Shown here: piece after piece, positions 1 to 52,899 of the stretch | Numbering within the stretch: the first letter of the stretch is position 1 | How the letters are laid out: every line of letters starts with the position of its first letter | Source: Lachnospiraceae bacterium | GTDB taxonomy: Bacteria; Bacillota; Clostridia; Lachnospirales; Lachnospiraceae | Direction of reading: 5' to 3' | Assembly: GCA_017551165.1 (NCBI GenBank) | Contig: JAFZMO010000039.1 | Coordinates: 1 to 52,899, forward strand | DNA: 52,899 nucleotides | Notes under the pieces: model-generated | Seen by the model: only the letters and a program-made list of their open reading frames with translations | Databases searched by the model: none | Told to the model about the DNA's origin: nothing | Made by a program: the position numbers and the translations under genes

Positions 1-2889
1 GGCGAGGTGACGCCCACCGCAGCGGCAACGCCCACCACGGCTGCGACGCCGACAGCGTCTCCGGTCCCGACCAAAGCGCCGGTTGAGATCCCCGCCGATC
101 TTCCGACGGTTTCCTTCGATCATATGAAGGAGCTCATCGACAAGGCGATCACGGACGAATCCGCGTACGTGTACGAGGAGAAGACAACATTTTCCGGAAC
201 TGACTCTTATCAGGGAAGATGCTATGATCTGGAGAGCTTCCCGAAGTTCTCGGCGCTCGACGCAGGCATCATCTACACGGAAGAGCTCTGCTACATGGAT
301 GAGAACTTCAACACGAAGAAGCAGGTGTTCACGCTCGTAAACGGCAAGCAGGCCACGCTCTACCGCACGGCATACGGCAATGCGCTGGATTACGCGGACA
401 CCGGTCGCGAGTACGATTTCAGCTATGACACAGATGTATCCGGCAACAAGATCAGCTACTATGAAGGCAGCGACGGCACCACGTACTCCTGCTTAGTCGA
501 AACCATATACGATACCCACAGCGTTTCCTACGAGGCGACGTATGACAAGAACAGCGATGCTCTGTTGAACTACCGCATGAAGACGACCTACTGCGACGAT
601 CAGGGCCGCATCACCGGCATTGTCATCTCGCGCTGCACCACTCCCGGTGAGGGATACGATAGCGTCGACACTGTGACTTACACCTACGACGAGTCCGGCA
701 ACCTGATCTCCAAGGTGGAAGGAACTAACGTGGATCCGAAGGCTTCCGTTTGGAAATACGCCTACAAGAAGGACAGCGACAACCGTCTGATCGGCTGGAC
801 CGTGGAGCGCACGACATCGAGCGGTGCATTTCTTCAGGAATACCTGCTCAAATACTACAGCGACGGCCGTGTCCTGATCTACAGCGAGGGCGAAAGACAC
901 GCCAACATGATCGTTCCGTCCGAGGCATTTCGCAAGAATCTGCTCTCCACCTCCAACCTGACGCCCGGTGAGGGAATCTTTGAGGAGACGGACACTCTGT
1001 GGAACGACACCGATCCCAAGTCCGAATTCTACGGTCTCCCGAGCCGCTCTGATTTCACTCCGAAGACCGGTTACCTGACGGTTTTCTCCGGCGAGATCGA
1101 CAAAGACATTCTGACGTCCGACACCTGGTTTTCCTCCACTGAGGAATACATGAAAAACAATCGGTGGTACTACCTGTTCGTCACATTTAACAAGGATGGA
1201 AAAATGACCGGCGAGTACTCCACCTCCGGCGGCGACGGATACTCTTACTCCTACACCTACGATTCCGACAACCGCCTGACCGCCACGGAATCCCTCAATT
1301 TCGACGAGCATGAGATCTGCAACTTCTCCTATGACAAGAAAGGCCGTCTGATCGAGCGCAGCACGGATTTCACGCTGAGCGACACCGGGTACGGCAGCGC
1401 CCACACCAAGACCTCGTACCATTACACATACGACGAGGCCGGCAACCTGACCGGCATGACCTCGGAGACCATCGACCTCGAGAACAAATCCGCAAAGATC
1501 AGCACGAGAGTTCTCACCGTCCTTCCTACATACCGCGCAGACCTGAATGTCGAGTACGGCGATCTCACCAAGTATTTTGACATGACAGCCGCACAGGTGA
1601 TCGCAAAGATCAACCAGCCCTACGAATACGTCTACTACGGCACCGAGTTCCTGTACGAGGACACCGGATTGATCCGCTTTAACGACGAGGTCTCCTTCCG
1701 GTACGAGGACTGCACGGAGAACTTCGCTGATTTCGACAAACACCAAAAAACGCTGATCATCGGCATCAACAACAACGGCCACGCAGCGCCTGCGAAGGAG
1801 ATCGGCAACAAGCTTAACTCCGCGATGACCTACTCCGAGATCAAGAAGATCATGGGAGACGCCCTGAGCGGAGAGGACAAGCTCAGCGATGAGTACGGCG
1901 TCTATATGGGCGCAGGCTGCCTCGGCGGTTACCGCTATGTATTCTGGTGGACACAGGATCCCACGAAAAATGATGTCGCACCGAGCGAGATCGATTTTTC
2001 CAAGGAAGGCATCGGCTGGCTGTTCAGCAACAGCATCAAGGAGTACATCAAGGCATCCCTGACCGAGAACGCGGGCTTCTGGAAGCTGGGCGAGCATCAG
2101 GAAACTCTGCGCAAGACGCTCGGCGACGCCTACAAGGACGTTCCGATTGCCACATACGATTATCTCGGATCCACCAAGTTCGACACCACACACATCGATC
2201 TGTACGAATCTGCCGTCTACGGGCATCCGGTACAGCTGAATGCGACCGACTATACCGTCGGCGATCCCGACCCGGAGATCTCGGTGTTCCAATATACCGT
2301 CATCGCGCGGTATCGCACTCCCGGCGGAACGCTCGAGACCTACACCTTCCCGCAGGATCCGATCGTGCTGGATGCCAACGGTAACAAGGTGACGGAACCG
2401 TTGTACTCCTCCTTCTCCCGCATTGTATGGTCTGACGATGTGCCCGACCGGTATCCGGTGCAGGATATCCGCAAAACGTGTAATATCCCTGCGGTCGAGA
2501 GCAGTACTAAAATTCTTGAGGCTACCGTAACCCGGTTCAGTGAGGACGGACTGAACGAGACCTTTACTACCGCTTACTATGTAAACGGCACAGAGCCCTC
2601 CCTCACCTGCCGCTATATCTGTGATCTCACCAACAACGGCGGACGTTCTGACTGGCACTTCTTCGGTCCGGACGGCAAGGAGATCACGGACCTGACCTCC
2701 TTCGAGAAGATCGAGGAAGGCACCGAGACTGTCGAATCGGCAGTCATCACCTGGGAGAAACGCAAGCTCAACGGCGCCGAGTACATCCTGCACATCAACT
2801 ATGCGCATGAATCCGGCTGGTCTGAGGTCTATGACTATCTGGTCGTGAACGGATGCATCATGCAGTATTTCTCGCAAAGTTCAAACTGA
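1..2889 (+). CDS. YD-repeat (RHS-like) secreted protein, 5' end outside window
   Basis: The frame is open from the first base, so the true start and any signal peptide or lipobox lie upstream; the GTG at 7 sits inside a Thr/Pro/Ala-rich linker (ATPTTAATPTASPVPTKAP) of the kind that tethers exported Lachnospiraceae proteins. The visible part is about 962 residues. Several segments match the YD/RHS pattern, for example YTYDESGNLISKVEG near residue 230, YTYDSDNRLTATE near 420, FSYDKKGRLIERS near 445 and YTYDEAGNLTGMTSE near 485. The C-terminal half is an unassigned beta-rich region. RHS/YD repeats form beta-strand shells in secreted or surface proteins. No RHS core motif and no recognisable C-terminal toxin domain is seen, so this is probably a surface or lipoprotein rather than a polymorphic toxin. 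It ends just before a strong terminator. Function unknown. Confidence 0.7.
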   Translation, partial: GEVTPTAAATPTTAATPTASPVPTKAPVEIPADLPTVSFDHMKELIDKAITDESAYVYEEKTTFSGTDSYQGRCYDLESFPKFSALDAGIIYTEELCYMDENFNTKKQVFTLVNGKQATLYRTAYGNALDYADTGREYDFSYDTDVSGNKISYYEGSDGTTYSCLVETIYDTHSVSYEATYDKNSDALLNYRMKTTYCDDQGRITGIVISRCTTPGEGYDSVDTVTYTYDESGNLISKVEGTNVDPKASVWKYAYKKDSDNRLIGWTVERTTSSGAFLQEYLLKYYSDGRVLIYSEGERHANMIVPSEAFRKNLLSTSNLTPGEGIFEETDTLWNDTDPKSEFYGLPSRSDFTPKTGYLTVFSGEIDKDILTSDTWFSSTEEYMKNNRWYYLFVTFNKDGKMTGEYSTSGGDGYSYSYTYDSDNRLTATESLNFDEHEICNFSYDKKGRLIERSTDFTLSDTGYGSAHTKTSYHYTYDEAGNLTGMTSETIDLENKSAKISTRVLTVLPTYRADLNVEYGDLTKYFDMTAAQVIAKINQPYEYVYYGTEFLYEDTGLIRFNDEVSFRYEDCTENFADFDKHQKTLIIGINNNGHAAPAKEIGNKLNSAMTYSEIKKIMGDALSGEDKLSDEYGVYMGAGCLGGYRYVFWWTQDPTKNDVAPSEIDFSKEGIGWLFSNSIKEYIKASLTENAGFWKLGEHQETLRKTLGDAYKDVPIATYDYLGSTKFDTTHIDLYESAVYGHPVQLNATDYTVGDPDPEISVFQYTVIARYRTPGGTLETYTFPQDPIVLDANGNKVTEPLYSSFSRIVWSDDVPDRYPVQDIRKTCNIPAVESSTKILEATVTRFSEDGLNETFTTAYYVNGTEPSLTCRYICDLTNNGGRSDWHFFGPDGKEITDLTSFEKIEEGTETVESAVITWEKRKLNGAEYILHINYAHESGWSEVYDYLVVNGCIMQYFSQSSN

Positions 2890-2903
2890 AAGAGCATTTC
2901 CGG

Positions 2904-2936
2904 CAGCCGGGGTAAAATTGCCCCGGCTGTTTTTTC
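2904..2936 (+). terminator. Rho-independent terminator after the YD-repeat gene
   Basis: A perfect 9-bp stem, CAGCCGGGG with CCCCGGCTG, encloses an 8-nt loop and is followed by six T. It starts 15 nt after the stop codon and separates the YD-repeat gene from the corA promoter. Confidence 0.9.
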
Positions 2937-2943
2937 GTTTTCG

Positions 2944-2973
2944 TTGCAAAACAGGGCTCTCCGAGAGTATAAT
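2944..2973 (+). promoter_or_regulatory. Housekeeping promoter of corA
   Basis: TTGCAA (2944-2949) and TATAAT (2968-2973) are separated by 18 bp. A GAAAGGA ribosome-binding site follows before the ATG at 3012. Confidence 0.75.
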
Positions 2974-3011
2974 AGCAGCATCAACCGCCCCGCGGCAGAA
3001 AGGACGCCCGA

Positions 3012-3929
3012 ATGTATTACCAGATCAAAGACACGCTGACGACATGCAGTGCAGAAGATATCACCAACCGCAAGATTCCCTATGTGGCCAACATTTCCCT
3101 CGAGGAGTTCGAGGAGAAGAAGTCGCTCTTCGACATGGGCATCGACCTCGATCTCGAGTCGGAGTCCGATGACATCACGGACATTCAGGTGAACTACGAC
3201 TCCCTGACCGGATGCTTCGCGATCCCGGACTTCACGAGCATCGAAAGCCCGCCGCACACGTTTCTCTTCGCGATCGATGAGCGCGGTATCGTCATCCTCG
3301 ACGATGACGGCACGGCACAGAATATCCTCGACGGCATTCAGGCGAGCAAGCGCTGGAAGTTTCCTTCGCTCGAGCGCTTTATCTACGATTTTCTCGAGGG
3401 TATCCTTGCGGGCGATCTGATCTCTCTCGAAAAATACGAGAAGGAGATGGACCAGATGGAAGATCGCATCCTCGCCGGCAATCTCGACGGCGTCATGGAG
3501 CGCCTCGTTGACATCCGCAGCGAGCTCCTCGATCTGCGCACGCACTACGAGCAGCTGATCGATCTCGGCCAGGAGCTGGAGGAAAATGAGAATGCCTTCT
3601 TCTCCTCCAAGAACCTGCGTTTCTTCCGCCTCTTCATCGAGCGCACGGAGCGTCTGCAGTCCAACGTGACCGCCCTCCGCGAGCACACAATGCAGATCCG
3701 CGACCTGTACCACTCGCAGCTGGAGCTTCGCCAGAACCGCAACATGTCCTTCCTGACGATCATCGCCACGATCTTCATGCCGCTCACGCTGATCACCGGC
3801 TGGTACGGCATGAACTTCACACACATGCCGGAGCTCGACTCCCCGTATGCGTACCCGATCGTCATGGGCGTATGCCTGCTGATCGTCACGACCAGCCTGA
3901 TCATCCTCAAGAAGAAAAAATGGTTCTGA
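3012..3929 (+). CDS. corA: CorA-family magnesium/divalent cation transporter
   Basis: A 305-residue protein that should form a pentameric inner-membrane channel for Mg2+ (possibly Co2+ or Ni2+). The first 240 or so residues form the soluble acidic and coiled-coil funnel, including a long charged helix around 125-230. Two C-terminal membrane helices follow at about 246-268 and 280-300, and the family signature GMN is present as GWYGMNF between them. The protein ends in the basic tail KKKKWF, consistent with a cytoplasmic C-terminus. Length and order match the family. The ATG is preceded by AGGA with good spacing. It has its own promoter and terminator, so it is probably monocistronic. The substrate is inferred from the family. 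Confidence 0.93.
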   Translation: MYYQIKDTLTTCSAEDITNRKIPYVANISLEEFEEKKSLFDMGIDLDLESESDDITDIQVNYDSLTGCFAIPDFTSIESPPHTFLFAIDERGIVILDDDGTAQNILDGIQASKRWKFPSLERFIYDFLEGILAGDLISLEKYEKEMDQMEDRILAGNLDGVMERLVDIRSELLDLRTHYEQLIDLGQELEENENAFFSSKNLRFFRLFIERTERLQSNVTALREHTMQIRDLYHSQLELRQNRNMSFLTIIATIFMPLTLITGWYGMNFTHMPELDSPYAYPIVMGVCLLIVTTSLIILKKKKWF

Positions 3930-3947
3930 GACAGTGCAATGTCCGGG

Positions 3948-3980
3948 GGCGCAGGAAGAACCTGCGCCTCTTTCTTTCAT
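3948..3980 (+). terminator. Terminator after corA
   Basis: GGCGCAGG and CCTGCGCC form an 8-bp stem with the loop AAGAA, followed by the T-rich tract TCTTTCTTTCATTTT. Confidence 0.85.
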
Positions 3981-4023
3981 TTTCCGCGGAAAATGTGCAA
4001 CCGCCGCGAGCATACGGCGAATC
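3979..4023 (+). promoter_or_regulatory. Possible ECF-type promoter with an upstream palindrome
   Basis: TGCAACC (3996-4002) followed after 15 bp by CGAATC (4018-4023) resembles the -35 AAC and -10 CGA/CGT elements of ECF-controlled promoters. It lies 39 nt upstream of the sigma gene start, as expected for autoregulation. Immediately upstream, ATTTTCCGCGGAAAAT (3979-3994) is a perfect 16-bp palindrome made of two copies of the dispersed window motif. No good housekeeping promoter is visible here. Assignment is by pattern only. Confidence 0.4.
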
Positions 4024-4061
4024 TTAGTGTGAGGGAAGAAATACTCAAAGGGGGCAAATGT

Positions 4062-4622
4062 ATGACTGACGCAGAGATTGTTGATCTGTATTTTCGTCGT
4101 GATGAGCAAGCCATACGGGAGACGATGGCGCGTTACCAGCGGTATCTGATGAAGATTGCGATGCAGCTTTTGGGGGATGAGCAAGATGCTGAGGAGTGCG
4201 TGAACGACGCCTATCTTACCGCCTGGAACTCCATGCCGGACTACCGTCCGGAGGTTCTCTCCGCCTACCTTGCCAAGATCACGCGCCAGAAGGCGATCGA
4301 TCGGCTGCGCTATCAGCAGCGGCAGAAGCGTCAAGGCACGGCCTACGCGATTTCCCTGGAAGAGCTCGGCGATGTCATCGAGGATGAGAGCTCCGCTGTG
4401 TCGGAGCCGGATGACGGCCGCCTGAAGGAGGCTATAGCCCGGTTTCTCAAGGATCTCCCGCCGGATGCCCGACATCTGTTTCTCGGAAGGTATTTCTATT
4501 TTGATTCTCTCAAGGAGACGGCCGCGTACTGCGGTATGAGCGAATCGAAGGCCAAGAGTATGCTACACCGCGCGCGCCGGAAACTGAAGAAGTTTCTGAA
4601 GAAGGAGGACTTGTATGAATAG
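4062..4622 (+). CDS. ECF-type RNA polymerase sigma factor
   Basis: A 186-residue sigma-70-family factor of the extracytoplasmic group. Region 2 covers about residues 5-85, including QDAEECVNDAYLTAWNSMPDYRP, the 2.1-2.2 core-binding signature, and AYLAKITRQKAIDRLRYQQR (2.3-2.4). Region 4 covers about 125-180, with the helix-turn-helix LKETAAYCGMSESKAKSMLHRARRKLKKFL. The frame is open further upstream, but the ATG at 4062 is preferred because AAAGGGGGC precedes it and homology begins there. It overlaps the following gene by 8 nt, so the two are translationally coupled, as usual for sigma/anti-sigma pairs. It probably responds to envelope stress. The signal is unknown. Confidence 0.92.
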   Translation: MTDAEIVDLYFRRDEQAIRETMARYQRYLMKIAMQLLGDEQDAEECVNDAYLTAWNSMPDYRPEVLSAYLAKITRQKAIDRLRYQQRQKRQGTAYAISLEELGDVIEDESSAVSEPDDGRLKEAIARFLKDLPPDARHLFLGRYFYFDSLKETAAYCGMSESKAKSMLHRARRKLKKFLKKEDLYE

Positions 4623-5586
4623 AGAGCAATTGCTGGACGCCATCGGCAGTGCCGATGAGTCCCTGCTGAAGGAAACCGAGCAGCTTCGGATGGCTGCGAT
4701 GAACAAACCCCTGACTGCAGTACAAAAATCCCATAAAACAACCCGAAGAATGACGATCCTGTTAGCGGCATGTATGGTTCTTTTGCTGGGCACAGTCGCT
4801 GCTTACGCCACCGGTCTGATCGGCAGACGTGCCGGAACAGTGACCACAAGCAACGACGATGAGGGCAATGCCGTCATGGTGTTCACGCCGGATGAGGACA
4901 TGCGTGTTCCGCTCTCGACGATCAAGGGTGAAGTAAAAAATGCGACGCAGGAAATGCGCTCGCAGTGGACGAAGAACCCCGTGACCGGCGAGTATGAGTG
5001 GAACGGATCGGACCAGGGATTCCGTGCGGACGTACCGGGCGTAGGCATTTTCCAAAAGTCGTTCAACACTCTGGCGGAAGCCACGGCATACATCGGTTAT
5101 GACGGAATGGTGACTCCCGTGTTCAACGAAACCGTTTCCCCGCAATTCCTGTTTGTGACTGCCACAGGCATCGCCGACAATCTCGAGGATCCCGGCACGG
5201 ATCCGGAATACCGTCTGGATTTTATCTCGATCATGTCGTATTACACCGTTGACGGTTTGAATGTCAGCTTCAACACCTACCTAGTCACGGAGGCCTTTGA
5301 GAGTCCGAGGGCCGTCCAGAGACAGGAGGTCTCCCAGGAGAACGGCGAAGTTCAGTTGACAACCGAGACCGTTGTCGTGAACAACCGCGAGTTCCAGATC
5401 GTTCATGAGGATCTCGGAGGCCCGGAAACCACCGAGGACGGATATCCGATCGCAAAGCGTTACTTCGACACTTACATCTGGGCGGAAAATAAAGTCGAAT
5501 ACCGTATGGAGATCAACTACACGGAGATCGACAAGGCTCGTGCGGAGCAGATCATCGCAGACTGGATGAACAGTTTCACCGACTGA
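4615..5586 (+). CDS. Membrane-bound anti-sigma factor (DUF4179-like)
   Basis: A 323-residue protein with a short cytoplasmic N-terminus (about residues 1-45), one membrane helix (about 47-66, MTILLAACMVLLLGTVAAYA) and a long extracellular domain of about 250 residues. This is the layout of ECF anti-sigma factors, where the cytoplasmic segment holds the sigma factor and the outer domain senses the signal. The 8-nt overlap with the upstream ECF sigma gene supports this. The outer domain has no catalytic motif that I recognise and resembles the C-terminal part of DUF4179 proteins. A bidirectional terminator follows. The role is inferred from layout and context. Confidence 0.75.
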   Translation: MNREQLLDAIGSADESLLKETEQLRMAAMNKPLTAVQKSHKTTRRMTILLAACMVLLLGTVAAYATGLIGRRAGTVTTSNDDEGNAVMVFTPDEDMRVPLSTIKGEVKNATQEMRSQWTKNPVTGEYEWNGSDQGFRADVPGVGIFQKSFNTLAEATAYIGYDGMVTPVFNETVSPQFLFVTATGIADNLEDPGTDPEYRLDFISIMSYYTVDGLNVSFNTYLVTEAFESPRAVQRQEVSQENGEVQLTTETVVVNNREFQIVHEDLGGPETTEDGYPIAKRYFDTYIWAENKVEYRMEINYTEIDKARAEQIIADWMNSFTD

Positions 5587-5625
5587 TCTCGATCATCGGC
5601 TTACAAAGTTACCAGCCAATAAAAG

Positions 5626-5663
5626 AACAGGGCGGGTGCTCATCACACGGCACCCGCCCTGTT
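5626..5663. terminator. Bidirectional terminator between convergent genes
   Basis: AACAGGGCGGGTGC (5626-5639) pairs perfectly with GCACCCGCCCTGTT (5650-5663) around a 10-nt loop. It is followed by TTCTT on the plus strand and TTCTTTT on the minus strand, so it can end both the anti-sigma and the DUF4015 transcripts. Confidence 0.88.
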
Positions 5664-5688
5664 TCTTATGTATTCACGAAATCCCGTA

Positions 5689-7023
5689 TTACGGACTGTC
5701 CTCCGGCTTCTCCAGAGACTCCTTGATCTTGGAGTAGGCACCGCTCGGGTTCCACAGCAGCCAGCTGGTGTAGCCGGCGTCATACACGCCCTTGAACTGC
5801 GCTGTCATCTGTTCCGGGCCGTACTCGATATGGCCTTTCACCCAGGTCGCGGTAAATGCCTGCATCCACGGCCGTACCTCCGCGCACCGTCCCTTCGCCT
5901 TGTTGGCGGCGAGCTTCTTCTTCGAGTCCAGCATCGCGTTGTAGATCAGTTCATATGGCTGCGCATCCGGCACCTTCAGGTTGTAGTACCCGCCGCTGTA
6001 GTGCGACGGATAGACCATCGGGCAGATGTAGTCGAGATAGCGAGCCATGTCCGCATAGTTCTGTCCGACCGCTGCCGCGTCGATCTGACTGCTCAAGACG
6101 ACACCGAATACGTCGGCGGAGACAAACACGCCCATCGGCTTCAGCTGCTCGCAGGCGTAGCGAACGAACCCCGTGATGGCGGCTTCCTTGTTCTCGTTCG
6201 TCAGCTCCTGGCCGAAGTCCGCATCGGCTATCTTGTTGGTCGCAAAACGGCAGTAGTCGAAGTTGACCTCGTCAAATCCCATGCGCGCCGCCTCGCGTCC
6301 GATCTCCACCAGGAATTCCCACAGATCCGTGTTGAACGGGTTCAGCCAATAGTGACCCTCGCTGTCCGTATACCGCTTTCCGTCCTTCCGGTACAGAGCG
6401 AACTCCGGCGTCTTCTCGCCGGTCGCAAAATCACGGAAGCAGGGAATTCGGGCGATGCAGTAGACATTGTGCTCCTTGAGCACCGTGATCAGCTTGCCGA
6501 TATCGCTGATGCGCGGGTCCATTTTCCCCTTCTCCTTCAGAAGCTCCGACTGCACGCGAACCGTGAGATAGCCGTTGTCCTCCTTGAAGTCGAAGATCAC
6601 CGCGTTCAATCCCGTGGTGTCGACCAGGTCCAGAATATAGTCGAGCTGCTTCTCCATCATGTTGGCCGTCTGATACATGGCCTTCACGACGGGTCGCGGC
6701 GTTCTCGTGTCAACGAAATCCTCCATCCAGATGTCATCCGGAGACAGGCTCTCGAGATATTTGTCCAAATACATTCCGAAGGGCAGTGCCGGATCCGAAG
6801 TCGAGTCGCCCATGTCGCGGACGACGACCGTCGGTGTCGGCGTCGGCAGAACGATCTCGGGCTTCTCGGTCTTCGCGATCGAGCGGTACCCGAACCATCC
6901 CGCGACCGAGCACACAACAAAACAAACCAGAATGCAGATCATCTGCCTCTTCCTTCTGGCCCGCTGCGTGCCGGATCGGCGTCTGCCGGTCGCGGCCTTT
7001 CCGTATCGATTCGTCTGTTTCAT
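5689..7023 (-). CDS. Membrane-anchored DUF4015 putative glycoside hydrolase
   Basis: A 444-residue protein with a basic cytoplasmic N-terminus, one membrane anchor (about residues 28-46, MICILVCFVVCSVAGWFGY), a short PTPTPT linker and a large extracellular TIM-barrel domain from about residue 80. Family-like segments include GLNAVIFDFKEDNGYL, IARIPCFRDF, WLNPFN, the motif FDEVNFDYCRF and YICPMVYPSHY. These are typical of DUF4015 proteins, which are predicted glycoside hydrolases related to GH13-like barrels. The acidic residues in FDEVNFDY are candidates for catalysis. GGGAGAGG lies 8 nt before the ATG. It follows a small membrane protein gene by 75 nt. The substrate is unknown; cell-wall or exopolysaccharide is a guess. 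Confidence 0.8.
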   Translation of the reverse strand: MKQTNRYGKAATGRRRSGTQRARRKRQMICILVCFVVCSVAGWFGYRSIAKTEKPEIVLPTPTPTVVVRDMGDSTSDPALPFGMYLDKYLESLSPDDIWMEDFVDTRTPRPVVKAMYQTANMMEKQLDYILDLVDTTGLNAVIFDFKEDNGYLTVRVQSELLKEKGKMDPRISDIGKLITVLKEHNVYCIARIPCFRDFATGEKTPEFALYRKDGKRYTDSEGHYWLNPFNTDLWEFLVEIGREAARMGFDEVNFDYCRFATNKIADADFGQELTNENKEAAITGFVRYACEQLKPMGVFVSADVFGVVLSSQIDAAAVGQNYADMARYLDYICPMVYPSHYSGGYYNLKVPDAQPYELIYNAMLDSKKKLAANKAKGRCAEVRPWMQAFTATWVKGHIEYGPEQMTAQFKGVYDAGYTSWLLWNPSGAYSKIKESLEKPEDSP

Positions 7024-7098
7024 CCAATAAACCTCTCCCGCCTATGGCGGCCTGTTCCGCTCGCGCGGTCCTCCCCACACGATCCCGCTCGGGACCTC

Positions 7099-7374
7099 CT
7101 ACTCTGTCTTGGTATCCTCCGCCTCGTTATCGTCAGCCTCCGGGGCATCATCCTTCGGAGTGACCTTCTTCCAGTCGTCATCCTCCAGGTGGACACGCTT
7201 GTACACAGCTACCATCACCCATCCGAGGATCGGGAATACCATCAGGCCGGTGATGCCGGTCTTGAACAGCGGCGTTCCGTCCTCCGGGCGAAATGCGCCG
7301 ATAAATGCCAACACCAGCGAAACGATCACCAGCAATAAGGTTATACATAACACTGCAACAGGAAATTTCTTCAT
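7099..7374 (-). CDS. Small membrane protein with two predicted helices
   Basis: A 91-residue protein with hydrophobic segments at about residues 5-27 (AVLCITLLLVIVSLVLAFIGA) and 38-58 (TGITGLMVFPILGWVMVAVY) and a charged acidic C-terminal tail ending NEAEDTKTE. GGAAGGAG precedes the start codon. It lies upstream of the DUF4015 gene on the same strand, with no terminator visible in the 75-nt gap, so the two may be cotranscribed. I do not recognise a family. The acidic tail should be cytoplasmic if both helices span the membrane. Confidence 0.7.
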   Translation of the reverse strand: MKKFPVAVLCITLLLVIVSLVLAFIGAFRPEDGTPLFKTGITGLMVFPILGWVMVAVYKRVHLEDDDWKKVTPKDDAPEADDNEAEDTKTE

Positions 7375-7426
7375 CGTCGGTCTCCTTCCGCAACCGGTCC
7401 CGCGGCGCGCCCATCACGAAAAATTC

Positions 7427-7457
7427 ATTGTCTCTTCCGTGAGTTTTGTGCTACAAT
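7427..7457. promoter_or_regulatory. Symmetric, possibly bidirectional promoter
   Basis: On the plus strand TTGTCT (7428-7433) and TACAAT (7452-7457) are 18 bp apart. On the minus strand the same segment reads TTGTAG, 18 bp, GACAAT. It could serve the DUF4250 gene to the right and the small membrane protein gene to the left. The plus-strand reading is the stronger. A hairpin, TGCCGA-CGCA-TCGGCA, follows at the likely 5' end of the plus-strand transcript. Confidence 0.5.
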
Positions 7458-7505
7458 GGCAATGCCGACGCATCGGCAAACACAAGTAAGAAAGCAGGTG
7501 TCACT

Positions 7506-7679
7506 ATGCTGCCACAGGATCCGGCCATGCTGGTCAGTTGTCTGAATCTCAAGCTTCGGGACTACTTCCCGTCGCTCTCCGCCCTGTGCGAGGACGAGGA
7601 TATCTCCGAGGAGGAACTCCTTGCGCGCCTCGCGGAAGCGGGGTATCGATACGACAGCGAAACCAACAGTGTCCGCTGA
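7506..7679 (+). CDS. DUF4250 small protein
   Basis: A 57-residue protein beginning MLPQDPAMLVSCLNLKLRDYF and ending YRYDSETNSVR. The MLPxDPAxLxSxxNxKLRDxxPSLxxLC and YDxETNxF patterns are those of the DUF4250 family, short conserved proteins of Firmicutes with no known function. The upstream ATG at 7446 is rejected because it falls inside the promoter; the ATG at 7506 is preceded by AGCAGGTG and matches the family start. The protein is acidic, with no membrane segment. The yigZ-like gene begins 46 nt downstream on the same strand, so a two-gene transcript is possible. Confidence 0.85.
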   Translation: MLPQDPAMLVSCLNLKLRDYFPSLSALCEDEDISEEELLARLAEAGYRYDSETNSVR

Positions 7680-7725
7680 GGATAGTTTATCATATGTGCC
7701 CGATTTGTCAAGGAAAGACCGACTT

Positions 7726-8373
7726 ATGAAACCACCGATCCGCTATCTCTACACGGGCGGACAGGGCGAGATCGAGGTCAAAAGATCCCGCTTTATCGCA
7801 ACGCTCGCGCCCGTGACAACCGAAGACGAAGCCGCGGCGTTCATCGAGCAGCAGAAGAAGCGTTACTGGGACGCGCGCCACAACTGCTCTGCGTTCGTGA
7901 TCGGCGCAAACGCCGAGCTCACGCGCTGCAGCGATGACGGCGAGCCCCCGCACACCGCAGGTCGTCCGATGCTCGATCTTCTGCTCGGCGAGGAGGTCCG
8001 CGACGTCTGTGTCGTCGTGACGCGCTATTTCGGAGGTATCCTGCTCGGCACCGGCGGCCTCACGAGAGCGTACCGCGACGCCGTGAAGGAAGGTCTCGAC
8101 AACTGCGTCATCGCCGAGAAACGTCAGGCTGTCCCGGTCACCGTCCGCGCCGACTACACCGCGAGCGGCAGGATCGCCTACCGCGTCGCCGAGGCGGGCT
8201 ACCCCATCGTGAACACCGTCTACGAGGACGAGGTGACCTACTCGCTGCTGATCCCCGAGGAGGACTGTGCCGGATTCCGATCCGCTGTCGCGGATGCATC
8301 CCAGGGCAAGGCCTTCTGGGAGGCCGGAGACCCCGTGTGGTATTCCCTTGTGGGAGGGGAGACCATTTTCTGA
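7726..8373 (+). CDS. yigZ: YigZ/IMPACT family protein (UPF0029)
   Basis: A 215-residue protein. The N-terminal UPF0029 domain (about residues 14-120) carries the conserved stretches EVKRSRFIATLAPV, YWDARHNCSAF, RCSDDGEPPHTAGRPML and VVVTRYFGGILLGTGGLTRAY. A shorter C-terminal DUF1949 ferredoxin-like domain (about 140-200) follows. The family is related to eukaryotic IMPACT, which affects GCN2 signalling; the bacterial role is unsettled, with nucleic-acid or translation-related roles proposed. The start at 7726 has AAGGAAAG upstream and fits the family; the longer open frame from 7621 overlaps the DUF4250 gene and is rejected. Full length. Confidence 0.92.
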   Translation: MKPPIRYLYTGGQGEIEVKRSRFIATLAPVTTEDEAAAFIEQQKKRYWDARHNCSAFVIGANAELTRCSDDGEPPHTAGRPMLDLLLGEEVRDVCVVVTRYFGGILLGTGGLTRAYRDAVKEGLDNCVIAEKRQAVPVTVRADYTASGRIAYRVAEAGYPIVNTVYEDEVTYSLLIPEEDCAGFRSAVADASQGKAFWEAGDPVWYSLVGGETIF

Positions 8374-8384
8374 AAACACGAAAA

Positions 8385-8432
8385 CGTAACCGTTTTGTAA
8401 CACTTGCGTGGCCTTTGTAACAGTATCGTAAC
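8385..8432 (+). promoter_or_regulatory. Two WalR/PhoB-type direct-repeat boxes upstream of the PBP gene
   Basis: GTAAC occurs at 8386, 8397, 8417 and 8428, giving two units with an 11-bp internal period: CGTAAC-N5-TGTAAC (8385-8401) and TGTAAC-N5-CGTAAC (8416-8432). This is close to the known WalR (YycF) box TGTWAH-N5-TGTWAH, used by an essential regulator of cell-wall genes, and has the half-site period of OmpR/PhoB-type regulators. The second unit ends 10 bp before the -35 element of the PBP promoter, a common activator position. No regulator gene is in the window. Confidence 0.5.
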
Positions 8433-8442
8433 CGGCCGTCGG

Positions 8443-8471
8443 TTTACAGGATATTCTTGTTGTGATATAAT
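8443..8471 (+). promoter_or_regulatory. Promoter of the class A PBP gene
   Basis: TTTACA (8443-8448) and TATAAT (8466-8471) are separated by 17 bp. The leader of about 55 nt holds a hairpin, GCGCGG with CCGCGC (8492-8497, 8509-8514), just before the weak ribosome-binding site. Confidence 0.8.
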
Positions 8472-8534
8472 CAAGAGGAAGTGGGCGAGTTGCGCGGACT
8501 CCCGAAAACCGCGCGGAAAGAAGTAAGTATTACC

Positions 8535-11315
8535 ATGAATTACAGTCATTACAATGTTGTGCGTAAACAAAAGTATCTGAAATCTCCCGTGCGACGATTT
8601 TACAGCATGATGCGGATCTGGATGTTCCGCATTGCTCTCGTCGCTATGGTCTTTGTGCTCGTCGTCGGCTGTTTTGCCGCCTACGGTGCTTATCAGGGTG
8701 CGGTATCGACCGCTCCGAGCATCGACGGTATCGATGTCCATCCGGACCGTTTCGCCTCCAAGATCTACTATCCCGACAACACGCTGATCGTCGAGCTGGT
8801 GGGCGCCGGAACCAATCAGATCTATGCGAAGATCGACAAGATCCCGCAGAAGGTCCGCGACGCCTTTGTCGCGATGGAGGACGAGCGTTTCTATCAGCAC
8901 TCCGGTATTGACGTGCGCGGTATCTTCCGTGCTGCATTTTCCGTTGTAAAGGTCCGCGGTCTGAAGTACGGTGCAAGTACGATCACGCAGCAGCTCCTGA
9001 AGAACCAGGTGTTCGGCGGCGGTAACGAGCGAAGCTCGGTCGACAAGGCCATCCGTAAGATCCAGGAGCAGTACCTCGCAGTACAGCTTGAGGACAGAAT
9101 GGACAAGGAGACCATCCTGGAGTACTATCTCAACTCCATCAACCTCGGCAACGGTGCGTACGGTATCGCCGACGCCGCTCTCCGCTACTTCGGCAAGGAC
9201 GTGTCCGAGCTCACGATCTCGGAGGCTGCGGTCATCGCGCCGATCGCGTACTCTCCGTCCTACATGAACCCTCTCCGCAACGAGTCGTCGGAGAAGGAGA
9301 ACCGCAGACGTCGCGAGGACTGTCTCAACAACATGCTCAACGCAGGTCTCTGCACGCAGGAGGAATACGACGAGGCCATCGCCGACACCGAGGACGTCTA
9401 CATCCGCCTGAAGCAGTACGCCGAGATTGAGAAGGCGTCCAGCGTGGAACAGCAGTACTCCTATTTCGTTGACGAGCTGATCGAGCAGCTGCTTGAGGAT
9501 CTCCAGAAGAAGGGCTACTCCTCCGTCGAGGCGAGCAATCTTCTGTACACCGGCGGTCTCAAGATCTACACGACGCAGGACCGTCAGATCCAGGGCATCA
9601 TGGACTCCTATTTTACGAATGAGGAGTATTTTCCGAAACTGAAATCCGGCTCGTACTACGAGCTTACAAAGAACTATGCGCTGTCCCTCGTCGGACAGGG
9701 CAAGGACGCTCCGGCGGTACACTACCACCTGAACGACCTTCTGAAGTATTACGCCAAGTACAAGGATTCCTCGAAGAACTACTACCACAAGGAAGGCAGC
9801 ACCGGCATCAGCCAGTACACGACCAACAAGGACCTGATGAACACCATGATCGATGAATTCGTCGAGGCCATGAAGAAGGAATACGAGGAGAAGCACCCCG
9901 GCGTGGATTACATTCCGATGGAGACACGCTCCTTCACGATCCAACCGCAGTGCGCCATGGTCATCATGGACCAGTCGACCGGCTGCGTGGTCGCACAGTA
10001 CGGCGGCCGCGGCGAGAAAGTCGGCAACCGTGTCCTGAACCGCGCGAGCAACACCTACCGTCAGGCGGGTTCGACCTTCAAGGTTCTCGCTTCGTTCCTT
10101 CCCGCGATCGATGTGTGCGGATACACGCTCGCAAGCTGCTTTGACGACTGCTATTTCGTGTACCCGAACAGCGACAAGGAAGTTATCAACTGGTATAAGC
10201 CGAGGTTCAAGGGCCTCTCCACCATCCGTCAGGGTATCTACGATTCCCGTAACGTCGTTGCCTGCCAGTGCATGCTCGTGGTTACGCCGGAGATCGGCGT
10301 CGCGACGCTGCAGAAGCTCGGCTTCTCCCGCATCGACACAGACGGCAGTGACGGCTTCTCCGACTACAACGTATCTATCGCACTCGGCGGTCTCACCAAC
10401 GGCTGCTCCGTGCTGGAGATGACGGCCGGCTATGCGGCGATCGCGAACAACGGCGTCTACATCAAGCCCCGGTACTACACGACGGTGTACGACCACGACA
10501 ACAACATTTTGCTCGACAACAAGATCGAGTCCAAGCAGGTCATGAAGGCTTCCACCGCATACCTGCTCACGGACGCCATGGTGGACACCTGTAAGATCGG
10601 TACCGGTACCACATGTAACTTCAAGAAGCTGACGAACATTCCGGTGGCCGGCAAGACCGGTACCGCTCATGACAACGTCGACCTGTGGTTCGCCGGATTC
10701 ACGCCGTTCTATACGTCCGCGATCTGGAGCGGTTGCGACAACAACCTCGAACAGACCAACAATCAATACTATCGATATCTGTGGCGCTACATTATGGAGG
10801 AGGTCCACGAGGTGAAGGGTCTCGCGTACGATGCCGATGGCAACAAGCTCGAGATCGCTTTCGAACAGCCTGCCTCCATCGTCAAGGCCAAGATCTGTAC
10901 CAAGTGCGGCAAGCTTGCGGTGTCCGGTCTCTGTGACGCATACGCCGGCGGCAACTGCATCAAGGAAGAACTCTTCGAAAACGGTACGGTTCCGTTCGAG
11001 ACCTGCACCTGCCACGTTCGCGTTCAGGTGTGTGCGGAGTCCGGACAGGCTGCCGGCCCGTACTGCCCGTCCACGATCACCCGTGTTCTCCTTCGTAAGA
11101 ACGAGACCGCAGAGGCACTCGCGCACGGCGGAACCGACGACACCAAGTACATCGTGAGCGGCTCGGCACAGACCGCCTGCACGATCCACGGCGCCGGCTG
11201 GACGCCTCCGGAAGGCGGTGACGGCACGGATGGCGGAGATGGCGGCACAACGCCCGACGGCGGCGCAGGAGGCACTCCCGACGGCGGTGCCGGTGGCGGC
11301 GCAACCACAGACTAG
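8535..11315 (+). CDS. Class A penicillin-binding protein (PBP1A type)
   Basis: A 926-residue bifunctional peptidoglycan synthase. A cytoplasmic N-terminus and one membrane anchor (about residues 30-54) precede a GT51 glycosyltransferase domain with EDERFYQHSGID (catalytic Glu115) and GASTITQQLLKN, which polymerises lipid II. The transpeptidase domain has all three active-site motifs: STFK (Ser513, Lys516), SRN (571-573) and KTGT (707-710). After it comes a Cys-rich segment (ICTKCGK, GLCDAYAGGNC, CTCH, GPYCPST, about 790-850) typical of clostridial PBP1A, and a Gly/Thr/Asp tail. The ATG at 8535 is chosen because the membrane anchor and family start fit it; upstream codons overlap the promoter leader. 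A DUF6472 gene follows 9 nt downstream. Confidence 0.93.
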   Translation: MNYSHYNVVRKQKYLKSPVRRFYSMMRIWMFRIALVAMVFVLVVGCFAAYGAYQGAVSTAPSIDGIDVHPDRFASKIYYPDNTLIVELVGAGTNQIYAKIDKIPQKVRDAFVAMEDERFYQHSGIDVRGIFRAAFSVVKVRGLKYGASTITQQLLKNQVFGGGNERSSVDKAIRKIQEQYLAVQLEDRMDKETILEYYLNSINLGNGAYGIADAALRYFGKDVSELTISEAAVIAPIAYSPSYMNPLRNESSEKENRRRREDCLNNMLNAGLCTQEEYDEAIADTEDVYIRLKQYAEIEKASSVEQQYSYFVDELIEQLLEDLQKKGYSSVEASNLLYTGGLKIYTTQDRQIQGIMDSYFTNEEYFPKLKSGSYYELTKNYALSLVGQGKDAPAVHYHLNDLLKYYAKYKDSSKNYYHKEGSTGISQYTTNKDLMNTMIDEFVEAMKKEYEEKHPGVDYIPMETRSFTIQPQCAMVIMDQSTGCVVAQYGGRGEKVGNRVLNRASNTYRQAGSTFKVLASFLPAIDVCGYTLASCFDDCYFVYPNSDKEVINWYKPRFKGLSTIRQGIYDSRNVVACQCMLVVTPEIGVATLQKLGFSRIDTDGSDGFSDYNVSIALGGLTNGCSVLEMTAGYAAIANNGVYIKPRYYTTVYDHDNNILLDNKIESKQVMKASTAYLLTDAMVDTCKIGTGTTCNFKKLTNIPVAGKTGTAHDNVDLWFAGFTPFYTSAIWSGCDNNLEQTNNQYYRYLWRYIMEEVHEVKGLAYDADGNKLEIAFEQPASIVKAKICTKCGKLAVSGLCDAYAGGNCIKEELFENGTVPFETCTCHVRVQVCAESGQAAGPYCPSTITRVLLRKNETAEALAHGGTDDTKYIVSGSAQTACTIHGAGWTPPEGGDGTDGGDGGTTPDGGAGGTPDGGAGGGATTD

Positions 11316-11324
11316 GAGTCCGAG

Positions 11325-11534
11325 ATGGCACAGAACACACATCCGAAGAAACCCTCCCCGCCGACCAACTGCGATTACTGCATGTACTATGAGTACGACG
11401 AGGACTACGAATGCTACACCTGCAGCAAGGATCTCGACGAGGATGAGATGGCGCATTTCATGCGCGGCGAGTCCTTCGCCTGCCCGTTCTTCCGCAACGG
11501 CGACGAGTATCTTGTTGTCCGAAAGCAAATGTAA
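11325..11534 (+). CDS. DUF6472 small Cys-rich protein
   Basis: A 69-residue acidic protein with NCDYCMYYEYDEDYECYTC, DLDEDEMAHFM and ACPFF, matching the DUF6472 family found across Lachnospiraceae. Five cysteines (two CxxC-like pairs and one near the C-terminus) suggest a small metal-binding or redox fold. Function unknown. The gene begins 9 nt after the PBP stop, with TAGGAGTCC as the ribosome-binding site overlapping that stop codon, so it is almost certainly cotranscribed with the PBP gene. No membrane segment is seen. Confidence 0.85.
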   Translation: MAQNTHPKKPSPPTNCDYCMYYEYDEDYECYTCSKDLDEDEMAHFMRGESFACPFFRNGDEYLVVRKQM

Positions 11535-11574
11535 ACAATTAAATGTAAAAATAGTGCTAAATGACGGAAAACAA

Positions 11575-11628
11575 GTAAAAATATTTACAATTATTTCATT
11601 TGCATTCTTCGCCGCCATTTGCTATACT
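11575..11628 (+). promoter_or_regulatory. Strong promoter of the candidate small RNA with an upstream palindrome
   Basis: TTGCAT (11600-11605) and TATACT (11623-11628) are 17 bp apart. The palindrome GTAAA-AATA-TTTAC (11575-11588) ends 11 bp before the -35 element. The preceding 50 bp are markedly AT-rich, like an UP element. No coding frame follows. Confidence 0.65.
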
Positions 11629-11634
11629 GTACCA

Positions 11635-11760
11635 CGATAAATGAAGTACAAACGTACTTCCTGACACTGACAGTTTTCTTTTTCCTCTTTATATTACGCG
11701 CAGGGGACTGCTACCGATTGGCTCTTTGAGAAGAACCCGTCGGTAGCAGTTCCCTTTTTA
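11635..11760 (+). ncRNA. Candidate small RNA ending in a long hairpin
   Basis: This segment of about 125 nt lies between a good promoter and a terminator and has no plausible reading frame. It opens with the perfect hairpin GAAGTAC-AAAC-GTACTTC (11643-11660), followed by a pyrimidine-rich single-stranded stretch. It closes with a 15-bp stem (11703-11717 with 11740-11754, one G-U pair) topped by a second imperfect stem (GGCTCTT with AAGAACC) and five T. The closing hairpin is much longer than a plain terminator. I do not recognise an Rfam family; it does not look like 6S, SRP or tmRNA. It could also be the untranslated 3' end of the PBP/DUF6472 transcript. Confidence 0.5.
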
Positions 11761-11764
11761 CGCC

Positions 11765-11791
11765 AAAAAAGCCGGAGCACTGTGCTCCGGC
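11765..11791 (-). terminator. Minus-strand terminator
   Basis: GCCGGAGC and GCTCCGGC form an 8-bp stem around ACTGT. On the minus strand they are followed by TTTTTT, ending the transcript of the small anchored protein at 11826-12179. Confidence 0.85.
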
Positions 11792-11825
11792 CGATCCCGT
11801 CAAATTCGTTTGTCTCGGAAAATGA

Positions 11826-12179
11826 TCAATCCCTCTGGTTGTTCTGCCTGGTGTAATAGAAGAACACGGCCACCATCATTCCGATCGCGATGCCTCCCGC
11901 CAGGATGACGCCGAGCGCATATTGCTCTGCCGCCATCTGCTTCTTCGGCTTCGGCGTGGACGTTGGCTCCGGGGCTTCCGTCGGCGCCGCACCTTCCGTT
12001 TCATCCTCGGTGTCGCCCGAGATGTCGGATACGGAGATCGTGCCGTTGCCGTAGAGGATATTGGCTGCCTGCGCGTTCTGACAGTTCAGGGAGAACAACA
12101 AAACAAAGGCAAACAAAAGCACCAATGCTCTCGCTGCCTTCCGGATGCCGTATGCGATTCCTCCGTGGACCTCTCTCAT
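11826..12179 (-). CDS. Small secreted or anchored protein with C-terminal membrane helix
   Basis: A 117-residue protein. An N-terminal hydrophobic segment (about residues 18-37, ALVLLFAFVLLFSLNCQNAQAA) looks like a signal peptide with a likely cleavage after AQA. An acidic, Pro/Thr-rich extracellular stretch follows (PTEAPEPTSTPKPKK), then a C-terminal membrane helix (about 87-108) and the basic end YYTRQNNQRD. The ATG at 12179 has GAGGGAG upstream; the longer frame to 12296 would run through the promoter and is rejected. It is a single gene with its own promoter and terminator, convergent with the small RNA. Family and function unknown. Confidence 0.65.
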   Translation of the reverse strand: MREVHGGIAYGIRKAARALVLLFAFVLLFSLNCQNAQAANILYGNGTISVSDISGDTEDETEGAAPTEAPEPTSTPKPKKQMAAEQYALGVILAGGIAIGMMVAVFFYYTRQNNQRD

Positions 12180-12258
12180 AGCTCCCTCGTGTTCCCGTCG
12201 CCCCGCATACAGGTACGCGTGCGAACCGACAGAACAAAAGATTTTTCCTGACAATGTA

Positions 12259-12288
12259 ATTATAGCACAGTTCAAACGAAAAAGTAAA
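12259..12288 (-). promoter_or_regulatory. Promoter of the small anchored protein gene
   Basis: On the minus strand TTTACT (12288-12283) and TATAAT (12264-12259) are separated by 18 bp. Confidence 0.6.
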
Positions 12289-12313
12289 CCCCCCATTGCG
12301 GCGCAAGAATGGG

Positions 12314-12342
12314 TTTACAAAACGTAGAAAAAAAGGTATGAT
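12314..12342 (+). promoter_or_regulatory. Promoter of the membrane glycosyltransferase gene
   Basis: TTTACA (12314-12319) and TATGAT (12337-12342) are 17 bp apart. AAGGAG follows before the ATG at 12381. Confidence 0.7.
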
Positions 12343-12380
12343 AGCAACAGTGATTTTCTACCGTTTCAAGGAGCTCTGCG

Positions 12381-14354
12381 ATGAATTCCGCGAACTATTC
12401 CGCGTACAACGAAATGCCGTTATTTCCCCGCCTTGCTGACAGCCGGCGGGTTCTTATTGTCGCGCTGATCAAGCTCTTCCTGGACGGTCTTTTGTTCTTT
12501 GTGATCCTGTACAGTCCGCTTCACCGTCTCGGCGTCTTCCGCTACATGGCCGAGGACTACTGGCAGACGTGTCTTTCATTTCGCAAAATATCTCTCCCCG
12601 AGCCGAGCTACAGCCTCTGGTTTTTCACCGGACTTCTGTTTGCGACGGTTTTGTATCTCTACTCGGTCTATATCACCAATATCCGCAAGAAGGTGAGCTA
12701 CCTGATGTACGCCGGTCTGTTCGGGATCGACGTCCTCTTCGTGATCCAGCCCTCGAAGCTGCTGTTCACGGTCCTTCTGTGCGCGCTTCTTCTGACGTTT
12801 CTGCGGATCGGCAATCCGATCGTCCGCTACAGCCTGTGCGGCGTGACCGTGCTTCTGTACGGCCTTCTCGTGACGTACACGGGACTTGTTCTGATCCCTG
12901 TCTACCTCGTCGCGCGCCTGTGGCAGAAAAATGACACGAACGGCATCCGCGTGTGCGTGCTTCTGATGTTCCTCTTCTGCCTCCTGTATCAGGCGGGCGT
13001 GATCTCGAAGATCTATACGCTTCATCCGAGCATCATCACCGAAGTCACCTACAAGCGCCGTTTCCCGGATGAGAACTACATGGGACATGTCTCCTACTAC
13101 CTCGTCGACACGGTCCTGATCCTGCTTCGGATCCTGTTCCCGATCGACGCGCTGATCGCGTCCGGAAGCGACCTGATCACCCGCATCTACGCAGCCGCAC
13201 AGCTTGTCACGATCGCACTTCTGTACCCCCGCATGCGCCATCTTCTTCAGGCGAGATCCAAGCGAGGCATCAGCCGCGAGGACCGCATGCAGTCCGATGT
13301 GTTCATCGCGCTCGGAGCGCTCGCGTGCAGCCAGTGCTTCACCGCGCAGGAGCCCATCGAGGCGCTCCGCTATCTGTCGGCCTGCTACCCGCTTCTGTAC
13401 TATCTGATGTTCACCGCCGGTGACCGCGTGCTCTATCCGCAGCTGCAGCGCGACCTGTCCGGAACCTGCCCCGTGGTGTTCTGCCACCGCGGCGGCGACG
13501 ACTACCTGCACGATGTTCTGCAGCGCGCCGGTCGCTCCTGCGGCTACCGCAACATCGTTCTCCTCGGTGACGAGGACAATCGCGGCTTCCTCTCGAACTG
13601 GGTCGACATCGCGACCTGCAACAAGGAGGAGGCAACCCGCTTCCGCGCTCTGTACCGCCCGTACGGCGACTCGGACGCGACCATGTTTGACCTGATCTGC
13701 CTGGAGCGTCATTTTGCGCTGTACGGCTTTATGAAGGATCGAGGGATCGACCGCTGCTTCCTGTGCGACAGCGACGTTCTCGTCTACGGCAACCTCTGCG
13801 AGCTTCCGCTGGAGGATGCCGACTTTGCGTGCACGGGAACCGCTTCCGCTGAGTTTTTGAAGGAAAATGTCTCCCCTCACTGCGCGTACTGGACGATCGA
13901 CCGCCTGCGCCAGTTCCTCGATTTCGTGCTGTACGTCTACCGCTCCAACACGGAGTGGCTCAAGGAGGTCTGCCGCAAGCAGACGCTCGAGGGAACGCCG
14001 TCGCGCATCACCGACACCGTGCTGCTCACCGCGTGGTGTAAGATCGTGTCGGAGTACGACAAGGACTTCCGCTACCGCAACCTGTGCGAGGTCAAGGACG
14101 GCGTGACGTGGGACTACTCCCTGTCCACCCCGGACAACCTTGAGCAGGACGAGTACCGCTACAACAAGATGCGGCAGACCAAGGACTTCAGGTTCCGCAA
14201 GCACATCCCTTATTTTACGAAAAAAAATGACGGCAACGAGGTTGCCGCCATGTGTCTCCACTTAAGTCATTGCAGTACGTACACGCCGCTTCTTCTTCAC
14301 GAGACCGGCCTGTCGTTCCTGTATCTCTTTAACCGTCTGATGTATCGCGAGTAG
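12381..14354 (+). CDS. Polytopic membrane protein fused to a GT-A glycosyltransferase-like domain
   Basis: A 657-residue protein in two parts. Residues 24-345 contain about nine hydrophobic segments (for example 28-45, 79-98, 105-122, 126-142, 150-180, 190-207, 240-257, 272-283, 330-345). Residues 360-657 form a soluble domain with the fold cues of a nucleotide-sugar transferase: CGYRNIVLLGDEDN near 387, then LCDSDVLVYGN, whose DSD (463-465) is the metal-binding DXD motif, and DTVLLTAW later. The DXD domain recalls GT8-like or capsular transferases. It probably moves sugars onto a lipid or envelope polymer at the membrane. The stop codon directly abuts the stop of the convergent TPR gene. Acceptor and donor unknown. 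Confidence 0.7.
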   Translation: MNSANYSAYNEMPLFPRLADSRRVLIVALIKLFLDGLLFFVILYSPLHRLGVFRYMAEDYWQTCLSFRKISLPEPSYSLWFFTGLLFATVLYLYSVYITNIRKKVSYLMYAGLFGIDVLFVIQPSKLLFTVLLCALLLTFLRIGNPIVRYSLCGVTVLLYGLLVTYTGLVLIPVYLVARLWQKNDTNGIRVCVLLMFLFCLLYQAGVISKIYTLHPSIITEVTYKRRFPDENYMGHVSYYLVDTVLILLRILFPIDALIASGSDLITRIYAAAQLVTIALLYPRMRHLLQARSKRGISREDRMQSDVFIALGALACSQCFTAQEPIEALRYLSACYPLLYYLMFTAGDRVLYPQLQRDLSGTCPVVFCHRGGDDYLHDVLQRAGRSCGYRNIVLLGDEDNRGFLSNWVDIATCNKEEATRFRALYRPYGDSDATMFDLICLERHFALYGFMKDRGIDRCFLCDSDVLVYGNLCELPLEDADFACTGTASAEFLKENVSPHCAYWTIDRLRQFLDFVLYVYRSNTEWLKEVCRKQTLEGTPSRITDTVLLTAWCKIVSEYDKDFRYRNLCEVKDGVTWDYSLSTPDNLEQDEYRYNKMRQTKDFRFRKHIPYFTKKNDGNEVAAMCLHLSHCSTYTPLLLHETGLSFLYLFNRLMYRE

Positions 14355-15794
14355 TTACCGGATCTCGTTGAGGGCACTCCGGACAGCCGAGATGTGCTCG
14401 CCCTCCGGGAAACGCTCCGTGTACTCATTGTAGTACCGCGCTGCCGCTGCCAGGTCACCGGTCAGCTGATAGGTCCGCGCGAGGTAGTACATGTTCTTCT
14501 CGTTATCCGCTGACTTCTCGTACGAGTACACGAAATACTCCAGCGCATCGTCATACTTCTTGTTGTCGAACAGCGAGCGTCCCTTGTCAAACAGCTCGGA
14601 GCTCGTCATCGTGACCGACTGTGCATCCGGAAAATCCGCCAGCACCTTGTTGTAGATCTGCTTCGCGGACTCACTCTTCAACTCCTCATCGGACACCGCG
14701 CGAATGCGCTTCTGCAGGATGAACAGCTCATCCTTGGTCGCCGCGCCCTTCTCCTTCAGCTTGAGATAGTACGCCGCCATATTGAAGACGTTGATACCGC
14801 CGGCCTTGTTGCGAAGGTCGGAGAGCTCCGCCTCGTTGGCCTCGAGCTCGGTCTCCTGCATATCGATCTTGTTGCGCAGGGACTGGGACTCCTTCTCGAG
14901 CGCATCGATGTCCGTCAGGTACTTCGACATCTGCTCCGCGTAATCCCCCTGTGTATTCTTGAACTCCTGCCGCATGCCGGTCTTGATGCCCGGCACGACG
15001 AGGAAGTACACGACCATGATCCCGAGGAAAATGCCCACCAGCAGCGAGATCAGGACACGGTAATCGACGTGGTCCTGCTCCTCCAGGTAGGAGGCGTACG
15101 TCTTGGTCGTCACAATCTCCGCCTCCTGCTGCTCATCCTCCGCCTCGGTCACGGAGACCTTCAGCTTCCGGTTCGCGCGCAACATCGCGCGGATCTCACG
15201 CAGATATTTCATGGACGTCGTGTTCGTCACGTCGATCGCAAGCGTCTTGCGCAGGCACACTCTCGCCTTGTCCATCTGCCCGTATTTCATGTAGATCAGC
15301 GCCAGCATCTGCCATGCGCGGATGAACTTCGGGTTCAGGCTGACCGCCTTCTTCAGCTGCAGGATCGCGAGGTCGTCGCCGTCGTGCGCGACCGCATCCA
15401 CGGCACCGTTGTACTTGCGGATCGCAAGGTTAAGGTTGTCGAGCTTCGAGGGGTTGGAGCGCAGCATCTCGAGATACCGCGTAGCAGGGTTATTTTCCTC
15501 AAGATAACTGCGGCTGATGATCCACTCCTGGATGGCCGACACGGGGTCGCCCATCTCGCAGTACACAAGGCCGAGAAGGTTGCGCGCATCCACGTTCTTC
15601 TTGCTGACCTTGAGCGCACGGCGAAGCATCTCCGCAGCGCCCGAGAGATCTCGGTTGCGCGCCCGCTCCAGGCCGCGGTTATAGAAATAGCAGGAATATT
15701 TTCTGGTCTGGCGGTTTACCTCAATGTCGTAACCGCATTTGGCGCACACACCCTTTGAGATGATCATGTTTGCGCCGCACTTCGGACAAATCAT
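14355..15794 (-). CDS. Zinc-ribbon, TPR and coiled-coil membrane protein
   Basis: A 479-residue protein. Residues 3-20 hold two zinc-binding pairs (CPKC and CAKC). TPR helices follow at about 36-215 (NRGLERARNRDLSGAAEMLRRAL, ALIYMKYGQMDKARVCLRKTL). After an acidic spacer, a membrane helix lies at about 247-270 (VLISLLVGIFLGIMVVYFLVV). A coiled coil follows at about 285-335, then more TPR units to the end (FDKGRSLFDNKKYDDALEYF, LARTYQLTGDLAAAARYYNEY). The cytoplasmic TPR block and the outer coiled coil plus TPR block suggest a scaffold across the membrane. The 46-residue gene 23 nt upstream is probably in the same operon. Family common in Lachnospiraceae, function unknown. Confidence 0.8.
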   Translation of the reverse strand: MICPKCGANMIISKGVCAKCGYDIEVNRQTRKYSCYFYNRGLERARNRDLSGAAEMLRRALKVSKKNVDARNLLGLVYCEMGDPVSAIQEWIISRSYLEENNPATRYLEMLRSNPSKLDNLNLAIRKYNGAVDAVAHDGDDLAILQLKKAVSLNPKFIRAWQMLALIYMKYGQMDKARVCLRKTLAIDVTNTTSMKYLREIRAMLRANRKLKVSVTEAEDEQQEAEIVTTKTYASYLEEQDHVDYRVLISLLVGIFLGIMVVYFLVVPGIKTGMRQEFKNTQGDYAEQMSKYLTDIDALEKESQSLRNKIDMQETELEANEAELSDLRNKAGGINVFNMAAYYLKLKEKGAATKDELFILQKRIRAVSDEELKSESAKQIYNKVLADFPDAQSVTMTSSELFDKGRSLFDNKKYDDALEYFVYSYEKSADNEKNMYYLARTYQLTGDLAAAARYYNEYTERFPEGEHISAVRSALNEIR

Positions 15795-15817
15795 ACGAAC
15801 CTCCGTATGTCAATGAG

Positions 15818-15958
15818 TTACAGTTCCTTCTTCTCCTGAAGAATGCGCTCGATCACATCGGCCGCGTCCGTGATCTCACGGCTCAGGACAGCCTCCTCGG
15901 TCTCGCTGATCTCCATGCTGGGTACATATTTCTTCAATTCTTCATCAAAATCGATCAT
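15818..15958 (-). CDS. Conserved-looking 46-residue acidic protein
   Basis: The frame reads MIDFDEELKKYVPSMEISET, then EEAVLSREITDAADVIERIL, and ends QEKKEL. AAGGAG lies 6 nt before the ATG, and a good promoter is 72 nt upstream. The protein is highly acidic and helical, with no membrane segment. It lies 23 nt upstream of the zinc-ribbon/TPR gene, so it is probably the first gene of that operon. From memory, similar MIDF-type small acidic proteins precede TPR genes in other Lachnospiraceae, but this needs a search. Function unknown; it may bind the TPR protein. Confidence 0.7.
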   Translation of the reverse strand: MIDFDEELKKYVPSMEISETEEAVLSREITDAADVIERILQEKKEL

Positions 15959-16029
15959 GGTATTCTCCTTATCGCGCAACGATCGCGCAGACACACCGAT
16001 GCCGACGCCGTCGGCTACAGCCTTTTACC

Positions 16030-16058
16030 ATGATATCACATAATCCCTCATTTCTCAA
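16030..16058 (-). promoter_or_regulatory. Promoter of the small acidic/TPR operon
   Basis: On the minus strand TTGAGA (16058-16053) and TATCAT (16035-16030) are 17 bp apart. The leader carries the hairpin GCCGAC-GGC-GTCGGC (16001-16015). Confidence 0.65.
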
Positions 16059-16119
16059 TTCTTTCCTGCAAATGTTGGCTCCGCGGCGCTTTCCGTGCTC
16101 CCGCGACAGCGCCCCGAGA

Positions 16120-16155
16120 TTGTACGTTCGTTAATCTTTTACTTGCACGTTCGTT
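16120..16155. repeat. Direct repeat overlapping the glnA promoter
   Basis: TTGTACGTTCGTT (16120-16132) and TTGCACGTTCGTT (16143-16155) match at 12 of 13 positions, with a centre distance of 23 bp. The second copy contains the -35 element of glnA, so a protein bound here would block or recruit polymerase. No match to a GlnR or TnrA box was found. Confidence 0.5.
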
Positions 16156-16171
16156 TCACTTACGGTACAAT
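16143..16171 (+). promoter_or_regulatory. Promoter of glnA
   Basis: TTGCAC (16143-16148) and TACAAT (16166-16171) are 17 bp apart. AGGAGG precedes the ATG at 16234. The leader of about 55 nt is too short for a riboswitch. Confidence 0.75.
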
Positions 16172-16233
16172 GAAAGAACACACAGATCCGCCCGCGCGGC
16201 TCGTCTGTAATCTATATTGAGGAGGTTCCAACC

Positions 16234-17664
16234 ATGCAACTGAATACCGTTTCGGATGTACAGCTCTTTTGCAAGGAGCACGACATCGCCATGATCGATT
16301 TCAAGATGACTGATATTGACGGCCGCTGGCGCCATATCTCCATTCCGGTGGCGCGCTTTGACGAGAGCACTCTCAAATACGGGATCGGCTTCGACGGCTC
16401 CAACTACGGGTTCGCGCCGGTGGAGAACAGCGACATGGTGTTCATCCCCGATCTTGCGACAGCCGCCATCGATCCGTTCTGCGAGGTGCCGACCCTCTCC
16501 ATGTCCGGCGATGCGATGATCATCGACTCGCCCGCCAACCGTCCGTTTGACCAGTATCCGCGCAACGTGATCCGCGCCGCGGTCGACTATATGAGATCCA
16601 CAGGGATCGCCGACACGATGATCATCGGTCCCGAGTTCGAATTCCACGTGTTTGACAACGTCTGGTATGACGTCAAGTCCAACGGCGTATCCTATGAGGT
16701 CGATACCAGTCAGGCCGAGTGGAACAGCAACTCCGAGGACAGCAAGGGCTATCAGGTCAACCCGAAACGCGGTTACCACATCTCCTCTCCGAACGATATC
16801 ACGCAGGACACGCGCAGCCGCATGTGCATCCTGATGGAGCAGATGGGCGTTCCTGTCAAATACCACCATCACGAGGTCGGCGGCTCCGGCCAGCTGGAGA
16901 TTGAGGTCGAGCTCGGTGAGGTCTGCGATATGGCCGACCGGACCATGATCACCAAGTACGTGATCAAGAACCAGGCACTTCGCGAGGGCAAGACCGCAAC
17001 GTTCATGCCCAAGCCGATCGCCTCCGAGGCGGGCAACGGAATGCATGTGCACATGCTGCTCCGCAAGGACGGAAAGCCTGTATTTTACGACGAAAACGGC
17101 TACGCCGGACTGAGCGAGACCGCACACTGGTTCATGGGCGGACTCCTGAAGCACGCCGCTTCCCTGTGTGCCATCACAAACCCCTCGACGAACTCCTTCA
17201 AGCGGCTCGTGCCCGGATTTGAGGCGCCCGTCACGATCGGTTATGCGACGGCCAACCGCAGCGCCGTGATCCGCATCCCGGCTTACGCCAAATCCCCGGA
17301 CGCCAAGCGCTTCGAGCTTCGGAACCCCGACGCGACCTGCAATCCTTATTTTGCGTATGCCGCCATTCTCATGGCCGGTCTCGACGGCATCAAAAACAAG
17401 ATCGACCCGCACGCCAGCGGCTGGGGTCCCTACGATTTCAACCTGTACTCTCTGTCGGATGAGGAGAAGGCGAAGATTGACGGCCTGCCGACCTCGCTCT
17501 TTGAGGCTCTGGACGCACTTCGCGCCGACCACGACTACCTGACCGCAGGCGGCGTGTTCCCCGAGCGCCTGATCAACATCTGGATCGCCCGCAAGGAGAA
17601 GGAGGCACTCGAGATCAACAAGATCCCTCACCCTGCGGAGTTCGCCGCATATTTCGACCTGTAA
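16234..17664 (+). CDS. glnA: Type I glutamine synthetase
   Basis: A 476-residue enzyme that makes glutamine from glutamate, ammonia and ATP as a cytoplasmic dodecamer. The N-terminal beta-grasp domain (FKMTDIDGRWRH, GFDGSNYGF) is followed by the catalytic domain with IIGPEFEFHVFD, GQLEIEVELG, the signature GNGMHVHMLL (metal-binding His and Glu region), NPSTNSFKRLVPGFEAP, YATANRSAVIRIP and AKRFELRNPDATCNPYF. It is of the length of GSI enzymes. A tyrosine lies in NLYSLSDEE, where adenylylated enzymes carry the modified residue, but no adenylyltransferase is in the window. Strong AGGAGG site, own promoter with a direct repeat, and a terminator after it: a single-gene unit. Confidence 0.95.
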   Translation: MQLNTVSDVQLFCKEHDIAMIDFKMTDIDGRWRHISIPVARFDESTLKYGIGFDGSNYGFAPVENSDMVFIPDLATAAIDPFCEVPTLSMSGDAMIIDSPANRPFDQYPRNVIRAAVDYMRSTGIADTMIIGPEFEFHVFDNVWYDVKSNGVSYEVDTSQAEWNSNSEDSKGYQVNPKRGYHISSPNDITQDTRSRMCILMEQMGVPVKYHHHEVGGSGQLEIEVELGEVCDMADRTMITKYVIKNQALREGKTATFMPKPIASEAGNGMHVHMLLRKDGKPVFYDENGYAGLSETAHWFMGGLLKHAASLCAITNPSTNSFKRLVPGFEAPVTIGYATANRSAVIRIPAYAKSPDAKRFELRNPDATCNPYFAYAAILMAGLDGIKNKIDPHASGWGPYDFNLYSLSDEEKAKIDGLPTSLFEALDALRADHDYLTAGGVFPERLINIWIARKEKEALEINKIPHPAEFAAYFDL

Positions 17665-17705
17665 ACCACACCCCGCCGGACTTCCTGCGGGACAACGGAA
17701 ACGAC

Positions 17706-17740
17706 AAAAAGCGTCCCGGAACCAAACCGGGACGCTTTCG
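17706..17740. terminator. Bidirectional terminator between glnA and the surface protein gene
   Basis: GCGTCCCGG (17711-17719) pairs with CCGGGACGC (17727-17735) around a 7-nt loop. A five-base A run on the left gives five T for minus-strand transcripts. On the right TTTCGTT serves the plus strand. Confidence 0.88.
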
Positions 17741-17789
17741 TTATGTCTTCTCTATTGTCTTTCCGCGTTGCCGAACGCAACCCGACAGA

Positions 17790-20700
17790 TCAGTCCTCAT
17801 TCGCATGCTTTCTGCGGAACACAAGGATCATCACGATCGCGGAGATCAACAGCACGATCAACAGCACCGGACCCATCGTATCGCCGGTCTTCGGCGTGCT
17901 GCCTTCGTTCGTGGTAGCGCTGCCGCTGTCGTCCGACTTCTGCGCATCATTTTTCGTTGTGTCGTTCTTCACCGTCTCCTCGGTCTTCGCACCCTCATCC
18001 GTCTTCACCGATTCCTCGGTCTTCGCACCCTCGTCCGTTTTCACCGACTCGTTCGTCTTAGCAGGCTCATCGGTCTTCGCAGACTGCTGTGTCGGAGCGG
18101 GAGCATCCTCCTTCTCGGCTTCGACGATCGTCGCTTCCGTCTTCGTGGGTGTTACCGCCGGAGTCGTCTTCTCAGATTCGTTGCTCTTCGCGGGCTCGTT
18201 GGTCTTCTCAGGCTCGTTGGTCTTCTCAGGATCTGCTGTAGTATCCTTCTTCTCTTCAGGAGTTGTGGTATCGTCCTTCTTCTCCTCGGGAGTTGTGGTA
18301 TCGTCCTTCTTCTCTTCGGGAGTCGTGGTATCGTCCTTCTTCTCCTCAGGATCCGTAGGTTCGTCCTTCTTCTCCTCAGGATCCGTAGGCTCGTCCTGCT
18401 TCTCCTCGGGATCGGTAGGCTCGTCCTGCTTCTCCTCGGGATCCGTAGGCTCGTCCTGCTTCTCCTCAGGGTCCGTGGGCTCGTCCTGCTTCTCCTCAGG
18501 ATCGGTAGGCTCGTCCTCCGCTGCCTTCTCGACGATCGAGAAATGCGCATCCACACCGTCACCGTCATCGAACAATGCCGTCAGCGTGTGCTCGCCGAGC
18601 GCCAGCGTTTCAAGGTAATCCGACGTAAGCGTGAGAACCAGACTGCCGCTCTCCGCCGTATAACCGAGCGCCGGAGCAAGATTGCCATCCATGTTCATGG
18701 ACGTAAAATGATGGTACGTCTCATCCGTGTCCACACCCTTGCACTTGAACACAAACGTCAGCGTCTTGCCGGAACCGTTCACATGAACGCCGTTGTCGCC
18801 GGAGAAGAGGTAGTACTCCTTTTTCTCCGTCTCAACCTGCCCGGAGGGATCCTCCTGTTCGCCGCTTCTGCTCTTCACATGAAGCGTAACGTTAACCGGC
18901 TCCTCCTCATCGACAAACCGGACGCCGACCGTGTAATCGCCGAGCGCCAGCGTCTCAAGGTAATTCGCATGGAACGTCAGCTTCAGGCTACCGGCAACCG
19001 TATCGTAATGAAGGTGGGAAACCCCTGCGCCGTTGATCATAACATCTCCGAAATTCGGGAATGTCCGGGTATCATCTTCCAAGCCTTTGACGGTGATCGT
19101 CTCAACCTCGGTATCGCCCTTGTAGAACGTGATATCGTTGCCGCTCAGAATATAGTAGTTCGACTCCGGCTTGACAGGCTCATCAATAGGCTCATCAATG
19201 GGCTCCGTGGCCTTGGGCCCGAACACCGCCTGATAGGTAGTATTTCCGTTTGCAACCGGAAGCTCTGTCGTCTTGTAGAGTGTAACCTCTGCGGTCTCAT
19301 CGGCTTCACCGGTCTCATCGGCTTCACCGGTCTCCTTGGCTTCGTCATCGTCCGTATACTCTATCCATCCCTTGAACTCGTTGTCATCGTCCGCGGGAAC
19401 CGGATCCGTGTCGTTGTTGTATACCGGGCGCTCACCTGCAAGCACCCCTTCGGACTGGTCCTCACGGCCCTCAACGAGGAAGGTTATCGTATACCATCTC
19501 TCATAAACTGCGTAGTACTTCTGGTCACCGGTCATCGGTGCAAACTCATCGCCGTCCTTGTAGATCGTATACTCGGTCTCGGAGGTGTATAGCTTCCAGC
19601 CGATCCAGCGAACGATCGCATCCGTCTCGTCAGTCGATTCCTCAATCTTCTCGCCGTCGTACGTCGGAATGTACTCGTAATTCGGCGTCTCAAACGAATA
19701 AAGCTCTTCCTTGCCTTCGCCCTCGCCGTCGTACCAGGTAACCGTGTACGTCTTGCCGGAATTGTGCAGCGTCACTGCGTAATCGCGGTGGAATGCTACG
19801 GTGTTGTTGGGCAAGAGTTCACCGTTCTCATCCGTCCATACCTTTCCGCCCTCAATCCAAGCAGGATCAGCAATCGTCCAGGAACCGCTCGTAAACTTAA
19901 CCTTCTTGAAAACCGATGTCTTGGTAAAGTCAACCGTGTAATACGGAGCGTAATCCTCGACATCCTCCGCCAACGCCTCATCGCGATAGATGTAGTCGAT
20001 CCCGGCGACGGTCAGCGTTGCATTTGCAAAATCATACTCTTCGCACTCGTATGTTCCTTTCGCCAACTTTTTCCCGTCACCGATCGAGTCGATCCGCGGA
20101 GCGTTGATCGTCGTCACCGTGCCGAGACGGTAATACTTTTTGTCGATAACCGCATAGTTGTACAGAGGCTGATCCACCGTGTAGTCCGTGAACTTGATCT
20201 CGTAGTCACGGTGGAACGTGTCCGCATCCGCATCGTTGAATTCAACCTTATGATTACCCTTAGCGTACACTTCAAACGGTTTCAGCGAGGTCCCGCCGAT
20301 CTTGTCTGCGATCGCCACAACAGGTACTTCATCCACTCCGTTCTGTACTTCCGTGACTTCATAGTAACCTGCGAAATCCTGATAAGCCGATTTCGTCGGA
20401 TCGAACTCGCTCTTCAGCGCATACTTCTTGCCGTTGTATACGAACGTTTCCCCGGTAAAATCATAAGGCTCGGTACTGTAGTCTTCCGTAGGAACAAAAT
20501 ATCTGTCTTGGTTGCCTACTCTCGTGGGCTTAACAGTTTCCAGATAATACGTTGCGTCATGCTCCACTTCGTCGCCTTGCTTCACGCTGATCGTCGTCTT
20601 GCGAAGACGACCGTATTGGCTTCCGATCTTCACGAAATTGTACAGCGTGTATTCCTTCACGTTGCTGTTGCCGGGGTTCGTGACATCTTCGGAATTATCG

Positions 20701-20870
20701 CCCCCCTGATCAGCAGGATTCTCGTTCGGATCATCCAACTGTTCCCCCTCCGCTCTGGCAACCTTGATAAGGGAATTGCCGAGGTCGGAGCAATGCCCAC
20801 ACGTGATCAACAGGCACAATGCCATAAGGATTGCGCCTACGCGTCTTGCGTTCAGTTTTACCCTCTTCAT
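17790..20870 (-). CDS. Large sortase-anchored surface protein with repeats
   Basis: A 1026-residue exported protein. A signal peptide (about residues 1-40, AILMALCLLITCGHCS, cleavage probably near ARAEG) is followed by a long beta-rich region. A Listeria-Bacteroides (InlB B) type repeat lies near 470-560 (YTITFLVEGREDQSEGVLAGE, EFKGWIEY, TTYQAVFG). Two X2/Ig-like domains follow, ending NYLETLALGDYTVGVRF and DYLETLALGEHTLTALF. A repeat stalk of nine ten-residue units (DEPTDPEEKQ type) follows, then Lys/Thr/Glu-rich linker. The C-terminus has the wall anchor TPKTGD, a membrane helix and RRKHANED, so a sortase should fix it to the cell wall. The start after SMKRVKLNAR is preferred because it begins the signal peptide; a GTG 36 nt upstream is the alternative. 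Probably an adhesin; ligand unknown. Confidence 0.85.
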   Translation of the reverse strand: MKRVKLNARRVGAILMALCLLITCGHCSDLGNSLIKVARAEGEQLDDPNENPADQGGDNSEDVTNPGNSNVKEYTLYNFVKIGSQYGRLRKTTISVKQGDEVEHDATYYLETVKPTRVGNQDRYFVPTEDYSTEPYDFTGETFVYNGKKYALKSEFDPTKSAYQDFAGYYEVTEVQNGVDEVPVVAIADKIGGTSLKPFEVYAKGNHKVEFNDADADTFHRDYEIKFTDYTVDQPLYNYAVIDKKYYRLGTVTTINAPRIDSIGDGKKLAKGTYECEEYDFANATLTVAGIDYIYRDEALAEDVEDYAPYYTVDFTKTSVFKKVKFTSGSWTIADPAWIEGGKVWTDENGELLPNNTVAFHRDYAVTLHNSGKTYTVTWYDGEGEGKEELYSFETPNYEYIPTYDGEKIEESTDETDAIVRWIGWKLYTSETEYTIYKDGDEFAPMTGDQKYYAVYERWYTITFLVEGREDQSEGVLAGERPVYNNDTDPVPADDDNEFKGWIEYTDDDEAKETGEADETGEADETAEVTLYKTTELPVANGNTTYQAVFGPKATEPIDEPIDEPVKPESNYYILSGNDITFYKGDTEVETITVKGLEDDTRTFPNFGDVMINGAGVSHLHYDTVAGSLKLTFHANYLETLALGDYTVGVRFVDEEEPVNVTLHVKSRSGEQEDPSGQVETEKKEYYLFSGDNGVHVNGSGKTLTFVFKCKGVDTDETYHHFTSMNMDGNLAPALGYTAESGSLVLTLTSDYLETLALGEHTLTALFDDGDGVDAHFSIVEKAAEDEPTDPEEKQDEPTDPEEKQDEPTDPEEKQDEPTDPEEKQDEPTDPEEKKDEPTDPEEKKDDTTTPEEKKDDTTTPEEKKDDTTTPEEKKDTTADPEKTNEPEKTNEPAKSNESEKTTPAVTPTKTEATIVEAEKEDAPAPTQQSAKTDEPAKTNESVKTDEGAKTEESVKTDEGAKTEETVKNDTTKNDAQKSDDSGSATTNEGSTPKTGDTMGPVLLIVLLISAIVMILVFRRKHANED
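18246..18515 (-). repeat. Nine tandem 30-bp repeats in the surface protein stalk
   Basis: Nine contiguous 30-bp units encode DEPTDPEEKQ four times, DEPTDPEEKK twice and DDTTTPEEKK three times. They lie between the X2-like domains and the wall-anchor linker, so copy number sets stalk length. Units have no spacers between them, unlike a CRISPR array. Copy number could vary by slippage or recombination. Confidence 0.9.
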
Positions 20871-20988
20871 ACTACGCTCGCGGGATCTTTCTGTCCCGCA
20901 TTTCACCTTTCTGCAGCACTCTCACTGCGTTTTGTTTTCACACTATCGATCGGCTTGTGCCCTGACGGCACCGCCGCACAACACTCCG

Positions 20989-21017
20989 ATTTTACCGCTT
21001 TAAAGTTATGCTGTCAA
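20989..21017 (-). promoter_or_regulatory. Promoter of the surface protein gene
   Basis: On the minus strand a consensus TTGACA (21017-21012) and TAAAAT (20994-20989) are 17 bp apart. The leader before the preferred start is about 110 nt. Confidence 0.75.
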
Positions 21018-21021
21018 CAGG

Positions 21022-21049
21022 AAAAACCCCGAAAAACGGCTTTTCGGGG
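21022..21049 (-). terminator. Terminator of the flippase gene
   Basis: CCCCGAAAA (21027-21035) pairs with TTTTCGGGG (21041-21049) around ACGGC. On the minus strand the stem is followed by TTTTT. It sits 31 nt after the flippase stop. Confidence 0.85.
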
Positions 21050-21080
21050 TAAATAATTAGGTATTTAATTTGATTTCTAA

Positions 21081-22547
21081 CTAAGTTCGCTTCAAACGCA
21101 GCACGCGGCGCACCGTTTCGCAGATGATCGGCTCCCGTAGCAACAGCCCCGCAACGACATAAACTCCGAAGAAGACCACCGCCTCCGCCGCCAGTCGCAC
21201 GAACACATTGCCAAACGGCACGGTCAGAAAATACGCCGGCACGGCAGCGATCGCACAGGCGATCGGAATGCGCACATCGGGGAACATGTCGCGGATCGAC
21301 AGCCCGACCTCACGCGCGTTGAACCAGACACAGATGACCCACACGACGACCTCCGCGATCAGCGTCGTCACTGACGCGCCGTTGATGGAGTAGCGAGGGA
21401 TCACGTACAGATTGAGCACCAGATTGACGACCGCTCCGGCGATCTCCGCCTGCAGCAATCGCATTTCCCGTCCCGCCGGGACCAGCGCCTGACCGCCGAG
21501 GATGTTGCTCAGCCCGATCGGCGCAATGGAGATGACCATGATGCGGAACGCCTTCGTTGCACCCACGTACGAGCTGCCGCCCATCGCGAGTACGCAGTCC
21601 TCCGCATACACGAGCGCAAAGGCAAGCAGCGCCAGATTGACCGCCATGATCAGCCCGATGGAGCGCTTCGTGATCTCGCGGAACCGCTCCCGGTTGCCCT
21701 CGCTCCAGGCGATCGACACTTGCGGCAGCGCCGCCGCGATCAGCACACCGCCGAAGCAGGTCAACAGCGTCTTGCCCTTGGAGACAAGGCTGTACAGACC
21801 GGTCTCGTAGTTGCTCTTCATCAGACCCAGCATGACGATGTCGAGATTGACATAGATCGTCGCCATGCAGCTCATCGCAAAAAAGATCAGCAGCGGCTTC
21901 AGGTGCTCCGTGTTCAGGCGGAAGTGAAACCGCGAATCCACCTCGCGTCCGAGGAAAATGAAATTGCACACGGCCAACGCTGCCGTCGGGATCACGGAGA
22001 TCCCCGCGTACAGAAGCATGTCGTCCGGCGAGTGCACCGCCAGGAACACGAGCACCAGCGCGGTCGTGCGCGTGATCAGCGACACGATCATGAGATAGCG
22101 ATACCGCTCCAGGCCCTTGTAGAGCCACTCGCAGCCGATGGCGTTCCACACGATGACGCTCCCTAAGATCAGCATCAGCGTCCGATTGTCCCGGAACAGA
22201 TTCACCGTGAGGCACAGCACCGCCAGCACGGCGCCGCTGATTGCCGCGAGCAGCAGTCCGATCGTGAACAGCTCCTGAAAGACCTTCGTCAGCTTCTTCC
22301 GATCCTCGCGGAACCTCGCGCAGCAGCGGATCGCGTACCACGGCATTCCCAGCCCGGCGATCAGGATAAAGTAGTGGACGACTGAGTTCGCAAAATCCAC
22401 CCTTCCGTTGGCCGCCGGCTGCAGCTTGCGGCTGACGTACATCATGCTGACCGCCCCGAAGACATACGTCAACGCGGTGATGACCGTGTTGTACGAAATG
22501 TTCCGGGTGATCGAGCGGTTTCGATTGTCCGCCTGCTCCTGTTTCAT
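21081..22547 (-). CDS. Polysaccharide/oligosaccharide flippase (Wzx-like, MOP superfamily)
   Basis: A 488-residue polytopic membrane protein with about 12-14 helices. The N-terminus SITRNISYNTVITALTYVFGAV and the segment YVSRKLQPAANGRVDFANSVV are typical of RfbX/Wzx polysaccharide transporters, which flip lipid-linked sugar units across the membrane. The central WLYKGLERYRYLMIVSLITR and C-terminal NLYVIPRYSINGASVTTLIAEV segments also fit that family. No sugar-assembly cluster is next to it, although two glycosyltransferases are elsewhere in the window. The start has GAGAGGCGAAAGC upstream. A terminator follows. It lies 118 nt from the esterase gene and may have its own weak promoter (GTGACA, 16 bp, TAAAAT near 22642-22669). 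Confidence 0.85.
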   Translation of the reverse strand: MKQEQADNRNRSITRNISYNTVITALTYVFGAVSMMYVSRKLQPAANGRVDFANSVVHYFILIAGLGMPWYAIRCCARFREDRKKLTKVFQELFTIGLLLAAISGAVLAVLCLTVNLFRDNRTLMLILGSVIVWNAIGCEWLYKGLERYRYLMIVSLITRTTALVLVFLAVHSPDDMLLYAGISVIPTAALAVCNFIFLGREVDSRFHFRLNTEHLKPLLIFFAMSCMATIYVNLDIVMLGLMKSNYETGLYSLVSKGKTLLTCFGGVLIAAALPQVSIAWSEGNRERFREITKRSIGLIMAVNLALLAFALVYAEDCVLAMGGSSYVGATKAFRIMVISIAPIGLSNILGGQALVPAGREMRLLQAEIAGAVVNLVLNLYVIPRYSINGASVTTLIAEVVVWVICVWFNAREVGLSIRDMFPDVRIPIACAIAAVPAYFLTVPFGNVFVRLAAEAVVFFGVYVVAGLLLREPIICETVRRVLRLKRT

Positions 22548-22665
22548 GCCGCTTTCGCCTCTCGCCGAAAAATTCTCTCAAACGCAACAACGCGGTTTCT
22601 TCCAACCGCATTGTCCGCTAAGCTGCCGTCAGGCAGCCTTTATTTTACGCAAAATGAGACACTTG

Positions 22666-23673
22666 TCACAGTCTCGCGAACCACACTCTCGCAAGCTCGG
22701 TCCACAGGCCGACGTCCTCCGAGAGCGTATCGTCGATCTTGAATTCAAACGCCGGTGCGTTGTCGTCCTTCGGCGGCTCCGGAGCCTCCTGCTTGTCCGG
22801 GAACTGCTGCCGCAACTCCTCCACGCGGCGCTCGGGAACGTTCACGCCCTGACCGGCCTTCACCGCCGCAACAGCGCGCTCCACCTGCTCCATCACGTAG
22901 CTGCCGTCCGTCCAGCCGGGATAGCCGAAGCCCTTGCCGACGCCGAGGCCGTGGAAGCCCGACGGGAACACATAGTGCGCGAAGGGAACGCCGTTTTTGC
23001 GGCACGCCTCCGCGAAGAGGTAGCTGTTTTCCACGGGAACGAGCATGTCGGTCGCCGTCTGCCACAAAAATGTCGGCGGCGTATCCCGCGTCACATGCTT
23101 CTCAAGGGAGAAGTAGTCGAGCTCCTCCTCCGTCGGATCCGGTCCGAGCAGCGCCTGGATCGACGAATCGTGCGTGAATCGGCCGGCCGTGATCACCGGG
23201 TAGGACAGGATCGACGCATCCGGACGCGCGGAGTAACACGCGTAGACCGGGTTGGTCTCCTTCACGTCGTCCCAGTGTACCGTCACGCTGCCGCACACAT
23301 GTCCGCCCGCGGAAAATCCGCAGATCGCCAGCTTCTTGCCGCTGATGTTGAACGCCTCGCCGTTTGCGCGCAGATAGCGGATCGCACGCGCGATGTCCCG
23401 AAGCGGCTGGTCCTTGAGCGGTACGGAAAATGTAATGTCCGTCGTGTACGTGAGCACGAAGACGTTCATCCCCTGCTCATAGAAAGCTTTTGCCACCGGC
23501 TCGCCCTCGTGCGCCGCGAGCATGCAGTAGCCGCCGCCCGGCACCACGAGCATCGCGTCGCGCATCGAGTCGTCCTCCTCGTGAAGGAACGCCCGTACGT
23601 TCGGCACAAACCCGTACGCCGCTGCGTACGTGTACTCGCCGTCTTCCCAAATATCTCTTCTGAATTGCTTCAT
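22666..23673 (-). CDS. Alpha/beta hydrolase, acetyl-esterase-like
   Basis: A 335-residue cytoplasmic enzyme of the alpha/beta hydrolase fold (esterase/BD-FAE group). The oxyanion motif PGGGYCML (45-52), the nucleophile elbow GFSAGGH (Ser121), an Asp in ATDMLVPVENS and the His in PSGFHGLGVG complete the catalytic triad. After about residue 270 there is an extra charged tail (EEAPEPPKDDNAPAFEF) not seen in short esterases. No signal peptide, so it would act on imported acylated sugars such as acetylated xylo-oligosaccharides; the substrate is inferred only from the xylan genes elsewhere. It lies 26 nt downstream of the phosphoribosyltransferase gene and is probably cotranscribed with it. Confidence 0.82.
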   Translation of the reverse strand: MKQFRRDIWEDGEYTYAAAYGFVPNVRAFLHEEDDSMRDAMLVVPGGGYCMLAAHEGEPVAKAFYEQGMNVFVLTYTTDITFSVPLKDQPLRDIARAIRYLRANGEAFNISGKKLAICGFSAGGHVCGSVTVHWDDVKETNPVYACYSARPDASILSYPVITAGRFTHDSSIQALLGPDPTEEELDYFSLEKHVTRDTPPTFLWQTATDMLVPVENSYLFAEACRKNGVPFAHYVFPSGFHGLGVGKGFGYPGWTDGSYVMEQVERAVAAVKAGQGVNVPERRVEELRQQFPDKQEAPEPPKDDNAPAFEFKIDDTLSEDVGLWTELARVWFARL

Positions 23674-23699
23674 CTACGCTTCTCCTGAAAATGTGGTCA

Positions 23700-24257
23700 T
23701 TACTTGATGCTGCCGTCCGCGTTGAACAGCGGGAGCGGCGCAAGGAACTGGATGTCGCTGCGCTTCGCCGCATCACCCTCCGCGAGAACCGCCACGCGAC
23801 CCGTCACGGTGCCGCCGGCGAGAGCGACAAGATCCTCCATCGCGCGGAGCGAGCCGCCGGTGGAGATTACGTCGTCGACAAGGAGGATGCGCTTGCCGCG
23901 GATCATGTCCGCGTCATCGCGTCCGAGGTACAGCGCCTGCTCGCCGCGCGTCGTGATCGACTGGTCGGATACGCGGATCGGGTCGGGCATGTACACCTTC
24001 TGGCCCTTGCGGGCGATAAAATACTTCGTCGCGCCGGACTGGCGAGCCATCTCGTGGATGATCGGAATGCTCTTTGCCTCCGCCGTGAGCATGTAGTCAT
24101 AGCTGTCCGCAGGCACGAGCTTCAGAAGCTCCTCCGCGCACGCCACGGTCACCTCGGCGTCGCCGAAGCAGATGAACGCTGCAATGTAGAGGTCGTCCGT
24201 GATCTTGCAAAGCGGAAGATCCCGCTTCAGGCCTGCAATTTCCATCGTGTATTTCAT
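23700..24257 (-). CDS. Adenine-type phosphoribosyltransferase family protein
   Basis: A 185-residue protein with the PRPP-binding loop ILLVDDVISTGGS at about residues 122-134 and the upstream pattern DYMLTAEAKSIPIIHEMARQSG typical of the adenine/xanthine phosphoribosyltransferase group. Such enzymes join a purine base and PRPP to make the nucleotide. It is slightly longer and more divergent than housekeeping Apt, so it may be a regulatory or alternative-base homologue, in the PurR or Xpt line. GAAAGGAAGG precedes the ATG. Probably the first gene of a two-gene operon with the esterase. It may link functionally to the exported adenosine deaminase further right. Confidence 0.82.
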   Translation of the reverse strand: MKYTMEIAGLKRDLPLCKITDDLYIAAFICFGDAEVTVACAEELLKLVPADSYDYMLTAEAKSIPIIHEMARQSGATKYFIARKGQKVYMPDPIRVSDQSITTRGEQALYLGRDDADMIRGKRILLVDDVISTGGSLRAMEDLVALAGGTVTGRVAVLAEGDAAKRSDIQFLAPLPLFNADGSIK

Positions 24258-24319
24258 GTGAAAAACCTTCCTTTCGGTTTCATTTTTCGTGTTTGACGGC
24301 GCATCGCGCCCACCCTTAC

Positions 24320-24348
24320 AGAATACTTCATTTTGCGGAAAATTACAA
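24320..24348 (-). promoter_or_regulatory. Promoter of the phosphoribosyltransferase/esterase operon
   Basis: On the minus strand TTGTAA (24348-24343) and TATTCT (24325-24320) are 17 bp apart. The spacer contains two overlapping copies of the dispersed motif (ATTTTGCGGAAAAT, 24330-24343). Confidence 0.65.
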
Positions 24349-24373
24349 CCATCCGGATGCAGATGATGCCCGC

Positions 24374-24853
24374 TCAGTCACAGATGATATCCGCGAGGCT
24401 GCACCGCACCGTTTTCATCAGATCCTGCGGCGCCAGTTCCACCTGAAAACCGACCTTGCCGGCGCTCACATACATCCGCTCCAGGCCCTCCGCGCTCGCG
24501 TGGATGAACGTGGGGAACGCCTTCTTCATGCCGATCGGCGAGCAACCGCCGTGCACGTAGCCGGTCAGCGGGAGGAGCTCCTTCTGCTTGATCATGTCAA
24601 TGGATTTTTCGCCCGCCGCCTTCGCCGCCTTCTTCAGGTCGAGCTCCGCGCACACCGGCACGACGAACACGTAGTACTGTCCCGTCTTGCCCTGCGTCAC
24701 GAGCGTCTTGAACACGTGTCCCGGTTCCTCGCCGAGGATCCCCGCGATGTCCTCGCCCGTCAGCGTCGGGTCCGCCGCGTACGAGTGGCTTTTGTATGCC
24801 ACCTTCTTCTGCTCCAGCACGCGCATCACATTAGTCTTGTCTGCTGCTGCCAT
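24374..24853 (-). CDS. ybaK: YbaK/EbsC-type aminoacyl-tRNA deacylase
   Basis: A 159-residue protein of the YbaK family, which hydrolyses Cys-tRNA(Pro) or related mischarged tRNAs. Family cues are VLEQKKVAYKSHSY, VFKTLVTQGKTGQYYVFVVPV, the lysine in the ELDLKKAAKAAG region and GYVHGGCSPIGMKKAFPTFIH. Length is normal. The start at 24853 is chosen because AGGAGGAAG precedes it and the family begins there; the 13 extra upstream codons overlap the HEPN gene. Its ribosome-binding site lies inside the last codons of the HEPN gene, with 4 nt between that stop and this ATG, so it is translated from the toxin-antitoxin transcript. Confidence 0.92.
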   Translation of the reverse strand: MAAADKTNVMRVLEQKKVAYKSHSYAADPTLTGEDIAGILGEEPGHVFKTLVTQGKTGQYYVFVVPVCAELDLKKAAKAAGEKSIDMIKQKELLPLTGYVHGGCSPIGMKKAFPTFIHASAEGLERMYVSAGKVGFQVELAPQDLMKTVRCSLADIICD

Positions 24854-24857
24854 AGTC

Positions 24858-25202
24858 TTACACTTCCTCCTGATCATTTTCAAACAAACCAAGCAGGTTA
24901 GGAATGTCCGTAGTCAAGGTTTCATATACAATTCGAAGATCCACGTTTCCGTAATCGTGAACAATCCGATTCCGTAATCCATAGATGGAAACCCAAGGTA
25001 TTTCCGGGTGCTCTGATTTATACCCGTCGCTCATTTTTCTGGCATTCTCCGAAATCCGGATCAATCGGAACAACATGGAATCCAACAACAGTTCATTTGT
25101 ACGCAGTTCCTCAATGTCCAGATTCTTTGTGTGCCTTCGGACAAACATCAGATCATCCCGGATTTTATTCGCAAAATATGCGTCCGTCTTAACATTATCC
25201 AT
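24858..25202 (-). CDS. hepT: HepT-like HEPN toxin (DUF86 RNase)
   Basis: A 114-residue all-helical HEPN protein. The active-site motif RX4HXY is intact as RNRIVHDY (Arg77, His82, Tyr84), within the family segment IPWVSIYGLRNRIVHDYGNVD. HepT proteins are RNases that inhibit growth, and in known MntA/HepT pairs the tyrosine is AMPylated by the MNT partner to silence the toxin. The gene overlaps its partner's 3' end by 8 nt, so the two are coupled, antitoxin first. Base composition is more AT-rich than the neighbours, suggesting acquisition by transfer. Full length and apparently functional. Toxicity itself is inferred. Confidence 0.92.
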   Translation of the reverse strand: MDNVKTDAYFANKIRDDLMFVRRHTKNLDIEELRTNELLLDSMLFRLIRISENARKMSDGYKSEHPEIPWVSIYGLRNRIVHDYGNVDLRIVYETLTTDIPNLLGLFENDQEEV

Positions 25203-25668
25203 AAATCCGAATTCCCTCTTTCAATACTTCCTTCAGCAGCTGCTCATTACCCAGCAACTGTCCTACGTCCAAAAGGTCCACCTTCTTGCAAAGACTCTCC
25301 CTCAGGCGTTCCGCCAACTCGTAATACTTCAGTCCGGTGACATCTGTCGATATCAGCAGATCAACGTCGCTGGTCTCTGTGGCCTTCCCCTTCGCATACG
25401 AACCGAACAAATAACAGAACTCAACTTTGTACTGCGACAGAATGCCGGTGCACCGCGCAACGATCTCCTCTTTTGTCAGGAGTCCATGTTCCTCATCAAT
25501 ACGGTCCATTTGTTCCAATTCCCGCAAAAGATAACGATACTTGATGTTGCCCTTCTTACTCTCATCGTTTTCATAGGAAATATAGGATCGAAGCGAGATT
25601 CCGATCCTATCGGCGACATCTTTCTGTGAAAGGTTTTTGCTCAACCGTAACTGCTTTAATTCCGTCAT
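25195..25668 (-). CDS. mntA: XRE-MNT fusion antitoxin (MntA-like adenylyltransferase)
   Basis: A 157-residue protein. Residues about 3-58 form an XRE-type helix-turn-helix (QLRLSKNLSQKDVADRIGIS). Residues about 66-157 are a minimal nucleotidyltransferase with the exact motif GSX10DXD (Gly89, Ser90, Asp101, Asp103). MntA enzymes add AMP to the HepT tyrosine to block the toxin. The N-terminal HTH should bind DNA and repress the operon, so this gene joins antitoxin and autorepressor in one chain. A strong GGAGGTG site precedes the ATG. Palindromic operators lie in the promoter. The codons are AT-rich compared with flanking genes. Confidence 0.92.
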   Translation of the reverse strand: MTELKQLRLSKNLSQKDVADRIGISLRSYISYENDESKKGNIKYRYLLRELEQMDRIDEEHGLLTKEEIVARCTGILSQYKVEFCYLFGSYAKGKATETSDVDLLISTDVTGLKYYELAERLRESLCKKVDLLDVGQLLGNEQLLKEVLKEGIRIYG

Positions 25669-25691
25669 ATTTGCACACCTCCGTTTTCTAT

Positions 25692-25720
25692 ATTATGCAA
25701 TAATTGCACGCAATAGTCAA
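25692..25720 (-). promoter_or_regulatory. Promoter of the MntA/HepT/YbaK operon
   Basis: On the minus strand TTGACT (25720-25715) and CATAAT (25697-25692) are 17 bp apart. An operator palindrome fills part of the spacer. Confidence 0.75.
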
Positions 25721-25742
25721 GCTCGTGTATGCAATATTTGCA
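25696..25742. promoter_or_regulatory. Twin palindromic operators of the toxin-antitoxin operon
   Basis: TGCAAT-A-ATTGCA (25696-25708) is a perfect 6-1-6 inverted repeat between the -10 and -35 elements. TGCAATATTTGCA (25730-25742) is a near copy upstream of the -35, centred 34 bp away. A half-site, TTTGCA, also lies at the start of the coding region. The placement fits repression by the XRE domain of the antitoxin. Confidence 0.7.
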
Positions 25743-25781
25743 CTTTTTGGTTGTCGTTTAAGTGCACACATGATTACTGTT

Positions 25782-26660
25782 TCATAAATCGAAAATGCTC
25801 AGCTGCTTATATTTTTCGGGCAACGTGCTCATGTACTCAAAGCAGTCGTCCGGCTTGTACATCACCCCCGCGGAGCGGCACATGTCGCGGAAGAGCGCCA
25901 TCAGCGCCTTCGCGTTCGGGCTCGGCACGTTGTAATCGTTGCCGTAGCGCTCGATGTACTTCTGCTTGAGGCCGGGCCAGTGGCGGTCCAGAGCGGCGTA
26001 GAAATACTCGCGGTCGCCCTCGCGCAGCGTGACGCCCATGTCAAAGCAGATCACGCCCTTCACGCCGGTGTCGATGCACGCCTGCAGGATGCTTCGGACA
26101 TTTTCCTCCGTGTCGTTGATAAACGGCAGGATCGGCGTCAGCCACACGACCGTCGGGATCCCGCGCTTCTGCATCTCCGCGAGCACCTCGATGCGGCGCT
26201 TTGTGTTGCACACGTTGGGCTCGATCAGTCGGCAGAGGTCATCGTCGTAGGTCGTGAGCGTCATCTGCACGACGCATTTGGCCTCGCGGTTGATGGCGTC
26301 GAGCAGGTCGATGTCCTGCAGGATGCGGTCCGACTTCGTCTGGATCGCCGCCCCGAAACCGTACTGCAGTATGATCTCGAGGCACCGCCTCGTCAGCCGC
26401 AGCTGCTCCTCGCAGTGCATGTACGGGTCCGACATCGAACCGGTCCCGATCATCGCCTTCTTTCGTTTCGACCGGAGCGCCCGCTCCAGCAGCTCGGGCG
26501 CATTTTGCTTCACCTCGATATCCTCAAACGGATGCGTGAACTGGTAGCAGCGGCTCCGGCTGTCGCAGTAGATACAGCCGTGCGAACAGCCGCGGTAGAT
26601 GTTCATTCCGAAGCTGCCGCCGCTGCCGGTCAGGATTCCCTTTGCATCCGTAAAATGCAT
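25782..26660 (-). CDS. SPL-like radical SAM protein (Rv2578c-type)
   Basis: A 292-residue radical SAM protein. The cluster-binding cysteines are CX3CX2C in YRGCSHGCIYCDSR (Cys25, Cys29, Cys32), followed by GTGSMSDPYMHCEE and a TIM-barrel core. This short group resembles the DNA-repair spore photoproduct lyase fold but lacks its specific features, and its substrate is not known. The C-terminus ends LPEKYKQLSIFDL. It is last in a run of seven minus-strand genes and lies 21 nt after the Ntn hydrolase gene. Full length; GAGAGGTGCGAGG precedes the start. Not thought to be SplB itself. Confidence 0.85.
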   Translation of the reverse strand: MHFTDAKGILTGSGGSFGMNIYRGCSHGCIYCDSRSRCYQFTHPFEDIEVKQNAPELLERALRSKRKKAMIGTGSMSDPYMHCEEQLRLTRRCLEIILQYGFGAAIQTKSDRILQDIDLLDAINREAKCVVQMTLTTYDDDLCRLIEPNVCNTKRRIEVLAEMQKRGIPTVVWLTPILPFINDTEENVRSILQACIDTGVKGVICFDMGVTLREGDREYFYAALDRHWPGLKQKYIERYGNDYNVPSPNAKALMALFRDMCRSAGVMYKPDDCFEYMSTLPEKYKQLSIFDL

Positions 26661-26681
26661 CCTCGCACCTCTCGCCTTCCG

Positions 26682-27368
26682 TCAAAATTTCCGTGAATTC
26701 ACTGCGTCCCACTGCTGCTGTTCGCACCAGTACACCGTCCGCTCGGTCACGTCGTATACCATCGAGACGACCGTCGGGCACACCTGCTGCGCGACCGCGC
26801 GCAGCACCTCAAAAGCGTTCTTCACATCGAAGTCGTCCGCTGCCTCCGCGAGCATCTTCGTTGCGGTCTGATAGCGATCCCACCCCATCCACGGGTGCGT
26901 CTCGCTGTCCATCTTAAACGGTGAAAAATTCGTCAGCACCTTGTACTCGGGCTTCTCAAAATACAGGTTTCCCTGTCCGGGGATGATCTGCTGCACGTTG
27001 CCCTCCGCGTCCGTAAGAGACCCCATGAACGTGTGCCCCGGCACGCTGCACACGGGGCCGCTCTCCGCGATCGCGCGGACCTCCGAAAGCGTCTTCTTCT
27101 GCAGCAGAAGGTCGATGTCGAGCATTATCACGTTCGGCTCCGCGCCGGTGACCGGATTGCTCCGCGTGTCAGCCGGCCAGCACGTCGGCATTCCCACGAA
27201 ATCTCCGCGCGAGTTGGCTCCGAACAGCGGCATCCACCCCTCAACCGCGTCGTTCACCTCGATGTAAACGCCGTTCTCATCGGGGCGCACGCGGTACTCC
27301 ATATTCAAAATGTCAAGATTCCAACCGACGATCGTCTTGTTGCGGTTGGAAATAAAACTCGTGCACAT
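26682..27368 (-). CDS. Linear-amide C-N hydrolase (choloylglycine-hydrolase-like Ntn enzyme)
   Basis: A 228-residue protein beginning MCTSFISNRNKTIVGWNLD. Cys2 would become the N-terminal nucleophile after removal of Met1, as in bile salt hydrolase, penicillin V acylase and related Ntn enzymes. FGANSRGDFVGMP and the Asn/Arg residues downstream fit the family. It is shorter than true bile salt hydrolases (about 320 residues), so bile acids are not a safe guess; an acyl-amide or peptide bond is more general. The gene is 15 nt from the kinase/acetyltransferase fusion gene, and both precede a radical SAM gene, so they appear cotranscribed. Confidence 0.8.
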   Translation of the reverse strand: MCTSFISNRNKTIVGWNLDILNMEYRVRPDENGVYIEVNDAVEGWMPLFGANSRGDFVGMPTCWPADTRSNPVTGAEPNVIMLDIDLLLQKKTLSEVRAIAESGPVCSVPGHTFMGSLTDAEGNVQQIIPGQGNLYFEKPEYKVLTNFSPFKMDSETHPWMGWDRYQTATKMLAEAADDFDVKNAFEVLRAVAQQVCPTVVSMVYDVTERTVYWCEQQQWDAVNSRKF

Positions 27369-27383
27369 GATAAATCCTCTCTG

Positions 27384-28637
27384 TCATTGTTCTCTGCGGT
27401 ACCAATAGGAGTAAACCCGCTGAAAGCCGAGCGACCGGTACAGGTTCTTTGCGATGTCGTTGGTCTGCACAACCTGCAGGTACGCTGTCTTCGCGCCGTC
27501 CGCGGCAACCTTCCCGATCAGCGCCTCGCAGAGCCTTCTGCCGAGCCCCTGCCCGCGGCACTCCGAGGCAACCACGACATTCTGAATAAGCGCATATCCC
27601 TGCTCGATTGCCGACGACGCACACGCCACAGCGCGGCCGTCGCGCATCAGCACACAGTACACCGTGTCGACCGCAACCTTCGCGAGCATCCTTCGGAAAA
27701 TACCCTGCTTCCTCTCGTCCGTGACCCCCTCGAACGCAAAATACGCCGCGAGCCACTCCTCGGTCGGCTTGGCCGTGAAGACGCACTCGGTGTTGTCAGA
27801 ACATGTCGTTCCGCCGGACTCCGCCGCACCCGTTCTCCACTCACTGAGCTTGAGCGTCATCACGTCCGTCGACGCGTTCTTCGCGTATCCCCGGGCTTCG
27901 AGATACCGATCCAGCTCCATATCGCACCCGGTCAGCTTGAATGATGCGGGAAGCCCGCGGCTGTGGTGTTGCTCCTCGCACACCGCTACCTTGTCCTCCG
28001 CGGCGATCTGCGACGGTCCGAGCGGCAACACCGAGTTCGCCCGGCCCGTGTACCCTTCGGCAAACCGAAGCTCCCAACCGTCATAGTCGATCGTCTCCAG
28101 CGGCACGTGACCGTTGGCCGCGATCCGCTCGAAGAACCGGATCCGCTCTGCGAACTCCGCGAGATACGCATCCGCCTCCTCCCGCGAGTGCAGGATGACG
28201 ACGGTTCTTCCCTCGCGGTACTGCTCGACCAGTCCGTAGATCCTCGGCAGCTGTTCCGTCGGAAAATCCTCGACAAACTTCCGGAACTCCTCGTCCAGTG
28301 TCTCCTCCACCCAAGGCAGATCGTCATGCCAAACACCGACGCGCTCCTGCACGCCCGCGAGGCACACCTCCACCGGGTAGTCCATCAGGAACACCGTGTC
28401 GCAGGCCGCGAGACGCATCTCGACGGTCCTGTTGTAGTTGCCGTCGATGATCCACTCGTCCTGCGCCAGGATCTCCGTCAGGCGCTCGTTAAACTCCGGT
28501 TTGGTGATGGTCGTCCGGTCAGGCTTGTGCCAGATCCGGTCGAGATGATATAGCGGCAGGCCCGTCAGGTCGCGGAGTTTCCGGGCGAAAGTGCTCTTGC
28601 CCGCGCCGGGACTGCCGATGATGATCACTTGTCTCAT
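27384..28637 (-). CDS. P-loop kinase-like domain fused to a GNAT acetyltransferase
   Basis: A 417-residue two-domain protein. Residues 1-175 form a small P-loop fold of the adenylate-kinase/topology-modulation type: Walker A GSPGAGKST (8-16), LPLYHLDRIWHKP (35-47), WIIDGNYNRT (62-71) and ERVGVWHDDLPW. Residues about 190-417 are a GNAT domain, with the N-terminal lobe WELRFAEGYTGRANSVLPLG and the acetyl-CoA loop VVVASECRGQGLGRRLCEAL (A-motif), ending LYRSLGFQRVYSYWYR. These are usually separate proteins. No stop or frameshift separates them in this sequence. Natural substrates unknown; each part would act on a small molecule. Cytoplasmic. Confidence 0.85.
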   Translation of the reverse strand: MRQVIIIGSPGAGKSTFARKLRDLTGLPLYHLDRIWHKPDRTTITKPEFNERLTEILAQDEWIIDGNYNRTVEMRLAACDTVFLMDYPVEVCLAGVQERVGVWHDDLPWVEETLDEEFRKFVEDFPTEQLPRIYGLVEQYREGRTVVILHSREEADAYLAEFAERIRFFERIAANGHVPLETIDYDGWELRFAEGYTGRANSVLPLGPSQIAAEDKVAVCEEQHHSRGLPASFKLTGCDMELDRYLEARGYAKNASTDVMTLKLSEWRTGAAESGGTTCSDNTECVFTAKPTEEWLAAYFAFEGVTDERKQGIFRRMLAKVAVDTVYCVLMRDGRAVACASSAIEQGYALIQNVVVASECRGQGLGRRLCEALIGKVAADGAKTAYLQVVQTNDIAKNLYRSLGFQRVYSYWYRREQ

Positions 28638-28676
28638 TTTGCGTATTTTCCTTGCTTTCCCGCCTCTGATCGCGGG

Positions 28677-30410
28677 TTACTCCCAGCGGTATTGCCGGAA
28701 CGTGCCGGGCACGGCGAACACCTCCGCCACGTACTCCGTCCGCATCCGGAAATCCTCAAACCGCACGACCTTCGTCGCCGGCGTGCGCCGTCCGCTCGCG
28801 ACATCGACGAGCGCGCTCACCTCGCGGTTCGTGTGGATGGTCACGCGATCCGCGTGCAGGTCCTCCTTGACGTAGCGGTACAGGATGAAGCTGCCGTCCT
28901 CGTACGTGAACATCGAGTAGTCGCGGCCGCTGCCGTACTCGCCGCCGGTGAGCACACGCTTCGCGACATCCACCGCTGCCTGCGGCACTCGGTACAGATC
29001 GCTGTCGTTGTCCGGGATCGACATGATGTACATGCGCCCCTTGCCGTACGTGCTGCGCAGGAAGAGTGAAGTGTGAAGATCGCCGTCACCGCCGTTTAAG
29101 AGCGACCACGACGCGTTGTTTCCGTGCACGATCTCGGGGAAGAGGATCGGCTGCCGATGCTCATGGTACCCTGCCATATCGCCGGTCACATGGTAGCGCG
29201 TCACCGCGTACCGCCGCCCGGTCAGGCGGGCCTCCGTGAGCCCAGCCGCGCGCAGCGCATCGCCCGCCTCTCGCAGGAACCCGGTCGTGATGACCGCCTC
29301 CCCGCCCGCAGCGACGTACGCCTGCAGCTTCGAAACGACATCCGTATCCGCCAGCGAGCTCTCCGTCAAGAGCATGCGGGGCGCGTCTGCCGGGAAGAAC
29401 GGCGTCGGCTCCATCGGGATGCCGAACATGCCAAGCCGCATCTCAAGATGATTCTCACCGCTCGACGCAAACGGGATGTACGCCGGCACGCCGCACGGCT
29501 TCACGCCGTCCGTGAACATCGCGTCGATCTTTGACAGCTGCAGTCCCATCGGCGCCACCAGCGGGCTGTCGATCAGGTCGCGCCACATGAAGTGCATCAG
29601 CTCCTTCGCGCCCGCGAACGCCGTGAGATACGCCTGCTCGAGGTAGCGGTCGATCGAGAGGCACTGGTACGTGTCAAACCAGCCGCCGCCGTTGCGCCCG
29701 GGCCACGCATTTTCCATATACCGGACGAGCGAGTAGCTCAGATACTCCGGCAGATGCTGGTCCGTGTACGCCGTGCTCCGCGTCTCGGTCCCCGTGTACG
29801 TCGCGTCGAAGATGTCCCTCTGGACCTCGGGCACATACCCCGTAAAATGATACGACTCGCGCCAGTTCGGATACTTGATCACGACGCGCACCTTCGGGTT
29901 CACGGCCTTCATCGGCTTCACGATCAGCTCCTCCGAAACCTCGCGCATCAGCTCCCTGCGGAACGTCACCCAGTCGCGGTCCCCCTTCTCGCGGATGCAC
30001 CGCTCGCACGTGCAATTCGTAAAATAAAAGTCGTCCAGGATGATCTCGTCGAACATCTTCGCCGTGAACTCCGAGATCTCGCGAAGGCGCTTGCGCATCG
30101 CGGGATCCGTGTAGCAGAAGGTCTGGAACAGGCGCTGTTTGCCGGGCTCCGAGCCCTCGATGTCGTTGATCGTGGTCGTGATGCCGCCGGACACCTCAAC
30201 GCCCTTCGACTCCAGAAAATCCTTGATCATCCGAAGCTTAGACTCCTCCACGTCGACCGATGTGCGGTGCGTCTCCAGATACACCTTGTCAAGACCGATG
30301 TAGCGCTCGATGAAATCGTAATCGTACTGCAGCTTCTCCGCGGTCAGCCCCGCGGCGATCTCCGCAGGGATGTAGACGACTGTCTTAAAATTCCTGTAAT
30401 GCTTTCCCAT
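28677..30410 (-). CDS. Unrecognised protein, probable glycoside-hydrolase-like TIM barrel
   Basis: A 577-residue cytoplasmic protein starting MGKHYRNFKTVVYIPAEIAAG. AAAGGAGAGG precedes this ATG; the open frame further right only shadows the adenosine deaminase gene and is rejected. The middle shows barrel-like strands with acidic and aromatic residues (DEIILDDFYFTNCTCERCIRE, VRVVIKYPNWRESYHFTGYVP), then WFDTYQCLSIDRYLEQAYLTA. The later part (about 355-440) resembles the glutamine-amidotransferase-like domain that follows the barrel in some galactosidases (LLTESSLADTDVVSKLQAYVA, GGEAVITTGFL). No signal peptide. It lies between the adenosine deaminase and kinase fusion genes in one operon-like run. 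A sugar-related role is inferred from context only. Confidence 0.55.
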   Translation of the reverse strand: MGKHYRNFKTVVYIPAEIAAGLTAEKLQYDYDFIERYIGLDKVYLETHRTSVDVEESKLRMIKDFLESKGVEVSGGITTTINDIEGSEPGKQRLFQTFCYTDPAMRKRLREISEFTAKMFDEIILDDFYFTNCTCERCIREKGDRDWVTFRRELMREVSEELIVKPMKAVNPKVRVVIKYPNWRESYHFTGYVPEVQRDIFDATYTGTETRSTAYTDQHLPEYLSYSLVRYMENAWPGRNGGGWFDTYQCLSIDRYLEQAYLTAFAGAKELMHFMWRDLIDSPLVAPMGLQLSKIDAMFTDGVKPCGVPAYIPFASSGENHLEMRLGMFGIPMEPTPFFPADAPRMLLTESSLADTDVVSKLQAYVAAGGEAVITTGFLREAGDALRAAGLTEARLTGRRYAVTRYHVTGDMAGYHEHRQPILFPEIVHGNNASWSLLNGGDGDLHTSLFLRSTYGKGRMYIMSIPDNDSDLYRVPQAAVDVAKRVLTGGEYGSGRDYSMFTYEDGSFILYRYVKEDLHADRVTIHTNREVSALVDVASGRRTPATKVVRFEDFRMRTEYVAEVFAVPGTFRQYRWE

Positions 30411-30439
30411 GTGATACCTCTCCTTTGCGTGTAAAACCC

Positions 30440-31558
30440 CTATCGGGTAATCCCCAGTTCCTTCCGAAGCTCCGCCTTCACCTCGTCGGTCGTGAACGCC
30501 GCGTCGATCGCGTTGGCGAGCAATTGCTGTTCCTGCTCGGCCGTCAGGCCGAACTTCTGCTCCATATAGCGGAATTCGTCGGCAAGCGTGATGCCCTCGA
30601 TCCCCATGTCGTCGGTGTTGAGCGTCACCCTGATGCCGTCCTTCACGTAGTCGATCAGCGGATACTTGTCCATATCCTCCACAGCGTGCGTCTGCCGGTT
30701 GCTGGTCGGGCACATTTCCAGCGTGATGCCCTTCTCCTTCACCAGCTTCACAACCTCGGGGTCCTCGTAGATCCGAACGCCGTGGCCGATGCGCTTCGCG
30801 CCGAACTCGATCGCCAGCCGCACGCTCTGTGCGCCGTCCGCCTCGCCCGCGTGGATCGTGAACGGAATGCCGTACTCCGCGGCTCTCTCGAACAGCTCGC
30901 GGTAGTTCTCCGTGGGGTACAGCGCCTCCGCGCCCGCGATGTCCACGGCGACCACGCCGCCGTCCGCCACGAGATATTTCTTCGCAAGCTCCAGCGTATC
31001 GTAGTTGGCGGCCTCGTTCCCCTCGCCGCGCATGCAGCACAGGATCAGGTTCGCCTTGAGGGGCGTCCGCTTAAGCCCACGAAGTGCCGCGTTGATCGCA
31101 TCCTCCTGCGTCATGCCGCGGTCCGTGTGGAGCTGCGGTGCGAAGCGGATCTCCGCGTACACCACGCCCTGGGAACGGATATTTTCCGCGACGAGATACA
31201 CGGCCTCCTCGAGCCCCTCCGGCGTCTGCATCAGTGACAGCGGCAGGTCGAAGCACTCCAGAAAATCGTTCAGGCTCTCGCAGTCCTCCGGCACCGTCAG
31301 AAGCCGCGTAAGCTCGGCGGCGTCGCTCGTCGGAAGCTCGATGTTCTGCTTCGCCGCAAGCTTCAGCGCGATCTCCGTGGTGATCGCGCCGTCCAAGTGC
31401 AGATGGAGGTCGATGTACCGGTCCGCGTACTTCACAGGCTCCTCCTTCGGCTCATCCCCGGTCCTGTTGTCCTTCCCGCCGCACCCGCACAGCGCGAGCA
31501 GCAGCGCGAACGCAAGGCAGAGCGCCGCGCCCCGCCTGCTTCGTTGTCTTCCTGTCAT
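30440..31558 (-). CDS. add: Exported lipoprotein adenosine deaminase
   Basis: A 372-residue protein with a lipoprotein signal peptide (basic start, then ALCLAFALLLALCGC; lipidated Cys probably 26) followed by an acidic tether and the adenosine deaminase barrel. Zinc and catalytic motifs are present: HLHLDG (His52, His54), FTIHAGEADG, RIGHGVRIYEDP, LEMCPTSNRQTHAV and VTLNTDDMGI. It should convert adenosine or a related nucleoside to inosine and ammonia on the outer face of the membrane. Most bacterial enzymes are cytoplasmic, so export is unusual. Neighbours are GH43 and the unknown 577-residue protein, 37 and 29 nt away. Full length. Confidence 0.9.
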   Translation of the reverse strand: MTGRQRSRRGAALCLAFALLLALCGCGGKDNRTGDEPKEEPVKYADRYIDLHLHLDGAITTEIALKLAAKQNIELPTSDAAELTRLLTVPEDCESLNDFLECFDLPLSLMQTPEGLEEAVYLVAENIRSQGVVYAEIRFAPQLHTDRGMTQEDAINAALRGLKRTPLKANLILCCMRGEGNEAANYDTLELAKKYLVADGGVVAVDIAGAEALYPTENYRELFERAAEYGIPFTIHAGEADGAQSVRLAIEFGAKRIGHGVRIYEDPEVVKLVKEKGITLEMCPTSNRQTHAVEDMDKYPLIDYVKDGIRVTLNTDDMGIEGITLADEFRYMEQKFGLTAEQEQQLLANAIDAAFTTDEVKAELRKELGITR

Positions 31559-31595
31559 CCTCTATTCCTCACAACATTTTTTCGGAAAATGCGCC

Positions 31596-33029
31596 TCAGT
31601 CGAACGTGAAGCGGTCAAATGCGGCGATCGCGCCCTCCGCATCCGAGCGGAACTCGAAGTACACCGCGTGCTTGCCGATCACGCCCGCTGTGATCGCGAT
31701 CGTCTTCTCGACCACGTCCTCGTCGAACTCCTCCTCGCCCACGATGCGTCCGCGGTACGAGTCGATGCGCACCAATACCTTGAGCGGCTTGTGCTCCCCG
31801 AGCACCACCGTCGCGGTCTTCGGCGCGGTGGCGCCGAACTGCAGGTAGCGGAAGCCGACCGTCGTGCCGGAGCTTAAGTTCACGACCGGCGTCGAGATCG
31901 TCTCCGTCTTCTCGTAGCCGGGCTCCACGTAGGCACGCGTCTTGCTGCCGAAGATATGGCACGCGTAGCCTGCGGAGATCCATTTGCGGGCATCGAGGCC
32001 GTTGATGTGTGCGCCCTGCGACGTCATCTCGACCGGCTTCGACGACACCGGCTCGCCGTTTAGGTAGCGGACATCGCCGATGTAGAGCTTTCCGTCCATG
32101 CCCATCGCCACATCCACCGGCTCGAGCATCGCCTGCCGCGAGTACTCGTTCACGCCGGTCTGGCGGTGGTAGAAGATGTACCAGTGGCCGTTCACCTCCA
32201 TGATCGAGCCGTGGTTGTTGCCCCACTGGTAGGTCATGGTGCCGACGCCCTCGGCGTCATGCAGGATCTCGCCGCCGTTGAAGCTGATATCGCCGCCCTC
32301 GCGGAACGGTCCGAACGGGCTGTCCGAGAAGCGGTACGACAGGAATCCGTTGTTCGGCGGCTCCACCCCGAGCTCGGGGATCGGCTTTTCGTAGCGCTTT
32401 GAGTAGATGTAGACGTATTTTCCGAGAACCTTGCGCGGGCTCGACGCCTCGAAAAACGCGTCGATCAGGTCGATGTGGCCGTCGTCCCTCGGGTCCCACG
32501 GGCACGTCGAATGACCGAGCGGGTTGGACACCAGCGTGCCCTCCACGATCGTCGCCATGTCGTCCGCAAGCTCCGCGATGTAGCACGGCGCCGCGCAACC
32601 GCCCCAGTACGCATACACCTTGCCGTCGTCATCGACGAGCACGCCGGGGTCGAAGCCGAGCTTCGTCTCGACCGGGTTGATGAACGGTCCGTACGGCGTG
32701 TCCGAGGAGGCGACCACGACGAGGCTGCCGCAGCGCTCCGCGGCGTACATGTAGTATTTGTCACCCTTCTTAACCACGTCGGGCGCGTACAGGATCGAGT
32801 CGTAGTGCGTCTCGTACGCCACGCCGTGGTATGTCCAGTCGGTCAGGTCCGTGACGGGCGCCGACCAGACCACGTAGTTTCTTCCGCAGTACTGCGTGCG
32901 CTCGATGTCGTGCGAGCCGTACACGTACACGCGCTTCTCTCCGCCATATTCAAACACTCTCGGCTCTCCGTCCGGGACATGCTCCCAAAGCGGCATGTAA
33001 GGGTTTGCTCCTTTGATGTACTCTTTCAT
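31596..33029 (-). CDS. GH43-family glycoside hydrolase with C-terminal carbohydrate-binding-like domain
   Basis: A 477-residue cytoplasmic enzyme. The first 330 residues form the five-bladed propeller of GH43, starting KGANPYMPLWEHVPDGEPRVF, with the blade motifs YVYGSHD, YAPDVVKKGDKYYMY, FDPGVLVDDDGKVYAYWG, SPRKVLGKYVYIYS and WGNNHGSIMEVNGHWYIFYHR. These are the arabinofuranosidase/xylosidase type. Residues about 335-477 look like a beta-sandwich of the CBM6 kind (WISAGYACHIFGSKTRAYVEP, PKTATVVLGEHKPLKVLVRID). No signal peptide, so it would act on imported oligosaccharides. GAGGAGG precedes the ATG. It follows the LysR gene by 30 nt. Confidence 0.9.
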   Translation of the reverse strand: MKEYIKGANPYMPLWEHVPDGEPRVFEYGGEKRVYVYGSHDIERTQYCGRNYVVWSAPVTDLTDWTYHGVAYETHYDSILYAPDVVKKGDKYYMYAAERCGSLVVVASSDTPYGPFINPVETKLGFDPGVLVDDDGKVYAYWGGCAAPCYIAELADDMATIVEGTLVSNPLGHSTCPWDPRDDGHIDLIDAFFEASSPRKVLGKYVYIYSKRYEKPIPELGVEPPNNGFLSYRFSDSPFGPFREGGDISFNGGEILHDAEGVGTMTYQWGNNHGSIMEVNGHWYIFYHRQTGVNEYSRQAMLEPVDVAMGMDGKLYIGDVRYLNGEPVSSKPVEMTSQGAHINGLDARKWISAGYACHIFGSKTRAYVEPGYEKTETISTPVVNLSSGTTVGFRYLQFGATAPKTATVVLGEHKPLKVLVRIDSYRGRIVGEEEFDEDVVEKTIAITAGVIGKHAVYFEFRSDAEGAIAAFDRFTFD

Positions 33030-33059
33030 AGTGTTACCTCCTCATTTTCCTCGCCCGCC

Positions 33060-33920
33060 TCATCGCGGGTCTTCCATAAACATGCGGCGGCACATGTCCT
33101 CCGCGGATTTCTTGCAGATGATATAGCTGTTGATGACCGGCGTGCGGAAATCAAGAAGCGGGATCTCCCGCAGCTCGCCGCGCGCGATGTACGGCTCCGC
33201 CATATCCTTGGGCAGGAACGTGTACGTGTCCTGGTGGAGCAAAAACGGCACGATCTTCATACAGTCGTCGATCTCAAGTTCGAACTGGTGGAAGCGCGGG
33301 AACAGCTTGCGGATGTACTGGCCGACCTCCTGCAGCGCGAAGTTGCACATCAGGTAGTTCACGCCCGTCAGCTGCTGCTCGGTGATGCCGTCCCTGTACT
33401 GCTCGTTGCCCGCGTCGGTCACGAGCACGAGCGTGTCCTGCTTGTAGAGCTCCGAGTGATATCTTGACTTGTTGAGCGGCAGGTACGTGAACACCACGTC
33501 GAGCATGTCGGCCTGCAGCTGCTCGAGCAGGTGGCTCGTGACGCCGATTGAGATGCGCAGCGAATCCCGCGGGTGCTCCTTGCGGTAGCGCAGGATCCGC
33601 GCCGCAAGATGCCCTTCGTAGATGGAGTCCGCACTGCCGATGCGAAGGTGGTTGTCAAACCGGTTCGCCGCGGTGATCTCCGCGAGCGACGACTCGGTCA
33701 GCTCCATCACGTTGCCGGCGTAAACGCGGAATTTTTCGCCCTCGCGCGTCAGCTCCACCTTGCGGTTCGTGCGCTCAAAGAGGTTCACCCCGAGTTCCCT
33801 CTCCAGCTCGGCGATGCGGTTCGTCACCGTCGACTGCGCAACGAACAACTGGCTCGCCGCGCGGGTGTAATTTTTCGTGTTCGCGAGAACCAAGAAGGTC
33901 CTCAAGCCCTCCATGTCCAT
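33060..33920 (-). CDS. LysR-type transcriptional regulator
   Basis: A 286-residue regulator. The N-terminal winged helix-turn-helix is at about residues 3-62 (FLVLANTKNYTRAASQLFVAQSTVTNRIAELERELG), and the effector-binding domain follows from about residue 90 (HLRIGSADSIYEG and onwards). LysR proteins are tetramers that respond to small metabolites. It is divergent from a citrate-synthase-like gene with a LysR-type palindrome between them. It is also the first gene of a seven-gene minus-strand run, so it may control its own operon. The ligand cannot be read from the sequence. Full length; AAAGGG precedes the start. Confidence 0.93.
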   Translation of the reverse strand: MDMEGLRTFLVLANTKNYTRAASQLFVAQSTVTNRIAELERELGVNLFERTNRKVELTREGEKFRVYAGNVMELTESSLAEITAANRFDNHLRIGSADSIYEGHLAARILRYRKEHPRDSLRISIGVTSHLLEQLQADMLDVVFTYLPLNKSRYHSELYKQDTLVLVTDAGNEQYRDGITEQQLTGVNYLMCNFALQEVGQYIRKLFPRFHQFELEIDDCMKIVPFLLHQDTYTFLPKDMAEPYIARGELREIPLLDFRTPVINSYIICKKSAEDMCRRMFMEDPR

Positions 33921-33939
33921 GACATCGCCCTTTCTATTA

Positions 33940-33954
33940 ATTCGAAATTCGAAT
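33940..33954. promoter_or_regulatory. LysR-type operator palindrome
   Basis: ATTCGAA-A-TTCGAAT is a perfect 7-1-7 inverted repeat that contains the T-N11-A core of LysR sites. It lies 19 bp upstream of the lysR start and 100 bp upstream of the divergent synthase gene. A second inverted repeat, ATCTGAT-N22-ATCAGAT (33962-33997), overlaps the synthase promoter. Confidence 0.6.
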
Positions 33955-33976
33955 AATTACTATCTGATTTATTCGC

Positions 33977-34006
33977 TTTACAAATAGTATATCAGATGCA
34001 TATACT
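33977..34006 (+). promoter_or_regulatory. Promoter of the citrate-synthase-like gene
   Basis: TTTACA (33977-33982) and TATACT (34001-34006) are 18 bp apart. AAAGGGG precedes the ATG at 34040. Confidence 0.7.
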
Positions 34007-34039
34007 GTTTGCAATGTTGAAAATGAAAGGGGCAGCCCC

Positions 34040-35401
34040 ATGCGTGAGATCACTTTAAGCAACAAAACCTTCAAACTCGAGCAGGATCCGTACATCTATC
34101 AGCTTCAGGATGTCGCGGAGCCCGAACTGTTCCGCGAGATCTATCCGTACACCGAGACGCCGAAGATCCCGTTCAACTATCGCCGCGTCCCGGAGAACAT
34201 GCCGCGGGACATCTACCTGACCGACACGTCCTTCCGCGACGGCCAGCAGTCGCGCGCGCCGTACACGACAGAGCAGATGGTCCACATCTACAAGCTTCTC
34301 CACAAGCTCGGCGGCCCGAACGGCATGATCCGCCAGACGGAGTTCTTCGTCTACTCGGAGAAGGACCGCGCGGCGGCGGAAGCGTGCCTCGAGCTCGGGT
34401 ATGAGTTCCCGGAGATCACGACCTGGATCCGTGCCTCGAAGAAGGACTTCGAGCTCGCGAGAGCCATCGGCATCAAGGAGACCGGCATTCTGGTCAGCTG
34501 CTCCGACTATCACATTTTTCGAAAAATGGGCCTGACCCGCCGTCAGGCAATGGACAAATACATCGGCATCGTCTCGGACTGCATCGAGGCCGGCCTGCGC
34601 CCGCGCTGCCATTTTGAGGACATCACGAGGGCGGATTTCTACGGCTTCGTCGTGCCGTTTGCCAACAAGCTCATGGAGCTGTCGCGGCAGAGCGGCATTC
34701 CCGTGAAGATCCGCGCCTGCGACACGATGGGCTACGGCGTTCCGTACCCCGGTGCCGCACTGCCCCGAAGCGTGTCGGGCATCATTTACGGCCTGCAGCA
34801 TCACGCGGACGTTCCCTCGGAGATGCTGGAGTGGCACGGCCACAACGACTTCTACAAGGGCGTTGTCAACGCCGCGACGGCATGGATGTACGGTGCCTCC
34901 GCGGTCAACTGCTCCCTGCTCGGGATCGGCGAGCGCACGGGCAACATCCCGCTCGAGGCCATGGTCTTCGAGTACGCGTCGCTCCGCGGCACCCTCAACG
35001 GGATGGACACCCGCGCGATCACGGAGATCGCCGAGTACCTCGAGAAGGAGACCGGCTACGAGATCCCGCCGATGACGCCGTTCGTCGGCCGCAGCTTCAA
35101 CCTCACGCGCGCCGGCATCCACGCCGACGGCATGATGAAGGACCCCGAGATCTACAATATCTTCGACACCGAGGCTCTTCTCGGGCGCGCCCCGAAGGTC
35201 GCGATCTCCGCTACCTCGGGCGTTGCGGGAGTCGCCTTCCGCGTCAACGAGTACCGTAACACGATCGGGGAAGCTCCGCTGCCGAAGACCGCACCGGTCG
35301 TGCAGCGCATCTACGAGTGGGTATGCGCCGAGTACGACGGCGGGCGCATCACGGTGATCACCGACGAGGAGCTGATCGCCAAGTACCACGAATTCTTATG
35401 A
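34040..35401 (+). CDS. 2-isopropylmalate synthase family, candidate Re-type citrate synthase
   Basis: A 453-residue DRE-TIM metallolyase. It carries DTSFRDGQQ (62-70) and WHGHNDF (His266, His268, Asp270), the metal and catalytic residues of acetyl-CoA aldol enzymes such as isopropylmalate, homocitrate and Re-citrate synthases. The C-terminal part (FVGRSFNLTRAGIHADG, then a regulatory-like stretch) is short and lacks the usual LeuA allosteric domain. As I recall, the order NYRxVPxNxPxDIYxTDTSFRDGQQSRxPYT is that of the clostridial Re-citrate synthase group, which makes citrate from oxaloacetate and acetyl-CoA. It is not with leu genes, which supports this over LeuA. Divergent from a LysR gene. 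A strong terminator follows. Codons 159-163 hold an exceptional AT run at a dispersed motif. Confidence 0.8.
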   Translation: MREITLSNKTFKLEQDPYIYQLQDVAEPELFREIYPYTETPKIPFNYRRVPENMPRDIYLTDTSFRDGQQSRAPYTTEQMVHIYKLLHKLGGPNGMIRQTEFFVYSEKDRAAAEACLELGYEFPEITTWIRASKKDFELARAIGIKETGILVSCSDYHIFRKMGLTRRQAMDKYIGIVSDCIEAGLRPRCHFEDITRADFYGFVVPFANKLMELSRQSGIPVKIRACDTMGYGVPYPGAALPRSVSGIIYGLQHHADVPSEMLEWHGHNDFYKGVVNAATAWMYGASAVNCSLLGIGERTGNIPLEAMVFEYASLRGTLNGMDTRAITEIAEYLEKETGYEIPPMTPFVGRSFNLTRAGIHADGMMKDPEIYNIFDTEALLGRAPKVAISATSGVAGVAFRVNEYRNTIGEAPLPKTAPVVQRIYEWVCAEYDGGRITVITDEELIAKYHEFL

Positions 35402-35431
35402 ACATTTTCCGCAGAACATATTCATTGATAA

Positions 35432-35481
35432 GAAGACTGCCGGTATCCGCGGATCGTCCGCGGCCGGCAGCTTCTTTTTTT
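35432..35481 (+). terminator. Terminator after the citrate-synthase-like gene
   Basis: GAAG-CTGCCGG pairs with CCGGCAG-CTTC across an inner stem CCGCGG-ATCGT-CCGCGG, with seven T following. Confidence 0.9.
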
Positions 35482-35503
35482 CTCTGTGCTTTTGTCCGAT
35501 CCG

Positions 35504-35962
35504 CTAGCGGATGTCCAATGAGGGATCGATCTCGTATTCGCTTGCCTCGAAAACCTCGACGATCCGATCGTTGCGAGCGTTGTACATGACGTAAAACCGA
35601 TCCTCAACATTGGTCTTGTTGTACCGCTCGAGATTAACCTCATAGCTGCGATCGCCGAACACCAGCATGTAGTGCTCGGAATCGTCCGCATCGATCTCCG
35701 CCTCATACCGCAGCCTTTTGTCCGTCACCGCCCTCAGGCTGAAGTACACGGTGAGCGGTCCTCTCTTCACCTTTAGCAAAAAGATAAACCCCGCTGCGAC
35801 GAGGCAGATCGCTGCCGCCGCTAACGCTTCGCCGCTCGTAACGACGAAGATCAAAACGACCGCCACGAAGACCAAGACCCCGATCAGGAATCGGTACATC
35901 CGGGCGTTCCGTTTCTTCGCGCTCTCCACGGTCTCTGCGTTGATCATTTTCTTTTCTTCCAT
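35504..35962 (-). CDS. Membrane protein with two helices and a soluble C-terminal domain
   Basis: A 152-residue protein with a short charged N-terminus, two helices at about residues 22-42 (FLIGVLVFVAVVLIFVVTSG) and 45-63 (ALAAAAICLVAAGFIFLLKV), and a C-terminal soluble domain (about 65-152) ending SEYEIDPSLDIR. It is last in a six-gene minus-strand operon, 43 nt after the Nudix gene. The ATG at 35962 has GGAAAGG upstream; a GTG four codons earlier is the alternative start. No family is recognised. Both termini should lie inside the cell. Confidence 0.65.
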   Translation of the reverse strand: MEEKKMINAETVESAKKRNARMYRFLIGVLVFVAVVLIFVVTSGEALAAAAICLVAAGFIFLLKVKRGPLTVYFSLRAVTDKRLRYEAEIDADDSEHYMLVFGDRSYEVNLERYNKTNVEDRFYVMYNARNDRIVEVFEASEYEIDPSLDIR

Positions 35963-36005
35963 GATCGTATTCACCTTTCCTGTTATTTACACTTTCACTT
36001 TCCTG

Positions 36006-36455
36006 TTACTTGCCCTGCAGCTTCTCGCGGAAGCTCAGGATGTAGTCGATCTGCGACGGCATGATGTTCTCGGGCAGCTCGTTGATGTCAAACCACCGAA
36101 GCTCCGTGCTCTCCCGGTCCGGTTTCAGTTCGCCGGAGAACTCCGTCACGATGTACACGATGTCTGTGTAATACACCTCATCCAGGTTCGGATAGACCAT
36201 GTGCACGTTGGCTCGCACGGTGAAAAATTCCGGGCTCACGATGTCGAGGTTGGTCTCCTCCTTGACCTCGCGCCGCAGGCCGGCCACCTGGTCCTCTCCG
36301 AGCTCCAGCCCGCCACCGGGCACGCACCACTCGCCGTTGTCCGATCTCCGCTCGAGCAGAAGCCCTTTCTCCTTGTCGTAAATGATCCCCACCGCAGCCG
36401 TCATCATCAGCGGCCGGTGCCCGACAAATCTTCGCAATTCCGATATGTAACCCAT
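36006..36455 (-). CDS. Nudix hydrolase
   Basis: A 149-residue enzyme of the Nudix fold. The catalytic box GX5EX7REUXEEXGU is seen as GGGLELGEDQVAGLRREV followed by KEETNL, at about residues 47-69, with the metal-binding glutamates intact. The family hydrolyses nucleoside diphosphates linked to another group; the substrate cannot be told from sequence. It is fifth in a tight operon, 27 nt after the GrpB-like gene. Full length, cytoplasmic. No signal peptide or extra domain. Confidence 0.88.
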   Translation of the reverse strand: MGYISELRRFVGHRPLMMTAAVGIIYDKEKGLLLERRSDNGEWCVPGGGLELGEDQVAGLRREVKEETNLDIVSPEFFTVRANVHMVYPNLDEVYYTDIVYIVTEFSGELKPDRESTELRWFDINELPENIMPSQIDYILSFREKLQGK

Positions 36456-36482
36456 AAATCCTCCTTCATTTCTCCAGTTCCC

Positions 36483-36998
36483 TCACAGCCCGATCTCACG
36501 GTAGACCGCCTCGATCCACGGCGACTTGTGCGCGATGTACGCGTCAATGTCGTCCGGGTACAGCGCCGCGCCTTCCTCCTTGATCCGGCTGTACTCCTTC
36601 ACAGCCTCCGGATGTGACCGCAGGTAATCCCGGAACACGAGATGCCTGCGCAGCTCAGGCGAGTCCTGCGTGCACACATACAGGTGATGCCTCCGCAGAT
36701 GCTCCTTCCCCTCGTACTTGAACGCCTCGCGCCCAACGATGCCGAGATTTCCCTCGTGGCTGTAGCCGATGCCGCCGAGCGCGGCGATCACCGCGTCGAG
36801 CTTCGTCCCGTCCTCGATCACGACGTCGATGTCGATAATCGGCTTTGCGGAGAGCCCCTCCACGGACGTGCTCCCGACATGCTCGATCCGAAGCGCCAGG
36901 TCCCCGAGCGCCGCCGCAAGCTCCTCGCGGATCGCCGCATAATCCTCTTTCCACTGCGCGTCATACGGCGCAACATAAACTCTCTTGGTTCCCATCAT
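36483..36998 (-). CDS. GrpB-family nucleotidyltransferase-fold protein (UPF0157)
   Basis: A 171-residue protein of the GrpB/UPF0157 group, which shares the nucleotidyltransferase fold. Its signature is RIEHVGSTSVEGLSAKPIIDIDV (about 37-59), with the GSTSV loop and the two acidic residues of the DIDV strand; HHLYVCTQDSPELRRHLVFRDYL and the helical C-terminus follow. The family is sometimes linked to dephospho-CoA kinase as a fusion, but its biochemical role is unclear. It lies 7 nt after the TIGR04076 gene in the operon. AAGGGGAAA precedes the start. Confidence 0.9.
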   Translation of the reverse strand: MMGTKRVYVAPYDAQWKEDYAAIREELAAALGDLALRIEHVGSTSVEGLSAKPIIDIDVVIEDGTKLDAVIAALGGIGYSHEGNLGIVGREAFKYEGKEHLRRHHLYVCTQDSPELRRHLVFRDYLRSHPEAVKEYSRIKEEGAALYPDDIDAYIAHKSPWIEAVYREIGL

Positions 36999-37005
36999 TT
37001 TCCCC

Positions 37006-37371
37006 TTATACCGTCTCGTCCGGATACTCCCAGAATCCGCCCTTGTGGAAGTTCTCGTTTCCGAGCGGCTTCGCCGTCAGTCGGAACATGACGCACCCGT
37101 CCGGGCACACGATCGTCTTCGTGTATTTGCTGTCGCCGCCGAGGTTCTCGAGGTCGCCGCCGCTGCGGACCGCCTCCATCAGCGGGTACAGCATCATCAT
37201 GGTCTTCGAGCAGATGCCGTAGCCGTCCTGGTTCACCGGACAGCCGTACGTGCACTTGTACGTGTCGCCGATCTCCTCGCCGTTGCGGCAGTACCGCTCG
37301 GTGTGGTCCCCGTGCAGAAAGCCCGTGACTTCAACCGTAAACTCATACTCTTCGTCGTACCACTTCTTCAT
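37006..37371 (-). CDS. TIGR04076-family small protein
   Basis: A 121-residue protein with five cysteines (YCRNGE, CTYGCP, ICSK, VCPDGCV). The opening WYDEEYEFTVEVTGF and the later KTIVCPDGCVMFRLTAK fit the TIGR04076 group of small proteins, which are common in anaerobes and of unknown function. The Cys pairs suggest a metal site or disulfides. No signal peptide or membrane segment is seen. It is third in the operon, 25 nt after the PHP-type gene and 7 nt before the GrpB-like gene. Confidence 0.7.
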   Translation of the reverse strand: MKKWYDEEYEFTVEVTGFLHGDHTERYCRNGEEIGDTYKCTYGCPVNQDGYGICSKTMMMLYPLMEAVRSGGDLENLGGDSKYTKTIVCPDGCVMFRLTAKPLGNENFHKGGFWEYPDETV

Positions 37372-37396
37372 AATTTCCCTTTCTTCCGCGCAGCTT

Positions 37397-38173
37397 CTAC
37401 CGAAGGAGCGCCTCCATCTCGCGGATCCTGTCGCCGACGTCCTCCGGACAATGCGCGTCCGAGGAGGTGATGATCCGCACGCCGTGCCTCTTGAGCGCCT
37501 GCAAGAGCTCTGCGTTCATCCCGAGCGTCGCCGTTCCGGCGCACCGTCTCGCCACACCGCTGTTCTCGTCGGCGTACATGCCGCTCTTCGCAAGCTCTGT
37601 CGCCAGCCGCTCGTAATAATCGTCGAGCGCGAACGACGGCCTGTGCCCGAACAGCGTGATCGAATCCGGATGCCCGATGCAGTCAAACAGCCCGGACTTC
37701 GCAAGCAGGATCTCATCCTCGAAGTACTTGCGGAACGCCTCGTCGACGTCCTCGCCCTCCCACAGCTCCGCCGTGTGATCGAACGCGAAATCGCCCGCAA
37801 AATGCACGCTCCCGAGCAGGAAGTCGAAACCCTTGCCCTGCGTCAGTTCCCGCATCATCTCCTCGTATTTCGGAAAATAACACACTTCCATGCCGAACTT
37901 GATCTCAAGCGGGTACTTCTGCTTCCGCACAAGCTCGATCAGCTCCAGATACTCGTCAAGCTTCCGCACGCCGCCGACGCGCTTAAACCACGCGTCCACG
38001 AAATCGCTGTACGCGCGCACGGAATCGTACATCGGCACGAACTCCTCGAAGCGGAAGTTGTGCTCCAAGAGGCGGATCTCGTCGAGTCCCTCCGCAACCG
38101 CCTTGTCCACAAACCTTTGGATCCACTCGAGCGTGTAAGGTCCCCGCTCGATATGAATATGTCCGTCAATCAT
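37397..38173 (-). CDS. PHP-domain phosphatase, histidinol-phosphatase-like
   Basis: A 258-residue PHP-superfamily enzyme. Metal-binding residues appear in MIDGHIHIERG (His5, His7), LLEHNF, FGMEVCYF, LLGSVHFAGDFAFDH, FDCIGHPDSITLF and ITSSDAHCPEDVGD, the order of HisK-type histidinol phosphatases. It removes phosphate from small phosphorylated compounds. No other his gene is in the window, so histidinol phosphate is not certain. It is second in the operon, 26 nt after the Dabb gene. Cytoplasmic and full length. Confidence 0.85.
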   Translation of the reverse strand: MIDGHIHIERGPYTLEWIQRFVDKAVAEGLDEIRLLEHNFRFEEFVPMYDSVRAYSDFVDAWFKRVGGVRKLDEYLELIELVRKQKYPLEIKFGMEVCYFPKYEEMMRELTQGKGFDFLLGSVHFAGDFAFDHTAELWEGEDVDEAFRKYFEDEILLAKSGLFDCIGHPDSITLFGHRPSFALDDYYERLATELAKSGMYADENSGVARRCAGTATLGMNAELLQALKRHGVRIITSSDAHCPEDVGDRIREMEALLR

Positions 38174-38199
38174 GATTCTTCCCCCATCACTTTACTTCA

Positions 38200-38502
38200 T
38201 CAGCACTCGTAGTCCATGCAGGACCGGATCGCCGTGTACGGTCTCACCTTCGTGGTCGCAACCTCAACGTGCGCCGGGTGCACCGTGTAGCCGTTCAGCG
38301 CCGCCTCATCGACAAACGTCGAGTCCAGCATCACATCGCAGTTGGACGACGCCAGCGGCTTGATGTTGACGGTGATCTCCAGCAGTCCGGGGATCTGACC
38401 CTTCAGGCCCTCGAGACCGCTCTTGATCCCTTCCTTCACGGCCTCCGCCGCCTCTCCGCTGTACTCGTCCTTCAATTTCCAGATAATGACATGCTTTACC
38501 AT
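38200..38502 (-). CDS. Dabb (stress-responsive A/B barrel) protein
   Basis: A 100-residue protein opening MVKHVIIWKLKDE, followed by a helix (EGIKSGLEGLKGQIPGL) and NGYTVHPAHVEVATTKVRPYT. This is the dimeric ferredoxin-like Dabb barrel. In plants it is induced by salt stress; in bacteria the role is open, although some relatives act on polyketides. It is the first gene of a six-gene operon and has a clear promoter 60 nt upstream. GGAGGG precedes the ATG. Confidence 0.88.
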   Translation of the reverse strand: MVKHVIIWKLKDEYSGEAAEAVKEGIKSGLEGLKGQIPGLLEITVNIKPLASSNCDVMLDSTFVDEAALNGYTVHPAHVEVATTKVRPYTAIRSCMDYEC

Positions 38503-38562
38503 GTATATTCCCTCCGTGATCGTATTTTCCGATGTATCATCGCACTCGTTCGGTATTCTCTA

Positions 38563-38591
38563 AGAGTACCCGCTTCGAGCGGACTTGTCAA
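38563..38591 (-). promoter_or_regulatory. Promoter of the Dabb/PHP/GrpB/Nudix operon
   Basis: On the minus strand consensus TTGACA (38591-38586) and TACTCT (38568-38563) are 17 bp apart. Confidence 0.7.
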
Positions 38592-38603
38592 GGAAGTGCA
38601 CAT

Positions 38604-38634
38604 GAAAAAGCGACGAAACCGTTGTCTCGTCGCT
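38604..38634 (-). terminator. Terminator of the MMPL exporter gene
   Basis: AGCGACGA (38609-38616) pairs with TCGTCGCT (38627-38634). On the minus strand the stem is followed by TTTTTC. It lies just after the exporter stop codon. Confidence 0.85.
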
Positions 38635-38640
38635 CATCAT

Positions 38641-41100
38641 TCACTCTGCTTTTTTCAGGCTGTTCCGTCCCGCCGTAAACCGGTCAAGGCAGGCGAGCAC
38701 ACCAGGCAGCACGAACAGGATCAACAAGATCGCGCTGGCCGCGCCGATGGAGATCGTCCGGCAGATCTGCTCGACCGTCGGCTCACCGAAGCACTGGCCG
38801 AAGATCGCCGTCACGATCACAATGATCAGGCCGGATGTGAGGATCGTGTGGATCGAGCCCGCGTACGCCTGCTTCAGCGCCTCCGCGGTTCCACTCGTCT
38901 TGCGCGCCTCGCGGTAGTAATTGCTGAACAGGATGCCGTAGTCGATCATGGACCCCATGAGGATGCACTGCACGATCAAGAGCGCCAGGTAGTTGATGCT
39001 GTAGCCCTGGAAACCGATCACGGTGATCGTGATGTACACGCCGCACTGCACGAGCAACACGAGCACAACCGGAACGAGCGGCGAGCGGAACGTGATCAGT
39101 ACGACAAGGAAAATGGCGATCGCCGTGAGCAGCGTGATCTGCAACAGCTCCCGGTCGAACGACCGGCTCATCTCATAGTTCATCGCCGAGGAGCCGATCA
39201 GGTGGAACTCGCCCGTATTGTCCTTGCATCGCTCGTTGATCTTCTCGTAAAATGCATCCGTCTCCGGCCCTTCCGCCGGGATCGTCGTCGTGAGGATTAG
39301 GCGGGAATACCGCGGCCCCTTCAGCTGCTTGACGCCGTCGTTCAGATCCGCTGCCGACCGCTTGATGTCGGCAATCATGCCGTCGTCCATGAATCTGCGA
39401 AAGGTCGCGTCCTCAACGAGCGTGTCGCTTAAGTAGTTCATCAGCTGCTCGATCGACATGGTGCGGGCGTCATTTTCCGGAAGGATCGCGTCGTGGTACA
39501 GGTACATGAGCGAGATCGTCTCCGCGTCAAATCCCTCGACCGTGGCGAACACCTCCGCCATCTCGGCGGGCATCATCGGCTTGACCATCATGGTCGGGTC
39601 GAGGCTGCCCATGACCTTCATGAATTCCTGCGGGTCGATGTCCTCAATGTACGGGGCAAACGTGGGGTCCGTCATCACGTCCTGCATCACGAACTGCAGG
39701 AACTCACTGATCGTGAGCGCGCCCGGCTCCCCGCCGTAGTATTTGTGATACAGAAGCTTGTACGTGTTCGCGGTCGGCACGATATACTGCCGGTCGCCGC
39801 CGATGCTGTCGGAGAGATCGTCGATCGCCGTCACCATGTCCGCCGCAGTGTGCTGCTTCGCGAGCGTGTTGGAATAGTTGGCTGCGCTCTTGACATTGTC
39901 CCATGTCTCCATCTCAGCCGCGAGCTCCGTCATCCTCGCATCATCCGCGTTGTCATACAGCAGGACAACTGTCTCATCTTTCGGAAACACCTCGGCTACG
40001 GCGTCGTTGCTGATCATGGCGTAGCTGATGGTCGTGCGACCTTTGAGGAAGTAAGCTCCGATGAACAGCGCGATGAAAAGAAGCGCAAGCACCAGGCGGT
40101 ACTTGTTGCAGAACCGCGCCAGTCCGCCGGTCGGGATCTTCGGCGTCGGCTTCTTCGTCTTCTCGAGAAGGTTCGAGAACAGTAACAGCAGTCCCGGCAG
40201 GATCAGGAACACGCACACGACGCTCAGGAACACGCCCTTGGCGAGCACGACGCCCAGGTCAAGTCCGATCTTGAAGCGCATGAACACGAGCGCAAGAAGT
40301 CCGACGACCGTCGTGAGCGAGCTGCTCGAGATCGAGGAGAATGCCCCGACCACCGCCGACTTCATCGCCGCCCTACGGTCCTCCGTCTGCGTCAGCTCCT
40401 GGCGGTACCGGTTCGCCAGGATGATCGAGTAGTCCATGGACAGCACCAGCTGCAGCATCGCGGTTACGGAAAATGTGGTCTCCGTGATCGCGCCCATCAC
40501 AATGTTTGTCCCGAGGTTGATCACAATGGCGATGCCGATCGTGAACAGGAACAGAAACGGCTCGGTCCAGGAGTTGCACATGATGATCAGGATGATCATA
40601 AGGATCACGACGAGCCCGATGAGAACAAACGTCGGGATGTTCGGGTGGTCGCCGCTGTCGTCGGCGAACTTCATCCCATTTTCCGAATAGTCCGACTCGA
40701 GGGCATCCTCGATCGCCTTCTCCTCGTCGGAGTCGTAGTCATAGTCCGTGTGGAGGACGTACAGGACGTAGTCGTCCTTGTTGTACGCGGCGTCACCTGC
40801 CTTGTAGTCCACCTTCGTCACGTTTTTGATCCCGGCAAGCTTCTCCTGCATCGCCGTCTTCTGCTCCGCGGTCAGCCCGCGGTACATCACGCGGATCGTG
40901 TAGTCCTCGTCCGCCTCGGGGAACTCCTCATCCATGAGGTCCATGCCGATCTTCATGGAGGAATCGTCCGCCAGGTACTCTGTCATATCCGTGTTGATCC
41001 CAACCTTCGGGATCAGTACTGCGCACACGCCGGCCAGAATGATCACCGCAGCAAGGATCCAGCGTCTGCGCTCAACAATAAAATTCGCAACTGTCTTCAC
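38641..41100 (-). CDS. MMPL/RND-type transporter
   Basis: An 819-residue membrane protein of the RND superfamily, MMPL type. It is built of two similar halves: one helix near residue 14, an outer domain to about 155, five helices at about 158-310 (including SVTAMLQLVLSMDYSIILANRYRQE, the TM4 region with the Asp-Tyr pair for proton movement), then the second half with one helix near 335, an outer domain of about 300 residues and five helices from about 645 (including IVQCILMGSMIDYGILFSNYYREA). It uses proton motive force to move lipids or hydrophobic drugs outward. The GTG start is supported by GAGGAGA upstream. A TetR gene is divergent from it and probably represses it. Confidence 0.9.
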   Translation of the reverse strand: MKTVANFIVERRRWILAAVIILAGVCAVLIPKVGINTDMTEYLADDSSMKIGMDLMDEEFPEADEDYTIRVMYRGLTAEQKTAMQEKLAGIKNVTKVDYKAGDAAYNKDDYVLYVLHTDYDYDSDEEKAIEDALESDYSENGMKFADDSGDHPNIPTFVLIGLVVILMIILIIMCNSWTEPFLFLFTIGIAIVINLGTNIVMGAITETTFSVTAMLQLVLSMDYSIILANRYRQELTQTEDRRAAMKSAVVGAFSSISSSSLTTVVGLLALVFMRFKIGLDLGVVLAKGVFLSVVCVFLILPGLLLLFSNLLEKTKKPTPKIPTGGLARFCNKYRLVLALLFIALFIGAYFLKGRTTISYAMISNDAVAEVFPKDETVVLLYDNADDARMTELAAEMETWDNVKSAANYSNTLAKQHTAADMVTAIDDLSDSIGGDRQYIVPTANTYKLLYHKYYGGEPGALTISEFLQFVMQDVMTDPTFAPYIEDIDPQEFMKVMGSLDPTMMVKPMMPAEMAEVFATVEGFDAETISLMYLYHDAILPENDARTMSIEQLMNYLSDTLVEDATFRRFMDDGMIADIKRSAADLNDGVKQLKGPRYSRLILTTTIPAEGPETDAFYEKINERCKDNTGEFHLIGSSAMNYEMSRSFDRELLQITLLTAIAIFLVVLITFRSPLVPVVLVLLVQCGVYITITVIGFQGYSINYLALLIVQCILMGSMIDYGILFSNYYREARKTSGTAEALKQAYAGSIHTILTSGLIIVIVTAIFGQCFGEPTVEQICRTISIGAASAILLILFVLPGVLACLDRFTAGRNSLKKAE

Positions 41101-41140
41101 AACAAATCTCCTCTTGATTTTTTATTTCCTGCGCGATAGT

Positions 41141-41168
41141 ATGATAACAATTTGGCGCACAAAATCAA
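41141..41168 (-). promoter_or_regulatory. Promoter of the MMPL exporter gene
   Basis: On the minus strand TTGATT (41168-41163) and TATCAT (41146-41141) are 16 bp apart. Confidence 0.55.
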
Positions 41169-41197
41169 CAGACTGTTTACTTCGTTTTGTTTACTCT

Positions 41198-41217
41198 TTT
41201 ACAAAGCAACGTGTAAA
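41198..41217. promoter_or_regulatory. Inverted repeat in the TetR/MMPL intergenic region
   Basis: TTTACA-N8-TGTAAA lies between the divergent tetR and exporter genes, with further GTTTAC copies at 41175 and 41189. It is a plausible TetR operator but is weak by sequence alone. Confidence 0.35.
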
Positions 41218-41260
41218 TGTCGGGAAGTCAACAGTTTTCGCTTATTTGTTGAGGTGGAAA

Positions 41261-41785
41261 ATGGAAAATCAGAGAATCCGCGTAACCAAACGCATGCTCA
41301 AGGAGGCCCTCGTCAAGCTTTTGGAAACAAAACCGATCGAGAAGGTCACGGTCTATGAGATCTGCCAGAGTGCGGAGATCAACCGCACCACATTTTACAA
41401 ATACTACGGAAGCCCGTTCGACCTGGTCAAGGACATTCAAGCCGATTTCATCCGCGAGCTCGAAAAAAATCTGCAGGAGAAGGAGGATCTCTTCAGCCTG
41501 CAGAATATTCTTACGTATATCGACACCCACCGGGATGCCCTCAAGGTTTTGCTGGTCTCCTCGTCCTTCAACGATTTCCTGGAGGAGGTGTTCTCGATGA
41601 CGCTGATCACGCAGCAGATCGAGGAGCGCATCCAGCCGGAGAAGCCCGAGTCGGTCCGCAAATACGTGAAGGAGTTCGTCATCTACGGCTCGTACTCGAT
41701 CATCCGCAAGTGGCTCCTCTCCGAGCAGCCGGAGTCGCCCGAGGAGATCGCGCGGATCATCTACGACCTCGCAACGCTGTTCTAA
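41261..41785 (+). CDS. TetR-family transcriptional regulator
   Basis: A 174-residue regulator. The N-terminal helix-turn-helix at about residues 8-50 (RVTKRMLKEALVKLLETKPIEK, VYEICQSAEINRTTFYKYYG) is the TetR signature. The C-terminal helical part is the ligand and dimer domain. The ATG at 41261 has GAGGTGG upstream; the frame is open further left but that part would run through the promoter. Divergent from the MMPL exporter, which is the classic repressor-pump arrangement. Its stop overlaps by 4 nt with the stop of the convergent MFS gene. Confidence 0.92.
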   Translation: MENQRIRVTKRMLKEALVKLLETKPIEKVTVYEICQSAEINRTTFYKYYGSPFDLVKDIQADFIRELEKNLQEKEDLFSLQNILTYIDTHRDALKVLLVSSSFNDFLEEVFSMTLITQQIEERIQPEKPESVRKYVKEFVIYGSYSIIRKWLLSEQPESPEEIARIIYDLATLF

Positions 41786-42978
41786 CGGGCCTTCTCCGCC
41801 CGGCCGCCGAACAGCCGCGGCATCGTCCATATCCTTGTGCCGCGCGCGAAGACCGCGAGCATGAGGACGTAGAACGCGATGAGGTAGAGCGGGAACACAC
41901 GCATGCCGAGCGCCTGTCCCAACAGACCGCAGCACACCTGTCCCGCGAGAAATGCAGCGCTCGAGACCGCCATCTGCGTACCGATGATCGCTGCCGAACG
42001 TTTCTCGCCGAAATTTTCCGGAGCGAGATAATTGAAGTTCGGGAACATCGGGCCGTTGCCGATACCGATCAGCATCAGCGCGCCGACCGTCACGTAGTTG
42101 TTCGGAACGAACGCAAGAAGCGCAAGGGCAACTCCCAGCACCATGAGCCCGAGCTTGACGATCTTCCAGCTGTGAAGCTTCCTCGCGACAACGCCGGAGA
42201 GGAACCGTCCGATCGTCATGCCCAAATAATAAAATGTCACCGCCGCCGCTGCGAACTCATTGCTCGCGCGGCGGTTTTCTACGAGAAATGTACTGCACCA
42301 GCCGCCGGCCGACGCCTCGATCACGACCGAGCAGACGAACAGAAGCCACATGACCTTGACGCCGCGGATGCCCGCTGCCTGCCGAAGCGACAGCGTCTCA
42401 AACTCATCCTCCGACACGTTCTCCTCCCCGTGCACCTTCTTCCACACGGGAAGCGTCACGATCAGAAGGAGCGCCAGCCCGAACTGGATGAACGCCGCGA
42501 TCCGGTAGCCGGTCCGCCAGTTCATTCCGTTGCGGAACACAAGCGTCATGATGAACGGGCTCACCGTCACGCCGACGCCGTAGAAGCAGTGGAGGAAGCT
42601 CATCCGGGAGGCGCTGTAATGAAGCGCCACATAGTTGTTGAGACCCGTGTCGATCGAGCCCGCGCCGAGTCCGAGCGGAACCGAGAAGATGCAGAGGAAA
42701 ATGAAGTGCCCCGACAGGCTGTACCCGAGCAGCGCGAACGCCGTCAACAGCGTACACCCCGCCGTGAGCTTGTTGGTCCCAAACCGCTTGATCAGCCTCG
42801 AACTTAAGAGGCTCGATATCGTCGTCCCGACGAAGCAGATGCCCGTGACAAGCCCGCCGAGCGAGAACGGCAGTCCGAACTCCGTGTAGATCGACGGCCA
42901 CGACGCCCCGAACAGCGAGTCCGGAATCCCTAACCCGATAAACGCCGCATAGATCACGGCGATCAAAAGTGTTGCCAT
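41782..42978 (-). CDS. MFS transporter
   Basis: A 398-residue membrane protein of the major facilitator type with about 12 helices. Family cues: GIPDSLFGASWPSIYTEFG at the start, the A-motif-like loop SSLLSSRLIKRFGTNKL after helix 2, and the central charged loop GEENVSEDEFETLSLRQAAG near residue 200. A similar loop, LSGVVARKLHSWKIVKLG, follows the second half. It resembles the fucose or sugar-permease-like group, but the substrate is not certain. It begins 3 nt after the stop of the ATPase gene, so it is the last gene of the operon that starts with the Nudix gene at 44907. Confidence 0.88.
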   Translation of the reverse strand: MATLLIAVIYAAFIGLGIPDSLFGASWPSIYTEFGLPFSLGGLVTGICFVGTTISSLLSSRLIKRFGTNKLTAGCTLLTAFALLGYSLSGHFIFLCIFSVPLGLGAGSIDTGLNNYVALHYSASRMSFLHCFYGVGVTVSPFIMTLVFRNGMNWRTGYRIAAFIQFGLALLLIVTLPVWKKVHGEENVSEDEFETLSLRQAAGIRGVKVMWLLFVCSVVIEASAGGWCSTFLVENRRASNEFAAAAVTFYYLGMTIGRFLSGVVARKLHSWKIVKLGLMVLGVALALLAFVPNNYVTVGALMLIGIGNGPMFPNFNYLAPENFGEKRSAAIIGTQMAVSSAAFLAGQVCCGLLGQALGMRVFPLYLIAFYVLMLAVFARGTRIWTMPRLFGGRAEKAR

Positions 42979-42981
42979 AGA

Positions 42982-43725
42982 TTACCCTTCTTCCGTCTCG
43001 AGCAGCCGCTTCAGGATCTGCTCGCGATTGTTGATAAACATCTCCGTGATCTGATAGCTGTCCGTCTCCTCGTATCTGCACGGATGGATCTCTCCGCCAT
43101 CGAAGCTTAAGATCTCCGCGCCCGGGACCGCAAGAAGGATCGGCGAGTGCGTGACGATGATGAACTGCGCCTCCTTCCGGGCGCACTCTGCGATCTCGAG
43201 AAGAAGCGTCAGCTGCCGCTGCGGCGACAGTGCCGCCTCGGGCTCGTCCAACAGATACAAGCCCTTTCCCCTGAAATTCTTCTGCGCCATCGCCAGAAAG
43301 CTCTCCCCGTGGGACTTCCGGTGATAGTACTCCGGCATCGTACCGCCGCCCCTGCTGTACGCCTCCTCGGCGCTCGCGACGTTATAGAAGCTCTCCGCCC
43401 GAAGGAAATATCCCCAGCCGGGTTTCCGATAGCCCTTGCGAAGCCGCATGGCGTCGCACAGCTCCGAGTGCGAGTCATAGGTCGAAAAATGGTAATTCTT
43501 CGTTCCGCCCTCGGGGTTGAATCCGCAGGAAACCGCGATCGCCTCGAGCATGGTCGACTTGCCGCTTCCGTTCTCTCCGACGAAAAATGTGATCGGCTTC
43601 GTGAAGTTCAGCTCACTCACTCCGGAAACCGAAGGGATGCCCCTGAGATAGCTGGTCTCCTCGATCCTGTCCCAGTCGATCGTCAGGCCCCTGATGTACA
43701 ACTCAAAATTGGTAATGTCCGACAT
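42982..43725 (-). CDS. ABC-type/AAA ATPase (SMC-like)
   Basis: A 247-residue ATPase with Walker A GENGSGKST (about residues 45-53), Walker B YLLDEPEAALSPQRQ and the switch histidine in IIVTHSP. Between them, a loop with ESFLAMAQKNFRGKG stands where the ABC signature lies. This set is the small ABC-type ATPase group found alone or with nucleases. No nuclease partner is adjacent. The ATG at 43725 has GGAGGAAAAG upstream; the longer open frame is rejected. Third gene of an operon, 3 nt before the MFS gene. Exact role unknown. Confidence 0.82.
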   Translation of the reverse strand: MSDITNFELYIRGLTIDWDRIEETSYLRGIPSVSGVSELNFTKPITFFVGENGSGKSTMLEAIAVSCGFNPEGGTKNYHFSTYDSHSELCDAMRLRKGYRKPGWGYFLRAESFYNVASAEEAYSRGGGTMPEYYHRKSHGESFLAMAQKNFRGKGLYLLDEPEAALSPQRQLTLLLEIAECARKEAQFIIVTHSPILLAVPGAEILSFDGGEIHPCRYEETDSYQITEMFINNREQILKRLLETEEG

Positions 43726-43774
43726 TTCTTTTCCTCCGGCCCTTCTCACGGCCGTTCCGTCTTCCGTGTCCGCA

Positions 43775-44410
43775 TCACTGCGGGCGGTCCCACGCGTACT
43801 CGATCTCATCGATGAAGCCCGTCCCGGTACGGATCGCCTGCACCTCCGCGATACACCGGCTCAGGCACATTGCGATACACTCATCCGCCATCTCCTTCGT
43901 GAAGAAGAAAATGTCACCGTCCACCTTCTTTCCGAAGTAGGTATGATAACTCTCCAGGAACCCGCCGAGGTCAAAGTTCTCGTCCGCAAACAGCGGCTCC
44001 GACGCAATCCCCTCCGGCAGCTCGAGGTCCGGCGTGAGGCCGTACCGCTCGATGATATAGCTGTTGGTGATCGCATAGTCGTTGTGCAGTCGCTCCCGGT
44101 TGCCCTCCGGCATCGGATCCCAGTGGTGCGTCCGATAGACATAGACGCGGAACACGAGATCCTGCACCAGATGAAGGTAGTACCCCAGATAGAGCGGATC
44201 CTGTTTCAACTGTTCCGCAAACTGCCGACGGAACCCCGGAAGATCGTACGTCTTCTTCGTCCCGTCGCACACATTGATCTTTCTGTGGCCGTTGCCGGGG
44301 CCTGCCGCATCCGGAAACATCGATCCGAGCAGAAAACGGTTCCGCTCAATGTCCGGAAACTCCCGCAGCACGCCGGTCGAGATCGCCACATGCATGATAC
44401 TGGATGCCAT
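43775..44410 (-). CDS. Zinc-dependent phospholipase C-like protein
   Basis: A 211-residue helical protein. The segments MHVAISTGVLREFPDIERNRFLLGSMFPDAAGP and QDPLYLGYYLHLVQDLVFRVYVY, with conserved His and Asp residues, recall the metal-binding core of zinc-dependent phospholipase C/S1-P1 type enzymes, as found in many small clostridial hydrolases. No signal peptide is seen, so it may act inside the cell. It starts only 2 nt after the stop of the Nudix gene. Whether it hydrolyses phospholipid is unknown. Confidence 0.6.
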   Translation of the reverse strand: MASSIMHVAISTGVLREFPDIERNRFLLGSMFPDAAGPGNGHRKINVCDGTKKTYDLPGFRRQFAEQLKQDPLYLGYYLHLVQDLVFRVYVYRTHHWDPMPEGNRERLHNDYAITNSYIIERYGLTPDLELPEGIASEPLFADENFDLGGFLESYHTYFGKKVDGDIFFFTKEMADECIAMCLSRCIAEVQAIRTGTGFIDEIEYAWDRPQ

Positions 44411-44412
44411 AT

Positions 44413-44907
44413 TTACTCCTTCTCCTGCCCGCTCTCGCGGTTCAACACATGGATCAGCGGTGTCCCGGCAAACACCTCCGAAAGCCTTGTTTTCAGGAAT
44501 GCCGGTCGGATGTCCTGATCCTCAATCTCCGCCAGAGGAACCCACACAAGCTCCTCCCCCTCATCGTTCGCGGCATTGAACTCCGCGTCCTCGGGAACAT
44601 TCATCAGGTAGTAAAACTCCAACACGTGACAGTCCTTGCCGTCGATTGCCCCGTCGTGTCCGCGGAACAGATTCTCGCACACGATCGCCAGGCGTTCGGC
44701 CTTGCACTGCGCCCCGGTCTCCTCGCAGGTCTCGCGCTCCACGCACTCCTCCGAGGTCTCTCCGAGATGGACGCCGCCACCGACCATGTAGTAGTATCCG
44801 CCGTACATCGACTTTACAAACAACATCTTACCGTCCCGCACCAGGATTGCCCCCGCACGGTACCGAAACCAGGCATTTTCCCTTGTAAATCCACAATCCT
44901 CTGACAT
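44413..44907 (-). CDS. Nudix hydrolase
   Basis: A 164-residue Nudix enzyme. The box is seen as GGGVHLGETSEECVERET followed by CEETGAQ, at about residues 45-68, with the catalytic glutamates intact. FRYRAGAILVRDGKMLFVKS and the later LEFYYLMNV fit the family core. It is the first gene of an operon followed by the phospholipase-like, ATPase and MFS genes. The ATG at 44907 has GGAGGGGG upstream; the frame to 44937 gives an unlikely extension. Substrate unknown. Confidence 0.87.
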   Translation of the reverse strand: MSEDCGFTRENAWFRYRAGAILVRDGKMLFVKSMYGGYYYMVGGGVHLGETSEECVERETCEETGAQCKAERLAIVCENLFRGHDGAIDGKDCHVLEFYYLMNVPEDAEFNAANDEGEELVWVPLAEIEDQDIRPAFLKTRLSEVFAGTPLIHVLNRESGQEKE

Positions 44908-44992
44908 ATTCCCCCTCCGATCCGGGTCCGACTCCAACCCTCAATAGCGTATTTCCGATTATTTTACCACATCCGGAAGTTTCCGTCCACAC

Positions 44993-45017
44993 AAAAAGGA
45001 GAGCATTGCTGCTCTCC
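44993..45017 (-). terminator. Terminator of the GH8 gene
   Basis: GGAGAGCA-TTGC-TGCTCTCC is a perfect 8-bp hairpin. On the minus strand it is followed by TTTTTGTG. It lies 27 nt after the GH8 stop. Confidence 0.9.
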
Positions 45018-45043
45018 CCCGCTGCCCGAACGGCAGTTCATTG

Positions 45044-46201
45044 TTACAGCCAAGCGCGATACCTGCCCGAGAGCGCCAGCAGCGCGAAGATGTAGAGGCA
45101 GTTGTCGTAGTAGCGGCGTCCGCCCTTGCGCAGCGGCTGGTTCCAGAACCACTCGACCCAGCGCTTCGCGATCGCAAAATCGCTGTCGGGATCGTCGCTG
45201 TAAGGAACCGTCAGCGCGCTCTGCGCCATCGTCGCGACCAGTCCGACCGGATGAAGCACCGGGCGGTCGATCGGCGTTCCGTCGATCTCGTAGGAGCAGC
45301 GGCAGGCCTCAAGGTCCGTGCCGAAGAACCGCATCATGCGGAGCGGCACGCTGTACTGGCCGACGTCCTCCCCGTACCACACCGCATCCAGACCGATGTT
45401 TGCGGCAGTGCGGTACGCGTCGCTGAAAAATGTTCCCATGCTGCCCCACGGCAGCTTGATGTTCATCGGCGTTCCGTCGAAGTTTGCATACTCCGGGTTC
45501 AGGCCGGTCACCGGGTGGCACGCGGTCACCAGGTACTCGCGGCTCGCGCGGGCTGCGCGCTTCCAAAACGGCCTGTCCTCCTCGTACGCCCACTCCGCGA
45601 AAAGCTCATAGAAGTGCGGCAAATGGTACGACGGGTCCGTGTGCGGACTTCCCGGCACAAACAAAATCTGCGCATTGTCGCGGTTCCACATCGGAGCGCC
45701 CGGTCTTCCGTCCTCACCCTTGTGAAGCGCCGCTCGCAGGATCTCCTTCGCCTCCTTGCTGTACTCGAAGATGCCCTCGCCATCGCCCCAACGGTGCGAG
45801 GCGAAGAACAGCGCCATCGCATAGAATTCCTCGCCGTCCGGCGCGGGACCGTGCGCGTTCTTCGTTCCGTCGGTCTTGCACGACCACGCAAAATACCCCT
45901 CGTTCTCGCCGTAGTCCATGTACATGTTGGTCTTCGACCATTTCCAGATGCGGTCGAATTCCTCCTTGCGGTCCATCTGTACGCACATCATCATGCCGTA
46001 GGACATGCCCTCCGTGCGCGCATCGTGGTTGCCGGTGTCCTCAAGGTAACCCATGTCCTCGCCGGCCTCGTGGTAGATGCGCTCCGTCTCATCGTAGAAA
46101 AATGTATCCCAAACCTCGCGGATCCGCTGCTCGATCTCAGCTTCGGTCTTGCCGATCTCCCTCAGCAGGTTCCGATATTGTCCGCTCTGTACTGCTCCCA
46201 T
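45044..46201 (-). CDS. GH8 reducing-end xylose-releasing exo-oligoxylanase
   Basis: A 385-residue cytoplasmic enzyme with the GH8 barrel of alpha/alpha helices. The segment HDARTEGMSYGMMMCVQMDRKEEFDRIWKW holds the general acid (Glu64 in EGMSYGMM), as in the Rex enzymes of bacilli. DGEEFYAMALFFASHRWG and FFSDAYRTAANIGLD (Asp, base region) also match. Rex enzymes release xylose from the reducing end of xylo-oligosaccharides inside the cell. No signal peptide, as expected. It lies 27 nt after the XRE membrane regulator gene and is probably cotranscribed with it. Full length. Confidence 0.92.
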   Translation of the reverse strand: MGAVQSGQYRNLLREIGKTEAEIEQRIREVWDTFFYDETERIYHEAGEDMGYLEDTGNHDARTEGMSYGMMMCVQMDRKEEFDRIWKWSKTNMYMDYGENEGYFAWSCKTDGTKNAHGPAPDGEEFYAMALFFASHRWGDGEGIFEYSKEAKEILRAALHKGEDGRPGAPMWNRDNAQILFVPGSPHTDPSYHLPHFYELFAEWAYEEDRPFWKRAARASREYLVTACHPVTGLNPEYANFDGTPMNIKLPWGSMGTFFSDAYRTAANIGLDAVWYGEDVGQYSVPLRMMRFFGTDLEACRCSYEIDGTPIDRPVLHPVGLVATMAQSALTVPYSDDPDSDFAIAKRWVEWFWNQPLRKGGRRYYDNCLYIFALLALSGRYRAWL

Positions 46202-46228
46202 ATCCCTTCTCCTTTCGAAAGCCTCGCG

Positions 46229-46858
46229 CTACTGTGATTTCTTTTGTTTCTTCGACCGTTTGATAAGCCGGATCCCCTTCAGGTTCTGTTTATAATTGAA
46301 CAAATATCGGATGACCAGAAGCCCCTGCGCCGGCAAGCCGATGAAGAACATATACCAGGGGTTGGACTCGATCAGATGCAGATAAATGCAGGTCGTGAAC
46401 GACCATACAAAGATCGAAGAGTAGATGAAGAGAAGAACGTTCGTTCGTTCCTTCCGGTTATACAGCCAAAGGACCAGCATGCTGCACGGTACACCCCACA
46501 CGAACAGCTGCCAGAGGTTGGTATGCCTCGAGATCTTGAGGTACACAAACAAAACCGTGACGATCAGCCAGATCTCACAGCACAAAAAGATCTGCGACAG
46601 AATTTTCTGACCGATCACCTTGCGGCCGTCGTTCGCTCCCTCCTTCGAACGCGATTCCGTAATGTACGATACCGGCACATCAAAAACCTCGCTGAGCGCG
46701 TAGATCGTTTCGAGGTCCGGAACGACCTCTCCGGCCTCCCACCGCGAGATCGCTTTGTCGGAATAATTGATCCGTCTGGCCAATTCTGCCTGTGTCAGAT
46801 TGTTCTCTTTTCGAAGTCTCAGCAAATTTTGCGAGACGATTTCTTTTACATTTTCCAT
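46229..46858 (-). CDS. XRE-family regulator with C-terminal membrane domain
   Basis: A 209-residue protein. Residues about 8-63 are a Cro/CI-type helix-turn-helix (NLLRLRKENNLTQAELARRI, AISRWEAGEVVPDLETIYAL). The rest holds four predicted membrane helices at about 85-105, 117-130, 138-158 and 164-188, then a basic tail (RLIKRSKKQKKSQ). Such membrane-linked XRE proteins are common in clostridia. The start has no clear ribosome-binding site, and the -10 element lies 6 nt upstream, so the mRNA may be leaderless. It precedes the GH8 gene by 27 nt, so it may regulate that gene. Confidence 0.85.
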   Translation of the reverse strand: MENVKEIVSQNLLRLRKENNLTQAELARRINYSDKAISRWEAGEVVPDLETIYALSEVFDVPVSYITESRSKEGANDGRKVIGQKILSQIFLCCEIWLIVTVLFVYLKISRHTNLWQLFVWGVPCSMLVLWLYNRKERTNVLLFIYSSIFVWSFTTCIYLHLIESNPWYMFFIGLPAQGLLVIRYLFNYKQNLKGIRLIKRSKKQKKSQ

Positions 46859-46864
46859 ATCGCC

Positions 46865-46893
46865 ATCATATCAGCCTTTTCCGCTTAAATCAA
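46865..46893 (-). promoter_or_regulatory. Promoter of the XRE regulator, possibly giving a leaderless mRNA
   Basis: On the minus strand TTGATT (46893-46888) and TATGAT (46870-46865) are 17 bp apart. Only 6 nt (GGCGAT) separate the -10 from the ATG, which puts transcription start at or next to the start codon. Confidence 0.65.
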
Positions 46894-46997
46894 GGGCTTT
46901 GCGGCAAAATTCCCGCTGTGGTGGAGTGCTCTCTCGCTGTGGTTCGGAGGCGTTTTTTAACAGTAGAGAGGGTAATCCAACATTATCTTTACTTATT

Positions 46998-47038
46998 CTC
47001 CCCTGCATTGGAAAATGTACCTGACAATTTCAGGGGAG
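46998..47038 (+). promoter_or_regulatory. Hairpin that could hide the ribosome-binding site of the GT8 gene
   Basis: CTCCCCTG (46998-47005) pairs perfectly with CAGGGGAG (47031-47038), which includes the Shine-Dalgarno sequence of the gene at 47048. The 25-nt loop holds a smaller hairpin, CCTGA-CAATT-TCAGG, that competes for the same bases. Confidence 0.5.
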
Positions 47039-47047
47039 GCCTGCCAC

Positions 47048-47989
47048 ATGAAAAACACCATTCCGATTTTCTTTGCCTGCAACGACAAATACATTCCCTA
47101 TTTGGACGTTGCGATCATCTCGCTGATCTCTCATGTCTCTCCGGAGAATGAGTATCGGATCACGATCCTGAAGACCGACGTCTCGGAGGAGAATCAGGCG
47201 ATCATCAAAAAACATGCCACGAAAAATGTGTCCGTCGAATTTTACGATGTCGCCGAAATGTTAGCGCCGATCCGAAAGACGCTTCCCGAGATGTTTTATT
47301 TCAGCATTGACGCGTATTACCGGCTGTTCATCGAGACCGCGTTTCCGCAGTACGACAAAGCCATCTATCTCGACAGCGACGTCGTTCTCTTGAACGACAT
47401 TGCGAAGCTGTACGAGACGGATGTCGACGGATATCTGGTCGGCGCCGTATACGAGCAGAACACGGACCGCAGTCCGGAATTCACCAACTACGTTGAGGAG
47501 ATCATCGGGATTCCGTCCTACACATACTTTAACTCCGGCGTGATGGTCATGAACCTCGCGGAGTTTAGAAAGCAACAGGTACAGCAGAAGTTTCTGTGGA
47601 TGCTGACAACGTATCATTTTGACAACCTGGCGCCCGATCAGGAGTATCTCAACGTGATCTGCCACGGCAAGGTCAAGTACCTTCCGACCGGCTGGAACAA
47701 GCACAGTTTCCCCGAGCCGCCGCAGGGTGAGCTGAATCTGGTTCATTACGCCCTGTCCAACAAGCCGTGGCACTACGCGGACACCATCAACGGCGAGTAT
47801 TTCTGGGAGTATGCCAAGTGCAGTAAATTCTATCCCCGCCTGGTCGAGAGTCTCAACAACTACTCCGACCTTGACCGCCAGAGGGACCGCGAGTCCATGA
47901 TCTCGCTGATGGGCGCGATCGAGGGCATCAAGAGAAGCGACCGGACCTTCCGGAAGCTCTGGTTTAAACGTGAGGTGTGCCATGGCTAG
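47048..47989 (+). CDS. GT8-family glycosyltransferase
   Basis: A 313-residue enzyme. IPIFFACNDKYIPYLDVAIISL opens the GT-A fold, and AIYLDSDVVLLNDI carries the DXD metal motif (Asp109, Asp111). YFNSGVMVMNLAEFRKQ and QEYLNVICHGKVKYLPTGWNK are further family markers. GT8 enzymes of this kind add glucose or galactose to lipopolysaccharide-like or teichoic polymers. The ATG at 47048 has GGGGAGG upstream; the frame from 47015 is rejected. It overlaps the following acyltransferase gene by 8 nt. The pair suggests building of a membrane glycolipid or polymer. Confidence 0.9.
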   Translation: MKNTIPIFFACNDKYIPYLDVAIISLISHVSPENEYRITILKTDVSEENQAIIKKHATKNVSVEFYDVAEMLAPIRKTLPEMFYFSIDAYYRLFIETAFPQYDKAIYLDSDVVLLNDIAKLYETDVDGYLVGAVYEQNTDRSPEFTNYVEEIIGIPSYTYFNSGVMVMNLAEFRKQQVQQKFLWMLTTYHFDNLAPDQEYLNVICHGKVKYLPTGWNKHSFPEPPQGELNLVHYALSNKPWHYADTINGEYFWEYAKCSKFYPRLVESLNNYSDLDRQRDRESMISLMGAIEGIKRSDRTFRKLWFKREVCHG

Positions 47990-48791
47990 AGAGGATCGAC
48001 TCCGGGTTCTTGCCCGGATCAAGGAGTACGAAGAGCAGGGAAGATTTAACGACGACGTTGAGGAGGATGCACCCGCAGCCCCCATTCAGCCCGGCGAGGT
48101 GGACTACACGATCCGCAAGCTGTCCAGCAAGATGAAGACGGGCGTCGCCAACTTCCTCGGCAAAGCATTTTTCGAAAACATGATCCGAAAGCACAAGCTG
48201 ATCATCAAAGAGGTGACCGGTCTGGAGAACGCGACCGCCGTCACAGGCGGCGCGATCGTCACCTGCAATCATTTTCACCTGAGCGACAACTACGCAGTGT
48301 ACCGGACCATCAAGCCCGCGCTGAAGAAGCGGCACTATCTGTACAAGGTGATCAAGGAGAGCAATTACACCAACTTTAAAGGCCCTGTGCGTATTATGAT
48401 GAGGCATGCCAACACCATGCCGCTGAGCTCCAACTATGCGACGATGCGGGAATTTTTCAAGGGAATGAAGATCCTGCTGGACCGCGGCGAGAAGATTCTG
48501 ATCTATCCCGAGCAGGCGATGTGGTTTAACTACAGAAAGCCCCGGCCGCTTAAGCCCGGAGCTTTCAAATTTGCCGCAAAATTCAATGTTCCCGTGATCC
48601 CGGTCTTCATCTGCATGAAGGACTCCGACGTTCTCGACGATGACGGTTTCCCGGTTCAGGAACTGTACGTCCACTATCTTCCCGCGATCTACCCGGACAG
48701 CAACCTTCCCGTGAATGAGAACGCGGCGCAGATGATGGACAAAAACTACAAGTTATGGGTGGACGACTATGAGGCGTTCTATCCGCGATAG
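47982..48791 (+). CDS. 1-acyl-glycerol-3-phosphate acyltransferase-like (PlsC type)
   Basis: A 269-residue protein. The HX4D catalytic motif is in TCNHFHLSDNY (His97, Asp102), and the substrate-binding region KILIYPEQAMWFNYRKPRPLKPGAFKFA replaces the usual EGTR block by PEQ. The first 60 residues are a charged extension. No strong membrane helix is seen, although acyltransferases of this type bind the membrane. It probably adds an acyl chain to a lipid. The 8-nt overlap with the GT8 gene suggests the two act together. Its end overlaps by 13 nt with the convergent membrane-protein gene. Confidence 0.85.
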   Translation: MAREDRLRVLARIKEYEEQGRFNDDVEEDAPAAPIQPGEVDYTIRKLSSKMKTGVANFLGKAFFENMIRKHKLIIKEVTGLENATAVTGGAIVTCNHFHLSDNYAVYRTIKPALKKRHYLYKVIKESNYTNFKGPVRIMMRHANTMPLSSNYATMREFFKGMKILLDRGEKILIYPEQAMWFNYRKPRPLKPGAFKFAAKFNVPVIPVFICMKDSDVLDDDGFPVQELYVHYLPAIYPDSNLPVNENAAQMMDKNYKLWVDDYEAFYPR

Positions 48792-49288
48792 ATCATATCA
48801 TCCGTAAAATCCTGCTTATCCTTGCTGTTCATGGCTCGCATCTGCTCCCGGAACTGCGCGGAGAGTTTCTCCATTTTCCGAGCCCGGATCACCACGATCA
48901 GCGGGATCCAGGATGCGAGAGCCGCAACGCCGATGATTCCGAAGAACACCCACTTCCACAGTGAGTCTGCCGGATAGAATACCTCGTAGGGGTCGGACGC
49001 GAGCACGTAGGCCTGAACCGTCTCGCCGGCGACCACTCGCTTGTTCAGGATCGCTTTGGCGGTCACCCGCTTGCCGCTCTCATTTTCATAGACAACCGAC
49101 ACCTGCTGCCGCCCGTTGACGGTGAGGACCGTCTGAACGAAGCAGTCCGTCAGCACGCCCTTCTCGCGATACTCCTTCTCCTTGGCGTCAGCATGCAGTG
49201 CCAGAAAATAAAAGACGATCGGGAGCACCACCCCGACTCCGATCCCCAGCAGGATCGCATACAAAAGACTCTTGTTATCTGTTGCCAT
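48779..49288 (-). CDS. Membrane protein with two helices (DUF3592-like)
   Basis: A 169-residue protein with helices at about residues 10-30 (AILLGIGVGVVLPIVFYFLAL) and 113-135 (WVFFGIIGVAALASWIPLIVV), an intervening beta-type domain (GVLTDCFVQTVLTVNGRQQVS and onwards) and a charged C-terminus. This layout resembles DUF3592 proteins, but the match is not firm. The ATG at 49288 has AGAAGGGGG upstream. It follows the methyltransferase gene by 37 nt on the same strand and overlaps the PlsC-type gene end-to-end. Function unknown. Confidence 0.6.
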   Translation of the reverse strand: MATDNKSLLYAILLGIGVGVVLPIVFYFLALHADAKEKEYREKGVLTDCFVQTVLTVNGRQQVSVVYENESGKRVTAKAILNKRVVAGETVQAYVLASDPYEVFYPADSLWKWVFFGIIGVAALASWIPLIVVIRARKMEKLSAQFREQMRAMNSKDKQDFTDDMIYRG

Positions 49289-49325
49289 AGTGTAACCCCC
49301 TTCTGCCTTTCTTTCCGTACAGTTG

Positions 49326-50111
49326 TTACAGCTTCCTCGCCTTGATGCAGAACGAGATCGGCAGCATCTTGGCCTTTCGGGTCTTCGGGTCCGCATCCTC
49401 GCCGGCCTCCTGTGAAGCACGGTCGCACTCCTCCACGAGCTGCTCGATCGCGAACCCCGCTTTCGCCAGCGCGTTCACATACGTCGATATCTTCCGGTTG
49501 CTCAGCACGATCTCGCTGTCATGCACCGGCATCGTAAAATACGTCTCGTCGTAATAGCTCTTCGTCATGAAGAGCTTGCCGTCCTCGAAGATATCCTTTC
49601 GCTCATCGCACGTCCATCCCACACAGTAATTCAGCGTGTGGTGCCAGCTGAAGATAAAGATACCGTCTTTCTTCAGGTACGACGCGATCTTGTCAAACGT
49701 CCCCTGCAGATCGGTCGTCCAGCCGATCCCGTAGATCGAGTACACAAAGTCAAAGTACTCCTTCGGCACGTCCAGCTCGTCCTCCATCCTTGCGCAAAGT
49801 AACTTGGCCGTGCAGTTATTTTCCGAGAGAAGCTTCGCGGCGTTGTCCAGCTGCTTTTGGGACAGATCGACTCCCCACAGTTCCCCTGCGCCTCTCTTCG
49901 CGTTGTACACAAGCGAATGACCGCTGCCGCAACAGATCTCCAGCATCCGCTTGCCTCGTACGTCACCGAACAGGTGCAGATCCTCCTCCGTCGGGAAGCG
50001 CACGCCGTACTCCGGCAGTGCCGTGGTCCCGAACCACAGATCGGCGTGATCATTCCAATAGGTCTTATTTTTCTCGATTATTTCGTTGTCCTGCATATTG
50101 CTCCGATTCAT
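49326..50111 (-). CDS. SAM-dependent methyltransferase (class I)
   Basis: A 261-residue enzyme. The SAM-binding motif I is KRMLEICCGSGHSLVYNAK (about residues 53-71), motif II is VDLSQKQLDNAAKLL, and FDFVYSIYGIGWTTDLQGTFDK is the post-II segment. The fold is that of the small-molecule methyltransferases (Methyltransf_11/25 type). It overlaps the RpiA gene by 4 nt (ATGA). An alternative start at 50096 (CGGAG upstream) would give 256 residues. Substrate unknown; neighbours are RpiA and a two-domain kinase. Confidence 0.88.
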   Translation of the reverse strand: MNRSNMQDNEIIEKNKTYWNDHADLWFGTTALPEYGVRFPTEEDLHLFGDVRGKRMLEICCGSGHSLVYNAKRGAGELWGVDLSQKQLDNAAKLLSENNCTAKLLCARMEDELDVPKEYFDFVYSIYGIGWTTDLQGTFDKIASYLKKDGIFIFSWHHTLNYCVGWTCDERKDIFEDGKLFMTKSYYDETYFTMPVHDSEIVLSNRKISTYVNALAKAGFAIEQLVEECDRASQEAGEDADPKTRKAKMLPISFCIKARKL

Positions 50112-50824
50112 CTTTCGATCACGCTCCCGTCAGCATCCACAGTGAAAACGATCGGCTTATTTTTCGTAAAGAAGCCATTGTCCACAACGCCGACGATACC
50201 GTTGATCTTATCTTCCATCACAGCCGGATCGACCGGCTCCTTCCACACGATATCCAAAAGCTGATTGCCGTTGTCCGTGATGACCGGGCCGCATTTTCTG
50301 ACGCCCTGACGAAGGACGCAGTCCGCGCCGAGCGCGTTCAACGCCGCAATTACCGGCACCCTCGCCTCCCCGATGATCTCCACGGGAAGACGGAATCCTG
50401 TTCCCAGGGTATCAACGATCTTCGAGGCGTCGGCCACGATCACAAACGTCGTGGAATTGTATGCCGCGATCTTTTCGCGCAGCAATGCCGCACCGCCGCC
50501 CTTGATCACGTTGTTGCAGGGATCCACCTCGTCAGCCCCGTCGATCGTGAGATCCAGGTGTCCGCCGATGATCCTGTCGTTCATGGAATACACCGGGATC
50601 CCCAGCTCCTCACACAGATTTTGCGTCCCGAAACTGGTGACGACAGCCTTGATGTCCGCAAGCGTCCCGTCATCGATCCTTTGCGCAAGACGCCTCACGG
50701 CCGGCTCCGCCGTGGAGCCGGTGCCGAGCCCGATCTTCATCCCGGAAAATATCTTCCCCTGCCCGATCAGCGTGTCGATCGCAACCGATGCGACCAGATT
50801 TTTCTGTTCATTTTGCGAAATCAT
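50108..50824 (-). CDS. rpiA: Ribose-5-phosphate isomerase A
   Basis: A 238-residue enzyme that interconverts ribose 5-phosphate and ribulose 5-phosphate in the pentose phosphate pathway. Family motifs: KIGLGTGSTAEPAVRRL, TSFGTQNLCEELGIP, DLTIDGADEVDP and IKGGGAALLREKI, with the catalytic Asp and Glu in DGADE. The ATG at 50824 is preferred because GGGGGA lies 7 nt upstream; ATG at 50830 is a second option that overlaps the kinase stop. It sits between the kinase and methyltransferase genes with no gap. In a window with xylan enzymes it would help pentose use. Confidence 0.93.
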   Translation of the reverse strand: MISQNEQKNLVASVAIDTLIGQGKIFSGMKIGLGTGSTAEPAVRRLAQRIDDGTLADIKAVVTSFGTQNLCEELGIPVYSMNDRIIGGHLDLTIDGADEVDPCNNVIKGGGAALLREKIAAYNSTTFVIVADASKIVDTLGTGFRLPVEIIGEARVPVIAALNALGADCVLRQGVRKCGPVITDNGNQLLDIVWKEPVDPAVMEDKINGIVGVVDNGFFTKNKPIVFTVDADGSVIER

Positions 50825-50826
50825 AG

Positions 50827-52653
50827 TCATTCCCCCGTTTTCGCATCTTCCGAACCGGCGAAGTCCGCCGTTTCCTCCCACTTGTTCAGCCAGTACAGCT
50901 GCCAGTCGATGAACTGCTCGTTGATGCAGTCGATGCCGTGGATCTCCAGGATCGTCGCCTGCAGCTGGTAATGCCGGATCGCCACCCAGTCGGAAAATGA
51001 TCCTTCCTCCCGGAGGCTGAGCTCATGATGCTTTCTATATCCCGTCAGGAAATCCCGATACACCTGCTTCGTCTCGTCGATGTCCTCCGGCTTTAGGTTG
51101 AAATAGTCCGTCATGTCGCACATGACCATGATGTCAAACATCCGCGGTGCCCTGCAGACGGTGTCAAAATCGACGAGATAAATCTTCCCGTCCGCGGTCC
51201 GGATCAGATTCCCCCGGTGCAGATCGCCGTGGCAGATCCCCTGCGGAAGATCCTTCACCCTCTCCCACAGCCGCTCGCCGAGCTCCTCGTATTCCGCAAG
51301 CCTCGGATAGTTCTTCCTTCGAAGGCAGTCGAGATACCGCCCCACGAAGAAATCCTTCCCGTGCGAAACAGGCGCTGTCGGATAGCGGTCCATCAACCGG
51401 TGAAGCCTTCCGACCAGCTCTCCGACTTCGGCCGCAGACGCGGTCATCTCCGGCTCGTCGCCTTCGAGGAATTCCATGAGCACGACCAGTTTCTTCTCGC
51501 CGTTGATGACCTCCTCGAGGATCGCATCACCGTCTTTCGTCAGGATGGTCTTCGGCACCGGAAAATCATTTTCCTCCAGATACCGCATGACTGCAGCAGA
51601 CTGCCTTGCGGTCTCCGCGAACGCATCCCCGATCACCTTCAAAAGATACTTTGCATCAGCGGTCACGATATAGGTTTGACCGCCGCCGTCCCGCAGCAGC
51701 TCGACCGACGCATCGGCGATCCCGTAGTGTGCCGCCAGGATCTCCATAAGCCGCCGATTTTGCAGTCGGTTCCACAGCTCTTCCTTCTGTGCGATGCCGA
51801 AATTCAATATCTTCCAAAGGGAATCCACGGCATACGGACCATACGTCTGCATATACGAGATGTGCATCTGCTCTGCGCCGCAGAACACCAGGTCATACTC
51901 TTCCCGGGAGACGCCGTCATCCCCGTAGTAGCCCCTCAGGAAGCTCTCCGCCAGGTCGAAGCGATAGCTCATCTCCTCAGTGTCGTGATTAAAGTCAACA
52001 AATTGCATGATAAACGGCCAGCCGAGATCCAGGAACCGGCTGCCGATGCCGGAATCGTCCAGATCGATGAAGATCACCTTTCCGTCGCTTCGGATCATCG
52101 CGTTGTGCGGCCCAAGGTCCGTATGAACGAAGCACTGATCAAGCTTCTCAAAATCGGGGATCGCGTCGAGGATCGCATCGAATTCCTTCGCAAAATCACG
52201 GTCGCGGAACCACTCGTAATAGCGCTGCTTGCTCTGCGTGAACGGAGTCCTGATCCCGTACCCCTGCAGCGAGTGCAACTCCCTTGCAGCCTGTCCGAGC
52301 CGGAATTCATCCTCAGGCGTCTCGTCCATCCGGCGCCCTTCGACGTACTCCATCAGGTAAAACCAGTATCCCTGCTCGCTGATGTAGTCTTCCCCGGCCT
52401 TCGTCCGGCAGATCGCCGGCGCAAGGCCCTTTTCATTGCCCAAAAAGAGATGCGCCTGTACGTTGCTGCGGATCGTCTCCTCCGGCATATCGCACGAATA
52501 CCCTTTCAGAACATAGCATCCGGCGTCTGCCTTGATCCGGTAGACCGGCCTCTCCTCACTCTCCTTAAGGCAGGCTTCCACGCACGGATCCCCCAGCTCC
52601 CATCGCGTCAGAACATCCGGGACCCTGCACTTGTCCAACGTATTTTCCAACAA
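50827..52653 (-). CDS. Tandem aminoglycoside-phosphotransferase-fold kinase
   Basis: A 608-residue protein made of two complete APH-type kinase folds in tandem. The first has a likely ATP lysine (Lys50), the loop HTDLGPHNAM (His177, Asp179, Asn184) and FIDLDD (Asp197, Asp199). The second has Lys339, HGDLHRGNLI (His475, Asp477, Asn482) and LVDFDT (Asp495, Asp497). Both sets of catalytic residues are kept, so both halves may be active. Such kinases act on small hydroxyl compounds; the substrates are unknown, and resistance is not implied. The gene ends 2 nt before rpiA and starts 13 nt after the GH10 gene, suggesting a sugar or nucleoside substrate. Cytoplasmic. Confidence 0.82.
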   Translation of the reverse strand: MLENTLDKCRVPDVLTRWELGDPCVEACLKESEERPVYRIKADAGCYVLKGYSCDMPEETIRSNVQAHLFLGNEKGLAPAICRTKAGEDYISEQGYWFYLMEYVEGRRMDETPEDEFRLGQAARELHSLQGYGIRTPFTQSKQRYYEWFRDRDFAKEFDAILDAIPDFEKLDQCFVHTDLGPHNAMIRSDGKVIFIDLDDSGIGSRFLDLGWPFIMQFVDFNHDTEEMSYRFDLAESFLRGYYGDDGVSREEYDLVFCGAEQMHISYMQTYGPYAVDSLWKILNFGIAQKEELWNRLQNRRLMEILAAHYGIADASVELLRDGGGQTYIVTADAKYLLKVIGDAFAETARQSAAVMRYLEENDFPVPKTILTKDGDAILEEVINGEKKLVVLMEFLEGDEPEMTASAAEVGELVGRLHRLMDRYPTAPVSHGKDFFVGRYLDCLRRKNYPRLAEYEELGERLWERVKDLPQGICHGDLHRGNLIRTADGKIYLVDFDTVCRAPRMFDIMVMCDMTDYFNLKPEDIDETKQVYRDFLTGYRKHHELSLREEGSFSDWVAIRHYQLQATILEIHGIDCINEQFIDWQLYWLNKWEETADFAGSEDAKTGE

Positions 52654-52666
52654 TCCATCCCCCTGT

Positions 52667-52899
52667 TTATCGGTCGTATTTTTCGGAAAATGCCTCGATG
52701 TACTTCATGGTAAACGGCTTCAGCTCGCCGTCATCGTCCACCAGCGATGCATCCTCCTCCTGCAGCCAGGAGACCGTATCGTTCAGGCCCCAGACCGTGA
52801 ACGCCTCGATATCGTACCTGCGTGCGACCTCCGCAAAATTGCGGAATATGGCTTTCTGCGTCTCCTTCGTGCTGTGGTTGCTCACGTCGAATTCCGTGA
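52667..52899 (-). CDS. GH10 endo-1,4-beta-xylanase, C-terminal part only
   Basis: The frame is open to the window edge, so the start lies outside. The visible 77 residues begin TEFDVSNHSTKETQ: this is the GH10 signature around the catalytic nucleophile, the Glu of TEFD, followed by AIFRNFAEVARRYDIEAFTVWGLND, TVSWL and the end of the barrel (FTMKYIEAFSEKYDR). The enzyme cleaves internal beta-1,4 bonds of xylan. No domain follows the barrel, so any binding module would be N-terminal. It is upstream of the double kinase gene by 13 nt and is probably the first visible gene of that operon. Confidence 0.88.
   Translation of the reverse strand, partial: TEFDVSNHSTKETQKAIFRNFAEVARRYDIEAFTVWGLNDTVSWLQEEDASLVDDDGELKPFTMKYIEAFSEKYDR

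What the first reader, a model, noticed from the sequence alone, without database searches (positions are those of the whole stretch)
189..52828. A highly iterated octamer, ATTTTNCG, is far over-represented and appears to be selected at the DNA level
Seen: about 75-80 copies of ATTTTNCG or CGNAAAAT in 53 kb, counted by eye on both strands. With about 57% GC the zero-order expectation is about 4. As an internal control, of about 175 ATTTT/AAAAT pentamers in the window about 45% are followed by NCG, where roughly 10% would be expected. Copies lie in all three codon phases (frame 1 at 34514, frame 2 at 17348, frame 3 at 17082) and between genes, so one codon bias cannot explain them. They create rare synonymous choices: codons 159-163 of the citrate-synthase-like gene read ATT TTT CGA AAA ATG in a gene that otherwise uses ATC, TTC, CGC and AAG, and glnA has TAT TTT GCG amid TAC and TTC. 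At least four form the full palindrome ATTTTNCGNAAAAT (22642, 24330, 34514, 52678), and 3979 forms ATTTTCCGCGGAAAAT. Inference: a genomic signature like HIP1 of cyanobacteria or a DNA uptake sequence, perhaps the site of a methyltransferase, nucleoid protein or repair system. I know of no description of it for this group.
Basis: partly seen in the sequence, partly recalled or inferred. Interest (0 to 1): 0.88.

Follow-up and report, generated by a model that had tools for sequence, protein, structure and literature searches.

The report
Conserved genome-wide DNA word in Clostridia
One clade of uncultured Clostridia-type bacteria carries a short DNA word about once per kilobase, kept in place at otherwise free positions; it looks like the self-recognition words some bacteria use to choose which DNA to take up, but the protein that reads it is unknown.

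Summary
The window has 78 ATTTTNCG (35 +, 43 -); its draft genome has 2,749, against 170 for the reversed control pattern. Coding copies exceed codon-shuffled expectation: 251 against 28.6 in 303 kb. In orthologues of eight high species, 207 of 561 aligned copies are intact, against 18.5 expected. The abundance is confined to one clade of the genus: 10 of 11 species have 2,533-3,534 copies, the eleventh 1,871; the other 11 have 572-1,193 (tree). A one-base variant, ATTTGNCG, is also conserved in place and is the stronger form in four sampled low species by codon shuffling, though not by whole-genome control ratios. None of 397 other genomes drawn from the phylum comes close. Spacing is near random, orientation largely unbiased, short inverted pairs and palindromes are in excess. 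No DNA methyltransferase of three Pfam families, and no second ParB, was found in all carriers. ComEC and a type IV pilus are present, but also in species without the abundance. Best reading: a DNA-uptake/self-recognition word as in Neisseriaceae (0.45). The reader protein is not identified; a nucleoid protein is the main rival.

The parts
189..52839 (.). 78 copies of ATTTTNCG / CGNAAAAT spread over the whole window, about one per 680 bp (first at 189 +, last at 52832 -)
   Evidence: one search gives every position; reversed control 3 copies
22642..22655 (.). full palindrome ATTTTACGCAAAAT
24330..24343 (.). full palindrome ATTTTGCGGAAAAT
34514..34527 (.). full palindrome ATTTTTCGAAAAAT inside the HMGL-like gene, codons 159-163
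52678..52691 (.). full palindrome ATTTTTCGGAAAAT
3979..3994 (.). abutting inverted pair ATTTTCCGCGGAAAAT
34040..35401 (+). HMGL-like gene carrying a palindrome
   Evidence: Pfam PF00682, 3.8e-32
16234..17664 (+). glnA with two copies, at 17082 (codon phase 3) and 17348 (codon phase 2)
   Evidence: Pfam Gln-synt_C; positions
8481..11315 (+). PBP1A-type gene with three copies; used to find the same locus in related species
   Evidence: Pfam Transgly and Transpeptidase; matches in 15 of 15 same-genus relatives searched

Best explanation
ATTTTNCG (commonest 11-mer in the window's genome CATTTTCCGAA) is a self-recognition word of the DNA-uptake-sequence kind. A sequence-selective DNA receptor, possibly a minor pilin of the type IV pilus these bacteria encode, would bind DNA carrying the word. 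Pilus retraction and the ComEC channel would bring it in, and homologous recombination would install it. Biased uptake over long times would build up copies at synonymous and intergenic positions on both strands. The word would be read as ATTTTNCG, with a tolerated G at position 5, in one clade, and as a weaker ATTTGNCG in part of the rest of the genus, like an uptake dialect. SHOWN: the over-representation, its DNA-level nature, conservation in place of both forms, clade restriction of the abundance, lack of a consistent strand orientation, presence of pilus genes and comEC. INFERRED: that the word is read during uptake, that a pilin reads it, and that the G form is a dialect of the same system.
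For: Whole genome 2,749 copies against 170 for the control. In one clade of 11 species with 100/100 support (ParB tree) 10 have 2,533-3,534 copies, control ratios 9.6-16.2; the eleventh, G007, has 1,871, ratio 5.4. Coding: 251 against 28.6 +/- 5.6 by codon shuffling in G000, 518 against 86.2 +/- 8.9 in G002; the low species G001 and G006 are near expectation, 22 against 14.8 and 34 against 27.0. All six phase/orientation classes are occupied. Conservation among eight high species (G000, G002, G003, G005, G009, G010, G011, G014) 207 of 561 against 18.5; 77 permuted-letter controls have a median excess of 0.035 against 0.347 for the word. Second form ATTTGNCG: from G001/G004/G008/G013/G016 to high species 27 of 91 against 1.5, among those five 32 of 77 against 1.6, while the T form among those five is 2 of 22. 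Features reported for uptake words (PMC1939737 and PMC3630211, passages read) and found here: no consistent orientation (codirectional intergenic same/opposite 33/23 and 36/43), near-random rather than even spacing (CV 0.93 and 1.10), excess outside genes (1.7 per kb against 1.0-1.4 coding), a share in short inverted pairs (6-30 bp apart: 29 inverted against 1 direct pair in G000, 46 against 11 in G002), and over-represented one-base variants (position 8 A 5.4x and T 4.1x, position 5 G 3.0x in G000). Density rises with GC (Spearman 0.43, 84 windows of G002) although the word is AT-rich, as if less frequent in acquired DNA. ComEC in 20 of 22 genus genomes, in one uninterrupted frame in 10 of the 11 high species (G020, a fragmented draft, had no match); the two genomes where it is in pieces, G015 and G016, are low species. 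T2SSE-family ATPases in 22 of 22, a full-length PilB-type match in 17 of 22. A pilB-pilT-pilC-pilin-pilin-pilD-pilM-minor-pilin run in G002, with pilin-like ORFs at the matching locus in 5 further species.
Against: No transformation is known to me for these uncultured organisms and no reader protein was identified. ComEC and pilus genes occur also in low species, including G006 and G017 where neither form stands out, so their presence does not discriminate. In the window's own draft genome the fetched pilus locus ends at a contig end within pilT, so the rest of the operon was not seen there. Dialect support is mixed: in the seven-species low clade whole-genome ratios to control are alike for the two forms (T 2.4-4.5, G 2.0-4.0); the G preference rests on codon shuffling in four small samples (13-31 copies each) and on conservation; T copies are not replaced in place by the G form in the five low species compared (0 of 134). 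The overlapping palindrome ATTTTNCGNAAAAT is in excess (13 against 1.0 expected in G000, 15 against 4.2 in G002), whereas PMC1939737 says uptake words are not palindromes; together with the short inverted pairs, most of them inside genes in G002 (42 of 65 at 7-60 bp), this also suits a dimeric intracellular binder. In G000 coding DNA the word leans to the coding strand (166 same, 85 opposite; about 10 and 7.5 times shuffled expectation). Convergent intergenic stretches of G002 are not enriched (7 in 5.3 kb). Some T sites are conserved toward G006/G012/G017 as well (15 of 60 against 6.5; reverse direction 15 of 44 against 2.3).
Confidence: 0.45

Rival explanations
1. The word is the binding site of an abundant nucleoid or chromosome-organising protein (dimeric, half-site ATTTTNCG, palindrome ATTTTNCGNAAAAT) whose many sites are kept by selection; its specificity shifted at position 5 between clades.
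For: Palindromes exceed the expectation for independent halves (13 against 1.0 in G000, 15 against 4.2 in G002) and inverted pairs 7-30 bp apart outnumber direct ones (15 against 1, 30 against 11). The flank after CG leans to A at positions 10 and 13 (0.50 and 0.41 in G000; weaker in G002, 0.37 and 0.29). Roughly uniform density along genes and copies in place over long times fit a structural site.
Against: No candidate protein was found. Spacing is not even. Most copies are lone half-sites. The canonical ParB of all 11 high species has an exact parS at its own gene, and no second ParB over cut-off was found in G000, G002, G003, G010, G019 or G020.
Confidence: 0.27
2. HIP1-like: an orphan DNA methyltransferase modifies the word and a modification-dependent repair process creates and preserves it.
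For: Abundance, conservation, partial palindromy and a different favoured word in relatives resemble HIP1 and alternate HIPs (PMC4390886, abstract and outline read).
Against: N6/N4 methyltransferases (PF01555) pass the cut-off in 8 of 22 genomes, C5 methylases (PF00145) in 4 of 22, N6_Mtase (PF02384) in 9 of 22 and mostly weakly. None is in all 11 high species; G002 (listed 100% complete), G007, G009 and G010 have none over cut-off in any of the three. HIPs generally go with methyltransferases of matching specificity (PMC4390886). Families PF02086, PF07669 and MmeI-type were not searched.
Confidence: 0.1
3. Chi-like or replication-oriented signal (AddAB/RecBCD Chi, FtsK-orienting or similar).
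For: Octamer, very frequent, in coding DNA, clade-specific; in G000 coding DNA it leans to the coding strand (166 to 85).
Against: Intergenic copies show no lean (33/23 and 36/43). On two long contigs of G002 whose genes lie mostly on the minus strand the orientations are near equal (111 forward and 136 reverse; 154 and 167; summed). Inverted pairs and palindromes are favoured, which an oriented signal would not need.
Confidence: 0.06
4. Compositional or codon artefact: poly-T/A contexts, codon pair bias or contamination of a draft genome.
For: The genome is a draft with 7.7% contamination and GC differs between species.
Against: Codon shuffling, the reversed control, both strands, intergenic copies, and the same signal in the other species of the clade speak against it.
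Confidence: 0.02

Closest known systems
DUS of Neisseriaceae and USS of Pasteurellaceae
   Same: Short core, thousands of copies, both strands, no consistent orientation, coding plus excess noncoding, a share in inverted pairs, over-represented one-base variants, pilus plus ComEC in the genome; possibly dialects
   Different: A Clostridia-type genus; overlapping palindromes in excess; dialect evidence mixed; uptake and receptor untested. [quoted passage not shown]
HIP1 and alternate HIPs of cyanobacteria
   Same: Highly iterated word over a whole clade, scarce or replaced in relatives
   Different: HIPs are GC-rich palindromes generally accompanied by matching methyltransferases (PMC4390886, abstract read); here the word is AT-rich, mostly a lone half, and no methyltransferase of three families was found in all carriers
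Noc/ParB binding sites
   Same: Half-site skeleton xTTTyNC|G resembles parS (GTTTCAC|G, seen at the parB loci) and the Noc site ATTTCCC|GGGAAAT (the latter recalled; the search with it found no paper holding that string)
   Different: Thousands of lone half-sites; no second ParB/Noc protein found in all carriers
Chi sites
   Same: Over-represented octamer in coding DNA
   Different: No consistent strand orientation; inverted pairs favoured

Membership tests
DNA uptake sequence (DUS/USS) | Hundreds to thousands of copies, far above expectation, on both strands | tested here: met
   2,749 (1,359 + and 1,390 -) against 170 control; 251 against 28.6 coding
DNA uptake sequence (DUS/USS) | No orientation bias along the chromosome | tested here: met
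   intergenic 33/23 and 36/43, long contigs near equal; but G000 coding copies lean 166 to 85 to the coding strand
DNA uptake sequence (DUS/USS) | Dialects that follow the species tree | tested here: inconclusive
   T-form abundance confined to a 100/100 clade. The G form is favoured in four sampled low species by codon shuffling and conserved in place, but whole-genome control ratios do not separate the two forms there
DNA uptake sequence (DUS/USS) | More copies outside genes than expected; spacing not even | tested here: met
   1.68 and 1.69 per kb noncoding against 1.03 and 1.40 coding; CV 0.93 and 1.10
DNA uptake sequence (DUS/USS) | Roughly a tenth of copies in inverted repeats (PMC1939737) | tested here: met
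   inverted pairs 6-30 bp apart 29 among 359 copies in G000, 46 among 1,193 in G002, direct 1 and 11
DNA uptake sequence (DUS/USS) | Word is not a palindrome | tested here: inconclusive
   the octamer is not a palindrome and most copies are single, but overlapping palindromes are 13 against 1.0 and 15 against 4.2 expected
DNA uptake sequence (DUS/USS) | Type IV pilus or competence pilus and ComEC present | tested here: met
   also met by low species, so not discriminating; operon in G000 seen only up to a contig end
DNA uptake sequence (DUS/USS) | Word raises uptake or transformation | not testable with these tools
   needs a culture
HIP1-type highly iterated palindrome | Perfect palindrome as the iterated unit | tested here: not met
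   4 palindromes (8 copies) among 78 copies in the window
HIP1-type highly iterated palindrome | Methyltransferase of matching specificity in carriers | tested here: inconclusive
   three families tested, none in all carriers; other families not searched
Chi / replication-oriented motif | Orientation skew | tested here: not met
   with the exception of the coding lean in G000
Noc/ParB nucleation site | Second ParB-family protein (Noc) in carriers | tested here: not met
   G002 and G000 show one ParB each, with exact parS at its gene
Nucleoid-associated protein site | Protein occupies the word genome-wide | not testable with these tools
   no candidate found

The most novel reading that the evidence does not exclude
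The first DNA-uptake (mate-recognition) word outside Neisseriaceae and Pasteurellaceae: a Clostridia-type genus in which a type IV pilus selects kin DNA through a CATTTTCCG word, with clades reading one-base dialects that would limit gene exchange between them.
Probability: 0.38. Interest if true: 0.92.

Novelty: new variant of a known kind. Interest (0 to 1): 0.77.

Why it matters
If the word is an uptake signal, sequence-selective DNA uptake exists in Clostridia-type bacteria, its rise can be placed on one branch of a genus, and 22 species give a natural series of word strength for finding the receptor. If it is a nucleoid-protein site instead, it is a very large conserved site set with an unknown owner. 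Either way about 0.8% of the genome's bases (2,749 copies of 7 fixed bases in 2.54 Mb) are held by an unexplained force, and the test (who binds the 11-mer) is simple.

Tried and rejected
Chi/oriented signal: disfavoured by orientation counts. Canonical ParB as reader: rejected, because exact parS stands at parB in all 11 high species. Second ParB/Noc: over cut-off in 5 of 11 high species and 3 low ones, not in G000 or G002. Shared methyltransferase: not found in three families. In-place T-to-G switching between groups: 0 of 134. Amino-acid forcing: the word's codons are slightly more conserved than others, 0.764 against 0.719, so there is no sign that the word forces replacements. Terminator role: short inverted pairs exist but lie mostly inside genes (11 of 21 in G000, 42 of 65 in G002, at 7-60 bp). 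Naming the genus: the glnA scan returned only distant homologues, best 73%; no 16S was found in the 22 genus genomes; the class rests on a 16S of one same-order genome judged by eye and with recalled probes. Structure prediction of pilins was not run: without a DNA ligand it would not decide the matter. Five motif-poor gaps over 4.5 kb in G002 (2.4 expected) were listed; protein starts showed no clear mobile element, but they were not searched against families.

Weak points of the counts. Gene calls come from my own ORF caller (224 genes in 303 kb), so some 'noncoding' sequence may be missed genes. In one search each pair is counted in both directions and a site recurs across partners, so counts are not independent; the high group there is 8 of the 11 species, the ATTTGNCG group is G001, G004, G008, G013 and G016, and the third group G006, G012 and G017. 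Of 149 or 150 permuted-letter controls, those with fewer than 30 sites were dropped and 77 kept; pooled, the 77 gave 980 intact of 4,739 against 699.8 expected; one (TAGCTNTT, 39 sites) exceeds the word. One search ran the same test with overlapping antisense ORFs and is superseded. In one search the reversed control also exceeds shuffling in G001 (14 against 7.3) and G006 (29 against 16.7). G016 rests on 33 kb. Phylum ratios were read by eye off the table.

On re-checking I mended several statements: the dialect row is now inconclusive, and short inverted pairs, which I had called unimportant, are in excess. The first lowers and the second raises the uptake reading; its confidence stays at 0.45, and the novel case, which leans on dialects, drops from 0.40 to 0.38.
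Full report
The window has 78 ATTTTNCG on both strands (35 and 43), 45% of all 173 ATTTT/AAAAT pentamers, with the four palindromes and the pair at 3979 exactly where stated (codons checked). Expectation is 3.8 at order 0 and 11.9 at order 3; the reversed pattern occurs 3 times. In the window genes 61 coding copies stand against a codon-shuffled mean of 6.5, maximum 14 in 300 shuffles.

WHOLE GENOME AND GENUS. The draft genome (2,543,225 bases, 160 contigs) has 1,359 forward and 1,390 reverse copies against 85 and 85 of the reversed pattern. Among the 21 same-genus genomes the count is strongly divided. Nine are like G000 (G002, G003, G005, G009, G010, G011, G014, G019, G020; 2,533-3,534 copies); G007 has 1,871; the other 11 have 572-1,193. 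A ParB tree puts these 11 high or intermediate species on one side of a branch with 100/100 support (root drawn at the midpoint); ratios to control are 9.6-16.2 except G007 at 5.4, and 1.5-4.5 in the other 11. The 15 genomes of other genera of the family and the one genome from each of 24 other families of the order that were searched have ratios of 0.27-2.67 (ratios). In 398 genomes drawn over the phylum, G000 included, the highest other ratios, read by eye off the table, are about 4, in genomes with fewer than 150 copies.

DNA-LEVEL, NOT CODON-LEVEL. Shuffling synonymous codons within genes leaves 28.6 +/- 5.6 of 251 coding copies in G000 (303 kb) and 86.2 +/- 8.9 of 518 in G002 (443 kb); in the low species G001 and G006 the observed numbers (22, 34) are near the shuffled ones (14.8, 27.0). 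The reversed pattern is 10 against 10.4 in G000 and 38 against 28.4 in G002, but 14 against 7.3 in G001 and 29 against 16.7 in G006. Copies occupy all three phases in both orientations and all tenths of gene length about evenly. Over-representation is sharp: among one-base variants in G000 only position 8 (A 5.4x, T 4.1x, C 2.1x), position 5 (G 3.0x, A 2.0x) and position 7 (A 2.2x) reach twofold. The commonest 11-mer is CATTTTCCGAA in G000 and CATTTTCCGCG in G002.

CONSERVED IN PLACE. Orthologous ORFs between species were aligned by codon (1,294 pairs kept of 1,952 after removing overlapping ORFs). Of 561 copies aligned between two of eight high species 207 are intact, against 18.5 if the partner's synonymous codons are shuffled. 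Of about 150 permuted-letter patterns, 77 had at least 30 sites: their median excess conservation is 0.035, against 0.347 for the word; one of them (39 sites) is higher. Fourfold sites agree at 0.536 between the same species, so synonymous sites are far diverged. From high species to G001, G004, G008, G013 and G016 the word is intact in 5 of 134 (6.9 expected); to G007 in 19 of 86 (3.7 expected); to G006, G012 and G017 in 15 of 60 (6.5 expected), and in the reverse direction 15 of 44 (2.3), so some sites are kept in that group too.

A SECOND FORM. In the low species G001 the top codon-shuffle words are CATTTGCC and ATTTGCCG, and ATTTGNCG is 3.4-7.2 times expectation in the coding DNA of G001, G004, G008 and G016 (31, 23, 14 and 13 copies), against 1.5-2.6 for the T form. 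Whole-genome counts of ATTTGNCG are 1.1-4.2 times control across the genus, highest in number in G007 (1,573), G016 (1,304) and G013 (1,226) (ratios); in the seven-species low clade these ratios do not separate the two forms (G 2.0-4.0, T 2.4-4.5). The G form is conserved in place: 27 of 91 from low to high species (1.5 expected), 32 of 77 among the five low species (1.6; T form 2 of 22, 0.4 expected), 94 of 262 among high species (5.7), but 0 of 44 and 0 of 28 toward G006, G012 and G017. The G form therefore looks older than the split and the T form a strong addition on one branch; T copies are not found as G copies in the five low species (0 of 134). G007, inside the high clade, has both about equally.

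ARRANGEMENT. Spacing is close to random (CV 0.93 and 1.10). Noncoding DNA is denser (1.68 and 1.69 per kb against 1.03 and 1.40), up to 2.9 and 2.0 between codirectional genes, though not between convergent genes of G002. Orientation is near equal between genes (33/23, 36/43) and on two contigs of 178 and 205 kb with mostly minus-strand genes (111 and 136, 154 and 167); G000 coding copies lean to the coding strand, 166 to 85. Overlapping palindromes are in excess (13 against 1.0 expected in 303 kb of G000, 15 against 4.2 in 863 kb of G002), and so are inverted over direct pairs 7-30 bp apart (15 to 1, 30 to 11); beyond 60 bp the two kinds are about equal. In 84 ten-kb windows of G002 the count rises with GC (Spearman 0.43, p 5.5e-5), contrary to the word's own composition.

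WHAT COULD READ IT. Methyltransferases: PF01555 passes cut-off in 8 of 22 (one weak tail match in G000), PF00145 in 4 of 22, PF02384 in 9 of 22; no family is in all 11 high species, and G002, G007, G009 and G010 have none over cut-off. ParB: all 22 species have a strong ParB match; exact parS lies at the locus in 19 of 22, all 11 high species among them, and a near match in the other 3. A second ParB over cut-off occurs in G005, G007, G009, G011 and G014 and in the low G015, G017 and G018, not in G000 or G002. Uptake machinery: ComEC in 20 of 22, missed in the fragmented G020 and G021, in pieces in the low G015 and G016; T2SSE-family ATPases in 22 of 22, with a full-length PilB-type match in 17. 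G002 has pilB, pilT, pilC, two pilins, pilD, pilM and a minor-type pilin in one run, supported by Pfam; pilin-like ORFs, by N-terminal motif only, lie at the matching locus in G007, G011, G014, G004 and G017. The last two are low species, so the machinery does not by itself explain the abundance. In G000 the locus is cut by a contig end after pilB and part of pilT.

INTERPRETATION. The pattern matches most points described for uptake words: both strands, no orientation bias, excess outside genes, uneven spacing, about a tenth in inverted repeats, over-represented near-variants (PMC1939737, passages read). Dialects following the core-genome tree, as in Neisseriaceae (PMC3630211, passages read), are suggested but not settled. 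It departs in its overlapping palindromes. [quoted passage not shown] My searches of the open-licence library for the word itself (no paper) and for uptake or over-represented words (listings only, partly truncated) showed no description in Clostridia; passages of PMC5217627, a survey of spaced motifs, held no ATTTT word. I therefore file it as a new, unexplained highly iterated word whose best-supported reading is an uptake/self-recognition signal (0.45), ahead of a nucleoid-protein site (0.27) and a methylation-linked HIP (0.10).

Noticed in passing
G002 loci L103-L107, L123-L140 (unnamed relative): ACGTC-type words are strongly avoided in coding DNA (GACGTC 16 against 212 codon-shuffled, AACGTC 12 against 183), and CGATCG 106 against 419; CGATCG is also avoided in G001 (10 against 87). 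Possibly restriction avoidance.
   Followed up: no
G000 coding DNA: CTTATC/GATAAG (32 against 132) and CTGGGC (40 against 139) are under-represented in G000.
   Followed up: no
window 16234-17664: glnA's closest listed homologues in titled genomes are mostly clostridial MAGs (also a Fibrobacter and spirochaete MAGs) at no more than 73% identity, and the window shares no other long DNA match with those loci apart from one stretch; glnA may have been acquired horizontally. Near records may have been left out of that scan.
   Followed up: no
L323:6149-17717: Type IV pilus operon with two adjacent similar pilins and a minor-type pilin in a Clostridia-type genus; further pilin-like ORFs downstream in relatives.
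   Followed up: partly
L267-L272 and table: comEC appears in pieces in G015 and G016, both species without the high word count; assembly error not excluded.
   Followed up: no
parB loci L217-L238: parS lies inside the parB coding sequence and encodes VSRET in 20 of the 21 proteins aligned.
   Followed up: no
window 16156-17631: A 491-codon ORF lies antisense to glnA; long overlapping ORFs on opposite strands are common in the window (for example 7-2889 + and 493-2877 -, where which one is the gene was not settled).
   Followed up: no
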